Below are positions 1 to 64,000 of a stretch of DNA of 64,000 nucleotides, in pieces. The DNA lies in NCBI RefSeq assembly GCF_034479375.1, contig NZ_CP140155.1, forward strand, positions 1,860,001 through 1,924,000. The letters run 5' to 3'. The notes under the pieces were generated by a model. That model searched no databases, was not told the DNA's origin, and saw only the letters and a list, made by a program, of their open reading frames with translations. Within the stretch, counting starts at the first letter, position 1. Each line of letters begins with the position of its first letter. The DNA comes from Rhodopseudomonas palustris (GTDB lineage Bacteria > Pseudomonadota > Alphaproteobacteria > Rhizobiales > Xanthobacteraceae). The translations under genes were made by a program, and so were the position numbers.

Positions 1-208
1 CGGTGACGTCCTCGCCGGCGAGCAATATCCGCCCGCCGGACGGTGGCAGATCGCCGGAAATCAGATTGACCAGCGTCGTCTTGCCGGCGCCGTTGGGGCC
101 GATCAGCGCGACCCGGTCGCCGCTTGACAGCGCGAACGACACATCGGCGGTGACCTGCAAGCCCCCGAACGACCGCGACAGATTCTGAACCTCGAGCAAG
201 CGGGTCAT
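1..208 (-). CDS. livG: Branched-chain amino acid-type ABC transporter ATP-binding protein, LivG-like (partial)
   Basis: Only the first 69 or so codons are inside the window; the gene runs off the left edge. The start ATG is at 206-208 and overlaps the stop of the permease gene before it (ATGA). The N-terminus has the typical ABC entry (LLEVQNLSRSFGG) and a complete Walker A motif, GPNGAGKT, followed by LVNLISG, which is usual for LivG. It should energise uptake by the livH/livM permeases next to it, as a cytoplasmic ATPase on the inner membrane. Later motifs (Q-loop, signature, Walker B) cannot be checked here. Confidence 0.9.
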   Translation of the reverse strand, partial: MTRLLEVQNLSRSFGGLQVTADVSFALSSGDRVALIGPNGAGKTTLVNLISGDLPPSGGRILLAGEDVT

Positions 209-1206
209 CGCACCGCCCTCGCCTGCCGGAAGTCCTCGATCCGCCGGACGACCTCGTTGACCAGACCGCGCGGGAAGAACAGCACCACCACGATCAGCAA
301 CAGGCCGACCAGGATCATCCAGTGGAAGGGGCTGGCCGCGGAGACGTAGTGGTGGAACAGTTCGAACAGGATGGCGCCGATCAGGGCGCCCCACAGATTG
401 CCGGCGCCGCCGAGGATCAGCATGATCAGCGCCTCTGCGGATCGCTCGAAGCCGACGCTGTCGAGCCCGACGACGCCGGTGTTGATCGCCGTCAGCGCGC
501 CGCCGAGGCCGGCGACAGCGCCCGCGACGCAATACATGATCACCAGCCGCGGGTAGACCCGAACGCCGATCATGCGCGCGCGCAGGGTGTCGTCCTTGAT
601 CGCGCGGCACATCAGGCTGAACGGCGATCGCGCGAAACGCAGCAGCGCCACCATCGCGATCAGCAGCACCGCCACCGAAAACACGTAGCCGGTCCGGCCG
701 AACATGTCGAAATTGAACACGCCGAACACCGGCCCCGGCGAAATGCCGGCCAGGCCGTCGCTGCCGCCGGTGATCGACGACAGCTTGTTGGCCAGCGCGG
801 CGACGAGCTGGCCGAAGGCGATCGACAGCACCAATTGCGGAAGGCCGCGGAAGCGCGTGACCAAGAGGCCGGACACCAGGCCGGTGCAGGTGCCGGCGAC
901 GGCACCGACGAGAAGCATCGCGATCGGATCGGTGATGCCGGCCAGCGCGGCGTTGCCCGCGGCGTAAGCGGCGACGCCGAACAGCGCCGCGTGTCCGAGC
1001 GTCGCGACGCCACAATAGCCGGTGACGAGATCGAGCGAGATGACGAGGAACGCCAGACCGATCACGCGCGTCAGAAAGGCGAGATCATCAGGGAAGACGA
1101 AATAGCCGATCGCCCCGAGACCGGCGATGATCGCAGCGGCCATCAGGTCGTTGCGAAGGCCGGCGGTGGCGACCGGACCGGCGGTGTCGGAAGTGGTCGT
1201 CATCAA
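205..1206 (-). CDS. livM: ABC transporter permease, LivM family
   Basis: A 333-residue, very hydrophobic inner-membrane protein with about eight to ten predicted membrane spans. The central segment (GYCGVATLGHAALFGVAAYA) is the LivM signature loop, and a cytoplasmic coupling stretch with the acidic-arginine pattern AIKDDTLRARMIGV follows later. Length fits the family. It forms the permease heterodimer with the gene before it; start and stop overlap by ATGA with livH and livG, so translation is probably coupled. The substrate cannot be read from the permease; the neighbours suggest an amine- or carboxylate-containing compound rather than leucine. Confidence 0.93.
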   Translation of the reverse strand: MMTTTSDTAGPVATAGLRNDLMAAAIIAGLGAIGYFVFPDDLAFLTRVIGLAFLVISLDLVTGYCGVATLGHAALFGVAAYAAGNAALAGITDPIAMLLVGAVAGTCTGLVSGLLVTRFRGLPQLVLSIAFGQLVAALANKLSSITGGSDGLAGISPGPVFGVFNFDMFGRTGYVFSVAVLLIAMVALLRFARSPFSLMCRAIKDDTLRARMIGVRVYPRLVIMYCVAGAVAGLGGALTAINTGVVGLDSVGFERSAEALIMLILGGAGNLWGALIGAILFELFHHYVSAASPFHWMILVGLLLIVVVLFFPRGLVNEVVRRIEDFRQARAVR

Positions 1207-2072
1207 TGGGCCCTTCCGAACAGGCCGTGGGGGAAGATGTACACGATCACGATCACCGCGACATAGAAGAAGAATTCGCCGAACTCCGGCGCCAGATACT
1301 TGCCGGTGGTGTCGGCGAGGCCGAGCAGCAGCGACGCGGCGAGCGCGCCCGTGACCGACCCCGCGCCGCCGACGGAGACGACGACGAGGAACGTCACCAT
1401 GTAGCGCAGCGCATAGAACGGCTCGACCGGCAGCAGCTCGGCGCCGACGACGCCGCCGAACGCGGCGAGCCCGACCGCCAGCGCGAACGTCGCCGAATAG
1501 ACGACCTGTGTCCGGATGCCCAACGCCTCCGCCATGTCGCCATTGTCGACCGCCGCACGCAGCCGCACGCCGAACTCGGTCTTCTCGATCAGAAGCCAGA
1601 GCGCGACCGCCGTCACCACGCCGCAGCCGATCACGAACAGCCGGTGCGCCGGGATCATGCGGAAGCCGAGATCGAACGGGCCTTTGAGCAGCTCCGGAAG
1701 CGGGATCGGCTTCGAGGTCGGACCGAAAATGTAATTGGCGATGCCGACGATGAAGAAGGTGATGCCGATCGTCAGCAGGATCTGGGTCAGTTCGTCGGAG
1801 CGGCGATAGATGCGGCGATACAGCAGGAACTCGAACGGCACCGACACGATCACCGTCCCGATCACCGCGATCAGGATCGCGACCGGATAGGAAACGCCGA
1901 GCGACACCAGCGCGAACGAGGCGAGATAACCGCCGATCATCGCGAACGCGCCGTGGGCGAGATTCACCACCCGCATCAGCCCCATCATGATCGACAGGCC
2001 GATCGAGATCGTGAACAGCACCATGCCGTAAGCGAGCGCGTCCGGCAGAATTCCGAGAACGGTCTGCATCAC
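1203..2072 (-). CDS. livH: ABC transporter permease, LivH family
   Basis: A 289-residue integral membrane permease. The N-terminal GLSIMMGLMRVVNLAHGAFA motif is the diagnostic LivH loop (G-x-x-N-x-A-H-G). Length and hydrophobicity are normal for the family. It pairs with the LivM-like permease, whose start codon overlaps its stop. It lies 181 bases after the gene for the binding protein, separated by a hairpin, and is therefore likely transcribed in the same operon but at lower level than the binding protein. Confidence 0.93.
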   Translation of the reverse strand: MMQTVLGILPDALAYGMVLFTISIGLSIMMGLMRVVNLAHGAFAMIGGYLASFALVSLGVSYPVAILIAVIGTVIVSVPFEFLLYRRIYRRSDELTQILLTIGITFFIVGIANYIFGPTSKPIPLPELLKGPFDLGFRMIPAHRLFVIGCGVVTAVALWLLIEKTEFGVRLRAAVDNGDMAEALGIRTQVVYSATFALAVGLAAFGGVVGAELLPVEPFYALRYMVTFLVVVSVGGAGSVTGALAASLLLGLADTTGKYLAPEFGEFFFYVAVIVIVYIFPHGLFGRAH

Positions 2073-2215
2073 GACACCGTCGCCGTCGCCACCGCCGGCA
2101 TCGGCCGGCGAGCCCGACAGGATCGCGATATCGACGTGTCCAACTCAGCCTTCACGACCCGGCCCTCGCGCTCGATTCCGAAGCGGCCCGCGGCCGCCCG
2201 CCCCTGTTACCGCGA

Positions 2216-2245
2216 CCGCCCTCCGCATTCCAGCGCAGAGGGCGG
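2216..2245 (-). terminator. Hairpin between binding protein and permease genes
   Basis: An 8-bp perfect stem (CCGCCCTC with GAGGGCGG, 14-nt loop) lies just after the binding-protein stop. There is no clear U-run, so this may be an mRNA-stabilising or attenuating hairpin of the kind common after binding-protein genes of ABC operons rather than a full terminator. Confidence 0.4.
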
Positions 2246-2253
2246 CCAGTTTG

Positions 2254-3426
2254 CTACTTTGCGAGGCCCCAGTCGGGCTGCGCCTTGAAGGTCTCGAGCT
2301 CCTTGTTGATCAGCTTGCCGTCGACCTTCTCGACTTCGCGCAGATAGACGTTCTGCGTGATGTGCCGGGTGTCCGGATCGATCGAGACCGGGCCGCGCGG
2401 GCTCACCCACTCCATGCCCTTCACCGCCGCGATCGCCTTGTCGGGATCGCTCTTGCCGGAGGTCGCCTCGATCATCTTGTAGATCAGGCGCGCGCCGTCA
2501 TAGGCCGCGACCGACGTCATGGTGACTTCGTCGAGCTTGGCGCCGCCCTTCTGGAGCTGGGCCAGGAACGCCTTGTTTTCGGGCGAGTCGTGCGAGACGG
2601 CATAGTGATAGGTCGACAGAATGCCGAGCCCGGCCTCGCCGATGTTCGGCAAATCCGGCTCGGTGACGACGTCGCCGGTCGACATCAGCTTGACGCCGCC
2701 CGCCTTCAGGCCGTTGTCGATGTAGGCCTTGACGAAGCCGAGAGTCGGCGGGCCCGCGGGCAGGAACGTGAAGATCATGTCGGCGCCGGAATTCTTGATC
2801 CGCTGCATGATCGGACCGAAATCCGTGGTGCTGAGCGGCATCCGGACCGCCTCGACGACCTTGCCGCCCTCGGCTTCGAACGTCTTCTTGAACGCGGTTT
2901 CGGCGTCGATGCCCGGACCGTAGTCGCTGACGGCGATCGCGACCTTGGTCGCGCCCTTGGCCTTTGCGACCTTCGCCGCCGGCACGGTGTTCTGGAACAT
3001 CGTGAACGAGGTGCGGACGATGTAAGGGCTCTTCTCGGTGATCGACGACGTCGCCGCGTTCATCACCACCATCGGCACCTTGGCTTCCTGCAGCAGCGGC
3101 GCCACCGCCATCGCATTCGGCGTGAAGTACAGGCCAGCGAGATACTGCACCTTCTCCTTGACGATCAGCTCCTGCGCCAGCGCCTTCGACTGCGCCGGGT
3201 TGGGCGACACCTCGTCGCGATAGACGAACTCCACGGTGTGCCCGGCGACCTTGTTGCCGTGCTCGGCGACCCAGGCGTCGATGCCCATCTTGTAGTTCTT
3301 GCCGAACAGCGCGTAGGGCCCGGACATCGTGCCGATGACGCCGACCTTGATGGTGTCGGCGCGCGCGCCGGTGGCGATCAACGAGACCGCCGCGAGTGCA
3401 TACACAGATCGCAATCCCCAACCCAT
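2254..3426 (-). CDS. Periplasmic substrate-binding protein, Leu/Ile/Val-binding family
   Basis: A 390-residue protein beginning with a Sec signal peptide (VYALAAVSLIATGARA, cleavage probably before DTIKVGVIG) and continuing as a type I periplasmic binding protein (Peripla_BP_6: IGTMSGPYALFGKNYKMGID, later AYDGARLIYKMIE). The start at 3426 is chosen because GGAGAG lies a few bases upstream and the signal peptide begins there; a longer reading to 3504 has no such support. It would deliver substrate to the livHM/livG-type transporter downstream. Its position after a glutamine-synthetase-like gene and a Rieske oxygenase suggests it binds the compound that these enzymes degrade. Confidence 0.9.
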   Translation of the reverse strand: MGWGLRSVYALAAVSLIATGARADTIKVGVIGTMSGPYALFGKNYKMGIDAWVAEHGNKVAGHTVEFVYRDEVSPNPAQSKALAQELIVKEKVQYLAGLYFTPNAMAVAPLLQEAKVPMVVMNAATSSITEKSPYIVRTSFTMFQNTVPAAKVAKAKGATKVAIAVSDYGPGIDAETAFKKTFEAEGGKVVEAVRMPLSTTDFGPIMQRIKNSGADMIFTFLPAGPPTLGFVKAYIDNGLKAGGVKLMSTGDVVTEPDLPNIGEAGLGILSTYHYAVSHDSPENKAFLAQLQKGGAKLDEVTMTSVAAYDGARLIYKMIEATSGKSDPDKAIAAVKGMEWVSPRGPVSIDPDTRHITQNVYLREVEKVDGKLINKELETFKAQPDWGLAK

Positions 3427-3470
3427 ACGTCTCTCCTCACTGTTGATTGACAATTTCGTGGACTTTCGGC

Positions 3471-4901
3471 TCAGAACATCTCGAAATATTCGCGCTGCTC
3501 CCACTCCGTCACTTCGGCCTGAAAGCGCTCGATTTCCGCATTCTTGATGAACGTGTAGTAATCGACGAACTCGTCGCCCAGCGCGGTCCGGAAGAACGGA
3601 TCGTCGCGCAGCGCGAAGATCGCCTCGCGCAGCGACTTCGGCAGAAGGTCCGCCTTGGTCTCGTAAGGCGTGTCGGCCGACGGCCCGGGATCGAGCGCGC
3701 GGTCGACGCCGTCGAGACCCGACAGGATCTGTGAGGCCATGTAAAGATACGGGTTTGCCGCAGGCTCACCGACCCGGTTCTCGATTCGCGTGCCGCGATC
3801 ACCCGGCCCGCCCAGCACGCGCAGCATCACGCCGCGATTGTCGCGTCCCCAGATCGCGCGATCGGGCGCGAGCGAATAGGAGCGGTAGCGTTTGTAGCCG
3901 TTGATGGTCGGCGTGGTGAACACCGTCGCGGCGCGGGCGTGCTGCAGCAGCCCCGCGAGGTAGTGCCTTCCGAGGTCGGACAGAACGTCCGTCTCCGACA
4001 CGAACGCATTGTGGCCGCCGTCCCGCGCGATCAGACACTGGTGAAGATGCCAGCCGGACGACACCACGTTCGGGATCCGCGGGCGGCACATGAAGGTGGC
4101 GTGATAGCCGTGACGTCGGCAGATCTGCTTCACCGCGCTGCGGAACAGCACCATCAGGTCCGCCGGCATCAGGCCGACGGTGGGCTGGAAGGTGAACTCG
4201 CACTGGCTGGGGCCGAACTCGACCTCGATCGAGCGCAGCGGCAGACCGAGCGCGACGATGTCGCGGCGGATCAGTTCGAGCACCGGCTCCATCTGATCGT
4301 AGCGCTGCTCGGTGAGATATTGATAGCCGTGCGACAACAGGCTGACTTCGGGCGGCTCGCCGGGCTGGCCGGCGTGCTCCGGCCGCATCTTCGGGTCTTC
4401 GACCTTGAAGACGTGGAATTCGACCTCGAGTCCCGCCATGTAGTCGTAGCCGCGATCGGCCAGTTTCTGCAGCACCGAACGATACAGCCCGCGCGTCGCG
4501 AACGGCACCGCTCGGCCGTTGGCGAAGTACAGGTCGCACAACACCCAGCCGGTGTTCGGCGCCCAGGGCAGCATCCGGAAGGTGGTCGGGTCCGGCAGCA
4601 TGACGACGTCGGCGCCGCCCTGCATCTCCGCCATGCCGAAGCCTCCGCCGGCCTGAAACACCGGAAACACCGTCTTGTGCGAGGTGTCCTTGGCCAGCAT
4701 CGTGGTGGTGATGGAGGCGCCGGACTCGAGGCAGTTCAACGCCTCCGACGCCACCAGGGTCTTGCCGCGGAGAATGCCGTGCTGATCGGGAAACGAGAAC
4801 CGGATGGTCTCGAGACCGTGCTCCTCGGCGATCCGCCGCATCCGCGCGGCGGCTTCGATCTGTTCGTCGGACCAGAGGCCGTACTTCTCAACCAGACTCA
4901 A
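3471..4901 (-). CDS. Glutamine synthetase family protein (type III-like / gamma-glutamyl ligase)
   Basis: A 476-residue GS-fold enzyme. Visible motifs are the GLEVEFHVF metal-binding segment, a second acidic segment SIEVEFGPSQCEF, the SGWHLHQ stretch matching the catalytic-loop histidine region, RIENR, and the C-terminal GEPAANPYLYMASQILSGLDG. It is not close to housekeeping GlnA: family members of this kind glutamylate amines other than ammonia (polyamines, ethanolamine, anilines). It sits between a Rieske oxygenase gene (34 bases upstream) and a Liv-type binding-protein gene, all on one strand. That recalls aniline-degradation clusters, where a GS-like enzyme makes a gamma-glutamyl conjugate before ring oxidation. 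The actual substrate is unknown. Confidence 0.85.
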   Translation of the reverse strand: MSLVEKYGLWSDEQIEAAARMRRIAEEHGLETIRFSFPDQHGILRGKTLVASEALNCLESGASITTTMLAKDTSHKTVFPVFQAGGGFGMAEMQGGADVVMLPDPTTFRMLPWAPNTGWVLCDLYFANGRAVPFATRGLYRSVLQKLADRGYDYMAGLEVEFHVFKVEDPKMRPEHAGQPGEPPEVSLLSHGYQYLTEQRYDQMEPVLELIRRDIVALGLPLRSIEVEFGPSQCEFTFQPTVGLMPADLMVLFRSAVKQICRRHGYHATFMCRPRIPNVVSSGWHLHQCLIARDGGHNAFVSETDVLSDLGRHYLAGLLQHARAATVFTTPTINGYKRYRSYSLAPDRAIWGRDNRGVMLRVLGGPGDRGTRIENRVGEPAANPYLYMASQILSGLDGVDRALDPGPSADTPYETKADLLPKSLREAIFALRDDPFFRTALGDEFVDYYTFIKNAEIERFQAEVTEWEQREYFEMF

Positions 4902-4935
4902 CGCTCGATCCTCGATCCGTTCCGCTCGCCCATGT

Positions 4936-6294
4936 TCATTCCGCCGCCGTCAGATGCGGCACCTTGGCGGCGATCTCCGCCGGCACCGGCGCGGCCCAGG
5001 GCGCGCCGCGACGACGCTTGACGTCGACCTCCATCCAATAGGTTTCCCAGCCGCGGCTCGGGCCGATGCCGTCCATCGTCGCGGGCCCCTGGATGCCGCG
5101 CGCACTGGCCTCGTCGAGCGCCAGCAGCGGCTTGCCGCCGGCCTCGGCCTTGGCGATCTCCTGACGCAGCAGCCGGCGATACTGGATGATCGCCTTGTCG
5201 CTTTGTCCGAGATGCTCGCGGGTGCGGTCCTGGATCGGGCCCATCGACTCCACCGCCCACTGGTCGTGGACGTTGATGTCGGCGCCCATGCCGGTATAGG
5301 TCGCGGTCGCCTGCTCGTGCGGATCGAAGCCGTAGTCGTTGGTCTTGTTGCGGCGGGACTTGTAGTCCGGCAGTTCGTAGAGTTCGAGCCGCTGGTCGCG
5401 CATCTTCACCTTGTCGACCGGCTTGGTGTAGCTGGTGAAGATCGCGTACCAGTAACAATTGTTGTCGTCGACCGGCACGTGCCACTGCGTGATCGTCATC
5501 TCGGTGCTCATCGGGATGACGAAGCCGTGCGGGAACAGCTGGTTGGTGACGCGCACATGGGTGCGCTCGTCGTCGATCTCGCGCAGCGCGATCAGCCGCA
5601 AGCCGTATTCGGTATGCTCGACATTGATGATAGGGCGATCGTACTCGCGCAGCACCTTGGTCATCGGCAACTCGCTCCCGGCGGAAGCGCCGCGGAACTG
5701 CTTGCCGTAGGATTGCGAGGTGTCCTCGTCCTCGAAGAAGCGATGCAGGAACGACGCGTGCGCCGGATCGATGCCGACCTCCAGCGCCTGCAGCCAGTTG
5801 CACTCGAACAGCCCCTTGAACGCGAACACATGCGTGTCGGGCGCGACGAAGCAATCGATCTCGGGGAATGCGGGCGGCTCGCCGGCGCCGAGATAGGCCC
5901 ACAGCATGCCGCCCTTGGCGACGACCGGAAATGCGCGCTGCTTGATGTTCTGGCACAGCACCGAATTGGCGGGCTCAGCCGGCGTCTCGAGGCACTTGCC
6001 ATCGACGTCGAACAGCCAGCCGTGGAAGGCGCAGCGCAGCCCGCCGCCTTCGAGCCGGCCGAACGCGAGGTCGGCGCCGCGGTGCGGACAATCGCGATCG
6101 ATCAGGCCGTAGCGTCCGGATTCGTCCTTGAACAGAACGAAGTCCTCGCCCAGCAGCCGCACCGGCTTGATCGGCCGCTCGCCTTCGAGTTCGTCGACCA
6201 GCGCCGCCGGCTGCCAATAGGCGCGCATCAGTTTGCCACAAGGCGTGGCCGGTCCGATCCGGCTGATCAGATCGTTTTGTTCCTGACTCATCAT
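4936..6294 (-). CDS. Rieske-type aromatic ring-hydroxylating oxygenase, alpha subunit (phthalate dioxygenase-like)
   Basis: A 452-residue oxygenase. The Rieske [2Fe-2S] ligands are C69-P-H71 and C88-A-F-H91; the mononuclear-iron site is D176-P-A-H179 with H184. Length and the N-terminal LMRAYWQPAAL match the phthalate 4,5-dioxygenase/vanillate demethylase group, which are homomultimers and take electrons from a separate reductase. No reductase or ferredoxin gene is present nearby. The start at 6294 follows a strong GGAGGAG eight bases upstream; earlier in-frame codons have none. It is the first gene of a minus-strand operon with the GS-like ligase and transporter, divergent from an IclR regulator. 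Confidence 0.88.
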   Translation of the reverse strand: MMSQEQNDLISRIGPATPCGKLMRAYWQPAALVDELEGERPIKPVRLLGEDFVLFKDESGRYGLIDRDCPHRGADLAFGRLEGGGLRCAFHGWLFDVDGKCLETPAEPANSVLCQNIKQRAFPVVAKGGMLWAYLGAGEPPAFPEIDCFVAPDTHVFAFKGLFECNWLQALEVGIDPAHASFLHRFFEDEDTSQSYGKQFRGASAGSELPMTKVLREYDRPIINVEHTEYGLRLIALREIDDERTHVRVTNQLFPHGFVIPMSTEMTITQWHVPVDDNNCYWYAIFTSYTKPVDKVKMRDQRLELYELPDYKSRRNKTNDYGFDPHEQATATYTGMGADINVHDQWAVESMGPIQDRTREHLGQSDKAIIQYRRLLRQEIAKAEAGGKPLLALDEASARGIQGPATMDGIGPSRGWETYWMEVDVKRRRGAPWAAPVPAEIAAKVPHLTAAE

Positions 6295-6430
6295 GGCGTT
6301 GGCCTCCTCCGGGCAGCTTGCGACGCGCTGCCTTGTGTTTGAAGGCGACAGAGCGTGTGGGGTGCCGCAACAGCCTCGCAAAAGCCAGGGCACCCTTGTC
6401 GCATGATTAAAATCGCGCTCCGCCGCAAAA

Positions 6431-6454
6431 GTTCGCTAGACGAACATTCGTTCG
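6431..6454. promoter_or_regulatory. Candidate IclR operator (overlapping GTTCG palindromes)
   Basis: Within the 366-bp divergent region between the oxygenase and iclR genes. GTTCG, 5 nt, CGAAC, 4 nt, GTTCG form two overlapping inverted repeats about 140 bases before the oxygenase start. The same GTTCG-N5-CGAAC arrangement occurs again near the iclR start. Repeated palindromes in a divergent promoter next to an IclR gene are the expected binding sites. No convincing -35/-10 pair was picked out. Confidence 0.45.
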
Positions 6455-6580
6455 ATTAGAATAAGATTGCCTCTGATGTGCAAAAGAGCAAGCGCAAATT
6501 CCATGCTGCACGTGCACAAGCTGTTTGCAGAGCCGCGCCGACCAACCGCCAAGGCGTATTTCGCGCGGAGGCCGAACTTG

Positions 6581-6597
6581 TGTTCGGCACACGAACA
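6581..6597. promoter_or_regulatory. Candidate IclR operator, second copy
   Basis: TGTTCG, 5 nt, CGAACA: a perfect 6-bp inverted repeat with the same core and spacing as the site at 6431-6445, 64 bases before the chosen iclR start. It is placed where binding could repress iclR itself. Confidence 0.45.
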
Positions 6598-6660
6598 CCG
6601 GTAAATTGTCACTGTCGCGACTGCGAAGCGGCGCTCTCCCCGGACGGACCCACGCACCGC

Positions 6661-7458
6661 ATGCCCAAACTGAAACGTCCCGCCGACCCGGCCGATGCCA
6701 GCGACGACGGCGCCGAATTCATCGAAAGCCTGGCGCGTGGGCTGCGGGTGATCGAAGCCTTCGGCGTCGAGCGCCGGCCGATGACGCTCAGCGACATCGC
6801 CAAAGCCTGCGATCTGCCGCGCGCGACCGCACGACGTGTGCTGCTGACGCTGCGCAAGGCCGGCTATGTGGCGAGCGACGACCGGCTGTTCGCCCTCACC
6901 CCGCGCGTGCTCGCGCTCGCCTCGGCCTATCTCTCGTCGAACCAGATCAGCGCCGTGCTGCAGCCGCTGATGGATGAGGTGTCGGCGACCGCCAAGGAGG
7001 TCTGCTCGCTGGCGATCCTCGATGGCGACGATGCGGTGTTCGTCGCGCGCGCCAGCCCGGCGCGGGTGTTCTCCGCGGGGATCGATCTCGGCTATCGGCT
7101 GCCGCTGTTCTGCACCTCGGTGGGCCGGGTGCTGCTCGGCCGGCTCGACAATGACGCACTCGCCGCGACGGTCGAGGCCATGAATCTGGTGGTACAGACG
7201 CCCGAAACGATCGTCGACAAGCCGACCGTGGTCGCCACTATCATCGCCGACCGCAATCGCGGCTATTCGCTGGTCGATCGCGAGGCCGAGCCGGGCTTCC
7301 GCTCGATCGCGGTCCCAATTCGCCGCTACGACGGCAGCATCGTCGCCGCCGCCAATATCGGCGCGCATGTCGACCGCATCACCACCGGCGAAATGATCGA
7401 TCGCTTCCTGCCGCCGCTGCAGCGGATGGCCGAAGAGGCCCGGCCGCTGATCATGTGA
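6661..7458 (+). CDS. IclR family transcriptional regulator
   Basis: A 265-residue regulator. The N-terminal winged helix-turn-helix is visible (FIESLARGLRVIEAFG, then MTLSDIAKACDLPRATARRV), followed by the IclR effector-binding GAF-like domain ending in RSIAVPIRRYDGSIVAAANIG, which resembles PcaR/PobR-type activators of aromatic catabolism. The ATG at 6661 begins the family-length protein; a reading from 6478 adds 61 residues that look non-coding and include a palindromic operator candidate. It is divergent from the Rieske/GS/transporter operon and probably controls it in response to substrate or intermediate. Confidence 0.88.
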   Translation: MPKLKRPADPADASDDGAEFIESLARGLRVIEAFGVERRPMTLSDIAKACDLPRATARRVLLTLRKAGYVASDDRLFALTPRVLALASAYLSSNQISAVLQPLMDEVSATAKEVCSLAILDGDDAVFVARASPARVFSAGIDLGYRLPLFCTSVGRVLLGRLDNDALAATVEAMNLVVQTPETIVDKPTVVATIIADRNRGYSLVDREAEPGFRSIAVPIRRYDGSIVAAANIGAHVDRITTGEMIDRFLPPLQRMAEEARPLIM

Positions 7459-7864
7459 TTACGGGTGTATTCGTCGCGAACCGCCGTGCGCTGGCGCTGG
7501 TGACGATTGTGGCCCGTTCCGCCGCCTCCGCCGGGCGCGTCGCGGAGCTCACCGTGCCGGTTGGATTCGCTTCGAAGGATCGAGGCGTTGCGTGCCATCG
7601 CCGGCGTAGTCCACGGCCGGCAGCGATCGACGCATTTCCTCGCCGGCGGACCGCACCATGTCGGAATGATTCCAGCAACACCATCGTCTTCGCGAAGGTG
7701 GCGTCGTGTTCGCGGCCCAATTTGTTTCATCAAAGCCACATCGCCGGAAGCAATCGCGAATTTGAGCCGTTCTAATTGCGGCCATCTTGCGATCGCGATC
7801 GTTTTCGTAGACCGCATCTCATCGGACACATGCTCGTTGATGTCTTCTGGGAGGGGCGAAGGAA
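7459..7864. other. Intergenic region without recognised gene
   Basis: About 400 bases between iclR and the TonB-dependent receptor gene. Open frames here on both strands have no recognisable domains. A palindromic GCGATCGCGATCG stretch lies near 7789-7801. A Fur, Irr or RirA iron-control box was looked for upstream of the receptor and no convincing one was seen. Confidence 0.4.
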
Positions 7865-10147
7865 GTGATACTCGACAATTTGGCTCGCGTGGCGTGCCTA
7901 GGTGCTGTGAGCCATCTTACTCTGTCATTGGCGATCGATTTCGTTACACCGGCGCATGCGCAGTCGATGCTGCCCGCGATCAGCGTCGAAGCTCCGACAC
8001 GGCAAAGCAAGCCCAGCGTTACACCGTCCCGCCGAGCATCGGCCGCCCGCGCCGCGCCCCGCCGTGCGGCGGCGCCGCTGCAGCCGGTCGCTCCTGTCCC
8101 CTATGTCGTGCCCAGCCGCGGCACCGTCGGTGCGTTGACGCCGTCTTATGCCGGCGGCCAGGTCGCGAACGGCGGTCAAGTCGGTCTGCTCGGCAATCGC
8201 GGCGTGCTCGATACGCCGTTCAACCAGACCACCTACACGCGCGAGCTCGTCGAGAACACGCAGGCGCGTACGCTGGCGGACGTTCTCGTCAACGATCCCG
8301 CCGTCGCCTCGGCGCTGCCGCGCAATATCGGCCGCGAACAGCCGGTGATCCGCGGCTTCCTGCTCGGCAACACCGCCGTCGGCATCAACGGCTATTTCGG
8401 CCTGATCGGCAACAACAACTTCAACGTTCTCGACGCGGTCGAGCGCGTCGAGGTCATCAAGGGCCTCAGCGGCCTGCTCAACGGCCAGTCGCCCGACGAT
8501 TCGATCGGCGGAGCCATCAATCTCGTATTGAAGCGAGCGCGCAACGAGCCCATCGCCGAACTGACCACGTCGTTCGCCTCGCGCGGACAAGGCGGCGTCC
8601 ATCTCGACGTCGGCCAGCGCTACGGCGAGCACAAGAAATTCGGCATCCGCTACAACGGCAGCTATCGCGACGGCAATACCGAGGTCGACAATCAGAGCCT
8701 GCGGGATCAGAGCCACGCGCTGGCGCTGGATTATCGCGGCGAGCGCGTGCGGGTTTCCGCCGATATTCTCCACAACGAATTCAGCGGCAACGGCCTCAGC
8801 GGTCGCAGCACGTTGAGCACGAGCCTGACCGCCGTGCCGGCGCCGCCCTCCCCGACCAATTTCTGGATTCCGGCCTGGACCGGCATCAAGGGATCGAACA
8901 CAGCAGCGCTTTTCCAGGCGGAAGTGGACGTCACCGACTGGCTGACCATTTATGGCGGCGGCGGATTCTTCGACAATGCCATCACTCCGACGATCGCCAA
9001 TCCAACCATCGTCAACGCCCTCGGCGACACCACATCCACGCCCTTCATCAACCGGCAAAACCGACACAACCATACCGAACAGGCAGGTTTTCGGGCCACG
9101 GTGGAAACCGGTCCGGTGCTGCACGAGATCAATTTCAACACCACGCTGTGGAGCGGCCAGATCGACGGCTCGCGCAGCACTGGCACGCCGGTCAGGTCCA
9201 ATATCTACAACCCGATCCCCGCGCCCTTCCAGTCGATCCCGGAGCTGGATGTCGTCAAGGCCAATGTCAGTTCGCTGAACAGCTACGGCATCGCCGACAC
9301 GATGTCGGTGCTGAACAAGCGCATCCAGTTCACGATGGGTATCCGCCGGCAGGAAGCTGCGTCGGACGCGTTCAATGCGATTACAGGCGCCACGACCTCG
9401 AGCTACAATGCGGGCGCATGGTCCCCGGCCTACATGCTCGTCATCAAGCCGCTGGAGAACGTCTCGGTCTACGCGAACTACATCGAAGGCCTGATGATGG
9501 GCACGATCGTGGACGCCGGTTTCCAGAATCAGGGACAGGTGTTCCCGCCCTACAAGTCTGTACAGCACGAAATGGGCGTGAAGGTCGATTGGGGTCGCTT
9601 CACCACCACGGTCGCCGCCTATGACATCTCGCAGCCGGCACAGATCGCGGTTCCGAACTCGCCGCTGCCGATCTACTCGATCGACGGCGAGAACCGCAAC
9701 CGCGGCGTCGAGATCAACACCTTCGGCGAACTCACGCCTGGCTGGCGCTTGCTCGGCGGCGCCTCTTTCATGGATGCCCGTCAGGCCAAAACGCAGAACG
9801 GCATCAACGACGGCAAGCGCGCGATCGGCATTCCCGAGGTGCAGGTCAGCCTCGGCACCGAATGGGACACGCCATTCGCCAACGGTCTGACGCTGACCGG
9901 CCGCGCGATCCATTTCGGCGAGGCCTATGCCGACGCGGCCAACCGTTTCCTGGTGCCGTCCTGGACGCGGTTCGATCTCGGTGCGCGCTACACGTTCGCC
10001 TCGCCCTGGAACGGCAAGCCGATCACGTTGCGGTTCGCGGTGGAGAACGTCGGCAACAGCAGCTACTGGATGACCAGCGCAGCGGACCGACAGATCTATC
10101 TCAGCGCACCGCGCACCTATCTTGTGTCGACCACGTTCCGGTTCTGA
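7865..10147 (+). CDS. TonB-dependent siderophore receptor
   Basis: A 760-residue outer-membrane receptor starting at GTG 7865 behind a GGGGCGAAGGAA ribosome-binding stretch. After a signal peptide ending in AHA there is a proline/alanine-rich linker, then the plug domain (TRELVENTQARTLADVLVND, PVIRGFLLGN, VERVEVIKGLSGLLNG) and a long beta-barrel ending in TYLVSTTFRF, whose terminal phenylalanine is typical of outer-membrane proteins. Plug wording resembles ferrioxamine/ferric-hydroxamate receptors. The PepSY gene that follows 91 bases later on the same strand is a frequent partner in siderophore reduction. No sigma factor or anti-sigma gene is adjacent. Confidence 0.9.
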   Translation: MILDNLARVACLGAVSHLTLSLAIDFVTPAHAQSMLPAISVEAPTRQSKPSVTPSRRASAARAAPRRAAAPLQPVAPVPYVVPSRGTVGALTPSYAGGQVANGGQVGLLGNRGVLDTPFNQTTYTRELVENTQARTLADVLVNDPAVASALPRNIGREQPVIRGFLLGNTAVGINGYFGLIGNNNFNVLDAVERVEVIKGLSGLLNGQSPDDSIGGAINLVLKRARNEPIAELTTSFASRGQGGVHLDVGQRYGEHKKFGIRYNGSYRDGNTEVDNQSLRDQSHALALDYRGERVRVSADILHNEFSGNGLSGRSTLSTSLTAVPAPPSPTNFWIPAWTGIKGSNTAALFQAEVDVTDWLTIYGGGGFFDNAITPTIANPTIVNALGDTTSTPFINRQNRHNHTEQAGFRATVETGPVLHEINFNTTLWSGQIDGSRSTGTPVRSNIYNPIPAPFQSIPELDVVKANVSSLNSYGIADTMSVLNKRIQFTMGIRRQEAASDAFNAITGATTSSYNAGAWSPAYMLVIKPLENVSVYANYIEGLMMGTIVDAGFQNQGQVFPPYKSVQHEMGVKVDWGRFTTTVAAYDISQPAQIAVPNSPLPIYSIDGENRNRGVEINTFGELTPGWRLLGGASFMDARQAKTQNGINDGKRAIGIPEVQVSLGTEWDTPFANGLTLTGRAIHFGEAYADAANRFLVPSWTRFDLGARYTFASPWNGKPITLRFAVENVGNSSYWMTSAADRQIYLSAPRTYLVSTTFRF

Positions 10148-10238
10148 TCCGGAAGAAGCCTACGACGATGACGAATGATGCGCGCAGAGCCGGACGGAGC
10201 CGACGCCCGGCCTGCGCGCGGGCCACGACGTGGTCCGC

Positions 10239-11450
10239 ATGATTTCGTTCTCGGTCTTCATCCACAAATGGACCGGCCTGTTTGCGGCGGCGTTTCTGAT
10301 CGTCGCCGGCGTGACCGGGAGCCTGTTGGCGTTCGAGAAGGAGCTCGAGACTCTCGTCAATCCCGGGCAATATGTGGTGCAGCCGCGCCTGGACGCGCAG
10401 GGGCAGCCCGCCGCGATGCTCGATCCGTTCGAGCTGCATGCACGGGCGGTTGCGGCGCTGCCGGGCTATCAGATCAACGGATTTCCTTTTCTGCGCGAGC
10501 CGGACCGTTCGGTCCGGTTCAATATCACGCGCCGCGATGCAACAGCGCCTGACGCGGACGACGCGTTCCTCGACCCTTACGACGGACGCCTGCTCGGCGT
10601 GCGTAAATACGGCGCGACGCCATTCGATCGCACCACGCTGGTCGGCTTCATTTACAAGCTGCACTATGCGCTGGCGCTGCCGGCTCCTTACGGCCAATGG
10701 CTCTTCGGCATCGTCGCGCTGGTGTGGACGGTGAATTGCCTGGTCGGCATCGTCTCCACCTTCCCGCGGATCTCGCCGTTCTGGAAGCGCTGGCTGCCGG
10801 CCTGGCTGATCAAGCACAGGTCCAGCACCTATCGGCTGCATTACGACATCCACCGCGCCTCCGGCCTTTGGCTGTGGGCGGTGCTGTTCCTGTTCGCGTG
10901 GTCGAGCGTGATGCTCAACCTGCGGCAGGAGGTCTATACGCCGGTGATGTCCACCTTCCTGGAGTTCAGCAAGACGCCGCCGCCGCGCAAGGCGGACACG
11001 AGCAAGCCGCTGCTCGGCTGGCAGCAGGCTTACGACATCGCCTCCCGCGCGATGGACGAACTGGCGGCGCAGCAGGGCTTCACCGTCAATTTCCGCAGCC
11101 ATCTGTTCTACAATCGCCGCTTCGACGCTTTCATCTACTATGCCAATACGTCGCGGGACGTGCAGAGCGACCGGGGCCAGACCGGCGTGTTCATCGACGC
11201 CCGCACCGGCGCCTTGCTCGGCTCCCGGATGCCGACCGGGGCATATTCAGGCGACACCGTCAGCCGCTGGCTGCAATCGCTGCATATGGCCAAGGTGTTC
11301 GGCCTGCCCTATCGCGTCTTCGTCGCGTTCGTCGGACTTGCGCTGGCGATCAGCGCCTATACGGGGCTCTATGTCTGGTGGAAGAAGCGCAAGGCGCGGC
11401 TGGCCCGCGAGCGGAACGCTCGCCCGAAAGCGGCGTCGCAGAAGGCATAG
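10239..11450 (+). CDS. PepSY-associated TM protein (putative siderophore-iron reductase)
   Basis: About 403 residues with four to five membrane helices: one at the N-terminus (FIHKWTGLFAAAFLIVAGVTGSLLAF), a pair near residues 145-215 including YDIHRASGLWLWAVL, and one near the C-terminus (VFVAFVGLALAISAYTGLYVWW). Conserved histidines in HKW, LHYAL, YDIHR and LHM fit haem binding by this family. PepSY-TM proteins next to TonB-dependent receptors are thought to reduce ferric siderophores in the periplasm. A GTG nine bases earlier is an alternative start. It is followed by tRNA-Trp on the opposite strand. Confidence 0.85.
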   Translation: MISFSVFIHKWTGLFAAAFLIVAGVTGSLLAFEKELETLVNPGQYVVQPRLDAQGQPAAMLDPFELHARAVAALPGYQINGFPFLREPDRSVRFNITRRDATAPDADDAFLDPYDGRLLGVRKYGATPFDRTTLVGFIYKLHYALALPAPYGQWLFGIVALVWTVNCLVGIVSTFPRISPFWKRWLPAWLIKHRSSTYRLHYDIHRASGLWLWAVLFLFAWSSVMLNLRQEVYTPVMSTFLEFSKTPPPRKADTSKPLLGWQQAYDIASRAMDELAAQQGFTVNFRSHLFYNRRFDAFIYYANTSRDVQSDRGQTGVFIDARTGALLGSRMPTGAYSGDTVSRWLQSLHMAKVFGLPYRVFVAFVGLALAISAYTGLYVWWKKRKARLARERNARPKAASQKA

Positions 11451-11621
11451 GCGGCGAACATGCAACGATCCGGGCGGTCGCGACCAATCGGAAGCGACCG
11501 TGCAGCGAAGGACACGTCAGGGGATAGAGTCGACGATTCGGAAACGGGGCTGCACCGGCGCCATTGAGACCGCCGTCATAGCAGAACTAAATTGTGATAA
11601 ATCAAGTGGATAGCGGCGACC

Positions 11622-11697
11622 TGGCAGGAGTGGCAGGGCTCGAACCTGCGACCCCCGGTTTTGGAGACCGGTGCTCTACCAATTGAGCTACACTCCT
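11622..11697 (-). tRNA. trnW: tRNA-Trp (anticodon CCA)
   Basis: The 76-nt gene folds as a full cloverleaf: acceptor AGGAGTG paired with CACTCCT, D-arm, anticodon loop CTCCAAA (anticodon CCA), T-arm with GGTTCGAGCCC, discriminator G and an encoded CCA. In many Alphaproteobacteria it lies between tuf and secE; tuf is indeed upstream on the same strand, but secE-nusG is not downstream here. Confidence 0.97.
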
Positions 11698-11779
11698 AGA
11701 TCAGCGTCACCGCCGATTGGGCCCGTTGAAGCATAGGCGATGCCCCGCTGGCAAGTGGGTTACGCGCTAAGGCTTTGGT

Positions 11780-12082
11780 CTATTCGGCTGGTTCCACAGG
11801 CGCGGCAGGCGGAGCGCCTGTGGACTTCCGGTTCGACCGGGGCGCCAGCGCACACGCCCGGTTGGCGCCCGTCCCCGGCGCGTTCTCGAACACACAGCGG
11901 CTCGGCGGCGTGCCGCAAACCCTGTCGAGCTCGCGAAAGCCGACGCAGTGTCCGTCCGGCGCCCGATAGCCGGTGCCGCCCTTGCAACCGCAACCTTTGC
12001 AAGGCGGGCGGTCCGGGCATGCCGCTTGGGCCGCAAACAGCGGCAGTCCGAATAGAAAGGCCGCGAGCACGACCCGGCGCAC
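11780..12082 (-). CDS. Small secreted cysteine-rich protein, function unknown
   Basis: About 100 residues starting at GTG 12082. A short signal peptide ([17 protein letters not shown]) precedes a cysteine-rich segment [20 protein letters not shown] and later VCG and [18 protein letters not shown], followed by a proline-rich tail. Similar small exported proteins are known beside tuf in related genomes; no function is assigned to them as far as I know. The ribosome-binding site is weak, so the start is less certain than the frame, which is supported by the signal peptide and the cysteine pattern. It lies between tuf and tRNA-Trp on the same strand. Confidence 0.65.
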
Positions 12083-12111
12083 TCGCGGCCCTGATGATTG
12101 CTTACGCAACG

Positions 12112-13302
<1,191 letters not shown>

Positions 13303-13476
13303 CGATATCCATCCTTGTCGGCGCAGCAGACATGCGGCGAAACCCGCGGCTGGTTACTGCGGAAAAGCACACTGTTCAAGCCGGAAGTTCTGGGCCAATC
13401 TCGCTGCGCCGTACCGAGAAAGGCCGCATGGTTGCTCATGTAAGGCCGCGAAACAAAAGATCAATCGGGAGACGCC

Positions 13477-14700
13477 ATGACCGCTCACTCAGCCGCCAAA
13501 TCCGCCGCGGCCCCACTCACCCCGCCGCTCGACCAAGCAAAACCTGAGGCAATCGGCCTGTCCCCCGCCCGGCTGCAGACGATGTCCGACGCTTTCAAGC
13601 GCGAGATCGACAAGGGCAGCATCCCCGGCGTGACCGTGCTGGTGTCACGCCGTGGTCATATTGGCTGGTTCGAGGCGCTCGGCCGGCAGGCGCCGGGCTC
13701 GGACGCGCCGATGCGTCCCGACAGCCTGTTTCGGATTTTCTCGATGACCAAGCCGATCGTCTCGGTCGGCATCATGCAACTCGTCGAAGACGGTCATCTG
13801 CAACTCGACGACCCTTTGCAGAAGTTCATTCCCGAATTCGAGAACACCAGCGTCGGCGTGGTGCGCGACGGCAAGCTCGATCTGGTGCCGCTGGTGCGGC
13901 CGATCACGATTCAGGACCTTCTCCGCCATACCTCCGGTATCACTTACGATCACGTCAGCGACGGCCCGATTCAGAAGATGTATCGCGAGTCACGCATCCG
14001 CAGCCGCAAGATTACCAACGAGGAGCACGCCGGCCTGATCGCCGGCATGCCGCTGGTGTGCCAGCCGGGCGCGGCGTGGAACTACAGCCGCTCGACGGAT
14101 ATTCTCGGCCGCGTCATCGAAGTGATTTCCGGCAAGACGCTCGGCGCGTTCCTGACCGAGCGCGTCCTGGCGCCGCTGCAGATGGCCGAGACCGCATTCC
14201 ACACCGGCGCCGAGAACAAGGGCCGGCTCGCCGAGCCGTTCCCGACCGATCCCTGGACCGACGATCCGGTGGCGCTGTTCAACATGCTGGAGAAGCCGGC
14301 GATGGAATCCGGCGGCGGCGGGCTGGTGTCGACGACGATGGACTACGCGCGGTTCTGCCAGATGCTGCTGAGTGGCGGCACGCTCGACGGCACCCGCATC
14401 ATCGGCCGCAAGACGCTGCAACTGATGGCGAGCAATCATCTCGAGGCGCACATCCCGCCGGACAACTACATCCTGCCGCCCGGGCACGGCTTCGGCCTCG
14501 GCTTCGCGGTGCGCACCGAACCCGGCATCGCCCCCTTCCCCGGCTCGGTCGGGCAATTCTACTGGAGCGGCATCGCCGGCACGTTCTTCTGGATCGATCC
14601 GGCGGAGGAGCTGTTCGCGGTGTTCATGTCGCAGGGCCCGGGACAGCGCGAGTACTTCCGAACGCTGGTACGGAATCTGGTGTACGCGGCGGTGGAGTAG
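13477..14700 (+). CDS. Serine hydrolase, beta-lactamase class C / EstB-like family
   Basis: A 407-residue cytoplasmic-looking protein (no signal peptide) with the penicillin-binding/beta-lactamase fold. The nucleophile motif is S89-M-T-K92; a YSRS tyrosine motif follows near residue 203, and GHGFGLGF with GIAGTFFWIDP lies where the third active-site box would be. Such proteins are mostly esterases or lactone hydrolases rather than antibiotic-resistance enzymes. It starts 174 bases from the tuf start, on the opposite strand. The ATG follows TCGGGAGACGCC, a reasonable ribosome-binding site. Confidence 0.85.
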   Translation: MTAHSAAKSAAAPLTPPLDQAKPEAIGLSPARLQTMSDAFKREIDKGSIPGVTVLVSRRGHIGWFEALGRQAPGSDAPMRPDSLFRIFSMTKPIVSVGIMQLVEDGHLQLDDPLQKFIPEFENTSVGVVRDGKLDLVPLVRPITIQDLLRHTSGITYDHVSDGPIQKMYRESRIRSRKITNEEHAGLIAGMPLVCQPGAAWNYSRSTDILGRVIEVISGKTLGAFLTERVLAPLQMAETAFHTGAENKGRLAEPFPTDPWTDDPVALFNMLEKPAMESGGGGLVSTTMDYARFCQMLLSGGTLDGTRIIGRKTLQLMASNHLEAHIPPDNYILPPGHGFGLGFAVRTEPGIAPFPGSVGQFYWSGIAGTFFWIDPAEELFAVFMSQGPGQREYFRTLVRNLVYAAVE

Positions 14701-14720
14701 CGCTGCTCAGCTGTTTGCTC

Positions 14721-14838
14721 TGACCTCATCCTGAGGAGGCCGCGAAGCGGCCGTCTCGAAGGATTGCCGCACGCGCCTTCTCCCGCCACCATCCTTCGAG
14801 ACGCGCGCCCAAAAGGGCGCGCTCCTCAGGATGAGGTC
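14721..14838. repeat. Long imperfect palindrome, intergenic repeat family A
   Basis: Two arms of the form CTCATCCTGAGGAG...GTCTCGAAGGAT and ATCCTTCGAGACG...CTCCTCAGGATGAG face each other, with short internal hairpins (CCGCGAAGCGG; GCGCGCCC with GGGCGCGC). A related copy lies at 31998-32095. Repeats of this form are scattered through Bradyrhizobium/Rhodopseudomonas genomes. Confidence 0.8.
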
Positions 14839-14865
14839 GGTGCATGTAGCGGCATCCTTTCGTTC

Positions 14866-14980
14866 GTCATTCCGGGGCGCTCGCGAAGCGAGCGAACCCG
14901 GAATCCGGAGATGTTCTGCGACTGCCGACCTGAACCTCGGGATTCCGGGTTCGCGAGCTACGCTCACGCCCCGGAATGAC
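14866..14980. repeat. Long palindrome, intergenic repeat family B
   Basis: Arms GTCATTCCGGGGCG...CGAACCCGGAATCC and GGATTCCGGGTTCG...GCCCCGGAATGAC, each with its own inner hairpin. A second copy of the family is at 17598-17695. Confidence 0.8.
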
Positions 14981-14999
14981 GTGCAAGTCAGAGAGCGCC

Positions 15000-15767
15000 T
15001 CAACTGATCGTCGCGCCGCCGTCGATCACGATGGTCTGGCCGGTGGTGAAGGTGCCGGCCTTGGAGGCGAGGAAGATCGCGGCGCCGGCGATTTCGTCGG
15101 GTTCGCCGATGCGCTGCAGCGGCGAGCGCGCGGTCGAGGCTTTCAGCGTCTCGGGGTTTTCCCACAGCGCGCGGGCGAAATCGGTCTTGATCAAGCCCGG
15201 CGCGATGCAGTTCACGCGAATATTGTGCTCGCCATATTCGCAGGCGAGGTTGCGCGCGAGCTGCATGTCGGCGGCCTTGGAGATGCAATAGGCGCCGATC
15301 ACGGTCGAGCCTTTGAGGCCGCCGATCGACGAGACGATGGTGATCGAGCCGTCCTTGCGTTCGATCATCTGCGGCACGACTTCGCTAATCAGCCAGTGAT
15401 TGGCGACGATGTTGTTGTCGAGAATCTTGCGGAACTGATCGTCGTTGATGCCGGCCTGCGGGCCGTAATACGGATTCGACGCGGCGTTGCACACCAGCGC
15501 GTCGATCTTGCCGAACGCCGCAGTCGCCTCCTGCGCCAGGCGCTTGAGATCGTCCTTGCTGGAAATATTGGCGGCGATCGCCAGCGCCGTCCCCGCCCCG
15601 CGCGCATCATTGATCGACTTGGCAACGGCGTCGCAGGCGTCCTGCTTGCGCGACGAAATCACCACCTTGGCGCCGTGCTCGGCCATCCGCTCGGCGATCG
15701 CCTTGCCGATGCCGCGCGACGATCCGGTGATCACCGCGACTTTTCCAGTCAGATCGAACAACGTCAT
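15000..15767 (-). CDS. SDR family oxidoreductase
   Basis: A 255-residue classical short-chain dehydrogenase: cofactor loop TGSSRGIG near residue 15, NNIVANH in the NNAG-like region, catalytic serine in IVSSIGG, and Y-C-I-S-K. The C-terminal half (CIAPGLIKTDFARALW, TGQTIVIDGGATIS) is typical of FabG-like members. A longer reading starts upstream in a palindromic repeat and is rejected; ATG 15767 follows GGGAGAGAAAC. Lying close to acyl-CoA dehydrogenase and phosphotransferase genes, it probably acts on a hydroxy- or ketoacyl compound, but substrate and cofactor are not shown. Confidence 0.88.
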   Translation of the reverse strand: MTLFDLTGKVAVITGSSRGIGKAIAERMAEHGAKVVISSRKQDACDAVAKSINDARGAGTALAIAANISSKDDLKRLAQEATAAFGKIDALVCNAASNPYYGPQAGINDDQFRKILDNNIVANHWLISEVVPQMIERKDGSITIVSSIGGLKGSTVIGAYCISKAADMQLARNLACEYGEHNIRVNCIAPGLIKTDFARALWENPETLKASTARSPLQRIGEPDEIAGAAIFLASKAGTFTTGQTIVIDGGATIS

Positions 15768-15808
15768 GTTTCTCTCCCTTTGTTGGTTATTGGTCTGAAT
15801 GAATTGCT

Positions 15809-15894
15809 CGTCATTGCGAGCGAAGCGAAGCAATCCAGAAGCGCTGTGCGCGGAGTTACTGGATTGCTTCGTCGCTTCGCTCCTCGCAATGACG
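15809..15894. repeat. Palindromic intergenic repeat family C
   Basis: Arms CGTCATTGCGAGCGAAGCGAAGC...CCAG and CTGG...GCTTCGCTCCTCGCAATGACG form a long hairpin between the SDR and the histidine phosphatase genes. It is the familiar CGTCATTGCGAGCGAAG repeat type of many Alphaproteobacteria. The full arms are interrupted by one GTC. Confidence 0.8.
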
Positions 15895-15896
15895 GA

Positions 15897-16652
15897 CTAG
15901 GCGAGCTTCGTCGGCGTCGCCACTTCCGGCCCTGCCGGCTGATGCATTGCGGCGTGCGATGGATCGGCGATCCAGGGCTGCTGATTGATCATCGGAATCC
16001 GCCAGCCCTCCTGGCCGTCCGAGATCATGTGGTCGAGCCGGGTGACCGAGCAATTGTCGATGGTGAAGGCGAGCCCGCGCTCGGGCTGGTCGCGCAACGC
16101 CACGCCGATTGCGGCCTTGATGGTGCCGCCATGCGCCACCGCGACGATGTCCTCGCCCGGATGCGCGGCGGTGATCCGCGCGATCGCGCGTTTGGTCCGC
16201 TCGTACAGGTCCATGAAGCTCTCGCCGTTCGGCGCACGCTCGTCGATCGGTGCGAACCAGAAGGTATCGAGATTGATCGGCAGATTGGCGAAGAACGCGG
16301 CGCGGTTGGTGCCCTGCCAGTCGCCGAGATGCTGCTCGTTGAGGTCGGAGTCATGCGTGATCAGCGGCGGCCGCGGGAAGCCGGCGGCGAAGATCGCATC
16401 CGCGGTCATATGCGTCCGCTTCAGCCTGCTCGCGTACCATACCGCGCTGCGCGGCAGCACCCGGCCGACCGCGTCGAACACCACCCTGTCGCTGCAGTCG
16501 CAGTCGATATCGATCTGGCCGTAGATGTTGCCGCCGTCGCTGCGCACCGGCGCGTGGCGCACCCACCACCACCGCGTCGCGGTGACGCCCGTCGGAACGG
16601 AGTGCTGGGCGACGAAGGGTTTGTCGTCCTTGGAAGGCGGCGCATTCGACAT
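15897..16652 (-). CDS. Histidine phosphatase family protein
   Basis: A 251-residue protein of the phosphoglycerate-mutase-like superfamily. The catalytic motif is W-V-R-H-A-P near residue 30 (RHAP instead of RHG, as in CobC-like members); ASRLKRTHMTADAI supplies the second arginine region, LNEQHLGDWQG the usual glutamate, and VAVAHGGTIKAAIG the second catalytic histidine. It is likely a small-molecule phosphatase. No cobalamin genes are adjacent. Convergent or divergent neighbours (SDR genes on each side) place it within a lipid/acyl metabolism neighbourhood, which may only be coincidence. Confidence 0.87.
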   Translation of the reverse strand: MSNAPPSKDDKPFVAQHSVPTGVTATRWWWVRHAPVRSDGGNIYGQIDIDCDCSDRVVFDAVGRVLPRSAVWYASRLKRTHMTADAIFAAGFPRPPLITHDSDLNEQHLGDWQGTNRAAFFANLPINLDTFWFAPIDERAPNGESFMDLYERTKRAIARITAAHPGEDIVAVAHGGTIKAAIGVALRDQPERGLAFTIDNCSVTRLDHMISDGQEGWRIPMINQQPWIADPSHAAMHQPAGPEVATPTKLA

Positions 16653-16803
16653 GCAAAAAATCCTTCATTCCCGTTTCAAGTCGCTGTACGTCAGACCTTG
16701 CATCGCCTCAAGTCACTTGTGTGTCCGTGCGCGGTGCGGACCGTTCAATCGTTCGGCCGAATTCCGTCCAACGGCAAACGCCGCAATCATCAGGGAGCAA
16801 CGC

Positions 16804-17589
16804 ATGGGCCGCCTCGCAGGCAAATCCGTCATCATCACCGGCGCCGGCAGCGGCATCGGCCGCGCGGCCTCTCTGCTGTTCACGCAGGAGGGCGCGCAAC
16901 TGATCGCGGTCGATCGCACCGAGGGCGTTCACGAGACCGTCGAGCAGGTGCGCAAGGCCGGTGGCGCCGCCGAAGCGGTGACCGCGGATGCAGGCTCCGA
17001 GGACGACGTCAAAGGCTTCATCGCCAAGGCGATCGCTTATTACGGCAAGCTCGATGGCATCTGGGCCAATGCCGGCATCAGCGGCGGGCTGGTGCCGTTG
17101 CCCGAGCAGACGCCGGAGCACTGGCAGGAGATCCTGCGCATCAATCTGATCGGGCCGTTCCTCGCGATCAAGCACACGATGCCGCACATGATCAAACAGG
17201 GCCACGGCGCCATCGTCTGCACGGCGTCCGTCGCAGGCCTGAAGAGCGGCGCGTCGGGGCATCCCTATGCGGCGTCGAAGGCCGGCGTCATCAGCCTGGT
17301 GCAGACCACCGCCTATTCGCTGTCCGGCACCGGCGTGCGCATCAACGCGGTGTGCCCCGGGCTGATCGAGACCGGCATGACCAAGCCGGTGTTCGACGGC
17401 GCCCGCGCCCGCGGCACCGACCACAAGATCGGCCAGCTCAACCCGTTGAAGCGCGCCGGCCAGCCGCACGAACTCGCCACCATGGGCCTGTTCCTGCTCA
17501 GCGACGAAGCCAGCTACGTCAACGGCCAGGCCTTCCCGGTCGACGGCGGCCTGACGGCGTCGATGCCTTATGCGGGAAAGCCGATTTAG
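16804..17589 (+). CDS. SDR family oxidoreductase
   Basis: A 261-residue short-chain dehydrogenase with TGAGSGIG (residues 12-19), N-A-G in WANAGISGG, catalytic serine in CTASVAGL and Y-A-A-S-K. ATG 16804 follows CAGGGAGCAACGC; the extra 93 residues of the longer frame overlap the divergent phosphatase gene and lack homology. The end (YVNGQAFPVDGGLTAS) is standard for the family. Divergent from the phosphatase gene with a 151-bp gap that could hold both promoters. Substrate unknown; context suggests acyl or alcohol oxidation. Confidence 0.88.
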   Translation: MGRLAGKSVIITGAGSGIGRAASLLFTQEGAQLIAVDRTEGVHETVEQVRKAGGAAEAVTADAGSEDDVKGFIAKAIAYYGKLDGIWANAGISGGLVPLPEQTPEHWQEILRINLIGPFLAIKHTMPHMIKQGHGAIVCTASVAGLKSGASGHPYAASKAGVISLVQTTAYSLSGTGVRINAVCPGLIETGMTKPVFDGARARGTDHKIGQLNPLKRAGQPHELATMGLFLLSDEASYVNGQAFPVDGGLTASMPYAGKPI

Positions 17590-17597
17590 CAAACGAA

Positions 17598-17695
17598 GTC
17601 ATTCCGGGGGGCGCGCGTGAAACGCGCGAACCCGGAATCTCGTCGTACCAATCTCGGGATTCCGGGTTCGCCGCTGCGCGGCGCCCCGGAAAGAC
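17598..17695. repeat. Palindromic repeat, family B second copy
   Basis: GTCATTCCGGGG...GCGAACCCGGAATC and GGATTCCGGGTTCGCC...GCCCCGGAAAGAC: same family as the element at 14866-14980, inserted right after the SDR stop codon. Confidence 0.8.
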
Positions 17696-17706
17696 CGGAT
17701 GACAAA

Positions 17707-17733
17707 AGGCGCGGCCCGTTGCGGACCGCGCCT
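17707..17733 (-). terminator. Intrinsic terminator of the phosphotransferase gene
   Basis: On the minus strand AGGCGCGG pairs with CCGCGCCT and is followed directly by TTTGTC. It lies 27 bases after the phosphotransferase stop, at the convergent junction with the SDR gene, and could work in both directions (GTTTCTT on the plus side). Confidence 0.75.
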
Positions 17734-17759
17734 GTTTCTTGCGTAGAGCCCGACCTCGC

Positions 17760-18818
17760 TTACTTCGCGCCGGCCTTCTGCGCATAGGCCCAGCTCGCCT
17801 TGGCGAGCGGCACGGTGCGGGCGGCGGAATCCTTGGCCTTGTCGGAGGCGGCTGTGCCGTCGCGGATGCGGCCGGCTATGCCCTGCGTGATGCCGGCGAG
17901 CCGGAAGGTGTTGTAGGCGAAGTACCAGTTCATGTCGTCGACTTCGGGAATGCCGGCGGCGCGGTTGTAGATCGCGGTCGCCTCCTCGATGGTCGGGATG
18001 TTCAGCGCCTTGAGATCGGCGCCGTCGAGGCCCGGCATCGCCCACTGCATCAGCAGATAGGTGAAGTCGGCCATCGGATCACCGAGCGTCGACAGCTCCC
18101 AGTCGAGCACCGTCTGCACCCGCGGCTCGGTGGCGTGGAAGATCATGTTGTCGAGCCGGTAGTCGCCATGCACCACCGAGACGCGCTGCTGATCCGGCAC
18201 CGTGCTCGGCAGCCATTCCATCAGCCGGTCCATCTCCGGAATCGATTGCGTCTCGGACGCCTTGTACTGCTTGGTCCAGCGATCGACCTGGCGCGCGAAG
18301 TAATTGCCGGGCTTGCCGAAGTCGCCAAGCCCGATCGCCTCGGGGTCATAGGAATGCAGCTTCGCCAGGGTTTCGATCTTGGCGGTGAAGATCGCGCGGC
18401 GCGCCTCCGGCGTCTGGCTCGGCAGCGTCGGATCCCAGAACACCCGGCCCTCTTCCATCGACATGATGTAGAACGCCGCCCCGATCACCGCATCGTCGGT
18501 GCACAGCGCGTAGGCCTTGGCGACCGGGAAGCCCTGCTTGCCGAGAGCGGCGATGACGCGGAATTCGCGATCGACCGCGTGCGCCGACGGCAGCAGCTTG
18601 CCGAACGGCTTGCGCCGCATCACGTAGGAGCGGCCGGGCGTGTTGAGCCGATAGGTCGGGTTGGACTGGCCGCCCTTGAACTGCTGCACTTCGAGCGGGC
18701 CGGCATAGCCCTCGACGTTCTGCTGCATCCATTCCGCGAGGCGGGCTTCGTCGACGCGATGCCGCTCCTCGACCGGCTTGGTGCCGGTGTACTCGTCGTC
18801 TTTTCGGATCCCGACCAA
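17760..18818 (-). CDS. Phosphotransferase family protein (APH/ACAD10-11 kinase-domain-like)
   Basis: A 352-residue kinase-fold protein. The Brenner box is V-V-H217-G-D219-Y-R-L-D-N and the metal-binding aspartate is in VLDWELSTLGDP, as in aminoglycoside phosphotransferase-like enzymes. Its N-terminal FKGGQSNPTYRL and RRKPFGKLLPSAHAVDREF wording is that of the kinase domain fused to acyl-CoA dehydrogenase in eukaryotic ACAD10/11 and of LvaA. The acyl-CoA dehydrogenase gene lies 154 bases upstream on the same strand. In known systems the kinase phosphorylates the 4-hydroxyl of a 4-hydroxyacyl-CoA. That role here is an inference. Confidence 0.87.
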   Translation of the reverse strand: MVGIRKDDEYTGTKPVEERHRVDEARLAEWMQQNVEGYAGPLEVQQFKGGQSNPTYRLNTPGRSYVMRRKPFGKLLPSAHAVDREFRVIAALGKQGFPVAKAYALCTDDAVIGAAFYIMSMEEGRVFWDPTLPSQTPEARRAIFTAKIETLAKLHSYDPEAIGLGDFGKPGNYFARQVDRWTKQYKASETQSIPEMDRLMEWLPSTVPDQQRVSVVHGDYRLDNMIFHATEPRVQTVLDWELSTLGDPMADFTYLLMQWAMPGLDGADLKALNIPTIEEATAIYNRAAGIPEVDDMNWYFAYNTFRLAGITQGIAGRIRDGTAASDKAKDSAARTVPLAKASWAYAQKAGAK

Positions 18819-18880
18819 CGTGACGCTCCCTTGTTCTTGTTCGCGCGTTACGCGCCGCGCGTTCCGACAATCCAGAAACA

Positions 18881-18952
18881 GTCATACCCGGGCTTGACCC
18901 GGGTATCCATCTTTTCAAGAGATGGATCGCCGGATCAAGTCCGGCGATGACG
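18881..18952. repeat. Palindromic intergenic repeat family D
   Basis: Hairpins GTCATACCCGGGCTTGACCCGGGTATCCATC and GATGGATCGCCGGATCAAGTCCGGCGATGAC sit back to back, between the phosphotransferase and acyl-CoA dehydrogenase genes. This is the GTCATgCCCGGGCTTGACCCGGg type repeat of Rhizobiales. Confidence 0.75.
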
Positions 18953-18972
18953 TTTTTATGCGGCCTGCGCGG

Positions 18973-20205
18973 TCAGTGCGCCGCGTTGGCATACTTCTTC
19001 ATCTCGAGCCGGGCAATGGCGCGGTTGTGCACCTCGTCCGGGCCGTCCGCGAGCCGCAGCGTGCGGATGTTGGCGTAATCCTTGGCGAGGCCGGCCTCGT
19101 CGGAGACGCCGCCGCCGCCGAACGCCTGGATCGCGTTGTCGATGATCTTCAGCGCCATGTTCGGCGCCGCGACCTTGATCATCGCGATCTCGAGCTGCGC
19201 CGTCTTGTTGCCGACCTTGTCCATCATGTCGGCGGCCTTGAGGCACAGCAGGCGGTTCATTTCAATGTCGGTCCGAGCCTCGGCGATGCGCTGTTCCCAG
19301 ATCGAATATTCGATGATCTTCTTGCCGAAGGCGGTGCGCGACTGCAGCCGTCGCACCATCTTCTCCAGCGCCTCTTCGGCCTTGCCGATGGTGCGCATGC
19401 AGTGATGGATGCGGCCCGGGCCGAGGCGGCCCTGCGCGATCTCGAAGCCGCGGCCTTCGCCGAGCAGCAGGTTCGACGCCGGGACGCGAACGTTCTCGAG
19501 CAGCACCTGGCCGTGGCCGTGCGGCGCGTCGTCGAAACCGAACACCGGCAGCATCTTCTCAATCGTGATGCCGGGGGTGTCGAGCGGCACCAGGATCTGC
19601 GACTGCGCCTGATGCTTCGGCGCATTCGGATCGGTCTTGCCCATCACGATCGCGACCTTGCAGCGCGGATCGCCGACGCCCGACGACCACCATTTGCGGC
19701 CGTTGATGACGTAGTGGTCGCCGTCCTTCTCGATCCGGGTCTCGATGTTGGTGGCGTCCGAGGACGCGACCGCAGGCTCGGTCATCAGGAACGCCGAGCG
19801 GATCTCGCCGTCCATCAACGGACGCAGCCACTGCCGCTTGTGCTCCTTGGAGCCGTAGCGCATCAGCACTTCCATGTTGCCGGTGTCGGGCGCCGAGCAG
19901 TTGAACACTTCGGAGGCCCAGCTGATGTGGCCCATCTCCTCGGACAGCAGCGCGTATTCGAGATTGGAGAGGCCGGCGCCGCGGAATTCGTCGTCTTCGT
20001 GCGACGACGGCGGCATGAACATGTTCCACAGGCCTTCGGCCTTGGCCTTCTTCTTCAGATCCTCGAGGATCGGAATCACCTTCCAGCGGTCGCCTTCGGC
20101 GTCCTGCTGCTTGTAGATCGGCACCGCCGGCCGGACATGCGTATTCATGAAGGCGGTGACGCGGTCCAGCCACTCGCGCTGGCGATCGGACATCGTGAAA
20201 TCCAT
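18973..20205 (-). CDS. Acyl-CoA dehydrogenase family protein
   Basis: A 410-residue flavoprotein of the acyl-CoA dehydrogenase family: N-terminal helical domain, the FAD-binding segment [29 protein letters not shown], and a C-terminal helical domain with [15 protein letters not shown] and [19 protein letters not shown], which is close to ACAD10/11 and to LvaC-type enzymes. ATG 20205 gives the family start ([16 protein letters not shown]). It probably acts on the phosphorylated 4-hydroxyacyl-CoA made by the neighbouring kinase, or on an ordinary acyl-CoA. Divergent from a TetR gene with a palindromic operator candidate in between. Confidence 0.9.
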
Positions 20206-20384
20206 CAGGCGATCCTCACTGTTTCCCTGTTCGGCCGACACGGGTTGCCGGCACTGTCTCCCCGCCGCTCCGCCTCCGCAAGGCAATTCTGCGCTGCGCG
20301 CTGCGTCGCGGGAGCGCGACGCGAAGGCGGCGGACCGGTGGGCTGCCGAAACGTCGCAGACGCGCACGCATTGACTTCCGGCTG

Positions 20385-20400
20385 TGAAACGATAGTTTCA
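20385..20400. promoter_or_regulatory. Candidate TetR operator
   Basis: TGAAAC, 4 nt (GATA), GTTTCA: a perfect 6-bp inverted repeat, 46 bases upstream of the tetR start and in the divergent gap before the acyl-CoA dehydrogenase. A TTGACT hexamer lies just before it (20371-20376) on the plus strand, so the palindrome overlaps a likely promoter of tetR. Confidence 0.55.
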
Positions 20401-20445
20401 TACAGGTGTTTGAAATGCAAGTTCGACGATTTTCCACGGCATGGC

Positions 20446-21114
20446 ATGTCCACCGACACCACACGCACAGCGATCCTCCGGGCGGCCGAGCGGCTCTACG
20501 CCGAGCGCGGCTTCGGCGACGTCACGCTGCGCGACATCGTCGCGTCCGCCGAGGTCAATCTCGCCGCGGTGAACTACCATTTCGGCTCGAAGGACGAGCT
20601 GATCACCGAATTGTTCGTGACGCGCTCGATCGCGACCAATCGCGAACGCCTGAACGAATTGAAGGCGGCGGAGGCCGCGGGCGGCGGGCGCGCGCCGGTC
20701 GAGGACGTGCTGCGCGCGCTGGTCGGCCCGACCATGCGCGGATGCCTCGGCCCCGACAGCCAGCGCTCCGATGCGGCGCGCTTCATGATCCGCGCCTCGA
20801 TCGAGGCGATCCCGGCGATCCGCAAGATCAAGAACCGCGAGATCGATCATCTTCGGAAATTCGCCGCGGCGCTGCGGCGCTCGCTACCCGGCAAGGCCGA
20901 CACGGAGATCTATTGGGGGCTGCATTTCGCCCTGGCCATGGCACACCAGACGGTGCGCGACAGCGAGCGGCTGCTTCGGCTGTCGGACGGCGCCTGCGAC
21001 CTCGACGACGTCGACGGCGTGATCAATCGCGTGGTGAACGTGGCGGCGCTGGCGCTGACCGCGCCGAAAGCGTCCGCGGCCGCCGACAAGGCCCCTGCCC
21101 GCCGCGGGCGATGA
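20446..21114 (+). CDS. TetR/AcrR family transcriptional regulator
   Basis: A 222-residue regulator. The helix-turn-helix spans residues 7-50 (ILRAAERLYAERGFGDVTLR, then NLAAVNYHFGSKDELI), followed by a C-terminal ligand domain of the kind found in regulators of fatty-acid or acyl-CoA genes. It is divergent from the acyl-CoA dehydrogenase/phosphotransferase genes and has a palindrome directly upstream, so local autoregulation and control of those genes is likely. Effector is unknown; an acyl-CoA is a reasonable guess. Confidence 0.88.
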   Translation: MSTDTTRTAILRAAERLYAERGFGDVTLRDIVASAEVNLAAVNYHFGSKDELITELFVTRSIATNRERLNELKAAEAAGGGRAPVEDVLRALVGPTMRGCLGPDSQRSDAARFMIRASIEAIPAIRKIKNREIDHLRKFAAALRRSLPGKADTEIYWGLHFALAMAHQTVRDSERLLRLSDGACDLDDVDGVINRVVNVAALALTAPKASAAADKAPARRGR

Positions 21115-21217
21115 TCACGAGCGGCATGGACGAGGTCCAGACGGTTGATCGTCCCTACGTTCGGCATCCGCGCACACGCGACGGAAGGCTTTGCCGCCTG
21201 CATCGGTATCGTCGGCA

Positions 21218-22702
21218 TCACCGAAGCCCTTCGAATGCGATCAGCAATCCGCCACCAAGCAGCGCGTAGACGAGGCACACCGGCAAGGTCCGTTTGAGAA
21301 CCGCTCCTTCGCCACCAATCAGGCCCACCGTCGCAGCCCCGGCGACGATATTGTGTGGAGCGATCACATTGCCGATCGCGGCGCCGAAGCTTTGGCCTGC
21401 CAGCGCCGCCATCGGTGCAAATCCGACGGCCTCTGCCGCCGCGACCTGAAACCCTGCGAACAGAACGTTGGACGCGGTCGCCGATCCGGTCACGAAGGAG
21501 CCCAGCGCGCCGACCATCGGCACCGCCACCGGCCATGCCGATCCAAGAAGTGCCGCGGCGGCGTTGGCCAGGGTATCGATCATCCCGCTGTGAACCATGA
21601 TCCGCGCCAGCATCAGGACCGAAACCAGAGCCAGCGCCACCAGCGGAAGACGGCGGGCTGCGCTGGACACAGCCGGCAGGATCACCGCGCGGTTGCGCCG
21701 GCTCGCCACGGCGGCAACAGCAAGGGCGAGCATCAGCATCGTGCCGGGATGATAGAGCGGCTTGACCGAGCCGGCGAAGCGGTCTCCGAGCGTCCATTCC
21801 AGCGTGAATGACTGCAGCCATGCGGCCAATGACGGCACCGTTCGTGTGGCCAGGATCGCGACGAGGACCAGCCCATAGGGCAGGATTGCCGAGATCACGC
21901 CATCGTTTGCGCCCGACGGGGCCCGGCTTCCCGTCGACCATCGCCACTTCGCCACGGCGATGAACAGCAACAGGCCGATCAGGGCACCGCCCAGGGTGGG
22001 AAGTTCAGGTCCGCTCAGCCACGCCAGCGCCAGCGCCGGCAGCAGAAAGAATGCCGCCGCCGTCGGCACGGCGAACCAGGTCGCGCCGCCGCTGGCCGGC
22101 GCAGCCAGTCGAAACACCACCAGCGCCAGCATCCAGCCGAGTGCGGCGTGCATCAGCATGATGGTGCCGGACAGGACTTTCGGATCGACCGTCAGGACCT
22201 GCAACAGCGGCAGCATCGGCGTGCCGACCGCGCCGAACGAGACCCCGGCCGCGTGGCCGATCAGCGCGAGCAGCAATGATCGCTCCGGCGAGAAGCCGAG
22301 CGTCACCAGCATCGGAGCGACCAGCGCCACCGGCGTGCCGAACCCGGCCGCTCCTTCCAACAGCAAGGCAAAGAACCAGGCCAGCAGCAGCGCAAGCACT
22401 TCCCGCTTGTCCGAAATCGAGACGAGCCAGCTGCCGATCCGCTCCGAGGCCCCGGAGCGCATCTGGAATTCGTGCAGCGCAAGCGCCGGAAAGATGATCC
22501 ACAGAATCGTCGTCGCGGTGAAAGCCGCTTCCGCCAGAGGGCCTGCAACCGACATCAGGCCGGGCGCGGGCTGGAAGGCCCACGCTGCGACAGCGAGGCC
22601 TGCGGCGGCGCTGATCATACCCGAGCGGGCCGCGGTCCAGCCGAGTCCGATCATGCAAACCAGCAGGATCAGGATCGGAAGCAGCGCGAGCAGCTCGGCC
22701 AC
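21218..22702 (-). CDS. lctP: L-lactate permease family transporter
   Basis: A 494-residue membrane protein with about twelve to fourteen spans. Family wording includes LLLAWFFALLLEGAAGFGTPVA, GHAAGVSFGAVGTPM, LGSFVTGSATASNVLFAGFQ and AIGNVIAPHNIVAG, all hallmarks of the LctP/GlcA lactate:proton symporters. Length is slightly short of E. coli LldP. It starts three bases after the D-lactate dehydrogenase stop, so the two form a tight operon for lactate or glycolate exchange. It could carry another 2-hydroxyacid. Confidence 0.9.
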   Translation of the reverse strand: MAELLALLPILILLVCMIGLGWTAARSGMISAAAGLAVAAWAFQPAPGLMSVAGPLAEAAFTATTILWIIFPALALHEFQMRSGASERIGSWLVSISDKREVLALLLAWFFALLLEGAAGFGTPVALVAPMLVTLGFSPERSLLLALIGHAAGVSFGAVGTPMLPLLQVLTVDPKVLSGTIMLMHAALGWMLALVVFRLAAPASGGATWFAVPTAAAFFLLPALALAWLSGPELPTLGGALIGLLLFIAVAKWRWSTGSRAPSGANDGVISAILPYGLVLVAILATRTVPSLAAWLQSFTLEWTLGDRFAGSVKPLYHPGTMLMLALAVAAVASRRNRAVILPAVSSAARRLPLVALALVSVLMLARIMVHSGMIDTLANAAAALLGSAWPVAVPMVGALGSFVTGSATASNVLFAGFQVAAAEAVGFAPMAALAGQSFGAAIGNVIAPHNIVAGAATVGLIGGEGAVLKRTLPVCLVYALLGGGLLIAFEGLR

Positions 22703-22704
22703 GT

Positions 22705-23715
22705 TCAGACACGCAATTCCAACGAGATCGGATGCGCCGCTTGTCCGGTCAGCTCGAACTGAGAGATATTTCGGATCGTCGTCTCGGCGATTTCCATCAG
22801 CGCCTCCTGCGTGAAGAAGGCTTGGTGGCCGGTAATCAGAACATTGGGGAATGTCAGCAATCGCGCGAAATCGTCGTCCTGAATGATCTGCCCGGACAGG
22901 TTTTCGAAGAACAGGTCGCTTTCCTCCTCATAGACGTCGAGCCCGAGAAAGCCGATCTTCTTGCTCTTAAGCCCCTGGATCACCGCCCGCGTATCGATCA
23001 GCGCCCCGCGTCCGGTGTTGATCAGCATCACACCCGACTTCATCTTGGCGATCGAGGTGTCGTCGATCATGTGCCGGGTGTCCGGGGTCAGCGGGCAATG
23101 CAACGAGACGATGTCGGACTCGGCCAGCAATTCCTCCAGGCCGACGAGACGTCCCCCGAGCGCCTCGAAGGCAGGATTGGGCCGAGGATCAAAGCCCAGC
23201 ACGCGACAACCGAATCCCGTCATGATGCCGGCCAGGCACAGCCCGATGTTGCCGGTGCCGACGATTCCAATGCTCCGTCCCCTGAGATCGAACCCGAGCA
23301 GTCCATCCAGAGCGAAATTGCCTTCGCGCACGCGCGCGTGAGCGCGATGAATTCTGCGGTTGAGGGACAGGATCAGCGCGACCGTGTGCTCCGCCACCGC
23401 GGACGGCGAATAGGCCGGCACGCGCGCCACGGTGATCTCGAGATCGCGCGCGGCCATCAGATCCACATTGTTGAAGCCGGCGCAGCGCAACGCCACAAGC
23501 CGGACGCCATTGGCCTTCAACTTTTCCAGAATGGATCGGTCGAGCCCGTCGTTGACGAAAGCGCAGATCGCATCGGCATTGCCGCTCAGTTGCGCCGTAT
23601 CCAGCCCGAGGCGCGGCTCGAGAAACCGCAGCTCGTGCCTGTCCCCGTCCTTGGTATTGGCCGCAGCCAGAAACTGCCGATCGTAGGGTTTGGTGTTGAA
23701 TACCGCGACTTTCAT
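22705..23715 (-). CDS. ldhA: 2-hydroxyacid dehydrogenase, D-lactate dehydrogenase (LdhA-like)
   Basis: A 336-residue NAD-dependent D-2-hydroxyacid dehydrogenase. Visible are the catalytic arginine segment VALRCAGFNNVDL, the Rossmann motif GIVGTGNIG, INTGRGALIDT with the second conserved arginine/acidic pair, GLDVYEEESDLFFE, and the catalytic histidine in VLITGHQAFFT. The YEEE..LFFE wording is specific to fermentative LdhA. It would reduce pyruvate to D-lactate in the cytoplasm, with the co-transcribed permease moving lactate. ATG 23715 is preferred to the ATG two codons earlier; either is possible. Confidence 0.9.
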   Translation of the reverse strand: MKVAVFNTKPYDRQFLAAANTKDGDRHELRFLEPRLGLDTAQLSGNADAICAFVNDGLDRSILEKLKANGVRLVALRCAGFNNVDLMAARDLEITVARVPAYSPSAVAEHTVALILSLNRRIHRAHARVREGNFALDGLLGFDLRGRSIGIVGTGNIGLCLAGIMTGFGCRVLGFDPRPNPAFEALGGRLVGLEELLAESDIVSLHCPLTPDTRHMIDDTSIAKMKSGVMLINTGRGALIDTRAVIQGLKSKKIGFLGLDVYEEESDLFFENLSGQIIQDDDFARLLTFPNVLITGHQAFFTQEALMEIAETTIRNISQFELTGQAAHPISLELRV

Positions 23716-23814
23716 AAACATGCTCCGATCGTCGAATCTGCCGGCTGCGAGATATAGCAGGGCAATCCCACCTGTTTCCGACGCCTCAGGTGCTATGTAG
23801 GTCCCGGCGTTGCG

Positions 23815-24060
23815 TCAGGACGACGCAGTGGCGGTTTCAACGCCGCAAGGCCGCGTCGACGCGCCGGCGGCGCGCGCGAGATAGACCGTCTGCGTATGGA
23901 GCCGGTTATGGAGCGGATTGTGGGAGGTCACGGGTCAGTCCAGGCCTCGGCAAAGATGCCCGACAGCCTGTCGGTGAAAGCCGGATCCGGCGTGTCGTTC
24001 GACCACAGTCCGAAGATTCCCCCGGCTTGAGGTGAGCCGAAAGCCGACGCAGGCCGTCGG
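23815..24060 (-). pseudogene. C-terminal remnant of a spermidine-synthase-like (methyltransferase-fold) gene
   Basis: One frame ends GGIFGLWSNDTPDPAF... followed by IFAEAWTDP and a stop, and the next frame continues directly with VTSHNPLHNRLHTQTVYLAR to a TGA at 23815. Joined across a one-base shift this reads like the last 60-70 residues of a spermidine synthase family protein (the usual pattern is ...GLWSNDPPD...F..VT..NPL....TQTVYLA). No N-terminal part is found upstream, where the tRNA-Gly fragment and the island begin. The identification is from memory of the family's tail and is moderate. Confidence 0.5.
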
Positions 24061-24304
24061 CCCGATAAAGCCGGCGCTTCGATCGTCGAGAAGAGCATTG
24101 GGCGAGTGATCAATCTGGCGGGCGTCGCGTCGTTTTCGGCTCGACGAACGAAGTCGCTCTCGTCGCGCGATATCACGAGGCGCCGAACGACTGAACCGTG
24201 AACGCTCCGATTGCGCTGGCTCCAGTTCCGTCAGGACGGGCCAGAGCATTGAAGCGGGCGATCGAAAGCCGACGATCCGGGCCGGCGATTTAGGCCGCGC
24301 GATC

Positions 24305-24347
24305 TGGAGCGGTGAAGGGAATCGAACCCTCGTATTCAGCTTGGAAG
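24305..24347 (-). repeat. Copy of the 3' part of tRNA-Gly(TCC): putative attachment site (attL)
   Basis: 43 nt matching 48300-48343 of the intact tRNA-Gly gene in the same orientation, from the encoded CCA end through the T-arm and variable loop into the anticodon loop. One G of the acceptor stem is missing; the inner 36 nt are identical. Beyond it, the sequence no longer resembles tRNA. Such 3'-end duplications mark the far end of an element integrated at a tRNA gene. Confidence 0.85.
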
Positions 24348-24689
24348 TCTTCGAAATATCGGAGTGATCCCAGAGGCCGTTCCGATATTTTTGTCAGTTT
24401 CGACCCATTGAGATCACGACGGAATTTGTCATTGTCGGAACGGTCGACCACGCTGTCGATCCTGAGCGTGACCGCACTGCTCATCCGGACTCGCTTGAAC
24501 TTTCATCGTTCCCGATAGTGCTCCTGAACTCGACCATGCTGCGGCTGTCGCCGAACATAGCGCCATCCCAGTTATCGCACGGCCAGGAAGGCACCGCCGC
24601 CGCTGGCCGCTCAGGCCATGCTCTGTTGCAGGGGCTCGACTCCGGAAGAGCGGCTCTCACCTGCATTGTGTCGGCGCCCTGCGCCGCGG
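24348..24689. other. Gene-free stretch inside the left end of the island
   Basis: No recognisable coding region. A minus-strand frame (24290-24484) reads through the tRNA copy into this stretch but has no family resemblance. This is the place where an integrase gene would usually lie beside an attachment site, and none is seen. Confidence 0.5.
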
Positions 24690-24911
24690 TCATCGCTCGT
24701 CGAGCAGCGGGCGAGACAGCCGCCGCTTGTCGAAGCCGATCTCCTCGAGCTGTGCGAACGCCTGCTCCGAGAGATTCCCGAATTCAGTCCTGCTGATGGC
24801 GATATTCTGCGTCAGCGGCGTGGTGGCGAGATAGATCGAGACGCAAGCCTCGGAACGGCGACGGTTGAGCGTCGTGATTTCCTGGCGCGTCGGAACGTCA
24901 ACATGGAGCAT
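24690..24911 (-). pseudogene. Truncated baeRF-family (release-factor-like) gene
   Basis: A 73-residue open frame starting MLHVDVPTRQEITTLNRRRS and continuing ACVSIYLATTPLTQ, SRTEFGNLSEQAFAQLEE, then KRRLSRPLLDER and a stop. This matches the beginning of bacterial archaeo-eukaryotic release-factor-like proteins (baeRF), which are normally about 350-400 residues, so roughly 80 percent of the gene is missing. Such genes are often next to universal stress protein genes, as here. The family call is from the N-terminal pattern only. Confidence 0.5.
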
Positions 24912-25097
24912 GGATTTTCCCCGGCTGTTCTGGCGAGCGCAGATCGCATCGCGGCGGGAGCCCGCGGTGGACTGACGCCCGACAATCAATCCGTGCGTCG
25001 GGCGCTCGCCCCATCAAGTCACGCGCACCGGCATAGTTCCGCGAACGGAACCGCTACGATGCCGCAGGCGACGAGGATAGGCAGCGGTGATGGGACG

Positions 25098-25952
25098 CTA
25101 CCTGATCAGCAGCACCGGCACGTGAACCGTCCGGATCATCGCCGTGGTGGTGCTGCCGACGATCAGCGCGCGCAGCGGCGAGTGACCGTAGGCGCCCATC
25201 ACCAGAAGCCCGTCCGGCTGACCGGCCATGTAGTCGGCGATCACCTTTTCGGCGGTGCCCTGCCCCAGAAACTTCACCGGCGCGGGCGTGCGATCGGACA
25301 TCCGCGCGGCCGCCTGTTCGAGCCGGCTGCGATGCGCGGCATCGTCCGGCCCGGCGACCACCAAATGCACCGCCATCCCCTCGAACAGCGGAGACGACGC
25401 GACGAAACCCAGGGCCTTGGACGCCGCGGCGCTGCCGTCGAAGGCGACCACGACGGTGCGCGGCTCCCGGATCTTGCTCGACGCGATCAGCACCGGCTTG
25501 ATGCTGGCGCGGACGACGCGCTCGATTTCCGAGCCGATATGCTCCTTCGCGAACTGGCTCGACGAGCCGCGCTTGCCGATCACCACCAGATCGGCTTCGG
25601 CCTCGCGTTCGATGATGGTTTCGAGGATGCCGCCGTGCCGGTGCAGCTTGCGGACGTCCGCGATCCCCGCCTCGGCCAACCGCCGCGCCGTTTCGTTGAG
25701 CAGGATGCGCCCACGCTCGATCGCGAGCTTGCCTTCCGCTTCGTCGATCCGGGTCAATTCCTCGAGCAGCTCGCTCTTGACGCCCAGACCGATCGCGCCG
25801 CTGAGATCGTGGCGCGCCGCCACCGCATCCTTGCGCTGGACGACGTGGAGCAGTTCGACGCTGGCGGAGAGACGACCGGCCGCCCAGGTGGTGAGTTCGC
25901 AGACGCTGGTCGCATAAGCGGAGGCGTCGATGCAGGCGAGAATCCGTTTCAT
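25098..25952 (-). CDS. Universal stress protein, tandem UspA domains
   Basis: 284 residues with two UspA domains. The first starts MKRILACIDASAYA and ends VIGKRGSSS...IGSEIERVV..SIKPVLIA; the second starts VVVAFDGSAAASKAL and ends VMGAYGHSPLRALIVGSTTT, a complete G-2x-G-9x-G-S/T nucleotide-binding motif. Cytoplasmic. It begins 11 bases after the SulP transporter stop and is probably co-transcribed with it. SulP-USP pairs are recurrent in proteobacteria, where USPs may regulate the transporter; the exact role is unknown. Confidence 0.9.
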   Translation of the reverse strand: MKRILACIDASAYATSVCELTTWAAGRLSASVELLHVVQRKDAVAARHDLSGAIGLGVKSELLEELTRIDEAEGKLAIERGRILLNETARRLAEAGIADVRKLHRHGGILETIIEREAEADLVVIGKRGSSSQFAKEHIGSEIERVVRASIKPVLIASSKIREPRTVVVAFDGSAAASKALGFVASSPLFEGMAVHLVVAGPDDAAHRSRLEQAAARMSDRTPAPVKFLGQGTAEKVIADYMAGQPDGLLVMGAYGHSPLRALIVGSTTTAMIRTVHVPVLLIR

Positions 25953-25963
25953 GGAAATCCTCC

Positions 25964-27448
25964 TCAATGTCCGGCGGGGCGCGTATCGGCGCCCGGCTTG
26001 TCGTGGAGTGCGAAGCGGCGAACCAGTCTTTCGCTCGCTTCGTTGAGGCCGACGATCTCCACGGTCGCGCCCTCGCGCCGGAAGCGCAGGATCACCTTGT
26101 CGAGAATTCCGACGGCGGAGATATCCCATAAATGCGCCGCCGACACGTCGATCACGACGCGATCGAGCACCTCTTTGAAGTCGAACGCTTCCGCGAAGCG
26201 TTCGGTTGATGCGAAGAACACCTGCCCCGCGACCCGATAGGTCCGGCAGCTTCCATCGGACGCGAGCTCGGAGCTCACCGTGAACAGGCCCCTCACCTTG
26301 CTGGCGAAGAACAGGCCGCTCAGGATCACGCCGGCCAGCACGCCCTGCGCCAGATCGTGCGTCCACACCACGACCACCACCGTCACCACCATCACCAGCG
26401 ACGATTGCCACGGGTGAATCTTCAGATCGCGGATCGAATTCCAGCTGAAGGTGCCGATCGAGACCATGATCATCACCGCCACCAGCGACGGCATCGGAAT
26501 CCGGCTGACCAGCGGGCCCAATACGACGATCAGGAACAGCAGGAAGCTGCCGGCGACCAGCGTCGACAGCCGCGTGCAGCCGCCGGATTTCACGTTGATG
26601 ACGGACTGGCCGATCATCGCGCAGCCGCCCATCCCGCCTATGAAGCCGGTGGCGAAATTGGCGATGCCCTGCCCCCTGCACTCGCGCCGCTTGTCGCTCG
26701 ACGTGTCGGTGAGGTCGTCGACGATCTGCGCGGTCATCATCGATTCCAGCAGCCCGACCGCCGCCATCGTCAGCGAATACGGCGCGATGATCTGCAACGT
26801 CTGCCAGGTCAGCGGCACATCGGGAATCAGGAAGTGCGGAAGCGCGGAGGGTAGCTGCCCCATGTCGCCGACGGTGTTGACGTGGAGCCCGCCATAGATC
26901 GAGATCACGGTCAGGATCACGATCGCCACCAGCGGCGACGGCACCGCCTTGGTCAGCAGCGGAAACAGATAGATGATGGCGAGCCCGCCGGCGACCATCG
27001 CGTAGGTCACCCACGTCACGTTGATCAGTTGCGGCCACTGCGCGACGAAGATCAGAATCGCCAGCGCGTTGACGAAGCCGGTGACCACCGAGCGCGAGAC
27101 GTATTGCATCAGGAGATCGAGCCGCAGGAATCCGGCGATGACCTGAAACACACCCATCAGAATCGTCGCCGCGAACAGGTACTCGACGCCGTGGTCGCGG
27201 ACCAGCGGCACCACCAGAACGGCGACCGCCGCGGTGGCCGCCGAGATCATGCCGGGACGCCCGCCGACGAAAGCGATGATCACCGCGATCGAGAACGAGG
27301 CGTACAGTCCGACCTTGGGATCGACGCCGGCGATGATCGAGAATCCGATCGCCTCCGGGATCAGCGCGAGCGCCACGACGATGCCGGCGAGGATATCGCC
27401 GCGCGGATTGGAAAACCATACGCGACGAAGCGAAGCGATTGAGAACAT
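25964..27448 (-). CDS. SulP family inorganic anion transporter with STAS domain
   Basis: 494 residues: a transmembrane SulP domain ([55 protein letters not shown] with the SulP signature) with ten or more spans, and a C-terminal cytoplasmic STAS domain ([20 protein letters not shown]...). It imports sulfate or bicarbonate, probably with a proton or sodium ion. First gene of a two-gene unit with the universal stress protein. It lies inside the putative island; sulfate import could support thiol synthesis under arsenic stress, but that is only a suggestion. Confidence 0.92.
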
Positions 27449-28199
27449 TTAGGATTTCGACCCGTGGGACAAGCAAACCCCATCCTCTGGATGGGCAGCG
27501 CATCGCGCATTGCGGAGCGTCAGGTGCGTTGCTTTGAATGATCCGAGGGATAGGCGCCCGGCCGAGCCACCCGGCTGCGCCGAGTCCGATTATCAAAGCA
27601 ATCTAGCGGACAGCAGGGTCGCGATTCAAGTGCTAACCTCGATGTGAGGCAGCTCGCCGCCGAAAACGTGGTCAAGGATCGAGATCTCAGCGCGATTTAC
27701 TGCCTTGCCAGGGCACGCGCTGACCTTCAAGCGACGACATCCTATTGAGGCGCTCAGAAGCGGAGCGCACCAATCGCCACACCCAGTTGAGATCCTGCGC
27801 GGCCAAGTGCTGCATAGCACTCTCGAGACTCGAGCCACCGCGAGACGGTGGCCGCCCATCACGCGTCCCGCGCATAGGTCCCATTTCGAGCAGGAGTCGT
27901 AGTGGACAAATGGTCCCCTCGGATTCAACTGTTTAGGCATTTCGTTACCCGGGACGCCGCCAAGCTGCAGCTCTTGGGCAGATCAGAGCCGAGCGTCGAT
28001 TCAGCGATCATACTAACACACTCATCGGCCGGGCCGTGAGATCACCCCTCCGAATTAGCTCAATCAACACTTTGCGCTCTCTTTCACCATGAAACCCACC
28101 GCAGCGCCCGTCGTAAGACTGGTGCAGTTCAAACTACCTATTTCGGTGCCAGCAGATCCACGATAGGATCGTCTCCAATAGGGATACCGGGAGGACGAA
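27449..28199. other. Gene-poor region upstream of aioX
   Basis: About 750 bases without a recognisable complete gene. A plus-strand stretch near 27643-27747 (LAAENVVKDRDLSAIYCLAR in one frame, then stop) looks coding-like but is too short to name. The last 200 bases are less GC-rich and should hold the aioXSR promoter. GGGAGGACGAA just before 28200 is the aioX ribosome-binding site. Confidence 0.4.
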
Positions 28200-29081
28200 A
28201 TGGGCTTCGGTCCAGACCAAGTGCTAAGCAGACGGGGCTTGGCCTGCTGGGTTGCGGGGCTCGTTTTGTCGTCGAACGCTCATGCGGCGGAGCCACGGCC
28301 GAATGCGCCGATCAAATTTGGCCTGACGCCCGTCTTCTTGATATCCGATCTTGAGCTGCTGGGACGCCTGCAGTCCTATTTGCAGCGCACAACAGGTTAT
28401 CAAGTATCGCTGATTTCGCGGCGCACCTATCAGGAAATTACCGCTCTTCTGACATCGGGACAGCTTGATGCGGCATGGATCTGTGGGTTTCCCTTCGTCG
28501 CCCATCGGTCCGAGCTTCAGTTGGTCTCGGTTCCATTGTGGCATCGCAAGCCGCTTTACCAATCCTACCTGATCGTAGACCGTGCGCGAGTTGCCGCGGA
28601 TGTCCACGATCTGCGGGGGGATATCCACGCGTTCTCTGATCCCGATTCAAACTCCGGATTTCTGGTCACCCGTGCGGCTCTGGCCGAGCGACGCCTTCGA
28701 CCCGAGACGTTTTTTTCGAAAACGTTTTTCACATACGGCCATCGCAATGTTGTGAGAGCCGTCGCGTCGGGGCTTGCCGGTTCTGGCTCCGTGGACGGCT
28801 ATGTCTACGACGTGCTCTCCGAGCTCGAACCGGCGCTGACCGCGCGGACAAGGGTCTTGAAAGCTTCCGAGCCGCTGGGCTTTCCTCCGATCGCTGCCCC
28901 GAAAACCCCGAATGACGGTCCACGACTGGCGGCACTGACCGCGGCGCTTCTTCGAATGAGCGATGACGATGAAGGCCGAACGGTGCTTCACCTGTTGCGC
29001 CTGGACGGATTCAGCATGGAGGATCCCGCGCTATTCGACTCGATCGCATCGAAGGCCGCATTGGTTGCGGCGGCTGGATGA
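28200..29081 (+). CDS. aioX: Arsenite-sensing periplasmic binding protein AioX
   Basis: 293 residues of the PhnD-like binding-protein family. After an N-terminal signal segment (WVAGLVLSSNAHA) comes PIKFGLTPVFLISDLELLGR, the start typical of AioX. Cys95, in AAWICGFPFV, lies where PhnD/PtxB proteins have a Y-F/Y-G-P binding motif; a conserved cysteine in this region is required for As(III) sensing in Agrobacterium AioX. Its stop overlaps the start of the aioS gene (ATGA), so sensor and kinase are translated together. It presents arsenite to AioS in the periplasm rather than serving an ABC transporter. Confidence 0.92.
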   Translation: MGFGPDQVLSRRGLACWVAGLVLSSNAHAAEPRPNAPIKFGLTPVFLISDLELLGRLQSYLQRTTGYQVSLISRRTYQEITALLTSGQLDAAWICGFPFVAHRSELQLVSVPLWHRKPLYQSYLIVDRARVAADVHDLRGDIHAFSDPDSNSGFLVTRAALAERRLRPETFFSKTFFTYGHRNVVRAVASGLAGSGSVDGYVYDVLSELEPALTARTRVLKASEPLGFPPIAAPKTPNDGPRLAALTAALLRMSDDDEGRTVLHLLRLDGFSMEDPALFDSIASKAALVAAAG

Positions 29082-30538
29082 TCGCCATGCGCCGCCTCTT
29101 CGACGGTTCATGGCCGATCACCCTGAAGGTGCCGCTCGCAGTCGCCGCCTTGATGATGCTTGTGGGATTTGTTCTATCCGAGCGGGTGCTTTCGCGGCTC
29201 ACCGACACTCAGGAACGCCACCTCATCGATCTGTCTCGATCCTATCTTGATGGCCTATCATCGGCAATCGCGCCGTCGATCCTGCGTGAAGACAACTGGG
29301 AGGTATTTGATGCAATCGCGCGCGCTCAGGAGCTGAACAAGAGTCTTCGACCTGCCGAAACCATCGTTACCAATGCCGACGGCATCGTCATTGCCGCGTC
29401 GGATCCCAAGCAGCATCCCATAAACTCCACCGTCAAGGACAAGCGACCCGGCACCGCTCTGAGTGACAACGAGATCTTCAGCTTCGACGCAGGCGCCAAT
29501 ACGGCGAGTGCCACGCGCATTCTGTCCTATCCCGGGCGCACCGCCGGCATCATTTACGCCAGCTTCGATACGCGGCATTTGGCGGCCGAGCGGCAGAATG
29601 TCGTCATCACCTTGGTCCTCACCAATGGCGTCCTCACCATCCTACTCGCTGCGGCCGGCTGGCTGCTGGTGGCGCGCATGATGCGGCCGGTGCGAATCCT
29701 GTCACAACATTTGGGCGTCGACCAGGAGACACTTGCTGTCGCAATTCCAGACCGCGTCGTTGCGGAAACCCGTGGCGAATTCAACCGTCTGTTTCACGGC
29801 TACAACGCACTGGTCAGATCGATGAAGGAGCGCGAGGATCTCGGCAAGCGCTTGGCCGAAGAAAAGCGGCTCGGCAGTCTCGGGCGGATGGCATCGGCGA
29901 TCGCGCACGAGATCAACAATCCGCTAGGCGGGCTTTTCAATGCGGTGTCGACCCTCAAAGCTCATGGCCATCTCTCAAACGTTCGCAACGCGAGCCTGGG
30001 CTTACTGGAGCGAGGCCTCACCGGCATCCGCGACGTGGTTCGGACCACGTTGGCGATTTACCGAACCGACGCCGCTCCGCGTGATCTTGCCCCCGCTGAT
30101 ATCAACGACCTCGGCCTTCTGATTACGCCGGAAGCTCGACGAAAATCGATCCAGATCGTCATAGACAATGCTTTGACTGGGTCGGTGCCGATACCGAGCA
30201 CGCCGATCCGCCAGGCAATCCTCAATCTCGTCCTGAACGCCGTCGCCGCAGCCCCAGACGCATCTGAAGTGAGCGTCTCGTCCGCTGCAACGTCGACGCA
30301 GATCACGATTGTCGTCATTGACCGCGGGCCGGGCCTGCCCCCACCGGCAGCCGAAGTGCTGACAGGCCGTTCGGGAGCTCCTCCTCCAATCGAAGGCGGA
30401 GGTTTGGGTCTTTGGACTATCAATCGGCTGATCACAGATCTGGGTGGAACGATCGAGGTCGAAAGACCGCTAGCTGGAGGAACCGCCGTACGGCTGCTGG
30501 TTCCATTTGCCGATGTGGAGTTGTCTGATGTCGCTTAA
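29078..30538 (+). CDS. aioS: Arsenite-responsive sensor histidine kinase AioS
   Basis: 486 residues: membrane helix about 15-35, a periplasmic sensor region to about 173, a second helix about 174-197, a HAMP-like linker, the HisKA box with H277 (AIAHEINNPLGGLFNA), and an HATPase_c domain (ILNLVLNAVAAA, DRGPGLPPP, EGGGLGLWTINRLI). The periplasmic part should contact AioX. Start overlaps the aioX stop and stop overlaps the aioR start, giving a translationally coupled aioXSR unit upstream of the oxidase genes. Confidence 0.92.
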   Translation: MIAMRRLFDGSWPITLKVPLAVAALMMLVGFVLSERVLSRLTDTQERHLIDLSRSYLDGLSSAIAPSILREDNWEVFDAIARAQELNKSLRPAETIVTNADGIVIAASDPKQHPINSTVKDKRPGTALSDNEIFSFDAGANTASATRILSYPGRTAGIIYASFDTRHLAAERQNVVITLVLTNGVLTILLAAAGWLLVARMMRPVRILSQHLGVDQETLAVAIPDRVVAETRGEFNRLFHGYNALVRSMKEREDLGKRLAEEKRLGSLGRMASAIAHEINNPLGGLFNAVSTLKAHGHLSNVRNASLGLLERGLTGIRDVVRTTLAIYRTDAAPRDLAPADINDLGLLITPEARRKSIQIVIDNALTGSVPIPSTPIRQAILNLVLNAVAAAPDASEVSVSSAATSTQITIVVIDRGPGLPPPAAEVLTGRSGAPPPIEGGGLGLWTINRLITDLGGTIEVERPLAGGTAVRLLVPFADVELSDVA

Positions 30539-31847
30539 CGGTCGCACGATCGGTCTTGTCGAGGACGACGCGATCATGGGCGAGAGCATCGTCCAGCGAC
30601 TGGCCCTTGAAGGCGCCACGGTCAGATGGTGGCGATGCGGGCAGGATGCGCTGAAGAACATCAAATCTAGTCCGCTCGAGGCGATCGTTTGCGACATTCG
30701 CCTGCCGGACATCGGCGGCGAAGACCTGTTTCGTGAGGCCGCGAGAGCATCCAAGCTTCCGCCGTTTCTGTTCATCACCGGTCATGGCGACATCGATCAG
30801 GCGGTCCGACTGATGAGGATCGGGGCGCACGACTATTTCACCAAGCCGTTCGAGCTGGACGACTTTCTGCTGCGGCTGACGGAATTGATAGGGCCACGCT
30901 CGGACACCAACAGCCATGCGCTCGGGCTTTCGCCGGCAATGAAGGACCTTGAACGTCTGTTGTTGCGCGTGGCCAGGCTGAATTCGACCGTGCTCATCAC
31001 CGGCGAGACCGGCAGCGGCAAGGAGGTTGCCGCCAGATATCTTCACGCGATGTCGGGCCCCGAGAGACGGCCGTTCATGGCTGTCAACTGCGCCGCCATT
31101 CCGGGCGAGATGCTGGAAAGCGAGCTTCTGGGTCACGAGAAAGGCGCGTTCACGGGAGCGTCGCAACGACATCTGGGCTACGCCGAACGCGCCGGTGAAG
31201 GGGCTCTGTTCCTCGACGAGATCGGCGATCTTCGGCTCGAGTTGCAGGCGAAACTGCTGCGCCTGATCGAGGAGCGAACATTCTACCGGCTGGGCGGCGA
31301 ACGCCCCATCCCGTTCAAGGGTCGATTGATCGTCGCGACGAATGCCAATCTTCCGAAGCTGGTCGAGACGGGTCGGTTTCGCGAGGATCTGTACTATCGA
31401 ATCAATGTCGTGACTGTACGAATCCCGCCATTACGGACTCGTCACGACGATATTCCTTGGCTGATGCAACGCTTCTTCGAAGAAAGCGCAGGCCGGATTG
31501 AGACATCGTTGAAAGGGATCAGCGCTCTCGCCGAGGAGACCGCCCTCGCCTACGCTTGGCCTGGAAACGTGCGGGAACTACGCAATCGAATGGAGCGGGC
31601 CGTTGCGCTTGGCCTGGGGCAATGGGTCATGCCAGGCGATCTCTTTCCAGATCAGGCAGACGACTCGGCTTCCGACGCCCAGATGGGCTCGCTCGAAGAC
31701 GCCCGTCAGAGCGCAGAGAAACGGCATATCCTACGCGCTCTGTCTGCGACCAGCGGAGAAATCGGCGCGGCTTCCAAATTGCTGAGAATCGGGCGCACCA
31801 CATTATGGGACAAAATGCGTCGCCTGAACCTGAGCGGAGAGAATTAG
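30528..31847 (+). CDS. aioR: Sigma-54-dependent response regulator AioR
   Basis: 439 residues, NtrC family. The receiver domain has acidic pair EDD and phosphoacceptor D56 in IVCDIRLPD; the AAA+ domain has Walker A GETGSGKE, the GAFTGAS loop that contacts sigma-54 and LFLDEIGDLRLE; the C-terminus has a Fis-type helix-turn-helix (GEIGAASKLLRIGRTTLWDK). ATG 30528 overlaps the aioS stop. It activates aioBA transcription with RpoN, in line with a -24/-12-like element before aioB. Confidence 0.93.
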   Translation: MSLNGRTIGLVEDDAIMGESIVQRLALEGATVRWWRCGQDALKNIKSSPLEAIVCDIRLPDIGGEDLFREAARASKLPPFLFITGHGDIDQAVRLMRIGAHDYFTKPFELDDFLLRLTELIGPRSDTNSHALGLSPAMKDLERLLLRVARLNSTVLITGETGSGKEVAARYLHAMSGPERRPFMAVNCAAIPGEMLESELLGHEKGAFTGASQRHLGYAERAGEGALFLDEIGDLRLELQAKLLRLIEERTFYRLGGERPIPFKGRLIVATNANLPKLVETGRFREDLYYRINVVTVRIPPLRTRHDDIPWLMQRFFEESAGRIETSLKGISALAEETALAYAWPGNVRELRNRMERAVALGLGQWVMPGDLFPDQADDSASDAQMGSLEDARQSAEKRHILRALSATSGEIGAASKLLRIGRTTLWDKMRRLNLSGEN

Positions 31848-31997
31848 GGCCGAATCGCAGCGCTGTGGCGCATAGATCGCTACGCGGAGCACTTCGTACC
31901 TACTTCCCTCGCAGACCCTTCACTGGAGCAGTTCTGTTTCCAACGGAATCAGCGCTGGCGTTTTGGGAGGCCCACCACAGGCACAGCTCATGGTGAA

Positions 31998-32095
31998 GAG
32001 GCGCGCGGCGCCGTCTCGAACCATGCGCCGCCTGCACGGCGTCGTCGCCCATCCTTCGAGACGCCCGGCTTCACCGGGCTCCTCTGGATGAGGAG
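31998..32095. repeat. Palindromic repeat, family A copy inside the island
   Basis: Contains GCCGTCTCGAAC... and ATCCTTCGAGACGCCCGGCTTCACCGGGCTCCT followed by CTGGATGAGG, clearly related to the element at 14721-14838 but more diverged. It lies in the 495-bp gap between aioR and aioB, upstream of the aioB promoter, and shows that the host's repeats have entered the island. Confidence 0.7.
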
Positions 32096-32285
32096 CCAGT
32101 GCATCTGGCAAGTACCATATGCTTCAAGCAATCGATGAAGCGTTCTCGCGTCCCCCGCCCGGTTCGCGTCCGTCGGTTTCCTGAACCAGCGGCATTGCAC
32201 CATGTTCGAAACTCCGAACATGAACGCCCGCGCCAATCGTCTCACCGCACTGCGAAGTCATGATTACACTCGCCTTTTGAGAGTG

Positions 32286-32301
32286 GCCCATCTCCTGCAG
32301 A
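32286..32301 (+). promoter_or_regulatory. Sigma-54-type promoter (-24/-12) of aioBA
   Basis: TGG, then CCCATCTCCT, then GCA: the invariant GG and GC are exactly ten bases apart (32287-32288 and 32299-32300), and TGGC/CTGC match most of the TGGCAC-N5-TTGC consensus. Transcription would begin near 32312, about 30 bases before the aioB ATG. It fits control by AioR, whose gene ends 440 bases upstream; an AioR enhancer site was not identified. Confidence 0.6.
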
Positions 32302-32342
32302 TGATTGCGCATCAAAGCGCGAAACTTCGGGAGCGAAACCAG

Positions 32343-32864
32343 ATGAAGAGATGCAACAATCAGGTCGATGCCGGCCGCCGCCGCTTCCTCAGCGGTGCGA
32401 GCCTTGCCGCAGCTGGTGCTGCCGTAACGACCATGCTGCCGACAGAGGCCAACGCGGCACCGACCTCGGCGAGGATCAACTATCCGTCCAATCGGCTTGC
32501 GAACTTGTCGCAGCTGAAGCTCAACGAACCGTTCGAAGTCAGCTATCCCGACAAAGATGCGCCAGGCGTGCTGCTCAAATTGGGGACTCGGGTCGAGGGC
32601 GGCATTGGGCCCCAGGGTGACATCGTCGGTTTCTCCACCGTCTGCCCGCACAAGGGCTTCCCGCTGCACTACACCGCGGATGACAAGACCCTGACCTGTA
32701 CCGGCCACTATGCACGGTACGACTGCGAGAAAGCAGGTCAGCAGATCTGGGGGCATGCAACACAGAACCTCGCGCAATATGCACTGCGTGTCGACGGCAA
32801 GGGTGACATCTACGCGGACGGCGTCGATGAACTACTCTATGGCCGACTTTCCAACGTGCTCTGA
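32343..32864 (+). CDS. aioB: Arsenite oxidase small (Rieske) subunit AioB
   Basis: 173 residues. A Tat signal (GRRRFLSGASLAAAGAAV) exports the folded heterodimer. Rieske [2Fe-2S] ligands are C101-P-H103 and C119-T-G-H122. The residues that form a disulfide in the betaproteobacterial enzyme are F106 and G121 here, as described for the Rhizobium NT-26 enzyme, which lacks that disulfide. ATG 32343 follows GGGAGCGAAACC; the longer frame reaches back across the promoter. The gene is 12 bases from aioA. Confidence 0.95.
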   Translation: MKRCNNQVDAGRRRFLSGASLAAAGAAVTTMLPTEANAAPTSARINYPSNRLANLSQLKLNEPFEVSYPDKDAPGVLLKLGTRVEGGIGPQGDIVGFSTVCPHKGFPLHYTADDKTLTCTGHYARYDCEKAGQQIWGHATQNLAQYALRVDGKGDIYADGVDELLYGRLSNVL

Positions 32865-32876
32865 CGGGAGGACATC

Positions 32877-35405
32877 ATGACCCACAAGCGACAAATCGAT
32901 CGCCTGCCCATCATTCCCGCGGATGCCAAGGAGCACAACGTTACGTGTCACTATTGCATCGTCGGCTGCGGCTACAAGGCTTACACTTGGCCGATCAACA
33001 AGCAGGGCGGCTACGACGCAAAATCGAACAAATTCGGCGTTGATCTCTCCAAGCAGCAGGCTGCGGAGACCAACGCGTGGTACGCACCGTCGATGTACAA
33101 CGTCGTCCGGCAGAACGGCCAAGACGTACAGCTTGTCATCAAGCCTGACGTCGATTGCGTTGTGAATTCCGGCCTGGGCTCGATCCGCGGCGCTCGGATG
33201 GCGGAGAACCACACCTCGCAGCAGCGCGGCACCCAGTTGCAGCGACTGACGGATCCGATGGTGTGGCGCTACGGCTCGATGCAGCCAACGAATTGGGACG
33301 ACGCGCTGGACCTGGTGGCGCGCGTGACGGCCGCGGTGATCAACGAGCAAGGCGAGGATGGCCTGTTCGTTTCGATGTTCGACCATGGTGGCTCGGCCGG
33401 CGGATATGAGAACACCTGGGGCACCGGCAAGCTCTATTTCGGCGCCATGAAGGTCAAGAACGTCCGCATTCACAACCGCCCCGCCTACAATTCCGAGGTC
33501 CACGGCACGCGGGACATGGGCGTCGGCGAACTCAACAACTGCTACGAGGATGCCGAACTCGCCGACACGATCGTCGCGATCGGCACCAATCCGCTGGAGA
33601 CCCAGACCAACTATTTCCTCAACCACTGGATCCCGAATCTGCGCGGGTCGTCGGTCGACAAGAAGAAGAAAGAGCTCCCGGACGAGGCGGTTGAAGCGGG
33701 CCGCATCATTATCATCGACCCCCGCCGGACCGTCACTGTTGCCGCCTGCGAGGCCGAGGCCGGCAAGGACCGTGTGCTGCATCTCGCGCTCGAGCCCGGC
33801 ACCGATCTCGTCCTATTCAACGCGTTGCTGAGCTACATCGCCGACAAGGGTTGGATCGACAAGGCCTTCATCGCGGCGAACACGTTGCCTGCGGACCAAG
33901 GCGCATCGCTCATTTCGCGACCGGGCGGCCTGCCGAACGATCAACCGCTGACCGACTTCGCCGCGGCGCTGGCCGCCAACCGAACCTCGATGGCCGATGC
34001 CGTGAAGATCACCGGTCTCAAGGCCGAGGACATCGTCAAGGCTGCCGAGTGGATCGCCCAGCCGAAGGCGGGGGGCAAACGCCGCCGCACCATGCTGGGT
34101 TATGAAAAAGGCATCATCTGGGGCAACGACAACTACCGCACCAACGGCGCGATCGTGAATCTCGCTCTCGCGACCGGCAATGTCGGGCGCCCCGGGGGCG
34201 GCGTGGTCCGGCTGGGCGGCCACCAGGAAGGTTATTCGCGTCCCTCGGACGCGCATGTCGGCCGGCCCGCAGCCTATGTCGACAAGCTCTTGATCGAAGG
34301 CCGGGGTGGCGTTCATCACATCTGGGCCTGCGACCACTACAAGACGACACTGAACGCCCTGAAGTTCAAGCAGATCTACAAACGCCGGACGGACATGGTG
34401 AAGGACGCCATGAACACCGTGCCATGGGGCGACCGCAAGGCCATGGTCGATGCGATCATGACGGCGGTTCGCCAAGGCGGGCTGTTCTCGGTCGACGTCG
34501 ACATCGTCCCAACCCAGATCGGCCAAGCCTCGCACGTGTGGTTGCCGGCGGCGATCTCCGGTGAAATGAATCTCACCTCGATGAACGGCGAAAGGCGCAT
34601 GCGGCTGACCGAGCGCTACATGGACCCACCGGGCAACGCGATCCCGGACTGCCTGATCGCCGCCCGGCTGGCCAACACCATGGAACGCGTGCTGCGCGAA
34701 CAGGGAAAGACCGCCTACGCCGACCAGTTCAAAGGCTTCGACTGGAAGACGGAGGAAGACGCTTTCCTCGATGGTTACGCCAAACATGAGAAGGGCGGCC
34801 AGCACGTCACCTATGCCAGGCTGAAGACGATGGGCACCAACGGCTTTCAGGAGCCAGCGACCGCCGTCGTCGACGACAAGATTGTCGGAACCAAGCGTCT
34901 CTATACGGACGGCAAGTTCTCGACCAAGGACGGCAAGGCCTTCTTCATGGCAGCGCCCTGGCGCGGCTTGCAGGCGGCGGGCAAGGCCGAGCAGAAGGCG
35001 AAGTACCGGTTCCTCGTCAACAACGGGAGAACCAATATGGTTTGGCAGAATGCGTTCATGGACCAGTACAATGACTTTGTCATGGACCGGATGCCCTACC
35101 CCTTCATCGAAATGAACCCGGACGACATGAAGGACCTGAGTTTGGGCGCGGGCGACCTCGTTGAGGTCTTCAACGACGCCGGCTCGACCCAGGCCATGGT
35201 GCAGCCGACGCCCACGGCGAAACGCAATCAGACGTTTATGCTGTTTGCTTTCCCGACCGGCGTGCAAGGCAACATCGTCAACGCCGGCGTCAACGAGCTC
35301 GTCATTCCGGACTACAAACACAGCTGGGCCGACATTCGCAAGATCGCGTCCGCTTCAGAGACGACGAAGCGGCTCTCGTTCAAGTCGCCTCAATTCAAGG
35401 CATAG
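32877..35405 (+). CDS. aioA: Arsenite oxidase large (molybdopterin) subunit AioA
   Basis: 842 residues, full length for the family. The N-terminal [3Fe-4S] motif is C24-x2-C27-x3-C31 (CHYCIVGC), the form specific to arsenite oxidase. The molybdenum bis-MGD domains follow, with many AioA-specific stretches such as NHWIPNLRGSSVDKKKKELP and RLGGHQEGYSRPSDAHVGRP. It oxidises As(III) to As(V) in the periplasm, passing electrons through AioB to a cytochrome. Neither an aioC-like cytochrome c nor a moeA gene follows, so host cytochromes and molybdopterin synthesis must serve it. Confidence 0.97.
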   Translation: MTHKRQIDRLPIIPADAKEHNVTCHYCIVGCGYKAYTWPINKQGGYDAKSNKFGVDLSKQQAAETNAWYAPSMYNVVRQNGQDVQLVIKPDVDCVVNSGLGSIRGARMAENHTSQQRGTQLQRLTDPMVWRYGSMQPTNWDDALDLVARVTAAVINEQGEDGLFVSMFDHGGSAGGYENTWGTGKLYFGAMKVKNVRIHNRPAYNSEVHGTRDMGVGELNNCYEDAELADTIVAIGTNPLETQTNYFLNHWIPNLRGSSVDKKKKELPDEAVEAGRIIIIDPRRTVTVAACEAEAGKDRVLHLALEPGTDLVLFNALLSYIADKGWIDKAFIAANTLPADQGASLISRPGGLPNDQPLTDFAAALAANRTSMADAVKITGLKAEDIVKAAEWIAQPKAGGKRRRTMLGYEKGIIWGNDNYRTNGAIVNLALATGNVGRPGGGVVRLGGHQEGYSRPSDAHVGRPAAYVDKLLIEGRGGVHHIWACDHYKTTLNALKFKQIYKRRTDMVKDAMNTVPWGDRKAMVDAIMTAVRQGGLFSVDVDIVPTQIGQASHVWLPAAISGEMNLTSMNGERRMRLTERYMDPPGNAIPDCLIAARLANTMERVLREQGKTAYADQFKGFDWKTEEDAFLDGYAKHEKGGQHVTYARLKTMGTNGFQEPATAVVDDKIVGTKRLYTDGKFSTKDGKAFFMAAPWRGLQAAGKAEQKAKYRFLVNNGRTNMVWQNAFMDQYNDFVMDRMPYPFIEMNPDDMKDLSLGAGDLVEVFNDAGSTQAMVQPTPTAKRNQTFMLFAFPTGVQGNIVNAGVNELVIPDYKHSWADIRKIASASETTKRLSFKSPQFKA

Positions 35406-35416
35406 CTCCCGTAAAA

Positions 35417-35449
35417 GTCAGCCCGCAGGCTTCTTGCATGCGGGCTGAC
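35417..35449 (+). terminator. Hairpin after aioA
   Basis: An 11-bp perfect stem, GTCAGCCCGCA with TGCGGGCTGAC, 11-nt loop, starts 12 bases after the aioA stop. The 3' side lacks a strong U-run (CATTCTTC) but the stem is preceded by AAAA. Probable terminator or processing hairpin. Confidence 0.6.
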
Positions 35450-35559
35450 CATTCTTCAACCCGGCATCACGTGGGTCCGATTGCGCGCGGCGATTCGACT
35501 GACGGGGATGGCTTCTCCCGACCATGCGCCGAACCGTGACTCCAACTGGTGACTGCCCC

Positions 35560-36153
35560 ATGAAACGATCCCAGTGCGCCGCTCCTATCCTCGCCCTCGT
35601 CTACTCTGATAGCATTGCTGCAGATCGCGCGATCTCAGAGTTGGGCTATGGACTTCGTGCCGACGGCTTGGCCGTGGCAGGTCTCGTTCAACACAACAAG
35701 GCCAATCCCGATCGCGAAAAATGCGACATGGATGTTGAAGAACTTGCATCCGGAACGATCTTGCGAGTTTCTGAGGATCGCGGCAGAGACGCGCGCGGAT
35801 GCCGACTGGACCACGGCGCCTTGGCCGATGCCGCAGCCCTGCTATGCTCGGCGCTGCATAACGATCCAAAACTGGTGATCGTCAACAAATTCGGCAAACT
35901 CGAGGCTGAGGGCAAAGGGTTGCGCGATGCACTCGCTGCGGCCGTGCAGTTGGGGATACCTATCATCGTTGGCGTGCCCTATCGCAACCTCGACCAATGG
36001 CGGTTGTTTGCCGACGGCCTTGCCGAGGAATGCGAAACGACCTCGCCACGCTTGCAGCAATGGCTGTCGCGACACGGCTTGCGACCAAGCGCGACAATGT
36101 TCCGGCCGCTGTCGCCGAAAGATAACCCTGGGAGCCAATCCGAGCGCCATTAG
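35560..36153 (+). CDS. DUF2478 family protein
   Basis: 197 residues from ATG 35560 (an ATG 36 bases earlier is possible). It has the DUF2478 pattern: LALVYSDS...AADRAISELG, GLVQHNKANPDREKCDMDVE, SEDRGRDARGCRLD, and VNKFGKLEAEGKGLRDA followed by LGIPIIVGV. The fold is expected to be P-loop-NTPase-like, but no classic Walker A is visible. Members are often near genes for molybdenum enzymes and molybdate transport, and this one is 155 bases after aioA, behind a hairpin. A role in molybdenum cofactor supply to AioA is an inference. Confidence 0.75.
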   Translation: MKRSQCAAPILALVYSDSIAADRAISELGYGLRADGLAVAGLVQHNKANPDREKCDMDVEELASGTILRVSEDRGRDARGCRLDHGALADAAALLCSALHNDPKLVIVNKFGKLEAEGKGLRDALAAAVQLGIPIIVGVPYRNLDQWRLFADGLAEECETTSPRLQQWLSRHGLRPSATMFRPLSPKDNPGSQSERH

Positions 36154-36309
36154 TCTAGCGCCGACCGATTCTCAATGGCTACTTGCGGTGGGGCAATCAC
36201 CGATCGGCGAGGCCCAGGCCTACCGCGCCGAACAAGACTCAGCACGGTGGGGCACGAATCTCGATATCCAGCGGAACACCGAGATCGTTCTGCCCGCTTG
36301 CGACGAGCA

Positions 36310-36828
36310 TCAATCATGCCGATTTATCCGGTCATGGAGCCACATAGCAACGGCGCATCCAGCGCAGAGGATGGCCTGAAAACCGCTGTTGTAGGCCGCC
36401 ATCGACAGCCCGAATAGCCGCCACACCTCGACGTCGCATGGGCGCAATAACGGTCTCACTAGAGTGCGGTCTCCAAGCCGATCGAGAGACAATCCTTCCG
36501 GAAGATTGCCAGTGCAGCCTGCAACCCCGGCCCACCAATGTTCCTCGACGCCGACACTGTAAAGCGCAAGCATCGCGCCGAGCAGGAAGACCACGCCGCA
36601 TGTCGCAACGACGAATCTCTTGTGGAGCGATGAGATCGGCAAGATAGCGCCCAGCGCGGCCAATATTACAGTTATGGCGTAAGGAACGCGCTGATAGAGG
36701 CAGAGAATACAGGGTTCGGCTCCCAACAAATGCTCGCCGGCAAACGCCACGCCGAGCGCGCCAACGCTGACGACGAAGACCGCGGCGAGAAGTAACGACG
36801 GTTGCTCGAACCAGGATGAGTGCTTCAT
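36310..36828 (-). CDS. dsbB: Disulfide bond formation protein DsbB
   Basis: 172 residues, four membrane helices. The first redox pair is in the C-x2-C motif PCILCLYQR, the second in the periplasmic loop (CTGNLPEG... and RPCDV), both characteristic of DsbB. It would reoxidise a periplasmic DsbA and pass electrons to quinone. The partner dsbA gene lies directly upstream on the same strand (54 bases) but has an in-frame stop, so the pair may no longer work together. Confidence 0.9.
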   Translation of the reverse strand: MKHSSWFEQPSLLLAAVFVVSVGALGVAFAGEHLLGAEPCILCLYQRVPYAITVILAALGAILPISSLHKRFVVATCGVVFLLGAMLALYSVGVEEHWWAGVAGCTGNLPEGLSLDRLGDRTLVRPLLRPCDVEVWRLFGLSMAAYNSGFQAILCAGCAVAMWLHDRINRHD

Positions 36829-36882
36829 GTCCGTCTCGTGACGATGGGAGATTTCCGGCCTCGACGCTTCGTCGGTCCCGAC

Positions 36883-37515
36883 CTACCTGCCAGCGGCCTT
36901 CTTTTCATGCCGATCGAGGGTGGCGGCGAATTCCTCGAAGGGGATCGCGCCCTCCACTTTCTCACCATTGATGATGAAGGTCGGCGTCGCCGACACGGCA
37001 TGACGCTTCTGCGCGTCCTGGGCTTTGTTCATGATGCTGTTGATCAGCGCATCGTCTTTCAGACAGGCGTCGAAGCGAGCCTGACCGATCCCGGCCTGGC
37101 GGGCTATGAGCTCAAGGTTGCCGATAGGGTCCTTGCCCGCCATCCATTGCGCCTGGGATTTGAACAACGTCTCGAGCAGCGCGAGATAGTGGTCGGGACC
37201 CGCGCAGCGGGCCACAACCGCACCTGCCAGCGGCAATTGCCCCAGCGGAAAGTCCCGCACGACCCAGCGCACCTTCCCGGTGTCGATATACTGCGCCTTG
37301 ATGCGCGGCAGCACGTTGACGTGGAAATCGGAGCAATGGGAGCAGCCGAGCGACGAGTGTTATTCCACCGTGACCTTCGCCTCGGGCCGGCCCAGAACGG
37401 CGTCAAACAGAGCGCCGGCCTTAGTCGGCGCGGGATCGGCTGAGGCGCACTGTGCACCAGCCACGAAGGCGATCAGGCAGCAGCCGATCGCAAGAAAGAG
37501 TAGTGGACGCCTCAT
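36883..37515 (-). pseudogene. dsbA: DsbA-family thiol oxidoreductase with in-frame stop before the active site
   Basis: From ATG 37515 (SD GGAGAAGACA) the frame gives a signal peptide (LLFLAIGCCLIAFVAGAQ...), then ...GRPEAKVTVE, a TAA codon at about 37364-37362, and immediately in the same frame HSSLGCSHCSDFHVNVLPRI with the C-S-H-C active site and a normal DsbA C-terminal half (VRDFPLG, ATPTFIINGEKVEGA). In homologues the stop position is a tyrosine (VTVxEYxSLxCxHC), so a single TAC to TAA change explains it. Everything else is in frame. Real nonsense mutation or sequencing error cannot be told apart here. Confidence 0.88.
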
Positions 37516-37533
37516 TGTCTTCTCCGTTGACAT

Positions 37534-37594
37534 GCGATCGATACGATCGCGATGCCGTGGTCCCAGTTACGCGTGTCGTGATCCGGGACCACGG
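37534..37594. promoter_or_regulatory. Two inverted repeats between dsbA and ccdA
   Basis: GCGATCG, ATA, CGATCGC (37534-37550) is a perfect 7-bp palindrome 19 bases upstream of the dsbA start. CCGTGGTCCC paired with GGGACCACGG (37555-37594, 20-nt loop) is a second hairpin after the ccdA stop. The first may be an operator, the second a weak terminator of the upstream gene. Confidence 0.4.
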
Positions 37595-37675
37595 CCCGTC
37601 GAACGTTCGTTTCGGCTGGCTTGACGAACCACGACCGGCGGGACATGCCTTCGCCGCCGTTGTTCGACGAACACG

Positions 37676-38362
37676 TCAGTTGCCCGCCCACACGGGGACG
37701 CCGCTCGACGCAATCCAAAGTCCTGCGACGACTAGGATGCCGGCAAAAGTCCGCTGGCCGGGCGACCATCGTTCAAAACGTCCAAGTCGTCCCATCAGCG
37801 TCTGCGCATAGGTCGGCGCGATACCGGCGACGAACAGCAGCGCGCTGTGGCCCAATCCGTAGGCGAAGAGCATCGCGGCTCCCATCCAGGTCGCTTGCCC
37901 GAGAAAAGCGCCGGTTCCAGCCAATCCGAGGGCGGCAGCGAGGGCCGGTGTGGCGCAGGGGGTCATAACGGTTCCGGTCAAGGCACCGAAGCCCGCGGCG
38001 CCAATCCACCCAGAACCGCGAAGCCGGCTCGTCGCTGACGGATGAAGCGTGATCGAGCATTGCTCGCCGTACTTCCAGAACCAGACGCCCGCAGCGGCGA
38101 GGACCAGGCCAACAATGACAACCCACCAGCCGCCGGCCACGCCGAAAAACAACCCGAGCCGAGCGGCCGCAAGCCCCAACAGGACGAAGGCCAGCGTCAT
38201 CCCCGCGACGAACGCGAAGGACAGAAGCAGCGCCTGACGACGAGACGTCGAGCGGCTTCCGACGAAGCCGATGGTGACCGGCACGGCAGCAATGACGCAA
38301 GGGGTCGCCGACGAGACGATGCCGGCGGCAAAGGCCGTGGCGATAGCCGCTGCACCGTTCAT
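37676..38362 (-). CDS. ccdA: Cytochrome c biogenesis protein CcdA / DsbD-like membrane protein
   Basis: 228 residues with six predicted spans. The two conserved redox cysteines are in SSATPCVIAAVPVT and TVMTPCATPALAA, as in CcdA/DsbD transmembrane domains that carry reducing power from cytoplasmic thioredoxin to the periplasm. Its ATG overlaps the stop of the thioredoxin-like gene upstream, so the two were probably a functional pair. Linked to ArsR, an ArsP-type permease and a small thioredoxin, an arrangement found in other arsenic-related clusters. Confidence 0.88.
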   Translation of the reverse strand: MNGAAAIATAFAAGIVSSATPCVIAAVPVTIGFVGSRSTSRRQALLLSFAFVAGMTLAFVLLGLAAARLGLFFGVAGGWWVVIVGLVLAAAGVWFWKYGEQCSITLHPSATSRLRGSGWIGAAGFGALTGTVMTPCATPALAAALGLAGTGAFLGQATWMGAAMLFAYGLGHSALLFVAGIAPTYAQTLMGRLGRFERWSPGQRTFAGILVVAGLWIASSGVPVWAGN

Positions 38363-38817
38363 GGACGCTCCGTTGAGGTCCGGGGGAGCAACCCAAGCCG
38401 TCGTTGAATGTCGTCGCCTGAGATCGAGCCGAGGCGACGATCGATTTCACGACCGTCAGAATCGAAAAATATACCTGGGTCGGCATCATTTGAATCCGAT
38501 ACTGCGGAGCCAACCGCTTGGTTGTCGCCGACAGCAGATCGATGTCAACGACGTTCAATTGCTCGCTATGCCTCACGAGCAAGCGCCGCGAGTATCAGTT
38601 TCATGTCGCGACAGCTTCGGCACCAATTGGAGCTGAACTCGACGACCGTCGGCTTGCCCGCACTGATCGCCACGCTGACGGGGTCATCATGTGGCGTGGC
38701 CTTCGCCGGCTGATCACCCGACCATCGCGGCAGGATGATTGTGGCAGCCACGACGAGGCCCAAGACCACGGTGGCGCCCGCAGCAAACCACCATCGGCGA
38801 GTTGCCCTAGACATCAT
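38359..38817 (-). pseudogene. Membrane-anchored thioredoxin-like protein with two compensating frameshifts
   Basis: Starting at 38817, the frame encodes an N-terminal membrane anchor (WWFAAGATVVLGLVVAATIIL), then TVVEFSSNWCRSCRDMKLIL with a W-C-R-S-C active site, and stops after ALAREA. Removing one T there restores SEQLNVVDIDLL to QMMPTQVY in the next frame; adding one T to the T5 run near 38481 restores FFDSDGREIDRRLGSI to the stop at 38359, which overlaps the ccdA start. Both ends are in the same frame. Thus one base was gained and one lost, or both are sequencing errors. Confidence 0.82.
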
Positions 38818-38861
38818 CGGCACCACCGCCTGCCCGTCGCGATCCGACGAGCCGCGGCCCC

Positions 38862-39095
38862 TCACGCGAGCCAGAGCGCGATATCTTCAGCTTTCGGCAG
38901 CCCGCCGGCGTGGACCACCTTGCCGTCGACCACGATCCCCGGGGTCGAGACGATGCCGTAGCCGGCGATCGCCGCATAGTCGGTGACCTTTTCGATGGCG
39001 ATCGCGACACCGAGCCTGTCGGCCTCCGCCTGCACCATCTCGGCCGTCGTAACGCAACGTTTACAGCCGGGACCGAGTACTTTGACGTCCTTCAT
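38862..39095 (-). CDS. Small thioredoxin-fold protein (Thioredoxin_3 family)
   Basis: 77 residues, cytoplasmic: MKDVKVLGPGCKRCVTTAEM with a C-x2-C redox pair (C-K-R-C), then GIVSTPGIVVDGKVVHAGG with the cis-proline. Small redox proteins of this kind are regularly encoded beside PF03773 permeases and ArsR regulators and are thought to work with metalloid or organoarsenical handling. It lies 12 bases after the permease stop on the same strand. Confidence 0.85.
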   Translation of the reverse strand: MKDVKVLGPGCKRCVTTAEMVQAEADRLGVAIAIEKVTDYAAIAGYGIVSTPGIVVDGKVVHAGGLPKAEDIALWLA

Positions 39096-39107
39096 GACGA
39101 CACGCTC

Positions 39108-40160
39108 CTATGTGAATAAGGCATTGAACAGAAAGCCGACGGCCAGAATGCCAGAGGCAACGACAGCGACGAACACGGCGATCAGCCGGGGGGTCAGCAC
39201 CTTGTGCAGGATGATCAGTTCCGGCGCCGACAGCGCGATGACGCTCATCATGAAGGCGAGCACGGTGCCGAGCGCGGCGCCCTTGCCGAGCAGAGCTTCG
39301 ACCACCGGAATGATACCCGCGGCATTGGAATACATCGGAATGCCGAGCACGACGGCTGCGGGCACCGACCACCACGCGTCGCGCCCCATGATCGAAGCCA
39401 GCAGGTCGGCGGGCACATAGCCGTGAATGAAGGCACCGGCCGCGATCCCCGCGATGACCCAGATCCAGACCCGCCCGACGATGTCGACCACGGCCTCGAT
39501 CCCGGCCCGGAGGCGATCGACCAATGTCACGGCGGCCGACGGGATCTCGACGGCACTGGAACGAACGTTGCGGACCCAGTCCTGCAGCCAGCCTTCGAGA
39601 TGGAAGCGCCCGATCACCCAGCCGGCGACGATGGCGATGCCGAGCCCGAAGCCCAGATAGGCGAGCGCCACTTTCCAGCCCAGCAGCACGAACAGCAATC
39701 CGAGCGCGACTTCGTTGATCATCGGCGCGGCAATCAGAAACGAGAAGGTGACGCCGAGCGGCACGCCGGCACTGACAAAGCCGATGAACAGCGGCACCGC
39801 CGAGCAGGAGCAGAACGGCGTGAGAATGCCGAGCCCGGCGGCGGCGACGTTGCCGACACCTTCGCGCCGGCCGGCGAGCAGCGCGCGGGTCCGCTCCGGC
39901 GAAAACCAGCTCCGCAGCACGCCCATGCCGAACACTACGAGGGTCAGCAACATCAACACCTTCGGAGTGTCGTAGACGAAGAATTCGACAGCCTCTGCCG
40001 CATGGCTGCCGGGATCGAGCGGAAGCAGCCCGACCGCCCATTTGGAGAACGGCTGCAATTGCGCGTAGATCAGGCCCCAGGCACCCAGGAATGCCGCGGT
40101 CCCGGCCAGCCAGACGGCTGTCCGCGGCTCGCGCCCGGCTTTCGTCTCCAACGTGGTCAT
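39108..40160 (-). CDS. arsP: PF03773-type permease (ArsP / SO_0444-like)
   Basis: 350 residues, eight or more spans. The diagnostic stretch is GILTPFCSCSAVPLFIGFVS with the C-S-C motif, followed by GVTFSFLIAAPMINEVA and GIPMYSNAAGIIPVVEALLGKG. ArsP members export trivalent organoarsenicals; related SO_0444 proteins have been linked to other metals, so the substrate is not certain. ATG 40160 overlaps the arsR stop (ATGA), giving an arsR-permease-thioredoxin operon. The longer frame to 40259 only overlaps arsR. Confidence 0.85.
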   Translation of the reverse strand: MTTLETKAGREPRTAVWLAGTAAFLGAWGLIYAQLQPFSKWAVGLLPLDPGSHAAEAVEFFVYDTPKVLMLLTLVVFGMGVLRSWFSPERTRALLAGRREGVGNVAAAGLGILTPFCSCSAVPLFIGFVSAGVPLGVTFSFLIAAPMINEVALGLLFVLLGWKVALAYLGFGLGIAIVAGWVIGRFHLEGWLQDWVRNVRSSAVEIPSAAVTLVDRLRAGIEAVVDIVGRVWIWVIAGIAAGAFIHGYVPADLLASIMGRDAWWSVPAAVVLGIPMYSNAAGIIPVVEALLGKGAALGTVLAFMMSVIALSAPELIILHKVLTPRLIAVFVAVVASGILAVGFLFNALFT

Positions 40161-40468
40161 GCCGCCGCCCTCCTGTCGCGCGACGGCAATGCCAAGACGG
40201 CCTCGACGACTGCAATGATACGCGGATCGAGATGGGGATTCCGGCGGTAGCGAACCCATTGCGCATCACGACGATCGACCACCAGGCCGGCAATCTTCAG
40301 CACGCCCATGTGGCGCGACATCCGCGACTGGGTGGCGCCCAGCTTCTTCATCAGCTCGCAGACGCAGTGTTCCTGGCCGTCCCACAGAAGCCGCATGGCT
40401 TCCAGCCGCGTCTCTTCGGCCAATGCCGACACGAGGTCGATCGGATCCATTGTCATCCTGCTGAACAT
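40157..40468 (-). CDS. arsR: ArsR family metalloregulator
   Basis: 103 residues. Winged helix with recognition segment KKLGATQSRMSRHMGVLKIAGLV; just before it is H-C-V-C-E-L, matching the C-V-C-D/E-L As(III)-binding motif of the classical ArsR type. First gene of the operon with the ArsP-type permease, thioredoxin-like genes and ccdA. It would repress the operon and be released by As(III). The exact start among several close methionines (40468, 40456, 40450) is open. Confidence 0.9.
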   Translation of the reverse strand: MFSRMTMDPIDLVSALAEETRLEAMRLLWDGQEHCVCELMKKLGATQSRMSRHMGVLKIAGLVVDRRDAQWVRYRRNPHLDPRIIAVVEAVLALPSRDRRAAA

Positions 40469-40509
40469 GAGACGGCTCCATTAAGCCTATTGCCCATTTC
40501 CGTTTATGC

Positions 40510-40525
40510 GCATATTCGCATATTC
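40510..40525 (-). promoter_or_regulatory. Candidate ArsR operator
   Basis: GCATATTC occurs twice in direct tandem, in an AT-rich patch about 42 bases before the arsR start; the minus strand reads GAATATGCGAATATGC. ArsR operators are typically AT-rich with ATTCA/GAATAT-like half-sites at this distance. No other AT-rich palindrome is seen in this gap. Confidence 0.4.
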
Positions 40526-40669
40526 ATGCAATCGCGCTCGACGGCTGTCAATGGAAAAGCTCAACGCTCTCGCGTCATGCAGAGAGCCGAACGGCACTGG
40601 GCTTGCGGAGACGGCATGGGTTATTCGCAGCACCACCGGCAACGGCATCGCCGTATCGGTCTCTTCGTC

Positions 40670-41047
40670 ATGCTGGAGCGTCGCCGACGCATTCCGAAGC
40701 TCGAGATAGTGGCCGTGCTGACGTTCATCGCTGCGGCCGTCGTCGGCATTTCGGCAAACGCCGATCCCTTACCGCCCACGCCGACGATTCAATCAGAGAG
40801 GATGGGAGTGGAGAGCGCTGTCCGCGCCTTACTCACCGTGGCACAGAAAGGTCCGCCTTTCACGACACCACGAGGCGTGAAACGAACGCCTATCGTCGCA
40901 GCCAATGAACAGGTCGGCACGCTCTGGGAAGACGTGACACTCAAATCGTTGCAGCCCGGCAATTTCTGGCAGGGCGGCAGAGGGATACGAGTCGAGTTGT
41001 TACACGAGGACCGTGTCGTCGGCGTGATCCATATCGACGAGGACTGA
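40670..41047 (+). CDS. Hypothetical protein with N-terminal membrane segment
   Basis: 125 residues from ATG 40670; the open frame extends further upstream and the start is uncertain (weak ribosome-binding site). A positively charged start (LERRRRIPK) precedes a hydrophobic stretch VAVLTFIAAAVVGISANA, then a soluble part with VESAVRALLTVAQKGPPFTT and GNFWQGGRGIRVELLHEDRVVGVIHIDED. No family recognised. It is alone on the plus strand between two minus-strand operons, just before a TAXI-like fragment. Confidence 0.45.
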   Translation: MLERRRRIPKLEIVAVLTFIAAAVVGISANADPLPPTPTIQSERMGVESAVRALLTVAQKGPPFTTPRGVKRTPIVAANEQVGTLWEDVTLKSLQPGNFWQGGRGIRVELLHEDRVVGVIHIDED

Positions 41048-41106
41048 GGCGGCCGCAGTGCGTCATCCCAGGCGCTGAAGACGAGAGTCTCTTCGATCGC
41101 TACGAA

Positions 41107-41460
41107 GTGCTGATCTACATCTTTGTGTTCGGCTTCAGCGGCATCGTTTCGGGGGTGCTGTGGTTTGCCAGGTACCTGTTTCCGCAAGACCTCCCCCTCG
41201 CCATCCGCGAAGAGCACGCGCTGGAAACCCTGATCAACAAGGCACGCGCGGCAACGACCGCTGCAGAACTCGACGACATCGAGCGCGAATTGGACGGATT
41301 TCTGATGAAGCTCTCGAGCCATATGGTCGAAGGCCATCTCGACACCGGTCTGACTCCGGCCTACGAACTGCTGGCGGGACGCGCGACCGGTGCGATCGAA
41401 GTTCGTCGGCACGTGCTTTCAATATCAGGTGCCGCGGCTGCGGACCAACGCAGCGCTTAG
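41107..41460 (+). pseudogene. Possible 3' fragment of a TAXI-family solute-binding protein gene
   Basis: The frame opens without a good start and reads VLIYIFVFGFSGIVSGVLWF (one membrane helix), then RYLFPQDLPLAIREEHALET, ATTAAELDDIERELDGFL and EGHLDTGLTPAYELLAGRA. This layout (single helix followed by a short helical cytoplasmic tail) resembles the C-terminal extension of some TRAP-type TAXI binding proteins. No N-terminal part precedes it. It could also be an independent small membrane protein starting at GTG 41107. Confidence 0.35.
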
Positions 41461-41536
41461 GCCGCCCATTGTCAGTCCTCTCGAAAAGCGCACTCGCACA
41501 GATCCGATAGCCATCGTCCGCAAATTCAGCCCGAGT

Positions 41537-42448
41537 TCAAAGCGGGCGACCAGCGTTCGGCGACACCGGTGGCCCACTGCTGCTATTCGGCCCCTCCAGA
41601 AGACACTCGGCGAAGCGCGATGCTGAGGCGGTGGGTGGCAGGTGAGAAGATCTCACGATCAACAGGCGCTTTTCCAAACTCGTTCCGTCGACATCGAGCG
41701 CGACCAGCGTACGGTTCAGCAATTCATCCTGGATCGCCGATTCCATCACGATCGAAATGCCTCGCCCGGCGCGCACCGCACGCTTGACGCCTTCGGTGGA
41801 CCCCAATCCGTCGAGATAATGCAGGCGCGCAACGACGCTTCCCAGCGCCTCGCGCAGGATACGCCCCGTTCCGGTGCCCGGTTCGCCGGTGAGGATCAAC
41901 TCCCTGGTCAGATCTTCCCGGTCGATGGATGTTTTTCCAGCCCAGCGGTGATCCGGCGCCACGATCACTTTGAGAGTCTCGGCGCTCCAACAGGTGACGT
42001 CGAAACCGTCGGTATCCTCCCAGGCCTCCAGGACGGCTAGATCTGCCTCACCGCTCTTGAGACGGGCGGCGGCCTGCATGTTGCTCCCAATCCAGACGCG
42101 GACTTCGACCCTGGCGTCACGCTCGAAAGCCGCAATGCGGGGGTGGAGCAGATAGGTGCCGATGTTGCTAGAGGCGGCAACGGCAAGATGCGGACGCTGG
42201 ATCAGGTCGGCCGCGCGCAGGGCTGTAGCCACCAGAGCCCGGGCCAGCGGCAGAAACCGTGCCCCTGCCGGCGTCAAGTGCGGATTCCCCGCCTGGCGAA
42301 CCAGCAGCACCGATCCGAGCGACGCCTCGAGCTGGCGGAGATGTTCGAGAACCGTGGAGGGCGAAAGCCCGACTGTTCTCGCGCCGGCACGTATGCTCCG
42401 CGCCTCGATAACCGTCAAAAAACTGCGGACATGCGTCAGGTTCAGCAC
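41537..42448 (-). CDS. ptxE: LysR family regulator PtxE
   Basis: 303 residues: winged helix-turn-helix in residues 1-60 (VRSFLTVIEARSIRAGARTV, LSPSTVLEHLRQLEASLGSV), then the periplasmic-binding-like effector domain. It starts 21 bases after the ptxD stop on the same strand, which is the position of ptxE in ptxABCDE operons of Pseudomonas stutzeri and others. It may regulate the ptx genes, although in P. stutzeri the operon is mainly under phosphate (Pho) control. No LysR box was confirmed upstream of ptxA. Confidence 0.85.
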   Translation of the reverse strand: MLNLTHVRSFLTVIEARSIRAGARTVGLSPSTVLEHLRQLEASLGSVLLVRQAGNPHLTPAGARFLPLARALVATALRAADLIQRPHLAVAASSNIGTYLLHPRIAAFERDARVEVRVWIGSNMQAAARLKSGEADLAVLEAWEDTDGFDVTCWSAETLKVIVAPDHRWAGKTSIDREDLTRELILTGEPGTGTGRILREALGSVVARLHYLDGLGSTEGVKRAVRAGRGISIVMESAIQDELLNRTLVALDVDGTSLEKRLLIVRSSHLPPTASASRFAECLLEGPNSSSGPPVSPNAGRPL

Positions 42449-42469
42449 GGTCGGCTACCGCCAGTTCTG

Positions 42470-43450
42470 TCAGGCCAGGGCCGTTTCCGGTTTTTCGCCA
42501 GCCAGCACCCTCAAGATGCTGTCCGCCGCGGAATATTCGATGGCCCTGCGCGATTCAACGACTGCGGAGCCGAGATGCGGCGTCAACACGGTCTTCGTGG
42601 TCATACTCAGCAAGCGCGATTCGATCTCGCCAGGGCGATCCCCGCGAGCCCAGTCCTCGCACGCGAAAACATCCGCGGCGTAACCGCCCAAATGGCCGCC
42701 TTCGAGCGCATCCGCCACGGCGGCCTCATCGACCAGTGAGCCGCGCGCCGGATTGATCAGCAAGGCGCCCGCCTTCATCGAGCGGAGAAAGGCATGCCCC
42801 ACGATCCCCTGGGTCGCCGGGGTCAGGGGCATGCCGAGAATGAGGATATCCGCCGATCCGGTGAGGACGTCCATCGTTACACGCTCGGCATCGTCCGGCA
42901 CCGACGGATTCCAGTTCGCGTCGCAGGCCAGAACGCGACATCCAAAGCCCGACAGGCACCGCGCGATCGCCTGCCCAACCCGGCCATAGCCCACAACGCC
43001 CACCGTAGAGCCGGCAAGGCCGAGGCCGTAATACTCCGGTCGCCAGCCATTGAACCCGCCCCGGCGAATGGCGGTGTCCCCGGCAAGGATGTGACGCCCA
43101 AGCGCGATCGTCAGCCCCACGGCGAGTTCGGCCGTCGGGCGCGTGAGCAGATCGGGCACGATAGTGACGGTGACGCCACGCGCGGTAGCAGCTTCGACGT
43201 CGATGTTGTCAAAGCCTTTCAGAGCGGCCCCGATCACGCGCAGGCGTGGACAGGAATCGAGAAACGCGGCGTCGATGCAGTCGGGCATGAAGGCCATCAG
43301 CGCGTCGGCAATACTTGCGTGAGCCAACAACACGTCGGCGGGCCACGGAGTCTCGAGATGATTGGCAATGATCCGCGCGCGCCCGGAGAAAAGCGCGCGT
43401 GTATCATCGAACGTGCGATTGGTCAGAACCACCAGCGGCAGATCAGTCAT
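42470..43450 (-). CDS. ptxD: Phosphite dehydrogenase PtxD (NAD-dependent)
   Basis: 326 residues, close to the P. stutzeri enzyme in motif order: ALMAFMPD, K78 in AALKGFDNIDV, W136/Y140 region, Rossmann G-Y-G-R-V-G (154-159), NPARGSLVDEAAV with R236, GGYAADVF..EDWARGDRP with E265, and H292 in TPHLGSAV. These are the phosphite-binding and catalytic residues known for PtxD. D177 at the end of the second beta strand should bind the NAD ribose (E175 in P. stutzeri), so NAD is the expected cofactor. It oxidises phosphite to phosphate. Confidence 0.95.
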   Translation of the reverse strand: MTDLPLVVLTNRTFDDTRALFSGRARIIANHLETPWPADVLLAHASIADALMAFMPDCIDAAFLDSCPRLRVIGAALKGFDNIDVEAATARGVTVTIVPDLLTRPTAELAVGLTIALGRHILAGDTAIRRGGFNGWRPEYYGLGLAGSTVGVVGYGRVGQAIARCLSGFGCRVLACDANWNPSVPDDAERVTMDVLTGSADILILGMPLTPATQGIVGHAFLRSMKAGALLINPARGSLVDEAAVADALEGGHLGGYAADVFACEDWARGDRPGEIESRLLSMTTKTVLTPHLGSAVVESRRAIEYSAADSILRVLAGEKPETALA

Positions 43451-43454
43451 GGGA

Positions 43455-44261
43455 TCACTTCAGGGACTTGCGGAGCCAGCCGCCGATCGAATCGACGATG
43501 ACTACACAGAGCAAGATAGCGAGAAGAATGGCCGAGACCTGATCGTAGTTGAGCAGGCGTAGCGCGGCCATCAGTTCGAAACCGATGCCACCCGCACCGA
43601 CGATGCCGAGCACGGCGGAGGCGCGAAAGTGGTACTCCCACCGGTAGATCGTCACATCGGTGAGCTGCGGCAGCACCTGCGGCAATACCGCATGGGTGAT
43701 GACCTGCAATGGCGTGGCGCCGGCCGCCCGCGCTGCTTCCAGCGGCTTGGGATCGACGTGCTCGATCGCCTCGGCGTAGAACTTGCCCACCATGCCGACC
43801 GAATGGAGCGCCAGCGCCAGCACGCCCGGAAGAGCCCCGAAACCCACCGCCGCCACGAACAGAACGCCGAGAATGATTTCCGGCACCGAACGCAGCAAGG
43901 CCAGCAACGTCCGGACGAGAAAAGCCACGCCCCGGTAGGGGCTGGTGTTGGGCGCCGCCAGCAGCGCCAGCGGCAGTGAGAACAACACCGCCAGCGCCGT
44001 GCCGGCAATCGACATCGCCAACGTATCCGCCAGCGGCCGCAGCCAACTCTGCCAGCGCGAGAAATCCGGCGGGATCATTTCGGCCGCGAGTTGCCGAAAG
44101 GCCGGAACCGCCTCGATAAAGCGCTGCGGGTCGAAGAAACCGGTCGAAGCCAGCGCCACGACCACCGTCGCGACGATGCCGCCGAGCAGCAACCAATCCC
44201 GTCGCGCCGCCTGTGTTTCGCGGACAAGCGTGGCTTCGAAGCTCCGCACTTGCGTCACCAC
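43455..44261 (-). CDS. ptxC: Phosphite/phosphonate ABC transporter permease PtxC
   Basis: 268 residues with about six spans and the binding-protein-dependent permease EAA-type loop (YAEAIEHVDPKPLEAARAAG, ATPLQVITHAVLPQVLP) that contacts the ATPase. Wording SVPEIILGVLFVAAVGFG and RASAVLGIVGAGGIGFEL is typical of PhnE/PtxC. It lies directly between ptxB (1 base) and ptxD (4 bases), so it belongs to one transcription unit. With PtxA and PtxB it imports phosphite. Confidence 0.93.
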   Translation of the reverse strand: MVTQVRSFEATLVRETQAARRDWLLLGGIVATVVVALASTGFFDPQRFIEAVPAFRQLAAEMIPPDFSRWQSWLRPLADTLAMSIAGTALAVLFSLPLALLAAPNTSPYRGVAFLVRTLLALLRSVPEIILGVLFVAAVGFGALPGVLALALHSVGMVGKFYAEAIEHVDPKPLEAARAAGATPLQVITHAVLPQVLPQLTDVTIYRWEYHFRASAVLGIVGAGGIGFELMAALRLLNYDQVSAILLAILLCVVIVDSIGGWLRKSLK

Positions 44262-44262
44262 C

Positions 44263-45132
44263 TCACCCGAGCTTGGCGATATCGAGGTTCAGGATCTTGG
44301 CCATGTCGCGCAGCACGTCGTAATCCTTGTCGGTGGCCGGGGCGAGTCCATCCACGCGGAACAGCTTCAGGATGGCAGGATCCTTGAGATTCAGGAACGC
44401 ATTGCGGATCGACGTCTTCAGCTCCGGCGCCAGATATCCTTGAAGCGTCATCGGATAGTTCGGTATCGGATCGGAAAGGCCGATCTGCACGAGCTTCGTG
44501 GCGTCGATCTTGTTGGTCTCGACCAGTACGCGGTAGATCTGTTCCGAGAGCGCACCTGCGGGCACCTGCCCCGCGGCCACGGCCCTCGCCACGGCGTCGT
44601 GCTTGCCCAGATGGACCACCTTGTAGTCCCTGTCGCCGATCAGACCCGCCTTGGCGAGATGCGCACGCGGGGCGAGATGGCTGGAGGTCGAGGCCTGGTC
44701 GCCGAAGGCGAAGGGCTTGCCCTTGACGTCCGCAAGCGTTTTGACCGGACCATCGGCAGACGCGATCAGGATGGAATTGTAGTTCGGCTTGCCCTTTTCC
44801 ACGCCGACCGCGAACGGCTCGATCTCCGGCGCCTTGGATTTGGCGAGCACGTAGGAGAACGGCCCGAAATACGCGACCTCGATCCGACCGAAACGCATCG
44901 CCTCGATCATCGACGAATAGTCCGTCGTAACGATGATCTCGACCGGCTTGCCGAGGGTCTGCTCGAGATACGCCTTCAGCGGCTGCGCATTCTGGATCAG
45001 GGTCGAGGCGTTCTCGTCGGGGAGCAGCGCAACGCGCAGCTTTTCGGGGTTGGCCTTGTCGGCCAGCACCGGCGTCGACAGGGCGGACAAGCCGAGGGCG
45101 GTGCTGACAAGCAGGAACTGACGGCGATTCAT
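44263..45132 (-). CDS. ptxB: Phosphite-binding periplasmic protein PtxB
   Basis: 289 residues, PhnD-like family. A twin-arginine-like signal (MNRRQFLLVSTALGLSALS) is followed by EKLRVALLPDENASTLIQN, FGRIEVAYFGPFSYVLA (substrate-binding Y-F-G-P), and FAFGDQASTSSHLAPRA. These match PtxB/HtxB-type binding proteins. ATG 45132 is chosen by the GGAGAAC ribosome-binding site and the signal start. Delivers phosphite to PtxAC. It is related to AioX in the same island. Confidence 0.93.
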   Translation of the reverse strand: MNRRQFLLVSTALGLSALSTPVLADKANPEKLRVALLPDENASTLIQNAQPLKAYLEQTLGKPVEIIVTTDYSSMIEAMRFGRIEVAYFGPFSYVLAKSKAPEIEPFAVGVEKGKPNYNSILIASADGPVKTLADVKGKPFAFGDQASTSSHLAPRAHLAKAGLIGDRDYKVVHLGKHDAVARAVAAGQVPAGALSEQIYRVLVETNKIDATKLVQIGLSDPIPNYPMTLQGYLAPELKTSIRNAFLNLKDPAILKLFRVDGLAPATDKDYDVLRDMAKILNLDIAKLG

Positions 45133-45154
45133 GATGTTCTCCCGTTTGGATGGG

Positions 45155-45928
45155 TTATTCGGCGGCAAGCGCGAAGGAGCTGATCGGCGAGGAATTCGAG
45201 GCGCCGTAGATGGCGTCGAGCTTGATGTCGCTCAAGGCGGAGGGCGCGCCATCGAACACGACCCGCCCCTGAACCAAGGCGCAGATGCGATCCGCGAACT
45301 GCCGGGCCAGATCGACCTGATGCAGGCTGACCACGGTCGTGATGCCGTCCTCGCGGCAAATCCGGTGAAGATCGGTTAGCACCTGAAACGCCGTGGCAGG
45401 GTCGAGACTGGCGACAGGCTCGTCGGCGAGGATGATATCCGGTTTCTGCGCCATGGCGCGGGCGATACCGACTCGCTGCTGCTGGCCGCCGGAAATCTGG
45501 TCGGCGCGCTCCAGCGCCCGCGCAGCCAAGCCGACGCGATCCAGTGCCTCGAGTGCGACCATCCGGTCCGCCTTCGGCAACGGCAGCAGGGACCGCAGCG
45601 ACGAATGATGCGCCAATCGGCCCATCAGCACATTCTTCAGAATACTCAGGCGCCCGATGAGGTGATGCTGCTGGAACACCATGGCGGTGCGACGCCGATG
45701 CGAGCGCAGCGCCGCAGCGCTGGCGAAAATGGATTTGCCGTCACTGCCGAGGACATCGCCCGAGCGAGGGCGGACAAGCCCGTTCAGCGCCCTGAGCAGC
45801 GTGGATTTGCCAGCGCCCGAACTGCCCAACAACACGACGAAGCTGCCGCGCTCGAACGACAGCGAGGTCGGCTCGAGCGCGACCACGCCGTTGGCATAGG
45901 TGACGCAGATTTCGCGACTGGACAGCAT
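45155..45928 (-). CDS. ptxA: Phosphite ABC transporter ATP-binding protein PtxA
   Basis: 257 residues: Walker A GSSGAGKST, signature ISGGQQQRVGIARAM, Walker B IILADEPVAS and the switch histidine in VVSLHQVDLA, in PhnC/PtxA arrangement. First gene of ptxABCDE on the minus strand; the 394 bases before it should hold the promoter. A Pho box (two CTGTCAT-like repeats) was looked for there and none was convincing. Confidence 0.93.
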   Translation of the reverse strand: MLSSREICVTYANGVVALEPTSLSFERGSFVVLLGSSGAGKSTLLRALNGLVRPRSGDVLGSDGKSIFASAAALRSHRRRTAMVFQQHHLIGRLSILKNVLMGRLAHHSSLRSLLPLPKADRMVALEALDRVGLAARALERADQISGGQQQRVGIARAMAQKPDIILADEPVASLDPATAFQVLTDLHRICREDGITTVVSLHQVDLARQFADRICALVQGRVVFDGAPSALSDIKLDAIYGASNSSPISSFALAAE

Positions 45929-46322
45929 GGAGCCTCACCGATCCGACACCACGCGCTGTTCGATAAAACCGAACATTCGCGCACTTTGTTCGGCATCTTC
46001 ATACGGAGGCTTTGCTACAAGGAAATGACATCGCGACCGACGCATCGACGAAAGTCTTGTTACGCGGGGACTCGTCTTGCACCGGAATCGCGTCGTCGAC
46101 CCGCACGCCCGAGGGAATGCAGCCGTATCCATCGAGGTCATCGTGCCGCCGGCAAGATCACTTACAACCTGGGCGACTCACTGGCTTCGCTTCCGATATC
46201 GCGTAAGGCATCTGGCCTGCAGCCAACTGTAGCGTTCGGCGCGACGCATTCACTCTCGATCAGCAGCGACGACTTCCATCGTCGCAAGCCGTACAATCAT
46301 CATTCAAATGGTTCGACGTCGC
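45929..46322. other. Intergenic region upstream of ptxA
   Basis: No recognisable gene. GTTCG, 7 nt, CGAAC and a further GTTCG (45958-45992) make overlapping inverted repeats close to the ptxA start that might be a regulator site. The part near 46290 is AT-richer than the surroundings. It separates ptxA from the broken monooxygenase gene on the same strand. Confidence 0.35.
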
Positions 46323-47230
46323 TCAAGTTCGTCCGTCGAGGTCCCGGGACGACTCGGCTTCGGCAAGAGCTGCGCTGATCCTTGGGACCAGTTCGCGCGC
46401 CGTGCGCCCTGCCCCGATCAGCGTCGCAGAAGCGGCCCCCGTCCAGTTTCCATAGCCCGCCAGCCAAAGCCGGGGCTCCTTGACAGACCGCTGATCAACG
46501 ACCTCGATTCGTCCATCGGATTCGACGACGCCGAGCGAGCGCAGGTGATCGGTCGCGAGTCGAAAGCCCGTGCACCACAGCACGGCGTCGTGCCTACTTT
46601 CACTTCCGTCCCGCCAAACCACGCCGCTCTCCGTGAAGCGCTCGAACGGGCGGACCGCATTGAGAACGCCCCGAGCTCTCGCCGCTTTCACAGGAGGCAC
46701 CATGACGATGTCGCCCAGCGTGGTGTTGGCAACCGGGTCGAAGTCTCCCCGCACCCTTGCGCTCGCGCGCTCGAACAGGACGCGGCCGTCGACATCATCG
46801 GGCAGAAAAACCGGATCCTTGCGGGTGACCCAGACCGTCTCGGCCCCCTCGCTGACCTCCGCGAGAATTTGCGCACCGGAGTTGCCGCCGCCCACGATCA
46901 GCACCCGCTTTCCCGCAAACGGATCGGGGTTTTGGTATTCCGCCGAGTGCAGCTGAACACCGTGAAACCGGTCGCGGTCGGCATAGGCTGGAATGTAAGG
47001 TGCGCGCCAGGTGCCGGTGGCGCTGACGACTGCACGCGCCGTGATGCTGCGTCGATCCTCGAACTCGAGACGCAGCAGTTCGCCATCGCGTTCCACGGAC
47101 AGGCGCCGCCGGGACGGTCATCGGCGTTCAGCACGACGAAATCGACGTCGGCGCGGAGGAGATAGTAGGCCACGGCAAGACCCGCCTGCCCGCCTCCGAT
47201 CACGACGACATCATGATCGGCGCGGCTCAT
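46323..47230 (-). pseudogene. arsO: ArsO-type flavin monooxygenase with internal deletion and frameshift
   Basis: From ATG 47230 the frame gives the FAD motif [20 protein letters not shown] and DDRPGGA, then near 47105 jumps to the next frame, which resumes at [16 protein letters not shown] and continues normally ([21 protein letters not shown] motif [48 protein letters not shown]). In intact homologues some 55-60 residues lie between GGAW and this point, so roughly 170-180 bases were lost together with the frame. The start overlaps the arsH stop (ATGA). Confidence 0.85.
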
Positions 47231-47982
47231 CGGGAACGCATCTGCGGTGCGATTGCGATCGCCGAAAGGTCGTTTGCCGGGTCCAAGGCTTTTCCGCTCG
47301 CCTTGCGCTCCGAGTAGCGATCGACGAGACGCGCCGCGTGGGGACGCGTGAGGATCGTGAAGCGGACCAACTCCTCCATCAGGTCGACGATGCGATCGTA
47401 GTAGCCCGAGGGCTTCATTCGCCCGGCATCGTCGAACTCCTGATAGGCCATGGCGACGCTCGACTGATTGGGGATCGTGATCATCCGCATCCATCGGCCC
47501 AGCAGCCGAAGCGTGTTCACTGCGTTGAAGCTCTGCGAGCCGCCCGACACCTGCATCACGGCGAGCGTGCGCCCCTGGGTCGGGCGCATCCCGCCCATGT
47601 TGAGCGGCAGGTTGTCGATCTGCGCTTTCATCAAACCCGTGACCGTGCCGTGCCGCTCGGGGCTGCACCAGACCATTCCCTCCGACCACATCGCGTGCTC
47701 GCGCAATTCGTGGATCGCGGGATGGTCATCACCGGGGATCTGGTCCGGGAACGGCATGTCCGAGGGATCGAAGATGCGGACCTCAGCGCCGAACAGGCGG
47801 AGCAATCGAGCGGCCTCCTCGGTAGCCAACCGCGAGAACGAGCGTGGCCGCAACGACCCATAGAGCATCAGGACCCGCGGCTTGTGGCCGTCCGGTCCGA
47901 GATCGATCGCGGGCCGCTCGTGGATGAAACGCCGATCGAGAGCCGGCAGGTGGTCCGGATCAGGTAGTGTCCGTAAACGCAT
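47227..47982 (-). CDS. arsH: NADPH-dependent FMN reductase / organoarsenical oxidase ArsH
   Basis: 251 residues, flavodoxin-like fold. FMN-binding [20 protein letters not shown], then [20 protein letters not shown] and [20 protein letters not shown] are ArsH-specific. ArsH oxidises trivalent methyl- and aromatic arsenicals to the less toxic pentavalent forms. It lies between a truncated arsR tail and the broken arsO on the minus strand, the remains of an arsR-arsH-arsO operon. Residues appear complete. Confidence 0.93.
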
Positions 47983-48127
47983 GATGGCCCTTTATGGGGT
48001 GGAAGTGCCGCTCGGAGCCGCCGTGGATCGAGCAAGGCTGCCGCCGACCGAGTGGCAAGCAGGTTGAATCCCCCGCTCGTCAGCGGAATTTGTGGCCAGG
48101 CGGCGCGAGCCATGAGGACCGCTCTTG

Positions 48128-48262
48128 TCACGCAGCGCCGGCGTCCCCGCCGCAGCAGTTCTTCGTGAGGTAGGCCAACAGCATGTTCATGACCGCAGAA
48201 TTCGCTGAATAAATCAGCGAACGCCCCTCACGCCCAAATGCGACTAGGCCTGCGTGGATCAG
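48128..48262 (-). pseudogene. arsR: 3' tail of an arsR gene at the island border
   Basis: The last 40 or so codons of an ArsR-family regulator: HAGLVAFGREGRSLIYSANS and MNMLLAYLTKNCCGGDAGAA to a TGA at 48128. The ending AYLTxNCCGG is typical of rhizobial ArsR. Before HAGLV the frame reads LIGFLDFQLI with no homology, and the helix-turn-helix is absent; about 37 bases further is the 3' end of tRNA-Gly. The gene was evidently cut off at the island boundary. Confidence 0.75.
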
Positions 48263-48299
48263 CTGGAAATCCAAAAATCCGATAAGCCATTGAAATCAT

Positions 48300-48373
48300 T
48301 GGAGCGGGTGAAGGGAATCGAACCCTCGTATTCAGCTTGGAAGGCTGCTGCTCTACCATTGAGCTACACCCGC
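48300..48373 (-). tRNA. trnG: tRNA-Gly (anticodon TCC)
   Basis: 74-nt cloverleaf: acceptor GCGGGTG with CACCCGC, D-arm GCTC/GAGC, anticodon loop CTTCCAA, T-arm with GTTCGATTC, discriminator T and encoded CCA. Its 3' end faces the island; 43 nt of it are repeated at 24305-24347. Confidence 0.97.
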
Positions 48374-48628
48374 GCTGGCCGTTCCCTAACATGCTCGCCG
48401 GCCGGTCTCAACACCCACCGCCGGATCGATTCGGCCGATGAGCCGTCGATCCGCGGGCCCAGACGCGCCGCCCGCCCACCACGGCAGGAGCCGGCGTCCT
48501 GCGCGATCGCGATGGCGACCCCTCAATTGCCGAGCCGGCTGCCGCTGTCACCGGGTGGGCAGGAACCGAAATGTCCCGTTCCAGTTGTGCAGGAAACCAC
48601 TCCCTGAAGCTCACAACAGGAGGCGACG

Positions 48629-49138
48629 ATGGGTCTGTTCACCAAGGACATCCAGACGATGGACGACATGCTCGTGCATGGACTTCGCGACATCTATTAT
48701 GCCGAACAGCAGATCACCAAGGCGCTGCCGACGATGATCGAGCAGGCCACCAATCGCGATCTGTCGCAGGGCCTCGAGGCGCATCTCGAAGAGACACGCA
48801 AACAGATCGAGCGACTCGATCAGGTGTTCAAGAAGCTCGGCGAGACGCCCTCGGGCACCGATTGCCCGGCGATCGACGGCCTGATCAAGGAAGCCAACGC
48901 GACGTCCAGCGAGATCGCCGACAAGTCGGTGCTCGATGCCGCGATCGTCGCCAACGCCCAGGCCGTGGAGCACTACGAGATCGCGCGCTATGGCACGCTG
49001 ATCGCGTGGGCCGAGGAACTCGGCCACGACGACATCGTCCGCTTCCTGACCACCAATCTGAACGAAGAGAAAGCGGCCAACACCAAGCTCAACACCGTGG
49101 CGCTCCGGAAGGGCGTCAATCGCAAGGCCGCAAGCTGA
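48629..49138 (+). CDS. DUF892 ferritin-like protein (YciE family)
   Basis: 169 residues, helical, after a strong AGGAGGCGACG ribosome-binding site. DDMLVHGLRDIYYAEQQITK and LEAHLEETRKQIERLDQVF give the first metal-ligand helices, and AIVANAQAVEHYEIARYGTL plus LNEEKAANTKL the second pair: E and EH residues fit a ferritin-like di-iron site. Members are induced by osmotic and general stress (YciF/YciE). Eleven bases before the DUF4142 gene; probably co-transcribed. Confidence 0.9.
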   Translation: MGLFTKDIQTMDDMLVHGLRDIYYAEQQITKALPTMIEQATNRDLSQGLEAHLEETRKQIERLDQVFKKLGETPSGTDCPAIDGLIKEANATSSEIADKSVLDAAIVANAQAVEHYEIARYGTLIAWAEELGHDDIVRFLTTNLNEEKAANTKLNTVALRKGVNRKAAS

Positions 49139-49149
49139 AGGATCATTCG

Positions 49150-49710
49150 ATGAAACGCACCGCAATCATTCTGGGATGCCTGTTGCTGGCCTCCCCGGCA
49201 CTGGCGCAATCGATCACCGAGAAGACCGGAGTCAATTCCGTCCTCGGCGTCGCGCCGTCCACCGCCGACTTCGTCAAGCAGGCGGCGATCAGCGATATGT
49301 TCGAAATCCAGTCGAACAAGCTGGCCGAAACCAAGGGCAACGCCGCCGAGAAGGCCTTCGCCAAGCAGATGGTCGCCGACCACACCAAGACCAGCAACGA
49401 GCTGAAGTCGCTGGTATCGGGCGGAAAGGTCACGGCGCAGATGCCGACCGCGCTCGACGACGCCCATCAGAGCAAACTGGAGAAGCTGAAGACCGCCACC
49501 GGCGCCGAGTTCAGCGAGACCTTCATCGATCAGCAGGTCAGCGCCCACAAGGACGCCGTCTCGCTGTTCGACCGCTACGCGCGCGGCGGCGAGAACGCCG
49601 AACTGAAGAACTGGGCCGGCCAGACCCTGCCCGCGCTCAAGCACCACCTCGACATGGCGCAGAACCTCGAGAAGCAGCACAGCACGACCACGTCGAAATC
49701 CAACAAGTAA
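49150..49710 (+). CDS. DUF4142 exported protein
   Basis: 186 residues: signal peptide RTAIILGCLLLASPALAQ, then a helical DUF4142 domain (DFVKQAAISDMFEIQSNKLA, KAFAKQMVADHTKTSNELK, FIDQQVSAHKDAVSLFDRYA, LPALKHHLDMAQNLEKQH). DUF4142 is related to the ferritin-like superfamily and is a periplasmic stress protein of unknown action. Downstream of the DUF892 gene and followed by a strong terminator. The lysine/serine tail is low complexity. Confidence 0.9.
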   Translation: MKRTAIILGCLLLASPALAQSITEKTGVNSVLGVAPSTADFVKQAAISDMFEIQSNKLAETKGNAAEKAFAKQMVADHTKTSNELKSLVSGGKVTAQMPTALDDAHQSKLEKLKTATGAEFSETFIDQQVSAHKDAVSLFDRYARGGENAELKNWAGQTLPALKHHLDMAQNLEKQHSTTTSKSNK

Positions 49711-49730
49711 GCCACACGCATTCTCGATCA

Positions 49731-49762
49731 ACGGCCCGGACCGCGATGCGGCTCCGGGCCGT
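49731..49762 (+). terminator. Intrinsic terminator after the DUF892-DUF4142 unit
   Basis: ACGGCCCGGA pairs with TCCGGGCCGT (10 bp) and is followed by TTGATG, giving a short T-run; 20 bases after the DUF4142 stop. Confidence 0.75.
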
Positions 49763-49934
49763 TTGATGTCTGGTATCTACGCGGATCCTCCCGTCCGTCA
49801 GTCATGGAACCGAAGCGGGGCTGCGGCATTATCGCGGTCGACAGAATGGGGGACGACATCATGAGAGATCGATCGGCATCGGCGGCGCACACGGCCGCCT
49901 GCGTGACAACGCGGCAGCTTCCGGAGGCACGACG

Positions 49935-52139
49935 ATGACCGACACCGACACTCTCGATCCGCCGCCGCCGACCACCGCGGCGATCGCCGAAGCGAAGCAG
50001 CCGACGAAACCCGCGCCGGCCTACAAGCTCATCAACGAGACCGGCAACGTGCGCGAAGGCCTGCCCTACCCGCTCGGCGCCTGCTGGGATGGCGAAGGCA
50101 CCAATTTCGCGCTGTTCTCGGCGAACGCCACCAAGGTCGAGGTCTGCCTGTTCGACGGCGACACCGAGCGCCGGATCGAGCTGCCGGAATACACCGACGA
50201 AGTCTTCCACGGCTACATCCCGGATATCGGCCCCGGCACCTTCTACGGCTATCGCGTACACGGCCCCTACGAGCCGGAGAACGGTCACCGCTTCAACCCC
50301 AACAAGCTGCTGCTCGATCCTTACGCGCGCGCGCACGCCGGCGAGCTGAAGTGGGATCCCGCCGTGTTCGGCTATCAGATGGAGACCGGCGACGACACCA
50401 CCTTCGACGAACGCGACTCCGCGGCGTTCGTGCCGAAATGCGTCGTCGTCGATCCCGGCTTCGACTGGAAGGGCGAGCCCGGCCGCAAATTCGTGCCGTG
50501 GGACCAGACCATCGTCTACGAAACCCACGTCAAGGGCTTCACCAAGCTGCATCCGGAGGTGCCGGAACATCTGCGCGGAACCTATGCCGGCTTCGGCAGC
50601 CAGCCGGTGGTGGACTACATCGCCGCACTCGGCGTCAGCGCCGTCGAGCTGCTGCCGATCCACACCTTCGTCAACGACAGCTATCTGCTCGACAAGAAGC
50701 TGGTGAACTATTGGGGTTACAACACCATCGGCTTCTTCGCGCCCGATCCGCGCTACGCGGCGGACGTGCCGAACAGCCTGCGCGAGTTCAAGGAGATGGT
50801 TGCGCGGCTGCACGATGTCGGCCTCGCCGTGATCCTGGACGTCGTCTACAACCACACCGCCGAGGGCAACGAGCTCGGCCCGACGCTGTCATTCAAAGGC
50901 ATCGACAACGCCAGCTACTATCGCCTGCTGCCCGATCAGAAGCGCTATTACATCAACGACACCGGCACCGGCAACACGGTGAATCTGACGCATCCGCGCG
51001 TGATCCAGATGGTCACCGACTCGCTTCGCTACTGGGCCGGCGAGATGCACATCGACGGATTCCGCTTCGACCTCGGCACCATCCTCGCCCGCGAGGTACA
51101 CGGCTTCGACGAGCAGAGCGGGTTCCTCAAGGCGGTCAATCAGGACCCGATGCTGAGCTCGGTGAAACTCATCGCTGAACCGTGGGATTGCGGACCAGGC
51201 GGCTATCAGGTCGGCGGATTCCCGCCCGGCTGGGCGGAATGGAACGACAAATTCCGCGACACCATCCGCGATTATTGGCGCGGAGAAGCTTCGGTGTCGG
51301 CGCTGGCGCCGCGACTGGCCGCCTCCGGGGACGTTTTCAATCGCCAGGGCCGCCGGGCTTGGGCCAGCGTCAACTTCATCACGGCGCATGACGGCTTCAC
51401 ACTCAACGACTGGGCGAGCTACAACGAGAAGCACAACATCGCCAACGGCGAGGACAACAAGGACGGCCATTCGGACAACCGCTCGTGGAACTGCGGCGCC
51501 GAAGGACCGACCCAGGACGAAGACATCCTCGGGGTGCGCGAACGCCAAAAGCGCAACATGCTGGCGACGCTGCTGCTGGCGCAGGGCACGCCGATGCTGC
51601 TCGCCGGTGACGAATTCGGCCGGACCCAGCAGGGCAACAACAATGCCTATTGCCAGGATAATGAGATCTCCTGGGTGCATTGGGACCATGACGGCGCCGC
51701 GCAGGACCTGCTCGGCTTCACCAGGCGGCTGATCGAACTTCGGCGGAACTGCCCGACGCTGCGTCGCAGCCGATTCCTGCAGGGCCAATATGACGAGGAA
51801 CTCGACGTCTGTGACGTGACCTGGATCAACGCCAATGGCGGTCCGATGCAGAACGAGCATTGGGAGGACGGAAACGTGAAGTGCTTCGGCATGCTGCTCG
51901 ACGGCCGCGCCCGGAAGACCGGCATTCGCCGCCACGCCGAGGACGACACCGTGCTGCTGATCACCAACGCATTCGACGGCCTCGTCGACTTCGCCCTGCC
52001 CGAGGTTCCGCACGGTTCGAAATGGTCGCTACTGCTCGACACCAACATGCCCGACGGTGCGAACGAGGAACAGTTCGCCTGCGGCTCGATCTATCAGGTC
52101 ACCGCACGTTCGGTGCTGCTGTTCGGTCTGGTGGAATAG
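49935..52139 (+). CDS. glgX: Glycogen debranching enzyme GlgX
   Basis: 734 residues: CBM48 domain (YPLGACWDGEGTNFALFSAN) then a GH13 catalytic domain. Catalytic residues are visible in DGFRFDLGTIL (nucleophile D), LIAEPWDCGPGGYQVGGFP (acid E) and FITAHDGFTLNDW (transition-state H-D); VVYNHTAEGNELGPTL and YWGYNTIGFFAP are isoamylase-type signatures. It removes alpha-1,6 branches from glycogen or phosphorylase-limit dextrins. Other glg or tre genes are not in the window. The N-terminal 35 residues are low complexity. Confidence 0.95.
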   Translation: MTDTDTLDPPPPTTAAIAEAKQPTKPAPAYKLINETGNVREGLPYPLGACWDGEGTNFALFSANATKVEVCLFDGDTERRIELPEYTDEVFHGYIPDIGPGTFYGYRVHGPYEPENGHRFNPNKLLLDPYARAHAGELKWDPAVFGYQMETGDDTTFDERDSAAFVPKCVVVDPGFDWKGEPGRKFVPWDQTIVYETHVKGFTKLHPEVPEHLRGTYAGFGSQPVVDYIAALGVSAVELLPIHTFVNDSYLLDKKLVNYWGYNTIGFFAPDPRYAADVPNSLREFKEMVARLHDVGLAVILDVVYNHTAEGNELGPTLSFKGIDNASYYRLLPDQKRYYINDTGTGNTVNLTHPRVIQMVTDSLRYWAGEMHIDGFRFDLGTILAREVHGFDEQSGFLKAVNQDPMLSSVKLIAEPWDCGPGGYQVGGFPPGWAEWNDKFRDTIRDYWRGEASVSALAPRLAASGDVFNRQGRRAWASVNFITAHDGFTLNDWASYNEKHNIANGEDNKDGHSDNRSWNCGAEGPTQDEDILGVRERQKRNMLATLLLAQGTPMLLAGDEFGRTQQGNNNAYCQDNEISWVHWDHDGAAQDLLGFTRRLIELRRNCPTLRRSRFLQGQYDEELDVCDVTWINANGGPMQNEHWEDGNVKCFGMLLDGRARKTGIRRHAEDDTVLLITNAFDGLVDFALPEVPHGSKWSLLLDTNMPDGANEEQFACGSIYQVTARSVLLFGLVE

Positions 52140-52274
52140 TTTTCATCGCTCTCTGCCGCACATTTGCGCAAGGGTTCAGGCGGTTAGAGGGGAACCGACT
52201 GAACGTCCCGTCATTGTCGATGACACATACATTGACGCGCAAGAGCGACGCGCACGCGAGCGACGGAGACAGCG

Positions 52275-53126
52275 GTGAAAATTCGAGCGGGCTACAACAT
52301 CGCCTTCCAGTGCTTCCAGGAAACACCGATGAACCTGCTGCTCAGCGTTCATCCGTCCCGGCAGCAGCACATCATCGGCGAACACAAGATCCGGTTCGCG
52401 CCGGACGTTCCGGCGCGCGACTTCATCGACATGTTCGGCAACATCTGCACGCGCATCGTCGCGCCCGCGGGCCGCATCGATATCGGTAATGATTTTCTGA
52501 TCGAGGATTCCGGATTGCCCGACGAAGCGGCGCCGGGCGCCCGGCAACTGCCGATCGCCGAACTGCCGGACGAGGCTCTGATCTATCTGCTCGGCAGCCG
52601 CTATTGCGACACCGACAAACTGTCGAACCTCGCCTGGTCGCTGTTCGGCGGCATCACCTCCGGCTGGGAGCGGGTGCAGGCGATCGTCGACTACACCCAC
52701 AATCAGATCGAGTTCGGCTACCACCACGCCCGCAACGATCGCACGGCGGCAGAGGGACATTCCGAACGCATCGGGGTGTGCCGCGACTTCGCGCACCTCG
52801 CGGTGGCGCTGTGCCGCTGCATGAACATCCCCGCGCGCTACTGCACCGGCTATCTCGGTGACATCGGCGTGCCGATCGACCCGGCTCCGATGGATTTCTC
52901 GGCGTGGTTCGAGGTCTATCTCGACGGCCGCTGGTACACCTTTGATGCCCGCCACAATCACCCGCGGATCGGCCGCATCGTCATGGCCCGTGGGCGCGAC
53001 GCCGCCGACGTGGCGATCTCGACCTCGTTCGGTACCGCGCAATTGCTGCAGTTCGAAGTGATCACCCACGAGGTCACCGAGCAGCCGGCTGTCGAACAGC
53101 CCTCGGCGCTGTCGAAGGTCGCGTAG
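52275..53126 (+). CDS. Transglutaminase-like domain protein
   Basis: 283 residues. Transglutaminase-like core with nucleophile C169 in RIGVCRDFAHLAVALCR, and D224 in WYTFDARHNHP. At the place where the family usually has a catalytic His (H-A-W) the sequence is F-S209-A-W, so the triad may be altered or differently placed. An N-terminal half (HIIGEHKIRFAPDVPARDFI) matches the bacterial transglutaminase N-domain. Probably a cytoplasmic protease or peptidase rather than a cross-linker. Followed by a strong hairpin. Confidence 0.85.
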   Translation: MKIRAGYNIAFQCFQETPMNLLLSVHPSRQQHIIGEHKIRFAPDVPARDFIDMFGNICTRIVAPAGRIDIGNDFLIEDSGLPDEAAPGARQLPIAELPDEALIYLLGSRYCDTDKLSNLAWSLFGGITSGWERVQAIVDYTHNQIEFGYHHARNDRTAAEGHSERIGVCRDFAHLAVALCRCMNIPARYCTGYLGDIGVPIDPAPMDFSAWFEVYLDGRWYTFDARHNHPRIGRIVMARGRDAADVAISTSFGTAQLLQFEVITHEVTEQPAVEQPSALSKVA

Positions 53127-53165
53127 ACGAGTTTCGACAGCAGACACCGTAGCTGAAACTGCGAG

Positions 53166-53191
53166 AATGCCCGGCCCCTGCGCCGGGCATT
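53166..53191 (+). terminator. Hairpin terminator after the transglutaminase-like gene
   Basis: AATGCCCGGC and GCCGGGCATT form a 10-bp stem with a 6-nt loop, then CCTGTTG. It stands 40 bases after the stop and may also serve the minus-strand gene beyond. Confidence 0.7.
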
Positions 53192-53266
53192 CCTGTTGCC
53201 GAGGATGCTGTGGAAGCAAACGAAAGCGCCCGGGACGAGCCGGAGCGAATCGCATCCGTCATCCGG

Positions 53267-53479
53267 TCAGTTGCTGACCGTCCCCAGCGCATTGCCAGAT
53301 CCGTCCTGGCCCGGCACGGTGATCCGGACTTCGTGGCCGAATTTGATCGCGTTGGAGGCCGCGGCGACAGCCGCCTCGAACGCCGCCTCCTTGCTGGCAT
53401 ACTCGCCGGTCGGGTCGTCGTCGTGCCGGATGCCCCAATTGTCGTCGCTGCCGATGATGTCGTAGTAAGCTTTGCCCAT
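53267..53479 (-). CDS. Small protein resembling DUF2188
   Basis: 70 residues starting MGKAYYDIIGSDDNWGIRHD, then EYASKEAAFEAAVAAASNAI and HEVRITVPGQDGSG. The layout (WGIRHDD..., ASKEAAFEAA, IxVPG) is of the small DUF2188-like proteins of rhizobia. ATG 53479 follows GGAGGCGCAG; the longer frame to 53584 lies in non-coding sequence. Function unknown; cytoplasmic, no cysteines. Confidence 0.75.
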   Translation of the reverse strand: MGKAYYDIIGSDDNWGIRHDDDPTGEYASKEAAFEAAVAAASNAIKFGHEVRITVPGQDGSGNALGTVSN

Positions 53480-53623
53480 CTGCGCCTCCTTCGTGAACGA
53501 TCGTGGTTTGCCTCGACAATGACAGCCACGACTGTTCGTTCCGGGTCGCGGATCGTTCGGTTTCGCTGGGGAACCGGGGCGCATCGGCGCCGTTGAGCCC
53601 GGAACCTTTCACCGGAGATCGAT

Positions 53624-54031
53624 ATGAAGCGCCACGCGATCGTCTACTTCGCCACGCTCGTCGTGCTGTTGCCGCTGGACTTTCTGTTCCTCGGCAGCGT
53701 CGGCAAAAGGATGTTCGAGCAGCACATCGGCGATCTGATGCTGAGCACCCCGCGCGTCGCCCCGGCAATCGCGTTCTATCTGCTCTACGCCGCCGGCATC
53801 GTCATCTTCGTCAACGGCGCCGCGCCAGGCGACTGGCGGCACAACGCGCTTTACGGCGCGCTGTTCGGCCTGTTCTGCTACGCGACCTACGAGCTCACCA
53901 ACATGGCCATCCTGCGGCAGTGGGACTGGGCCCTGGTCGGCACCGATATCGCATGGGGCGCAGCGCTCACCGCGCTCGCAGGCGCGCTCGGCGGCCTGCT
54001 GGCGCAGTGGACGCTCTCCAAGATCGCTTGA
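53624..54031 (+). CDS. DUF2177 membrane protein
   Basis: 135 residues, four membrane helices: VYFATLVVLLPLDFLFLGSV, AFYLLYAAGIVIFVNG, ALYGALFGLFCYATYELTNM and AALTALAGALGGLLAQW. The ATYELTNMA..WDW motif is typical of DUF2177. ATG 53624 follows CCGGAGATCGAT. Function of the family is unknown. Convergent with the chemoreceptor gene. Confidence 0.85.
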   Translation: MKRHAIVYFATLVVLLPLDFLFLGSVGKRMFEQHIGDLMLSTPRVAPAIAFYLLYAAGIVIFVNGAAPGDWRHNALYGALFGLFCYATYELTNMAILRQWDWALVGTDIAWGAALTALAGALGGLLAQWTLSKIA

Positions 54032-54063
54032 CCGTGCGCGGCGCCCTATGCGGCGCGCACGGT
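54031..54063. terminator. Hairpin at a convergent gene junction
   Basis: ACCGTGCGC pairs with GCGCACGGT (9 bp). It overlaps the last codons of the chemoreceptor gene and begins at the DUF2177 stop, so it could terminate transcription from the plus side. Confidence 0.45.
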
Positions 54064-56058
54064 TCCTAGGAACTTCTCGACTTCGAGCTTCAATCGGGTG
54101 CTATCGCCGGACAGCGATTGAGCCGCGTGCAGGACCTGCGACGACGCAGCTCCGGTTTCCGTCGCGCCGCGCTGGACGTCGGTGATGTTCGCCGACACTT
54201 GTTGGGTGCCGTAGGCGGCCTGCTGAACGTTGCGTGAGATTTCCTGCGTCGCCGCGCCCTGCTCCTCGACAGCCGAGGCGATGGTCGAGGAAATCTCCGA
54301 CATCCGGCCGATCGTCCCGCCGATTTCCTTGATGGCGGCCACCGATTGTTCGGTCGCCGACTGGATGCCGCTGATCTGCTGGCTGATCTCGCCGGTCGCC
54401 TTGGCGGTCTGTTCGGCGAGCGCTTTCACCTCGCTTGCGACGACCGCGAAGCCGCGGCCGGCCTCGCCGGCGCGGGCCGCCTCGATGGTGGCGTTGAGCG
54501 CCAGCAGGTTGGTCTGTCCGGCGATGGTGTTGATCAGTTCGACCACATCGCCGATCCGCGCCGCCGCCTGCGCCAATTCCTCGACCCGGTCGTTGGTCTG
54601 GCGGGCCTGGTCGACCGCCTCCTGCGCGATCCGCGCCGACTCCTGGACCTGGCGGCTGATCTCGTTGACCGACGAACTCATCTCCTCCGTCGCCGACGCC
54701 ACCGACTGCACGTTGGTGGAGGCTTCCTCCGATGCCGACGCCACAGTGGTGGCGAGCGATTGCGACCGTTCGGCGGTCGTCGTCAACGACGTGGCGGATG
54801 CTTCGAGTTCTTCCGAAGCGGACGACACCGTGTCGACGATCTCGCCGATCGCCCCTTCGAACTCGTCGGCAAGCCGGATCATGTCGGCCTTGCGCTTCAT
54901 CGCGATCTCGCGATCGAGCGTGGTCTTGGCCTCGGCTTCGTCACGGGCTTTCTGTTCGGCATTGGCCTGGATCAGGCCCACGGTTTTGCCGATATCACCG
55001 ATCTCGTCACCGCGTTCGGCGCCGACGATCTTCACGTCCAGCCGCCCCGCAGCAATCTGGCCGAGCGCCCCGTTCAACCGCGTCAGCGGCCGCGCCACGC
55101 CGAGGAACGAGAATATCGCCGAGCCGATCAACACCAGAATGATCGCTGCGCCGAACGCGAAATTGACGCGGCCCGACCAGGCGATCTCCGCAGCGGTCTT
55201 CGCCTTGGCCTCGAGCACGGATTGCTGCGACTTCTCCACCGCGCCGCGCAGCATCTTGGCCGCCTTGTTGGCGATCGGGACGGTGCGCTCCCGGCTGATG
55301 CTGTTCTTCAACGTGTCGGCGGCGAATGCTTCGGTCGTGGTCTTCGCATAGGTCGGGAGCATTCCTTGGAGGTCGCTCAGCGCCGCCTTGGTCTTGGCGT
55401 CAGGCGCCTGTTCCCCGGCGCGCTTCAGCCCCTCGGCAGTCGCCGAAACCTTGCTGTCCATCTGGGCTTTGTAGTCTTTGTCGTCGACCACGAAGTATTT
55501 CCAGCCGATCGAACGGATGCCGGCGAAATCCCCATCGGCAGCCTGCAGGCTCGCAATGGCCGGACTATTGACGAGCGCCGCTTCCAGCGCCTCGACCTTT
55601 TTGTCCCACTCGGCGGCTATCGTCGCTCGCTTGAGGTTGAGATCGAGACCGCGGCGATGCTGCTCGGCCTGCTCGCCGGCGCCGACGGCGTATTCGATGG
55701 TCATCTTCTTGATTTCAGCGAACGTGTTCTTCTCCGGAACCGAAGTCGCGAGCGAAATCGCCGCATCGAGCAACTTGCCCTGTGCAATCCGGGCGCTGTC
55801 GAACTGGCCGACGCGTTGATCGAGCTCCTTGAGCGACCGCGAAAGCCGGACGCCTCGCACCGCCAGTTGCATGTTGCGCATTTCCGATTCGGCGATCAGC
55901 GCCTTTTCCGAAACCTGGGCCTCGATATCTGCGAGCCGCGTCGCTTCACTCACCTTCGATTCGGTGATGGACTGGTTCACCACCATGCCGATCGCAAGAG
56001 AAATGCCGATGAGGCCAGCGATTCCGAGTTTGTTCCCGATTCGATTGAGCTTGAGCAT
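54046..56058 (-). CDS. Methyl-accepting chemotaxis protein
   Basis: 670 residues: membrane helix at residues about 12-30, a long helical periplasmic sensor domain to about 310 (HBM-like, with EIQ/KxW stretches and many alpha-helical heptads), second helix ([23 protein letters not shown]), HAMP domain ([22 protein letters not shown]), then the signalling domain with hairpin tip [20 protein letters not shown] and [20 protein letters not shown]. It relays an unknown ligand to CheA/CheW. No che genes are in the window. Confidence 0.93.
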
Positions 56059-56229
56059 TTGCGTTCATCCTTTGATGTCGCAAAGCATACGGTCGGGCTC
56101 TGATAGGCTCGTTAACGCGAGAACCAGTAGTATTACGGATAGCCGAAAGTTCAGCGTCCGGAATTGATCGGACTACTCAAATCCCGCACGATCCCTGCGA
56201 TCACCGGGGGCCAACGACCCCGCGAAAGG

Positions 56230-57441
56230 CTAGCTGCGCCGCAATCGGGCGATGTCGGTGACCTGAACGTTGACGGTCCGCGCGCGGCCATCGCGAATCA
56301 CCTGCAGCTTGACCTCATTTCCGATGCCGACGCGCTCGAGTGTCGCGGCGAGATCCGACATGCTGTGAACCTCCTGGCCGTTGGCGCCGACGATGACGTC
56401 CTCAACCATGCCGGTTTCGCTGGCGCCGGTGAGCCCCGCGCGCGCCGCCGGAGAGTCCGGCAGCGTCCGGACGACGACGACGCCGTCGATGCCGAGCCGG
56501 GCAGCCTCATTCTCGTCGGCGGCGATGATGCCGATCCCAGGCACCGGCACGGTGCCGGTCTTGATCAGCGCGGTGGCGATGCGGTTGACGGAATCCACCG
56601 GGATCGCGAAGCCGATTCCCGCCGAAGCCCCCGACCCGGAAATGATCGCCGTGTTAAGTCCGATCAGCCGGCCGGCGCTGTCGAGCAAAGGGCCGCCGGA
56701 ATTGCCGGGGTTGATGGCCGCATCGGTCTGGATCACCCCGCTGATTTCATGCGCGGCCGCGGTCGGCAGCCGCCGCTGCAGCGCGCTGACGATGCCGGTG
56801 GTCAGCGTCTGCTCCAGGCCGTAGGGGCTGCCGATCGCGAACGCCGACTGCCCGACCTGCAGGTCCGACGAACTCCCGATCGCGATCGGGCGCAGCGCCG
56901 CGCGGGGCCGCTCGAGCTGCAGCACTGCGAGGTCGTAATTGGGCGCGGTGCCGACGACGCGCGCGGTGACGAACTCTCCGGTCGACAGCCGCGCGCCGAG
57001 CGCGCCGGCGCCCTGAATGACATGGTTGTTGGTGATGACGTGGCCCGCGGCGTCCCAGATCACGCCGGAGCCTGATTGCACGCCGCCCTGCTGCTGCTCG
57101 AACAGCGAGGGCGATCGCCTGCTGGACTGGGCGAACACGTGCACTACCGAAGGCGACACCCGCTTGAACAGCTCGATCGTCGCGGTCTCCGCCGGCGCCA
57201 GATCGCCCCGGGCGGTGACGGTACGAGGGCCGGACACCGAGAACCATAACGAGGCGAGATAAGGCTGGGCGACCCAGGCGGTCGCCAGCAGCAGGAGCCA
57301 GATCACGGCGATCCGGAGCAGCAGGTCGGTGCGCTGCGCCCGGCGCAGTTGCGGATCGGGCCTGCGCGCAGTCGGCGGGACGGAAGGGGGCATTGTCGGC
57401 GGGTCCTTGGCATCCACTGGATCGGACCGGAGCGGTTCCAT
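56230..57441 (-). CDS. Trypsin-like serine protease with PDZ domain (HtrA/DegS-like)
   Basis: 403 residues: membrane anchor at about 40-62 (LLRIAVIWLLLLATAWVAQP), trypsin-like domain with H140 (VITNNHVIQGA), D170 (NYDLAVLQLE) and S248 (INPGNSGGPLL), then one PDZ domain (RTLPDSPAARAGLTGASETG, GANGQEVHSMSDLAATLE). One PDZ and an N-terminal anchor resemble DegS more than DegP. It would degrade or cleave misfolded periplasmic proteins. A second start at 57393 is possible. Confidence 0.9.
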   Translation of the reverse strand: MEPLRSDPVDAKDPPTMPPSVPPTARRPDPQLRRAQRTDLLLRIAVIWLLLLATAWVAQPYLASLWFSVSGPRTVTARGDLAPAETATIELFKRVSPSVVHVFAQSSRRSPSLFEQQQGGVQSGSGVIWDAAGHVITNNHVIQGAGALGARLSTGEFVTARVVGTAPNYDLAVLQLERPRAALRPIAIGSSSDLQVGQSAFAIGSPYGLEQTLTTGIVSALQRRLPTAAAHEISGVIQTDAAINPGNSGGPLLDSAGRLIGLNTAIISGSGASAGIGFAIPVDSVNRIATALIKTGTVPVPGIGIIAADENEAARLGIDGVVVVRTLPDSPAARAGLTGASETGMVEDVIVGANGQEVHSMSDLAATLERVGIGNEVKLQVIRDGRARTVNVQVTDIARLRRS

Positions 57442-57663
57442 CGCAGTTCCGCCGGATAATGCGCCGCGCCGAGCCCCGGTTCCAATGGCGAAGGCAGCGC
57501 CGCCATATCGATCGCCGAGAGCGGCCGGAGCGCGCCGCCGGGAAAGAGTGAATTCGTGGTCATAATCGCCGCCCCGGCCTTCGCTGCGGTGGCGCGGATC
57601 GGATCACGGTCCTATATCGGGAACCAGGATCGGCGGATGGCGCCGGCGCCACCAGGACGATCG

Positions 57664-58335
57664 ATGTCGGATCCTCTCTCCACCATGATGCTGGTGATTT
57701 CGGTTTGGGCGCTGCCGCTCGTCATCGCGATCACCTTTCACGAGGCGGCGCATGCTTATGTGGCCCGGGCGTGCGGCGACGACACCGCATGGATGCTCGG
57801 CCGGGTCACGCTCAATCCGATCAAGCATATCGATCCATTCGGCACGGTCCTGCTGCCATTGCTGCTGCTCGCGATCCAGTCGCCGTTCCTGTTCGGTTAT
57901 GCCAAGCCGGTGCCGGTGAATTTCTGCGGATTGCGGCATCCGCGGCGCGACATGATCCTGGTGGCGGCCGCCGGCCCCGCGATCAATCTGGTGCTGGCGC
58001 TGATCGCCGCGATCGCCATCCGCCTGATCGACATCCCCGGCGAGGCCGGCGAATGGCTGATGCGCAACCTCGCGAATGCGCTGCTGATCAACGTCGTGCT
58101 GGCGATCTTCAACCTGATCCCGATCCCGCCGCTCGACGGCGGCCGGATCGCCATCGGCGTGCTGCCGCGGATGCTGGGACGGCCGCTGGCGCGGCTCGAG
58201 CCCTATGGCATGCTGATCCTGATCGGACTGGTCTTTCTGATGCCGCTCGCCGGCCTCGGCGGCGCGACGCAATGGATCGCGCAATCCAGCCGCTACGTCG
58301 TCGAGGCGATCCTGCGGCTGACTGGCAACGCCTGA
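57664..58335 (+). CDS. Site-2-type M50 zinc metalloprotease
   Basis: 223 residues with five or six membrane spans. Zinc-binding H-E-A-A-H in ITFHEAAHAYVARACGD, second metal motif N-L-I-P-I-P-P-L-D-G-G-R, and RVTLNPIKHIDPFGTVLLP between them are all of the Rv-type/SpoIVFB-like M50 group. ATG 57664 is the domain start; the upstream part of the frame has no support. Target unknown; it cleaves within the membrane, and the neighbouring HtrA-like protease might be a partner. Confidence 0.9.
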   Translation: MSDPLSTMMLVISVWALPLVIAITFHEAAHAYVARACGDDTAWMLGRVTLNPIKHIDPFGTVLLPLLLLAIQSPFLFGYAKPVPVNFCGLRHPRRDMILVAAAGPAINLVLALIAAIAIRLIDIPGEAGEWLMRNLANALLINVVLAIFNLIPIPPLDGGRIAIGVLPRMLGRPLARLEPYGMLILIGLVFLMPLAGLGGATQWIAQSSRYVVEAILRLTGNA

Positions 58336-58458
58336 GGTGCGCGACTCTGCCACCCACGCCGAAGCGCCGCGGGACTTCCGCGCGACCTCCGCAACTGTCG
58401 TCGAACCGTCGCCGGACTACGGCAAGCTGCCGCCTGCAACGACGACAGCGAGCGACCG

Positions 58459-58935
58459 ATGCGGGCGACGATCGACGGACCGAGGGCAAGGCGCAAGGCC
58501 GCTATCGCTGCGCTGACCGCGCTCACGCTGACGGCGCCGACTGCAGCCTCCGCCCAATCGGCGGCGCCTTCTCCTGCTGCCCCGTCCGCCGCCACGGTCG
58601 AACGCAGCGCTCGCGCCGCCGCCGGCAAGCCGGTCCGCGTCGGGGTCTATCTCAACGTTCAGCCGGATTGCAGCTCGGGTCCGCTGCCCTCGATCCGGCT
58701 GGTCAGCCCGCCCCGCAACGGCACCGTCAAGATCAAGCGCGGCAAGATCAGCGCCACCAACTACAAGCAATGTCTGGCGCTCGAAGTGCCCGGCTTCGTC
58801 GCGTTCTACCAGAGCAAGGCCGACTTCACCGGCACCGACACCGTGACGCTCGAAGTCAAGTTTCCGCAGGGCCGCATCGAAGTGCAGCGCATCACCGTCA
58901 CGGTCGGCGTCGGGCCGGGCGGGCAGAAGATCTGA
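58459..58935 (+). CDS. Exported protein of unknown function
   Basis: 158 residues: signal peptide with AALTALTLTAPTAASAQ, alanine/proline-rich linker, then a compact domain with PVRVGVYLNVQPDCSSGPLP, NGTVKIKRGKISATNYKQC, VPGFVAFYQSKADFTGTD and TVTLEVKFPQGRIEVQRITV. The two cysteines could form a disulfide. Similar short proteins with FTGTDTVTLEV wording are common in rhizobia and look like Ig-like beta-sandwiches. No known function. Ribosome-binding site not clear. Confidence 0.7.
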   Translation: MRATIDGPRARRKAAIAALTALTLTAPTAASAQSAAPSPAAPSAATVERSARAAAGKPVRVGVYLNVQPDCSSGPLPSIRLVSPPRNGTVKIKRGKISATNYKQCLALEVPGFVAFYQSKADFTGTDTVTLEVKFPQGRIEVQRITVTVGVGPGGQKI

Positions 58936-58973
58936 GCCACTGACGACTACGCCGGCAACGATGCACCGAAATG

Positions 58974-59006
58974 AAAAGATCCGCCGGCGATCACCGGCGG
59001 GTCTTT
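58974..59006. terminator. Bidirectional terminator between the exported protein and RTX genes
   Basis: AAAAGAT then CCGCCGG, 6 nt, CCGGCGG then GTCTTT: a 7-bp GC-rich stem (extended by the AAAGA/TCTTT flanks) with A-rich and T-rich sides, standing between two convergent genes. Confidence 0.85.
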
Positions 59007-59021
59007 GACATTTGCCGAGGC

Positions 59022-62000
59022 TCAGGCCGCGACGGTCAGCGTGTGGGTGGTGTTCTCGAACTGCGCGAGAACGGTGTTACCGGCGGTGTGGTAGCCCTGC
59101 AGTAGTGCGACATCCGCCCAATTCTGGCCACCCGTCGCACCGTTGACGTCGACCTGGACCTTCACGTCGTTGCCCTCATTCACCAGCCTGACGAAATTGG
59201 CGTCGACATTATTCCCTGAGCCGTAAGCCGCATCGAGCAGAGCCGACAGATCGAGCGTGTCGCCCTCAGCGCTGCTGTAGTCGAGGATCGCGTCGAGGTT
59301 CCCGCTGCCGGTCTCGGAGAACTTGAACACGTCCGAACCGGTGCCGCCGCGCAGCGTGTCGTTGCCGCTTCCACCCGTCAGCGTGTCGCTGCCTCCACCG
59401 CCGGACAGATGGTCGCTGCCGCCGCTTCCGTTGAGCACGTCATTCAGCGAGCCGCCCGTCAGCGTATCGCCGTTGTTCGTGCCGGTCAGGTCGTACTGCA
59501 GACGGCTCTCGAAGCTCGCTTCGGTGAAGGCGCCGTTCGAGGAATTGAACGTGATCGCGATATCCCCCGTGTCGGTCCACTTGCCATCGTTAAACTGGTT
59601 CAGCTCAACCAGGCCAGTCAGCACGGTGAAGCTCGCCGCGGAGCCGTCCGAGGAATTCCCCGCCGTTCCGATCGCCGTATCCGTTCCGTGCACGAAGCTC
59701 CTGACGTTGGTCGCGACGATCTTCAGCGTATCCTGCGCCAGGTCGAAGCCGACGATGGTGTCGGTGCCGACATCGTTACCGTTGCCTGCGATGTTGCTCC
59801 GGACCGAATCGCCGGACCATCCGACAGCCGCGTTGATCACGATCGTGTCCCGCCCGGCGCCGCCGTTGAAGACGTTCGCACCCGCATTTCCGGCCAGGAT
59901 GTCGTTACCTGAACCGCCGGTGACATTCTCGACCCCACCGATCGACGCGAAACCCGTGGCCGTCCCCGTCGTCAGGTTGACGATCACATCCTGCGTGGTT
60001 CCGGCGTAAGACAACGTGTCCGTTCCGAGGCCCAAATCGAGTATGACACGCTCGACGTTAACCACGCTGTTACCAGGGAATTGAGTGATCGCATTGTTGG
60101 CGATCACGACGCCGAGGGTGTCGTTTCCGTTGGACCCGGCGATGGCCAGCGTATCGGTGCCCGCTCCGCCGTCGATGATATCGTTGCCGTCGCCAATGGT
60201 GTAGTTGAACAGATCGGCGCCGGAGCCGCCGACCAGCACGTCGTTGCCGGTGCCACCGGTGATCGTGTCGTTCCCGGCGCCGCCATCAATGAAATCGTTG
60301 CCGGAGCCGCCGTTCAGGATGTCGCTGCCGGCGAACCCGTACAGCGTGTCGTCTTCGCTGCCGCCATCGAAGCGGTTGACCCCGGCCTGCCCGAGCATGA
60401 CATCGTACCCGCCCGCGGCGTTCGCTTCGTTGTTCGGGTTCGCCACGTTGCCGACGATCAGGTCGCTCCACTCCGCGCTGTAGCCGGCAACCCAGCCGGG
60501 CGAGTTGGTGGCAGAACCTTCCGAGTCATTGAGTATCTGCACGACGAGCGCTCCGTCATCCAGCACACTCAAAGCGAAATAGGTCGACACCGACGTGACG
60601 CTGTCGGTCGCGGTCGCCTTGTAGACGTAGACGCCGCGCTGGCTGTCATGCGGATTGCCGGTGAACTGATTGCCCGACAACGAGATCCAGTTGCTGTCGC
60701 CGGACGCATAAACGAGCTGATAGCTGTAGCTGACCGGACCGGTGCCGCCCGAGAATAGCGTCGACGCGTCCAGATTCACCGCGTTCAGCGCCGAGGAATT
60801 CGGCGAGAACGCATACCTTCCCGAAGCGCTGGTCGTGTCATTCACCGTCAGCGGCGACGCCACCACTTCGTCGGCGCCCTGGATCGTGACATCGATGGTG
60901 CGGCTCGCGGTGCCGTCGGCCGAGGTCACGATCAGCGTGTCGTGCACGACGTCGGTGGCATTCAGATCTTGCACGTTGGAGGCAGAGTTGTTGAGCGTGT
61001 AGCCCCACGCACCGGTCGTCGCGTTGAACGTGAAGGTACCGTAGGTGCCGGTCAGCGACATCGGAGTCTGGAACAGGCTCTGCCCACTGTCGGCATCGGC
61101 GATCGTCAGCGTGCCGCCGGCGGTCAGTGTGCCATCTTCCTTCACGGTGCCTGTGCCGGTACCACCGATCGATGCGTCATCGTTGACGCCGTTGATCGTG
61201 ATCGCCACCTGCTGCGACGTGAACCCGCCGCGGCCGTCGTCGATCGAGACCGTGTAGGTGCCGGTCAGGGTCTGGCCCGCGCCGAGAAACTGGATCGCGC
61301 TGTCGGCGATGCTGTGCTTCCAGGCGACCGATCCGGTGCCGGTCCCGACGCTGTCCGTGGCGGTGAGCGCCAGCGAGCTGGCGGTTGTCAGGGCATCGAT
61401 CTGGGCCTGCGAGAGCGAGCCGCCCGACCAGGAGAACGTCGGCCCGCCAGCCGTCACGGTGTGGGTGTCGACAAGATTGGCGTCGCTGTAGGTGATCGTC
61501 CCCTTGCTGGATTCGATTCCGGCGACGACGTGGCTGGTTCCGGCCTGCACCGAGATTTCGTCGAGGCTGGCGCCGTTCACCCCGGTGGTGCCGAACGACA
61601 GCACCGTCGAGGTCGAGCTGGCGACGAACGTGACCGAATATTCGGTCCAGTTCGACAGCACCGCATTTGTCGTCCAGACCGGCGTTCCGTTGACGCTGAC
61701 CGAGAACGGCGTGCCGCCATTCTGCAGGAAGTAGTTGATGGTGTAGGTGGTCCCAACCACCGTCGTGAGCGTCTGGCTGATCGCCGAGTCGGGGCTGAGA
61801 TAGAGCGAGTTCACGCTGCCATTGGCGCCGCTGCCGTAGATCGTCGCGCCGCCGCCGGAGACGCTCCAGGGCGTCAGAACCGGATTGAACACGTCCGGCA
61901 GTTCGAAGGTCGGATTCTGAACCAGATTCGCTACGCCGAACGAGGCATCTTCCGTCTCCACGCCGGTCTGGGCCGACGAGGTGATCACCGGCGCCGAATT

Positions 62001-64000
62001 GACGTGCTTGACCAGCGTCACGGTGACGTCCTGCGTGTCGAACCCGCCGTTGCCGTCGGAGATCGTCAGCGTATAGACCTGATCGACCGAGTTCGCAGGC
62101 AATCCCTGCATTTCGGCATCGCTGGCGTAGAAGGTCCAGTTGACGGTGTTGCCGGCCTGATCGACCACCGGGACGAAATGGCCGACATAGCTGCTGCCCT
62201 GCGGGGTCGTGACCGACACCGAGTGCACGTCCGCGACATCGTCGTCACTGAAGCTGATGGTGCCGCTGGTGGATTCGTAGTGAGCCGTCGGCGTGAGCGC
62301 GACCGCGTCGAGATACCAGGCATCGAACGTGGCCGGATTGTTGGCGTCGTCGATCACGAACTGCAGCGTATCGCTGCCGGTGCCGGTGACCGCGACGGTG
62401 AAGGTCTGATAGCCCCCGCCCGACGCCTGACCACTGGCAATGGCCGCGACCTGCTGACCGTTCCAGTTGACGTAGACATGGGCATCCGGCGTCAGGCTGG
62501 TGGTCGCGACCGAGAAGCTCAGCGTGTACTGCACGCCGGGCAGGGTCGACACGGTCTGGGCCAACTGAGCCTTGACCGCGGTGTACACGCCAAACGAGTT
62601 CGCCGTGAAATTGTACGACCCCTCACCCGGGAAGCCGCTGCCGAAATTGCTGCCTCCCTCGGTGCTGCTTGCCGTCCATCCGGCCGATCCGGACTCGAAA
62701 CCGCCGTTCGTCAGCACGCTCGCCGGCGGCACGCCTATCTGCTGCGTGACGCTGCCTGCGACGACGCCGTTGCCAAAGTCCGGCGCGTCGTTCGACGGCG
62801 TCACCGTGACCACCACCGTGTCGGTGGCCGACGAGAACGCCGTGCTGCCACCGTTCGTGGTGGTGTTGGCATAGCTGCCAGGTGTGCCCGCGGACTGGTC
62901 CCAGGCGCGGATCGTCAGCCCATTGCTGACAGTGCCGTCGAAGCCGGCGGCCGGCTGGAAATAGACGTAGTAGTTACCATACAGCAGCAGCGCGTTGCTG
63001 TCCGACAGGCTGGCTGCGTTGATCGGGAACCAGGTGGTGCCGTCGATTGACCACGACCAGGTGCCGTTCGCCGCGTTGGCTCCGGTGATCGCGATGCCCA
63101 CAATATATCCATCGTCGGTGACATTGCCTATCCCGGCAGTCCCGGCGAAGCCGGCAAGCGACGAGACCTGCACCTTGCCGGCGAAGCTGGGTCCGCCGGC
63201 GTCTTCCGCGAGCGTGATCGCCGGAGATTTGGAGACGTCCAGCACCGGCGCGTCGTTGACGCCGGTGACCCGGATCATCATCTGCGCGGTCGAGGCGTCG
63301 GTCCCGTCGCCATGCAGCGTGTAGCTGATCGGGATCGTCATGAAGGTGCCGTTGGCCAGCTTCTGCCAATTGGTGCCGAGCAATTCGACCCTGATCTTGT
63401 TGTCCGGGGCGACGGTCACACTCAGATCGCTGGCGGTGATCCCGTAATAATTGGTCGGAACGGTGATCGCACCGATCGTGATGCTGTTCGGCGCCCCCGC
63501 ATCCGGATCGAGCGTATCGTTGCCGATTGCGTTGAAGGTCGCCCAAATGGTGTCTTCGGTGATCGTGTAGCCCGGTGCATCTCCGGACGGGTTGTCGATC
63601 ACCGCCACCGGCAGGTCGTTGACCGGCGTGACGTCGATCGTCATCGTCCGCGGCGTGCCGTCGACGTTGTCACCGACGTAGTAGCTGCCGGGACCGAAAT
63701 CGCCGTTGACCAGCAGGTTGCTGCCAGCGCCGCCGACCTTCGTGAGGGCGACGTCGTCGATCACGATCGCGTCGCCATGCCCCCCGCCCGCGGTCCACAC
63801 CACCTTGAGCGGCTGGTTGTCGTTGCCCCCGCCCACCACGCTGGTGGTGAGTTGAATGATGCTGTGGCTCGGAGCGCCGCCGGTCAACGTGTAGCTGGTC
63901 TGTCCGATCAGCGTGTTGCCGGCATAGACCTGCACCGTGACCGGTGCGGTGCCGTAACCGACGATCTTCAGGGCGTCGAAGGTCAAGTGGTAGCTTTCGC
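59022..64000 (-). CDS. Giant RTX-type secreted protein, C-terminal part (type I secretion)
   Basis: The frame is open at the right edge, so only the last 1.65 thousand residues are visible. From the N-side: carbohydrate-binding-like or CBM-type segments (twice, each with VYAGNTLIGQT or YVNWNGQQ wording), several cadherin/VCBS-type repeats (ITGANAANGTWSWSIDG, VSIDDGRGGFTSQQVAIT, TYGTFTFNATTGAWGYTLNN), then RTX repeats: block 1 near 60215-60400 (GGSGNDFIDGGAGNDTITGG and more), block 2 near 59330-59460 (GGSGNDTLRGGTGSDVF). The C-terminal domain after it (AILDYSSAEGDTLDLSALL) is the type I secretion target typical of large adhesins. No secretion ABC gene is seen here. Confidence 0.9.
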   Translation of the reverse strand, partial: ESYHLTFDALKIVGYGTAPVTVQVYAGNTLIGQTSYTLTGGAPSHSIIQLTTSVVGGGNDNQPLKVVWTAGGGHGDAIVIDDVALTKVGGAGSNLLVNGDFGPGSYYVGDNVDGTPRTMTIDVTPVNDLPVAVIDNPSGDAPGYTITEDTIWATFNAIGNDTLDPDAGAPNSITIGAITVPTNYYGITASDLSVTVAPDNKIRVELLGTNWQKLANGTFMTIPISYTLHGDGTDASTAQMMIRVTGVNDAPVLDVSKSPAITLAEDAGGPSFAGKVQVSSLAGFAGTAGIGNVTDDGYIVGIAITGANAANGTWSWSIDGTTWFPINAASLSDSNALLLYGNYYVYFQPAAGFDGTVSNGLTIRAWDQSAGTPGSYANTTTNGGSTAFSSATDTVVVTVTPSNDAPDFGNGVVAGSVTQQIGVPPASVLTNGGFESGSAGWTASSTEGGSNFGSGFPGEGSYNFTANSFGVYTAVKAQLAQTVSTLPGVQYTLSFSVATTSLTPDAHVYVNWNGQQVAAIASGQASGGGYQTFTVAVTGTGSDTLQFVIDDANNPATFDAWYLDAVALTPTAHYESTSGTISFSDDDVADVHSVSVTTPQGSSYVGHFVPVVDQAGNTVNWTFYASDAEMQGLPANSVDQVYTLTISDGNGGFDTQDVTVTLVKHVNSAPVITSSAQTGVETEDASFGVANLVQNPTFELPDVFNPVLTPWSVSGGGATIYGSGANGSVNSLYLSPDSAISQTLTTVVGTTYTINYFLQNGGTPFSVSVNGTPVWTTNAVLSNWTEYSVTFVASSTSTVLSFGTTGVNGASLDEISVQAGTSHVVAGIESSKGTITYSDANLVDTHTVTAGGPTFSWSGGSLSQAQIDALTTASSLALTATDSVGTGTGSVAWKHSIADSAIQFLGAGQTLTGTYTVSIDDGRGGFTSQQVAITINGVNDDASIGGTGTGTVKEDGTLTAGGTLTIADADSGQSLFQTPMSLTGTYGTFTFNATTGAWGYTLNNSASNVQDLNATDVVHDTLIVTSADGTASRTIDVTIQGADEVVASPLTVNDTTSASGRYAFSPNSSALNAVNLDASTLFSGGTGPVSYSYQLVYASGDSNWISLSGNQFTGNPHDSQRGVYVYKATATDSVTSVSTYFALSVLDDGALVVQILNDSEGSATNSPGWVAGYSAEWSDLIVGNVANPNNEANAAGGYDVMLGQAGVNRFDGGSEDDTLYGFAGSDILNGGSGNDFIDGGAGNDTITGGTGNDVLVGGSGADLFNYTIGDGNDIIDGGAGTDTLAIAGSNGNDTLGVVIANNAITQFPGNSVVNVERVILDLGLGTDTLSYAGTTQDVIVNLTTGTATGFASIGGVENVTGGSGNDILAGNAGANVFNGGAGRDTIVINAAVGWSGDSVRSNIAGNGNDVGTDTIVGFDLAQDTLKIVATNVRSFVHGTDTAIGTAGNSSDGSAASFTVLTGLVELNQFNDGKWTDTGDIAITFNSSNGAFTEASFESRLQYDLTGTNNGDTLTGGSLNDVLNGSGGSDHLSGGGGSDTLTGGSGNDTLRGGTGSDVFKFSETGSGNLDAILDYSSAEGDTLDLSALLDAAYGSGNNVDANFVRLVNEGNDVKVQVDVNGATGGQNWADVALLQGYHTAGNTVLAQFENTTHTLTVAA

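Follow-up and report, generated by a model that had tools for sequence, protein, structure and literature searches.

An arsenite-oxidation operon and a phosphite-oxidation operon share one genomic island, which we regard with good confidence as a composite arsenic island of an already familiar type that carries ptx where others carry pst or phn genes, has grown by accretion and keeps its systems under separate control. This reading was built on gene content, island borders, an empty site in a relative, distinct operator-like sites and the rarity of the linkage in the genomes sampled. The window is the whole 64-kb stretch of DNA that was analysed. It contains a complete aioXSRBA set (28200-35405, plus strand) and a complete ptxABCDE set (45928-41537, minus strand, in the order ptxA-B-C-D-E). 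The gap from aioA to ptxE is 6.1 kb, or 5.4 kb if measured from the DUF2478 gene, and all ten reading frames are open. The first-pass annotation had proposed two full sets 6 kb apart in one island; profile and structure matches bear out the first statement, and a tRNA-Gly direct repeat at the borders, together with an empty-site relative (G012), bears out the second.

The island spans 24304-48346 (24 kb), which is wider than had been annotated. Both borders carry a 40-nt direct repeat of the tRNA-Gly 3' end, the copies being identical at 39 of 40 positions (right copy, 48307-48346). The left copy was found by a repeat search and was missed by a tRNA-end pattern because its first bases differ; it corresponds to the tRNA-Gly end in all eight genus-mates' loci compared. 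In G012 the left flank, tRNA-Gly and right flank are contiguous without the 24 kb, and other genus-mates have different DNA at the same tRNA-Gly. A genome-wide search for one integrase family, PF00589, returned three matches, none of them inside the island.

24304-24350, minus strand: left attachment site, a partial copy of the tRNA-Gly(TCC) 3' part (40-nt direct repeat)
48300-48373, minus strand: intact tRNA-Gly(TCC), right attachment site (ARAGORN; empty-site comparison)

The aio genes were assigned by structure and profile matches. Aligned to 6esv/6eu7 and judged by eye, AioX has all seven pocket residues named in the available part of PMC5908839. AioA scored 1454 bits against the NT-26 enzyme (4aay). 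The start of aioB was corrected to 32343 because the longer frame begins within the AioR site. A DUF2478 gene is also found 3' of aioA at two other aio loci (L072 and L074).

28200-29081, plus strand: aioX, periplasmic arsenite-binding protein (310 bits to AioX structures 6esv/6eu7)
29078-30538, plus strand: aioS, sensor histidine kinase (histidine-kinase matches; 70% to AioS of L072)
30507-31847, plus strand: aioR, sigma-54-dependent response regulator (NtrC-class match, 337 bits; 80% to AioR of L072)
32343-32864, plus strand: aioB, Rieske small subunit with a TAT-like signal (TIGR02694, 190.9 bits, above cut-off)
32877-35405, plus strand: aioA, arsenite oxidase large subunit (TIGR02693, 1281.5 bits; cut-off 359)
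35524-36153, plus strand: DUF2478 protein, aio-associated (PF10649, 169 bits)

PtxD oxidizes phosphite to phosphate with NAD, and PtxB binds phosphite. The PtxD of the island matched solved phosphite dehydrogenases best, and its 316 bits to 6ih2 compare with 176 bits for the next enzyme class. In the alignment it keeps the residues at 6ih2 R237, E266 and H292, the catalytic residues of PtxD. PtxE is 50-53% identical to the LysR gene product encoded 3' of ptxD at four other loci (L076, L077, L078 and L083).

45155-45928, minus strand: ptxA, ATP-binding protein (TIGR02315, 295 bits)
44263-45168, minus strand: ptxB, phosphite-binding protein (283 bits to PtxB 5o2j vs 79 to HtxB)
43455-44261, minus strand: ptxC, permease (TIGR01097, 297 bits; 79-82% to ptxC of L076, L077, L078 and L083)
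42470-43450, minus strand: ptxD, phosphite dehydrogenase (best match solved phosphite dehydrogenases, 316 bits to 6ih2)
41537-42448, minus strand: ptxE, LysR regulator (PF03466/PF00126)

Arsenic and thiol genes had been proposed to lie between the two operons. This holds for arsR, a permease, arsE and Dsb genes; the dsbA-like gene and one thioredoxin are broken. The permease start was shortened by eye to the ATG 3' of the arsR overlap. An arsO-like gene outside the ptx operon reached 353 bits with NF040505, below the cut-off of 425, over profile positions 101-345, and its N-terminal part lies in the other frame. The usp and SulP pair at the left end aligns with an annotated universal stress protein and SulP on Sphingobium plasmids. 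In the 64-kb window no homologue of ACR3, ArsC, ArsJ or moeA and no match to PstS or PstC was found, while the PhoB query matched only aioR and the PhnD query only ptxB. That aio and ptx are both intact amid partly decaying neighbours suggests that both are being kept.

25098-25961, minus strand: universal stress protein (weak UspG/UspE matches)
25964-27448, minus strand: SulP-family anion transporter with STAS domain (PF00916, PF01740)
36310-36828, minus strand: DsbB-like protein (PF02600)
36883-37520, minus strand: DsbA-like gene, broken by an in-frame stop near CxxC (named by eye, without a family match)
37676-38362, minus strand: CcdA/DsbD transmembrane protein (PF02683)
38566-38865, minus strand: thioredoxin-like fragment, truncated (judged by eye)
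38862-39095, minus strand: arsE-like small thioredoxin (TIGR00412, MTH895/ArsE family, 81.8 bits; cut-off 62)
39108-40163, minus strand: ArsP-type permease (PF03773, 227.7 bits; 70% to L083, 61% to L123)
40157-40468, minus strand: arsR-family regulator (PF01022)
46323-47220, minus strand: arsO-like flavin monooxygenase, broken, split between two frames (NF040505)
47227-47982, minus strand: arsH (TIGR02690, 371 bits)

Each operon has its own operator-like site, and no common control is visible in the sequence. The site before aioB has the form of the AioR site footprinted in the available text of PMC5335332; there is one such site here, as opposed to the two tandem palindromes described in the available part of PMC3834237. 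The site before ptxA has the same GTTCG half-site with a seven-base spacer, and GTTCG-N7-CGAAC has one perfect match in 64 kb. With at most one mismatch it was found in 5 of 24 other ptxA upstream regions. The N7 spacing recurs at ptx loci without aio nearby, and N6 at aio loci without ptx. A candidate sigma-54 element before aioB was missed by pattern scans and comes from reading by eye only; before ptxA none was detected with the pattern used. No good Pho box was found before aioX, aioB or ptxA (best at ptxA, five mismatches). Pho control was rejected as a candidate: the island has no site of fewer than four mismatches and 11 sites at four, within the 4-13 given by ten mononucleotide shuffles. 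A sigma-70 scan of 35380-46400 gave no matches, fewer than in shuffles.

32204-32219, plus strand: AioR operator GTTCG-N6-CGAAC, upstream of aioB (sole perfect match in 64 kb)
32284-32298, plus strand: possible sigma-54 -24/-12 element before aioB, two mismatches (by eye, weak)
45958-45993, minus strand: putative PtxE operator CGAAC-N13-GTTCG-N7-CGAAC, before ptxA (sequence pattern)

Linkage of the two systems was then sought in samples holding one genome per species. PtxD is encoded in 5 of 47 other AioA genomes; in four it is not within 30 kb of aioA, and one case is undecidable. It is absent from all 18 aioA plasmids searched (of 31 aioA plasmids). Conversely, aioA was seen at none of 44 ptxD loci, several of which end at contig ends and two of which (L027 and L028, 28-32% identity) do not hold a convincing PtxD. 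On these counts aio-ptx was rejected as a widespread unit. Nor are ars genes general neighbours of ptx, being found at 2 of 44 loci (L083, and L017 with arsC about 7.7 kb from ptx) vs 0 of 28 control loci. Several weaker candidates were discarded: AioA-like matches beside ptxD in L080 (25%, formate-dehydrogenase-like) and L081 (24%), and a PtxD-like match (32%) beside aioX in L072, too distant for PtxD and an ordinary-looking 2-hydroxyacid dehydrogenase. Among viral contigs, PtxD patterns matched five stretches, none encoding a relative, and AioA patterns matched none. Four Listeria phage records match PtxD at about 35%. In the class sample 2 genomes encode both AioA and PtxD where 0.09 were expected (one-sided p 0.0025), an excess over chance that the order sample does not show (2 vs 1.2 expected, p 0.34). 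The available portions of the literature searched held no description of aio beside ptx, in agreement with the earlier impression that the combination had not been described. Each gene set is known, and their pairing as a general unit is not supported.

The closest relatives of aio and ptx come from different places. Roughly 8000 candidates sharing most words were scored and the best 120 listed. Among the matches listed, AioA is closest to a metagenomic protein (94%) and to Bradyrhizobium sediminis (91%), AioS, after the window's own, to a protein at 86%, and PtxD to Rhodopseudomonas sp. NSM (98%), then to metagenomic proteins (79-84%). NSM has no AioS entry among the best 120 of this clustered protein database, which is not NSM's genome. 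At L083, a locus from another family, the arsR-permease-arsE module adjoins ptxABCDE and acr3; on Pseudosulfitobacter plasmid CP069019.1 (L123) it lies 4-6 kb from aioBA. Its presence near ptx in one case and near aio in the other may mean that the joining was non-random; this, with the class-sample excess, counters a flat verdict of chance.

The order of assembly, activity and electron route of the composite island would be as follows. The element entered at the tRNA-Gly(TCC) 3' end and now has no phage-type integrase. A Bradyrhizobium-type aioXSRBA-DUF2478 and an alphaproteobacterial ptxABCDE would have accreted on either side of the arsR-permease-arsE module, and this core is surrounded by pieces of dsb, arsO, arsH and sulP-usp, some now decayed. 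Arsenite would be sensed by AioX, AioS and AioR, which turn on aioBA, and AioBA would oxidize it in the periplasm. A host c-type cytochrome is suggested as electron acceptor because no cytC homologue is found within the 64-kb window. Separately, PtxE is predicted to turn on ptxABCD; PtxABC would import phosphite, and PtxD would oxidize it with NAD, giving phosphate on which the cell can grow. Both systems would run in parallel.

A functional pairing, with selection keeping aio and ptx together as an arsenate-proof phosphorus supply, is unlikely. Arsenite oxidizers face a known puzzle, as the arsenate they make competes with phosphate, and the phosphate-uptake genes often found in arsenic islands could let arsenate in as well. 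Periplasmic arsenate would enter through phosphate transporters, and phosphite import by way of a selective binding protein, with internal phosphate production, would lessen reliance on them. Phosphorus-uptake genes in other arsenic islands (available text of PMC3834237; L047), the open ptxABCDE among decaying genes, the acr3, arsR, permease and arsE beside ptx in L083, the ars and ptx operons of pBIC1a (available text of PMC6286996) and the class-sample excess are all consistent with it. Against it stand a linked pair found nowhere else in the samples, ars genes near so few ptx loci, and separate operator-like sites without a good Pho box. The first-pass annotation had offered a functional link between aio and ptx as one reading, and had named linkage in one strain, independent origins and regulation that does not cross as the outcome that would speak against it; this is largely what was found, with linkage seen only in this genome, different sources and separate operators, and a functional unit is not supported. 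Its other suggestion, that a host in As-rich, P-poor settings collected the genes, is reasonable, since both complete sets lie in one laterally inserted island and it is known for aio to have phosphorus genes as neighbours (available text of PMC3834237).

A joint reading, in which an arsenate-proof phosphorus module is combined with arsR-permease-arsE as an adaptor recruiting either partner and with GTTCG half-sites where the regulators meet, is likewise improbable. If it were true, an arsenite oxidizer would gain phosphorus from phosphite, which arsenate does not mimic, without importing its own toxic product. With phosphite oxidation in an arsenic island, nature has set up a case in which to test if a non-mimicked phosphorus source relieves the arsenate conflict. 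The island is a defined tRNA-bounded element with separable operons, and its two near-identical operator-like sites lend themselves to tests of cross-control.

It is very doubtful that the operons supply a phototroph with two inorganic electron donors in the light, arsenite feeding a c-type cytochrome and the reaction centre, and phosphite yielding NADH. The substrates of both enzymes are reduced oxyanions, and the host genome encodes pufL above the curated cut-off and is probably that of a phototrophic alphaproteobacterium of the genus Rhodopseudomonas; yet the window has no cytC homologue, and ptxABC encodes an uptake system that serves assimilation in the cases known. Dissimilatory phosphite oxidation is assigned to ptd genes in the available text of PMC10746228. 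Least probable of all is shared regulation, with AioR or PtxE touching both promoters: the half-sites GTTCG/CGAAC are the same, their spacing differs by one base and the window has exactly one perfect N6 and one perfect N7 site, but the N7 spacing recurs at ptx loci with no aio nearby and the N6 spacing at aio loci that lack ptx, the pattern used picked up no sigma-54 element ahead of ptxA, and the half-site identity may be coincidence.

As a composite arsenic island with separately controlled parts, the element can be set beside several known systems. It shares a border repeat and an empty site with tRNA-inserted genomic islands, without their integrase (PF00589). Its aio operon has the order of the Bradyrhizobium type (L072, G423; aioXSRBA-DUF2478, AioA 91%), while the 20 kb compared in L072 have no ptxABC, permease, arsR, arsE or dsb homologues. 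The arsR, permease, arsE order is common to the arsR-permease-arsE-MBL-OsmC-CDF cluster (L083; L123), of which the window keeps three of six genes, between aio and ptx. The ptx operon resembles the P. stutzeri type in its A-B-C-D-E order, its ABC transporter with PtxD and a LysR regulator, and its PtxD and PtxB matches to solved proteins; it differs in lying within an arsenic island and having no good Pho box before ptxA. On clinical plasmid pBIC1a, ars and ptx operons are about 30 genes apart (available text of PMC6286996). Among 21 arsenic islands, the available text of PMC3834237 describes 10 pst and 6 phn operons and frequent ars operons, and neither "phosphite" nor "ptx" occurs in its main text. 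In contrast to those islands, the window has no acr3, arsC, cytC or moeA homologues and the insertion is at tRNA-Gly; in place of an ars operon with arsC and acr3 or arsB (ACR3, ArsC and ArsJ were queried), arsR, arsH and the permease are present. The aioBA genes above cut-offs, aioXSR and the AioR site before aioB are arsenic-island features. Like the islands of A. tumefaciens 5A/GW4, Sinorhizobium sp. M14 and others (available text of PMC3834237), this one unites aioXSRBA, ars genes and phosphorus-acquisition genes in a laterally derived region, with ptxABCDE in place of pst/pho/phn.

The aio-ptx combination in this island is real and intact, and it is singular in the samples examined. The first-pass annotation had described a full arsenite oxidation set (aioXSRBA) and a full phosphite oxidation set (ptxABCDE) about 6 kb apart with arsenic and thiol genes between them, and the gene calls bear this out, all ten aio and ptx genes having open reading frames. 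The features are as follows.

24311-24350, left copy of the 40 nt direct repeat
25098-27448, SulP transporter and universal stress protein pair
28200-35405, plus strand, aioX, aioS, aioR, aioB and aioA, with a DUF2478 gene next downstream
36883-37520, DsbA-like gene, broken by an in-frame stop
38566-38865, truncated thioredoxin gene
45928-41537, minus strand, ptxA, ptxB, ptxC, ptxD and ptxE (a LysR gene)
46323-47220, arsO, broken and spread over two frames
48300-48373, intact tRNA-Gly(TCC), containing the right repeat copy (48307-48346)

Between aioA and ptxE lie 6.1 kb (5.4 kb if counted from the DUF2478 gene) that encode DsbB, the DsbA-like protein, CcdA/DsbD, the truncated thioredoxin, a second, small one of the MTH895/ArsE family, an ArsP-type permease and ArsR. 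An intact arsH and the frame-broken arsO lie on the far side of ptxA. The start of aioB was moved to 32343 because the longer frame starts within the AioR site. The broken dsbA-like, arsO and thioredoxin genes are scattered among the intact aio and ptx genes, and the SulP and universal stress protein pair has 77-78% DNA identity to Sphingobium plasmids.

The enzymes and binding proteins resemble their solved counterparts. AioA scores 1454 bits against the NT-26 enzyme (4aay). PtxD scores 316 bits against solved phosphite dehydrogenases versus 176 bits for glyoxylate reductase, the next class, and keeps the residues at R237, E266 and H292, which we take to be catalytic. Similarly, PtxB scores 283 bits against PtxB 5o2j versus 79 bits against HtxB. 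AioX matches AioX 6esv with 310 bits and, in an alignment inspected by eye, retains the seven pocket residues named in PMC5908839.

The two repeat copies are identical at 39 of 40 positions, the left one being a partial duplicate of the 3' part of tRNA-Gly(TCC). G012 matches the flanks best among the relatives (91%); there the left flank (to 23841), tRNA-Gly and the right flank (from 48300) lie together with about 0.3 kb of unmatched DNA on the left; therefore the 24 kb island is missing from this genome. The left flank up to 21.06-21.1 kb is common to the loci of four of seven other genus-mates and was unmatched in the fetched stretches of three. In L065, tRNA-Gly lies at most about 0.3 kb past the shared left flank. 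Since 9.6-15.4 kb of different DNA separates the two in L066, L067 and L070, this tRNA gene appears to be a hotspot for insertions within the genus. A whole-genome search gave three phage-type integrase matches, all outside the island. G+C is 0.625 in the island, 0.65 in the left flank and 0.646 in the right flank; within the island it drops to 0.607 in the aio part, the lowest value, and reaches 0.643 in the ptx part. The host genome is a single contig of 5,305,909 bases and probably encodes a photosynthetic reaction centre, because its pufL exceeds the curated cut-off. Its closest listed PtxD match, from Rhodopseudomonas sp. NSM, points to Rhodopseudomonas as the probable genus.

The aio and ptx sets probably have separate origins. 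Among the matches listed, the closest AioA from a named organism is that of Bradyrhizobium sediminis (91%), with metagenomes reaching 94%. A Bradyrhizobium-type locus (L072), whose AioA is 91% identical, repeats the aioXSRBA-DUF2478 order and lacks ptx in its vicinity. The listed PtxD relatives begin with Rhodopseudomonas sp. NSM (98%), followed by metagenomes at 79-84% and then by proteins at about 65%. In a clustered protein database, the AioS of the window forms a one-member cluster, the next match is a metagenome protein at 86%, and NSM AioS is absent among the best 120 listed. Since NSM PtxD is present in the same database, this strain probably carries ptx and lacks this aio, although an incomplete NSM record would look alike. 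PtxD-like genes at 44-55% identity, with PhnC/PhnE/PhnD-like transporter and LysR genes nearby, occur in L080 (2069-11024, genome G011), L081 (G007) and L079 (G033), G011 and G007 being genus-mates of the host. In L080 this gene adjoins formate-dehydrogenase-alpha (707 bits) and NuoF-like (294 bits) subunits, and L079 and L081 have weaker molybdopterin-enzyme matches within the same stretch.

The arsR-permease-arsE piece recurs near each partner. L083, the ptx locus of G293 (same order as the host, another family), has arsE (78%), permease (70%) and arsR (43%) ordered as in the window, followed by a divergent acr3 (373 bits) and then ptxE, D, C, B and A (51, 59, 79, 79 and 71%). MBL-, OsmC- and cation-transporter-like frames are found on the opposite side, at 56-63% identity to annotated genes of L123, a Pseudosulfitobacter plasmid locus (CP069019.1), and a resolvase-like frame was seen by eye upstream, beyond ptxA. 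In L123 an arsR-permease-thioredoxin-MBL-OsmC-cation transporter cluster lies about 4 kb from aioBA, and its permease about 6 kb. The cluster spans 2883-7620 in L083 and 10280-14127 in L123. Given these two loci, one beside ptx and one near aio, the piece is a plausible joint where the composite formed.

Genomes were counted at E values up to 1e-200 for AioA and 1e-70 for PtxD. The order sample (n=397) gave 35 with AioA, 15 with PtxD and three with both, the own genome counted; the class sample (n=318) gave eight, five and three, and the phylum sample (n=398) ten with AioA. Of 47 distinct other AioA genomes (34 from the order, six more from the phylum, six more from the class, and G016), five have PtxD. 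In G446 the two genes share a 4.6-Mb contig at a distance of 2.8 Mb; in G205, G915 and G657 they occupy different contigs, and aioA is flanked on both sides by over 30 kb; in G060 aioA is split across contig ends, leaving its distance to ptxD undecidable. PtxD was absent from the 18 AioA plasmids searched whole (E up to 1e-50; 31 AioA plasmid records in all), and none of 44 ptxD loci examined has a convincing aioA in the flanks covered. Thus the suggestion that aioA might recur within 30 kb of ptxD found no example outside the own genome in these samples, and that of co-occurrence above chance held in the class (2 observed versus 0.09 expected, p 0.0025) but not in the order (2 versus 1.2, p 0.34), both without the own genome. 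AioA and PtxD may share a weak common ecology. In the plasmid collection, PtxD occurs in 699 records at E values up to 1e-60; Klebsiella accounts for 577, and identity to the window's PtxD stays below 60% throughout.

The window has a single perfect GTTCG-N6-CGAAC, which begins 139 bases upstream of the corrected aioB start. The AioR-protected site of A. tumefaciens GW4 has this form (PMC5335332). With up to one mismatch and the same spacing, the site is present within 500 bases before aioB in 9/12 other aio loci. A perfect GTTCG-N7-CGAAC, a putative PtxE site, precedes ptxA and is likewise the only one in the window; its spacing of seven agrees with a LysR-type T-N11-A box. With up to one mismatch it occurs upstream of ptxA in 5/24 other loci, and these five all belong to the same taxonomic order as the window. 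One-mismatch N6 and N7 sites number 12 and 9 in the window (4.8 and 5.0 expected), which leaves the perfect sites alone as informative. The predicted aioB and ptxA operators have half-sites in common, at different spacings. No Pho box with up to four mismatches precedes aioX or aioB, and the best match upstream of ptxA has five, which is usual for a stretch of 300 bases, since five or fewer also occurred in 67 of 300 random ones; up to three mismatches were found in 8/24 other ptxA upstreams against none of the random stretches. Independent, side-by-side operation of aio and ptx is the best-supported reading, and we consider it likely. A pairing selected to give an arsenate-proof phosphorus supply, for which the class-level co-occurrence speaks and against which the absence of linkage elsewhere in the samples does, seems unlikely.

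Neighbouring phosphorus genes have precedents. PMC3834237 describes arsenic islands in which aio is accompanied by pst, pho and phn genes: across 21 islands it counts 10 pst and 6 phn operons, and its main text has no occurrence of 'phosphite' or 'ptx'. PMC7533571 reviews phn genes adjacent to aioBA as well as cross-talk of aio with the phosphate regulon. No description of aio beside ptx was found in the mostly non-subscription literature covered, in which ptx or phosphite was sought together with aio or arsenic. The gene numbers given for the ptx and ars clusters of Nodularia are separate (PMC3610870). On plasmid pBIC1a the ars cluster spans genes 142-149 and the phosphite operon genes 180-183 (PMC6286996), so a plasmid with both ars and ptx, about 30 genes apart, is already published. 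The element is of a known kind, an arsenic island; whereas described islands can carry pst, pho or phn beside aio, here the phosphorus component is phosphite oxidation.
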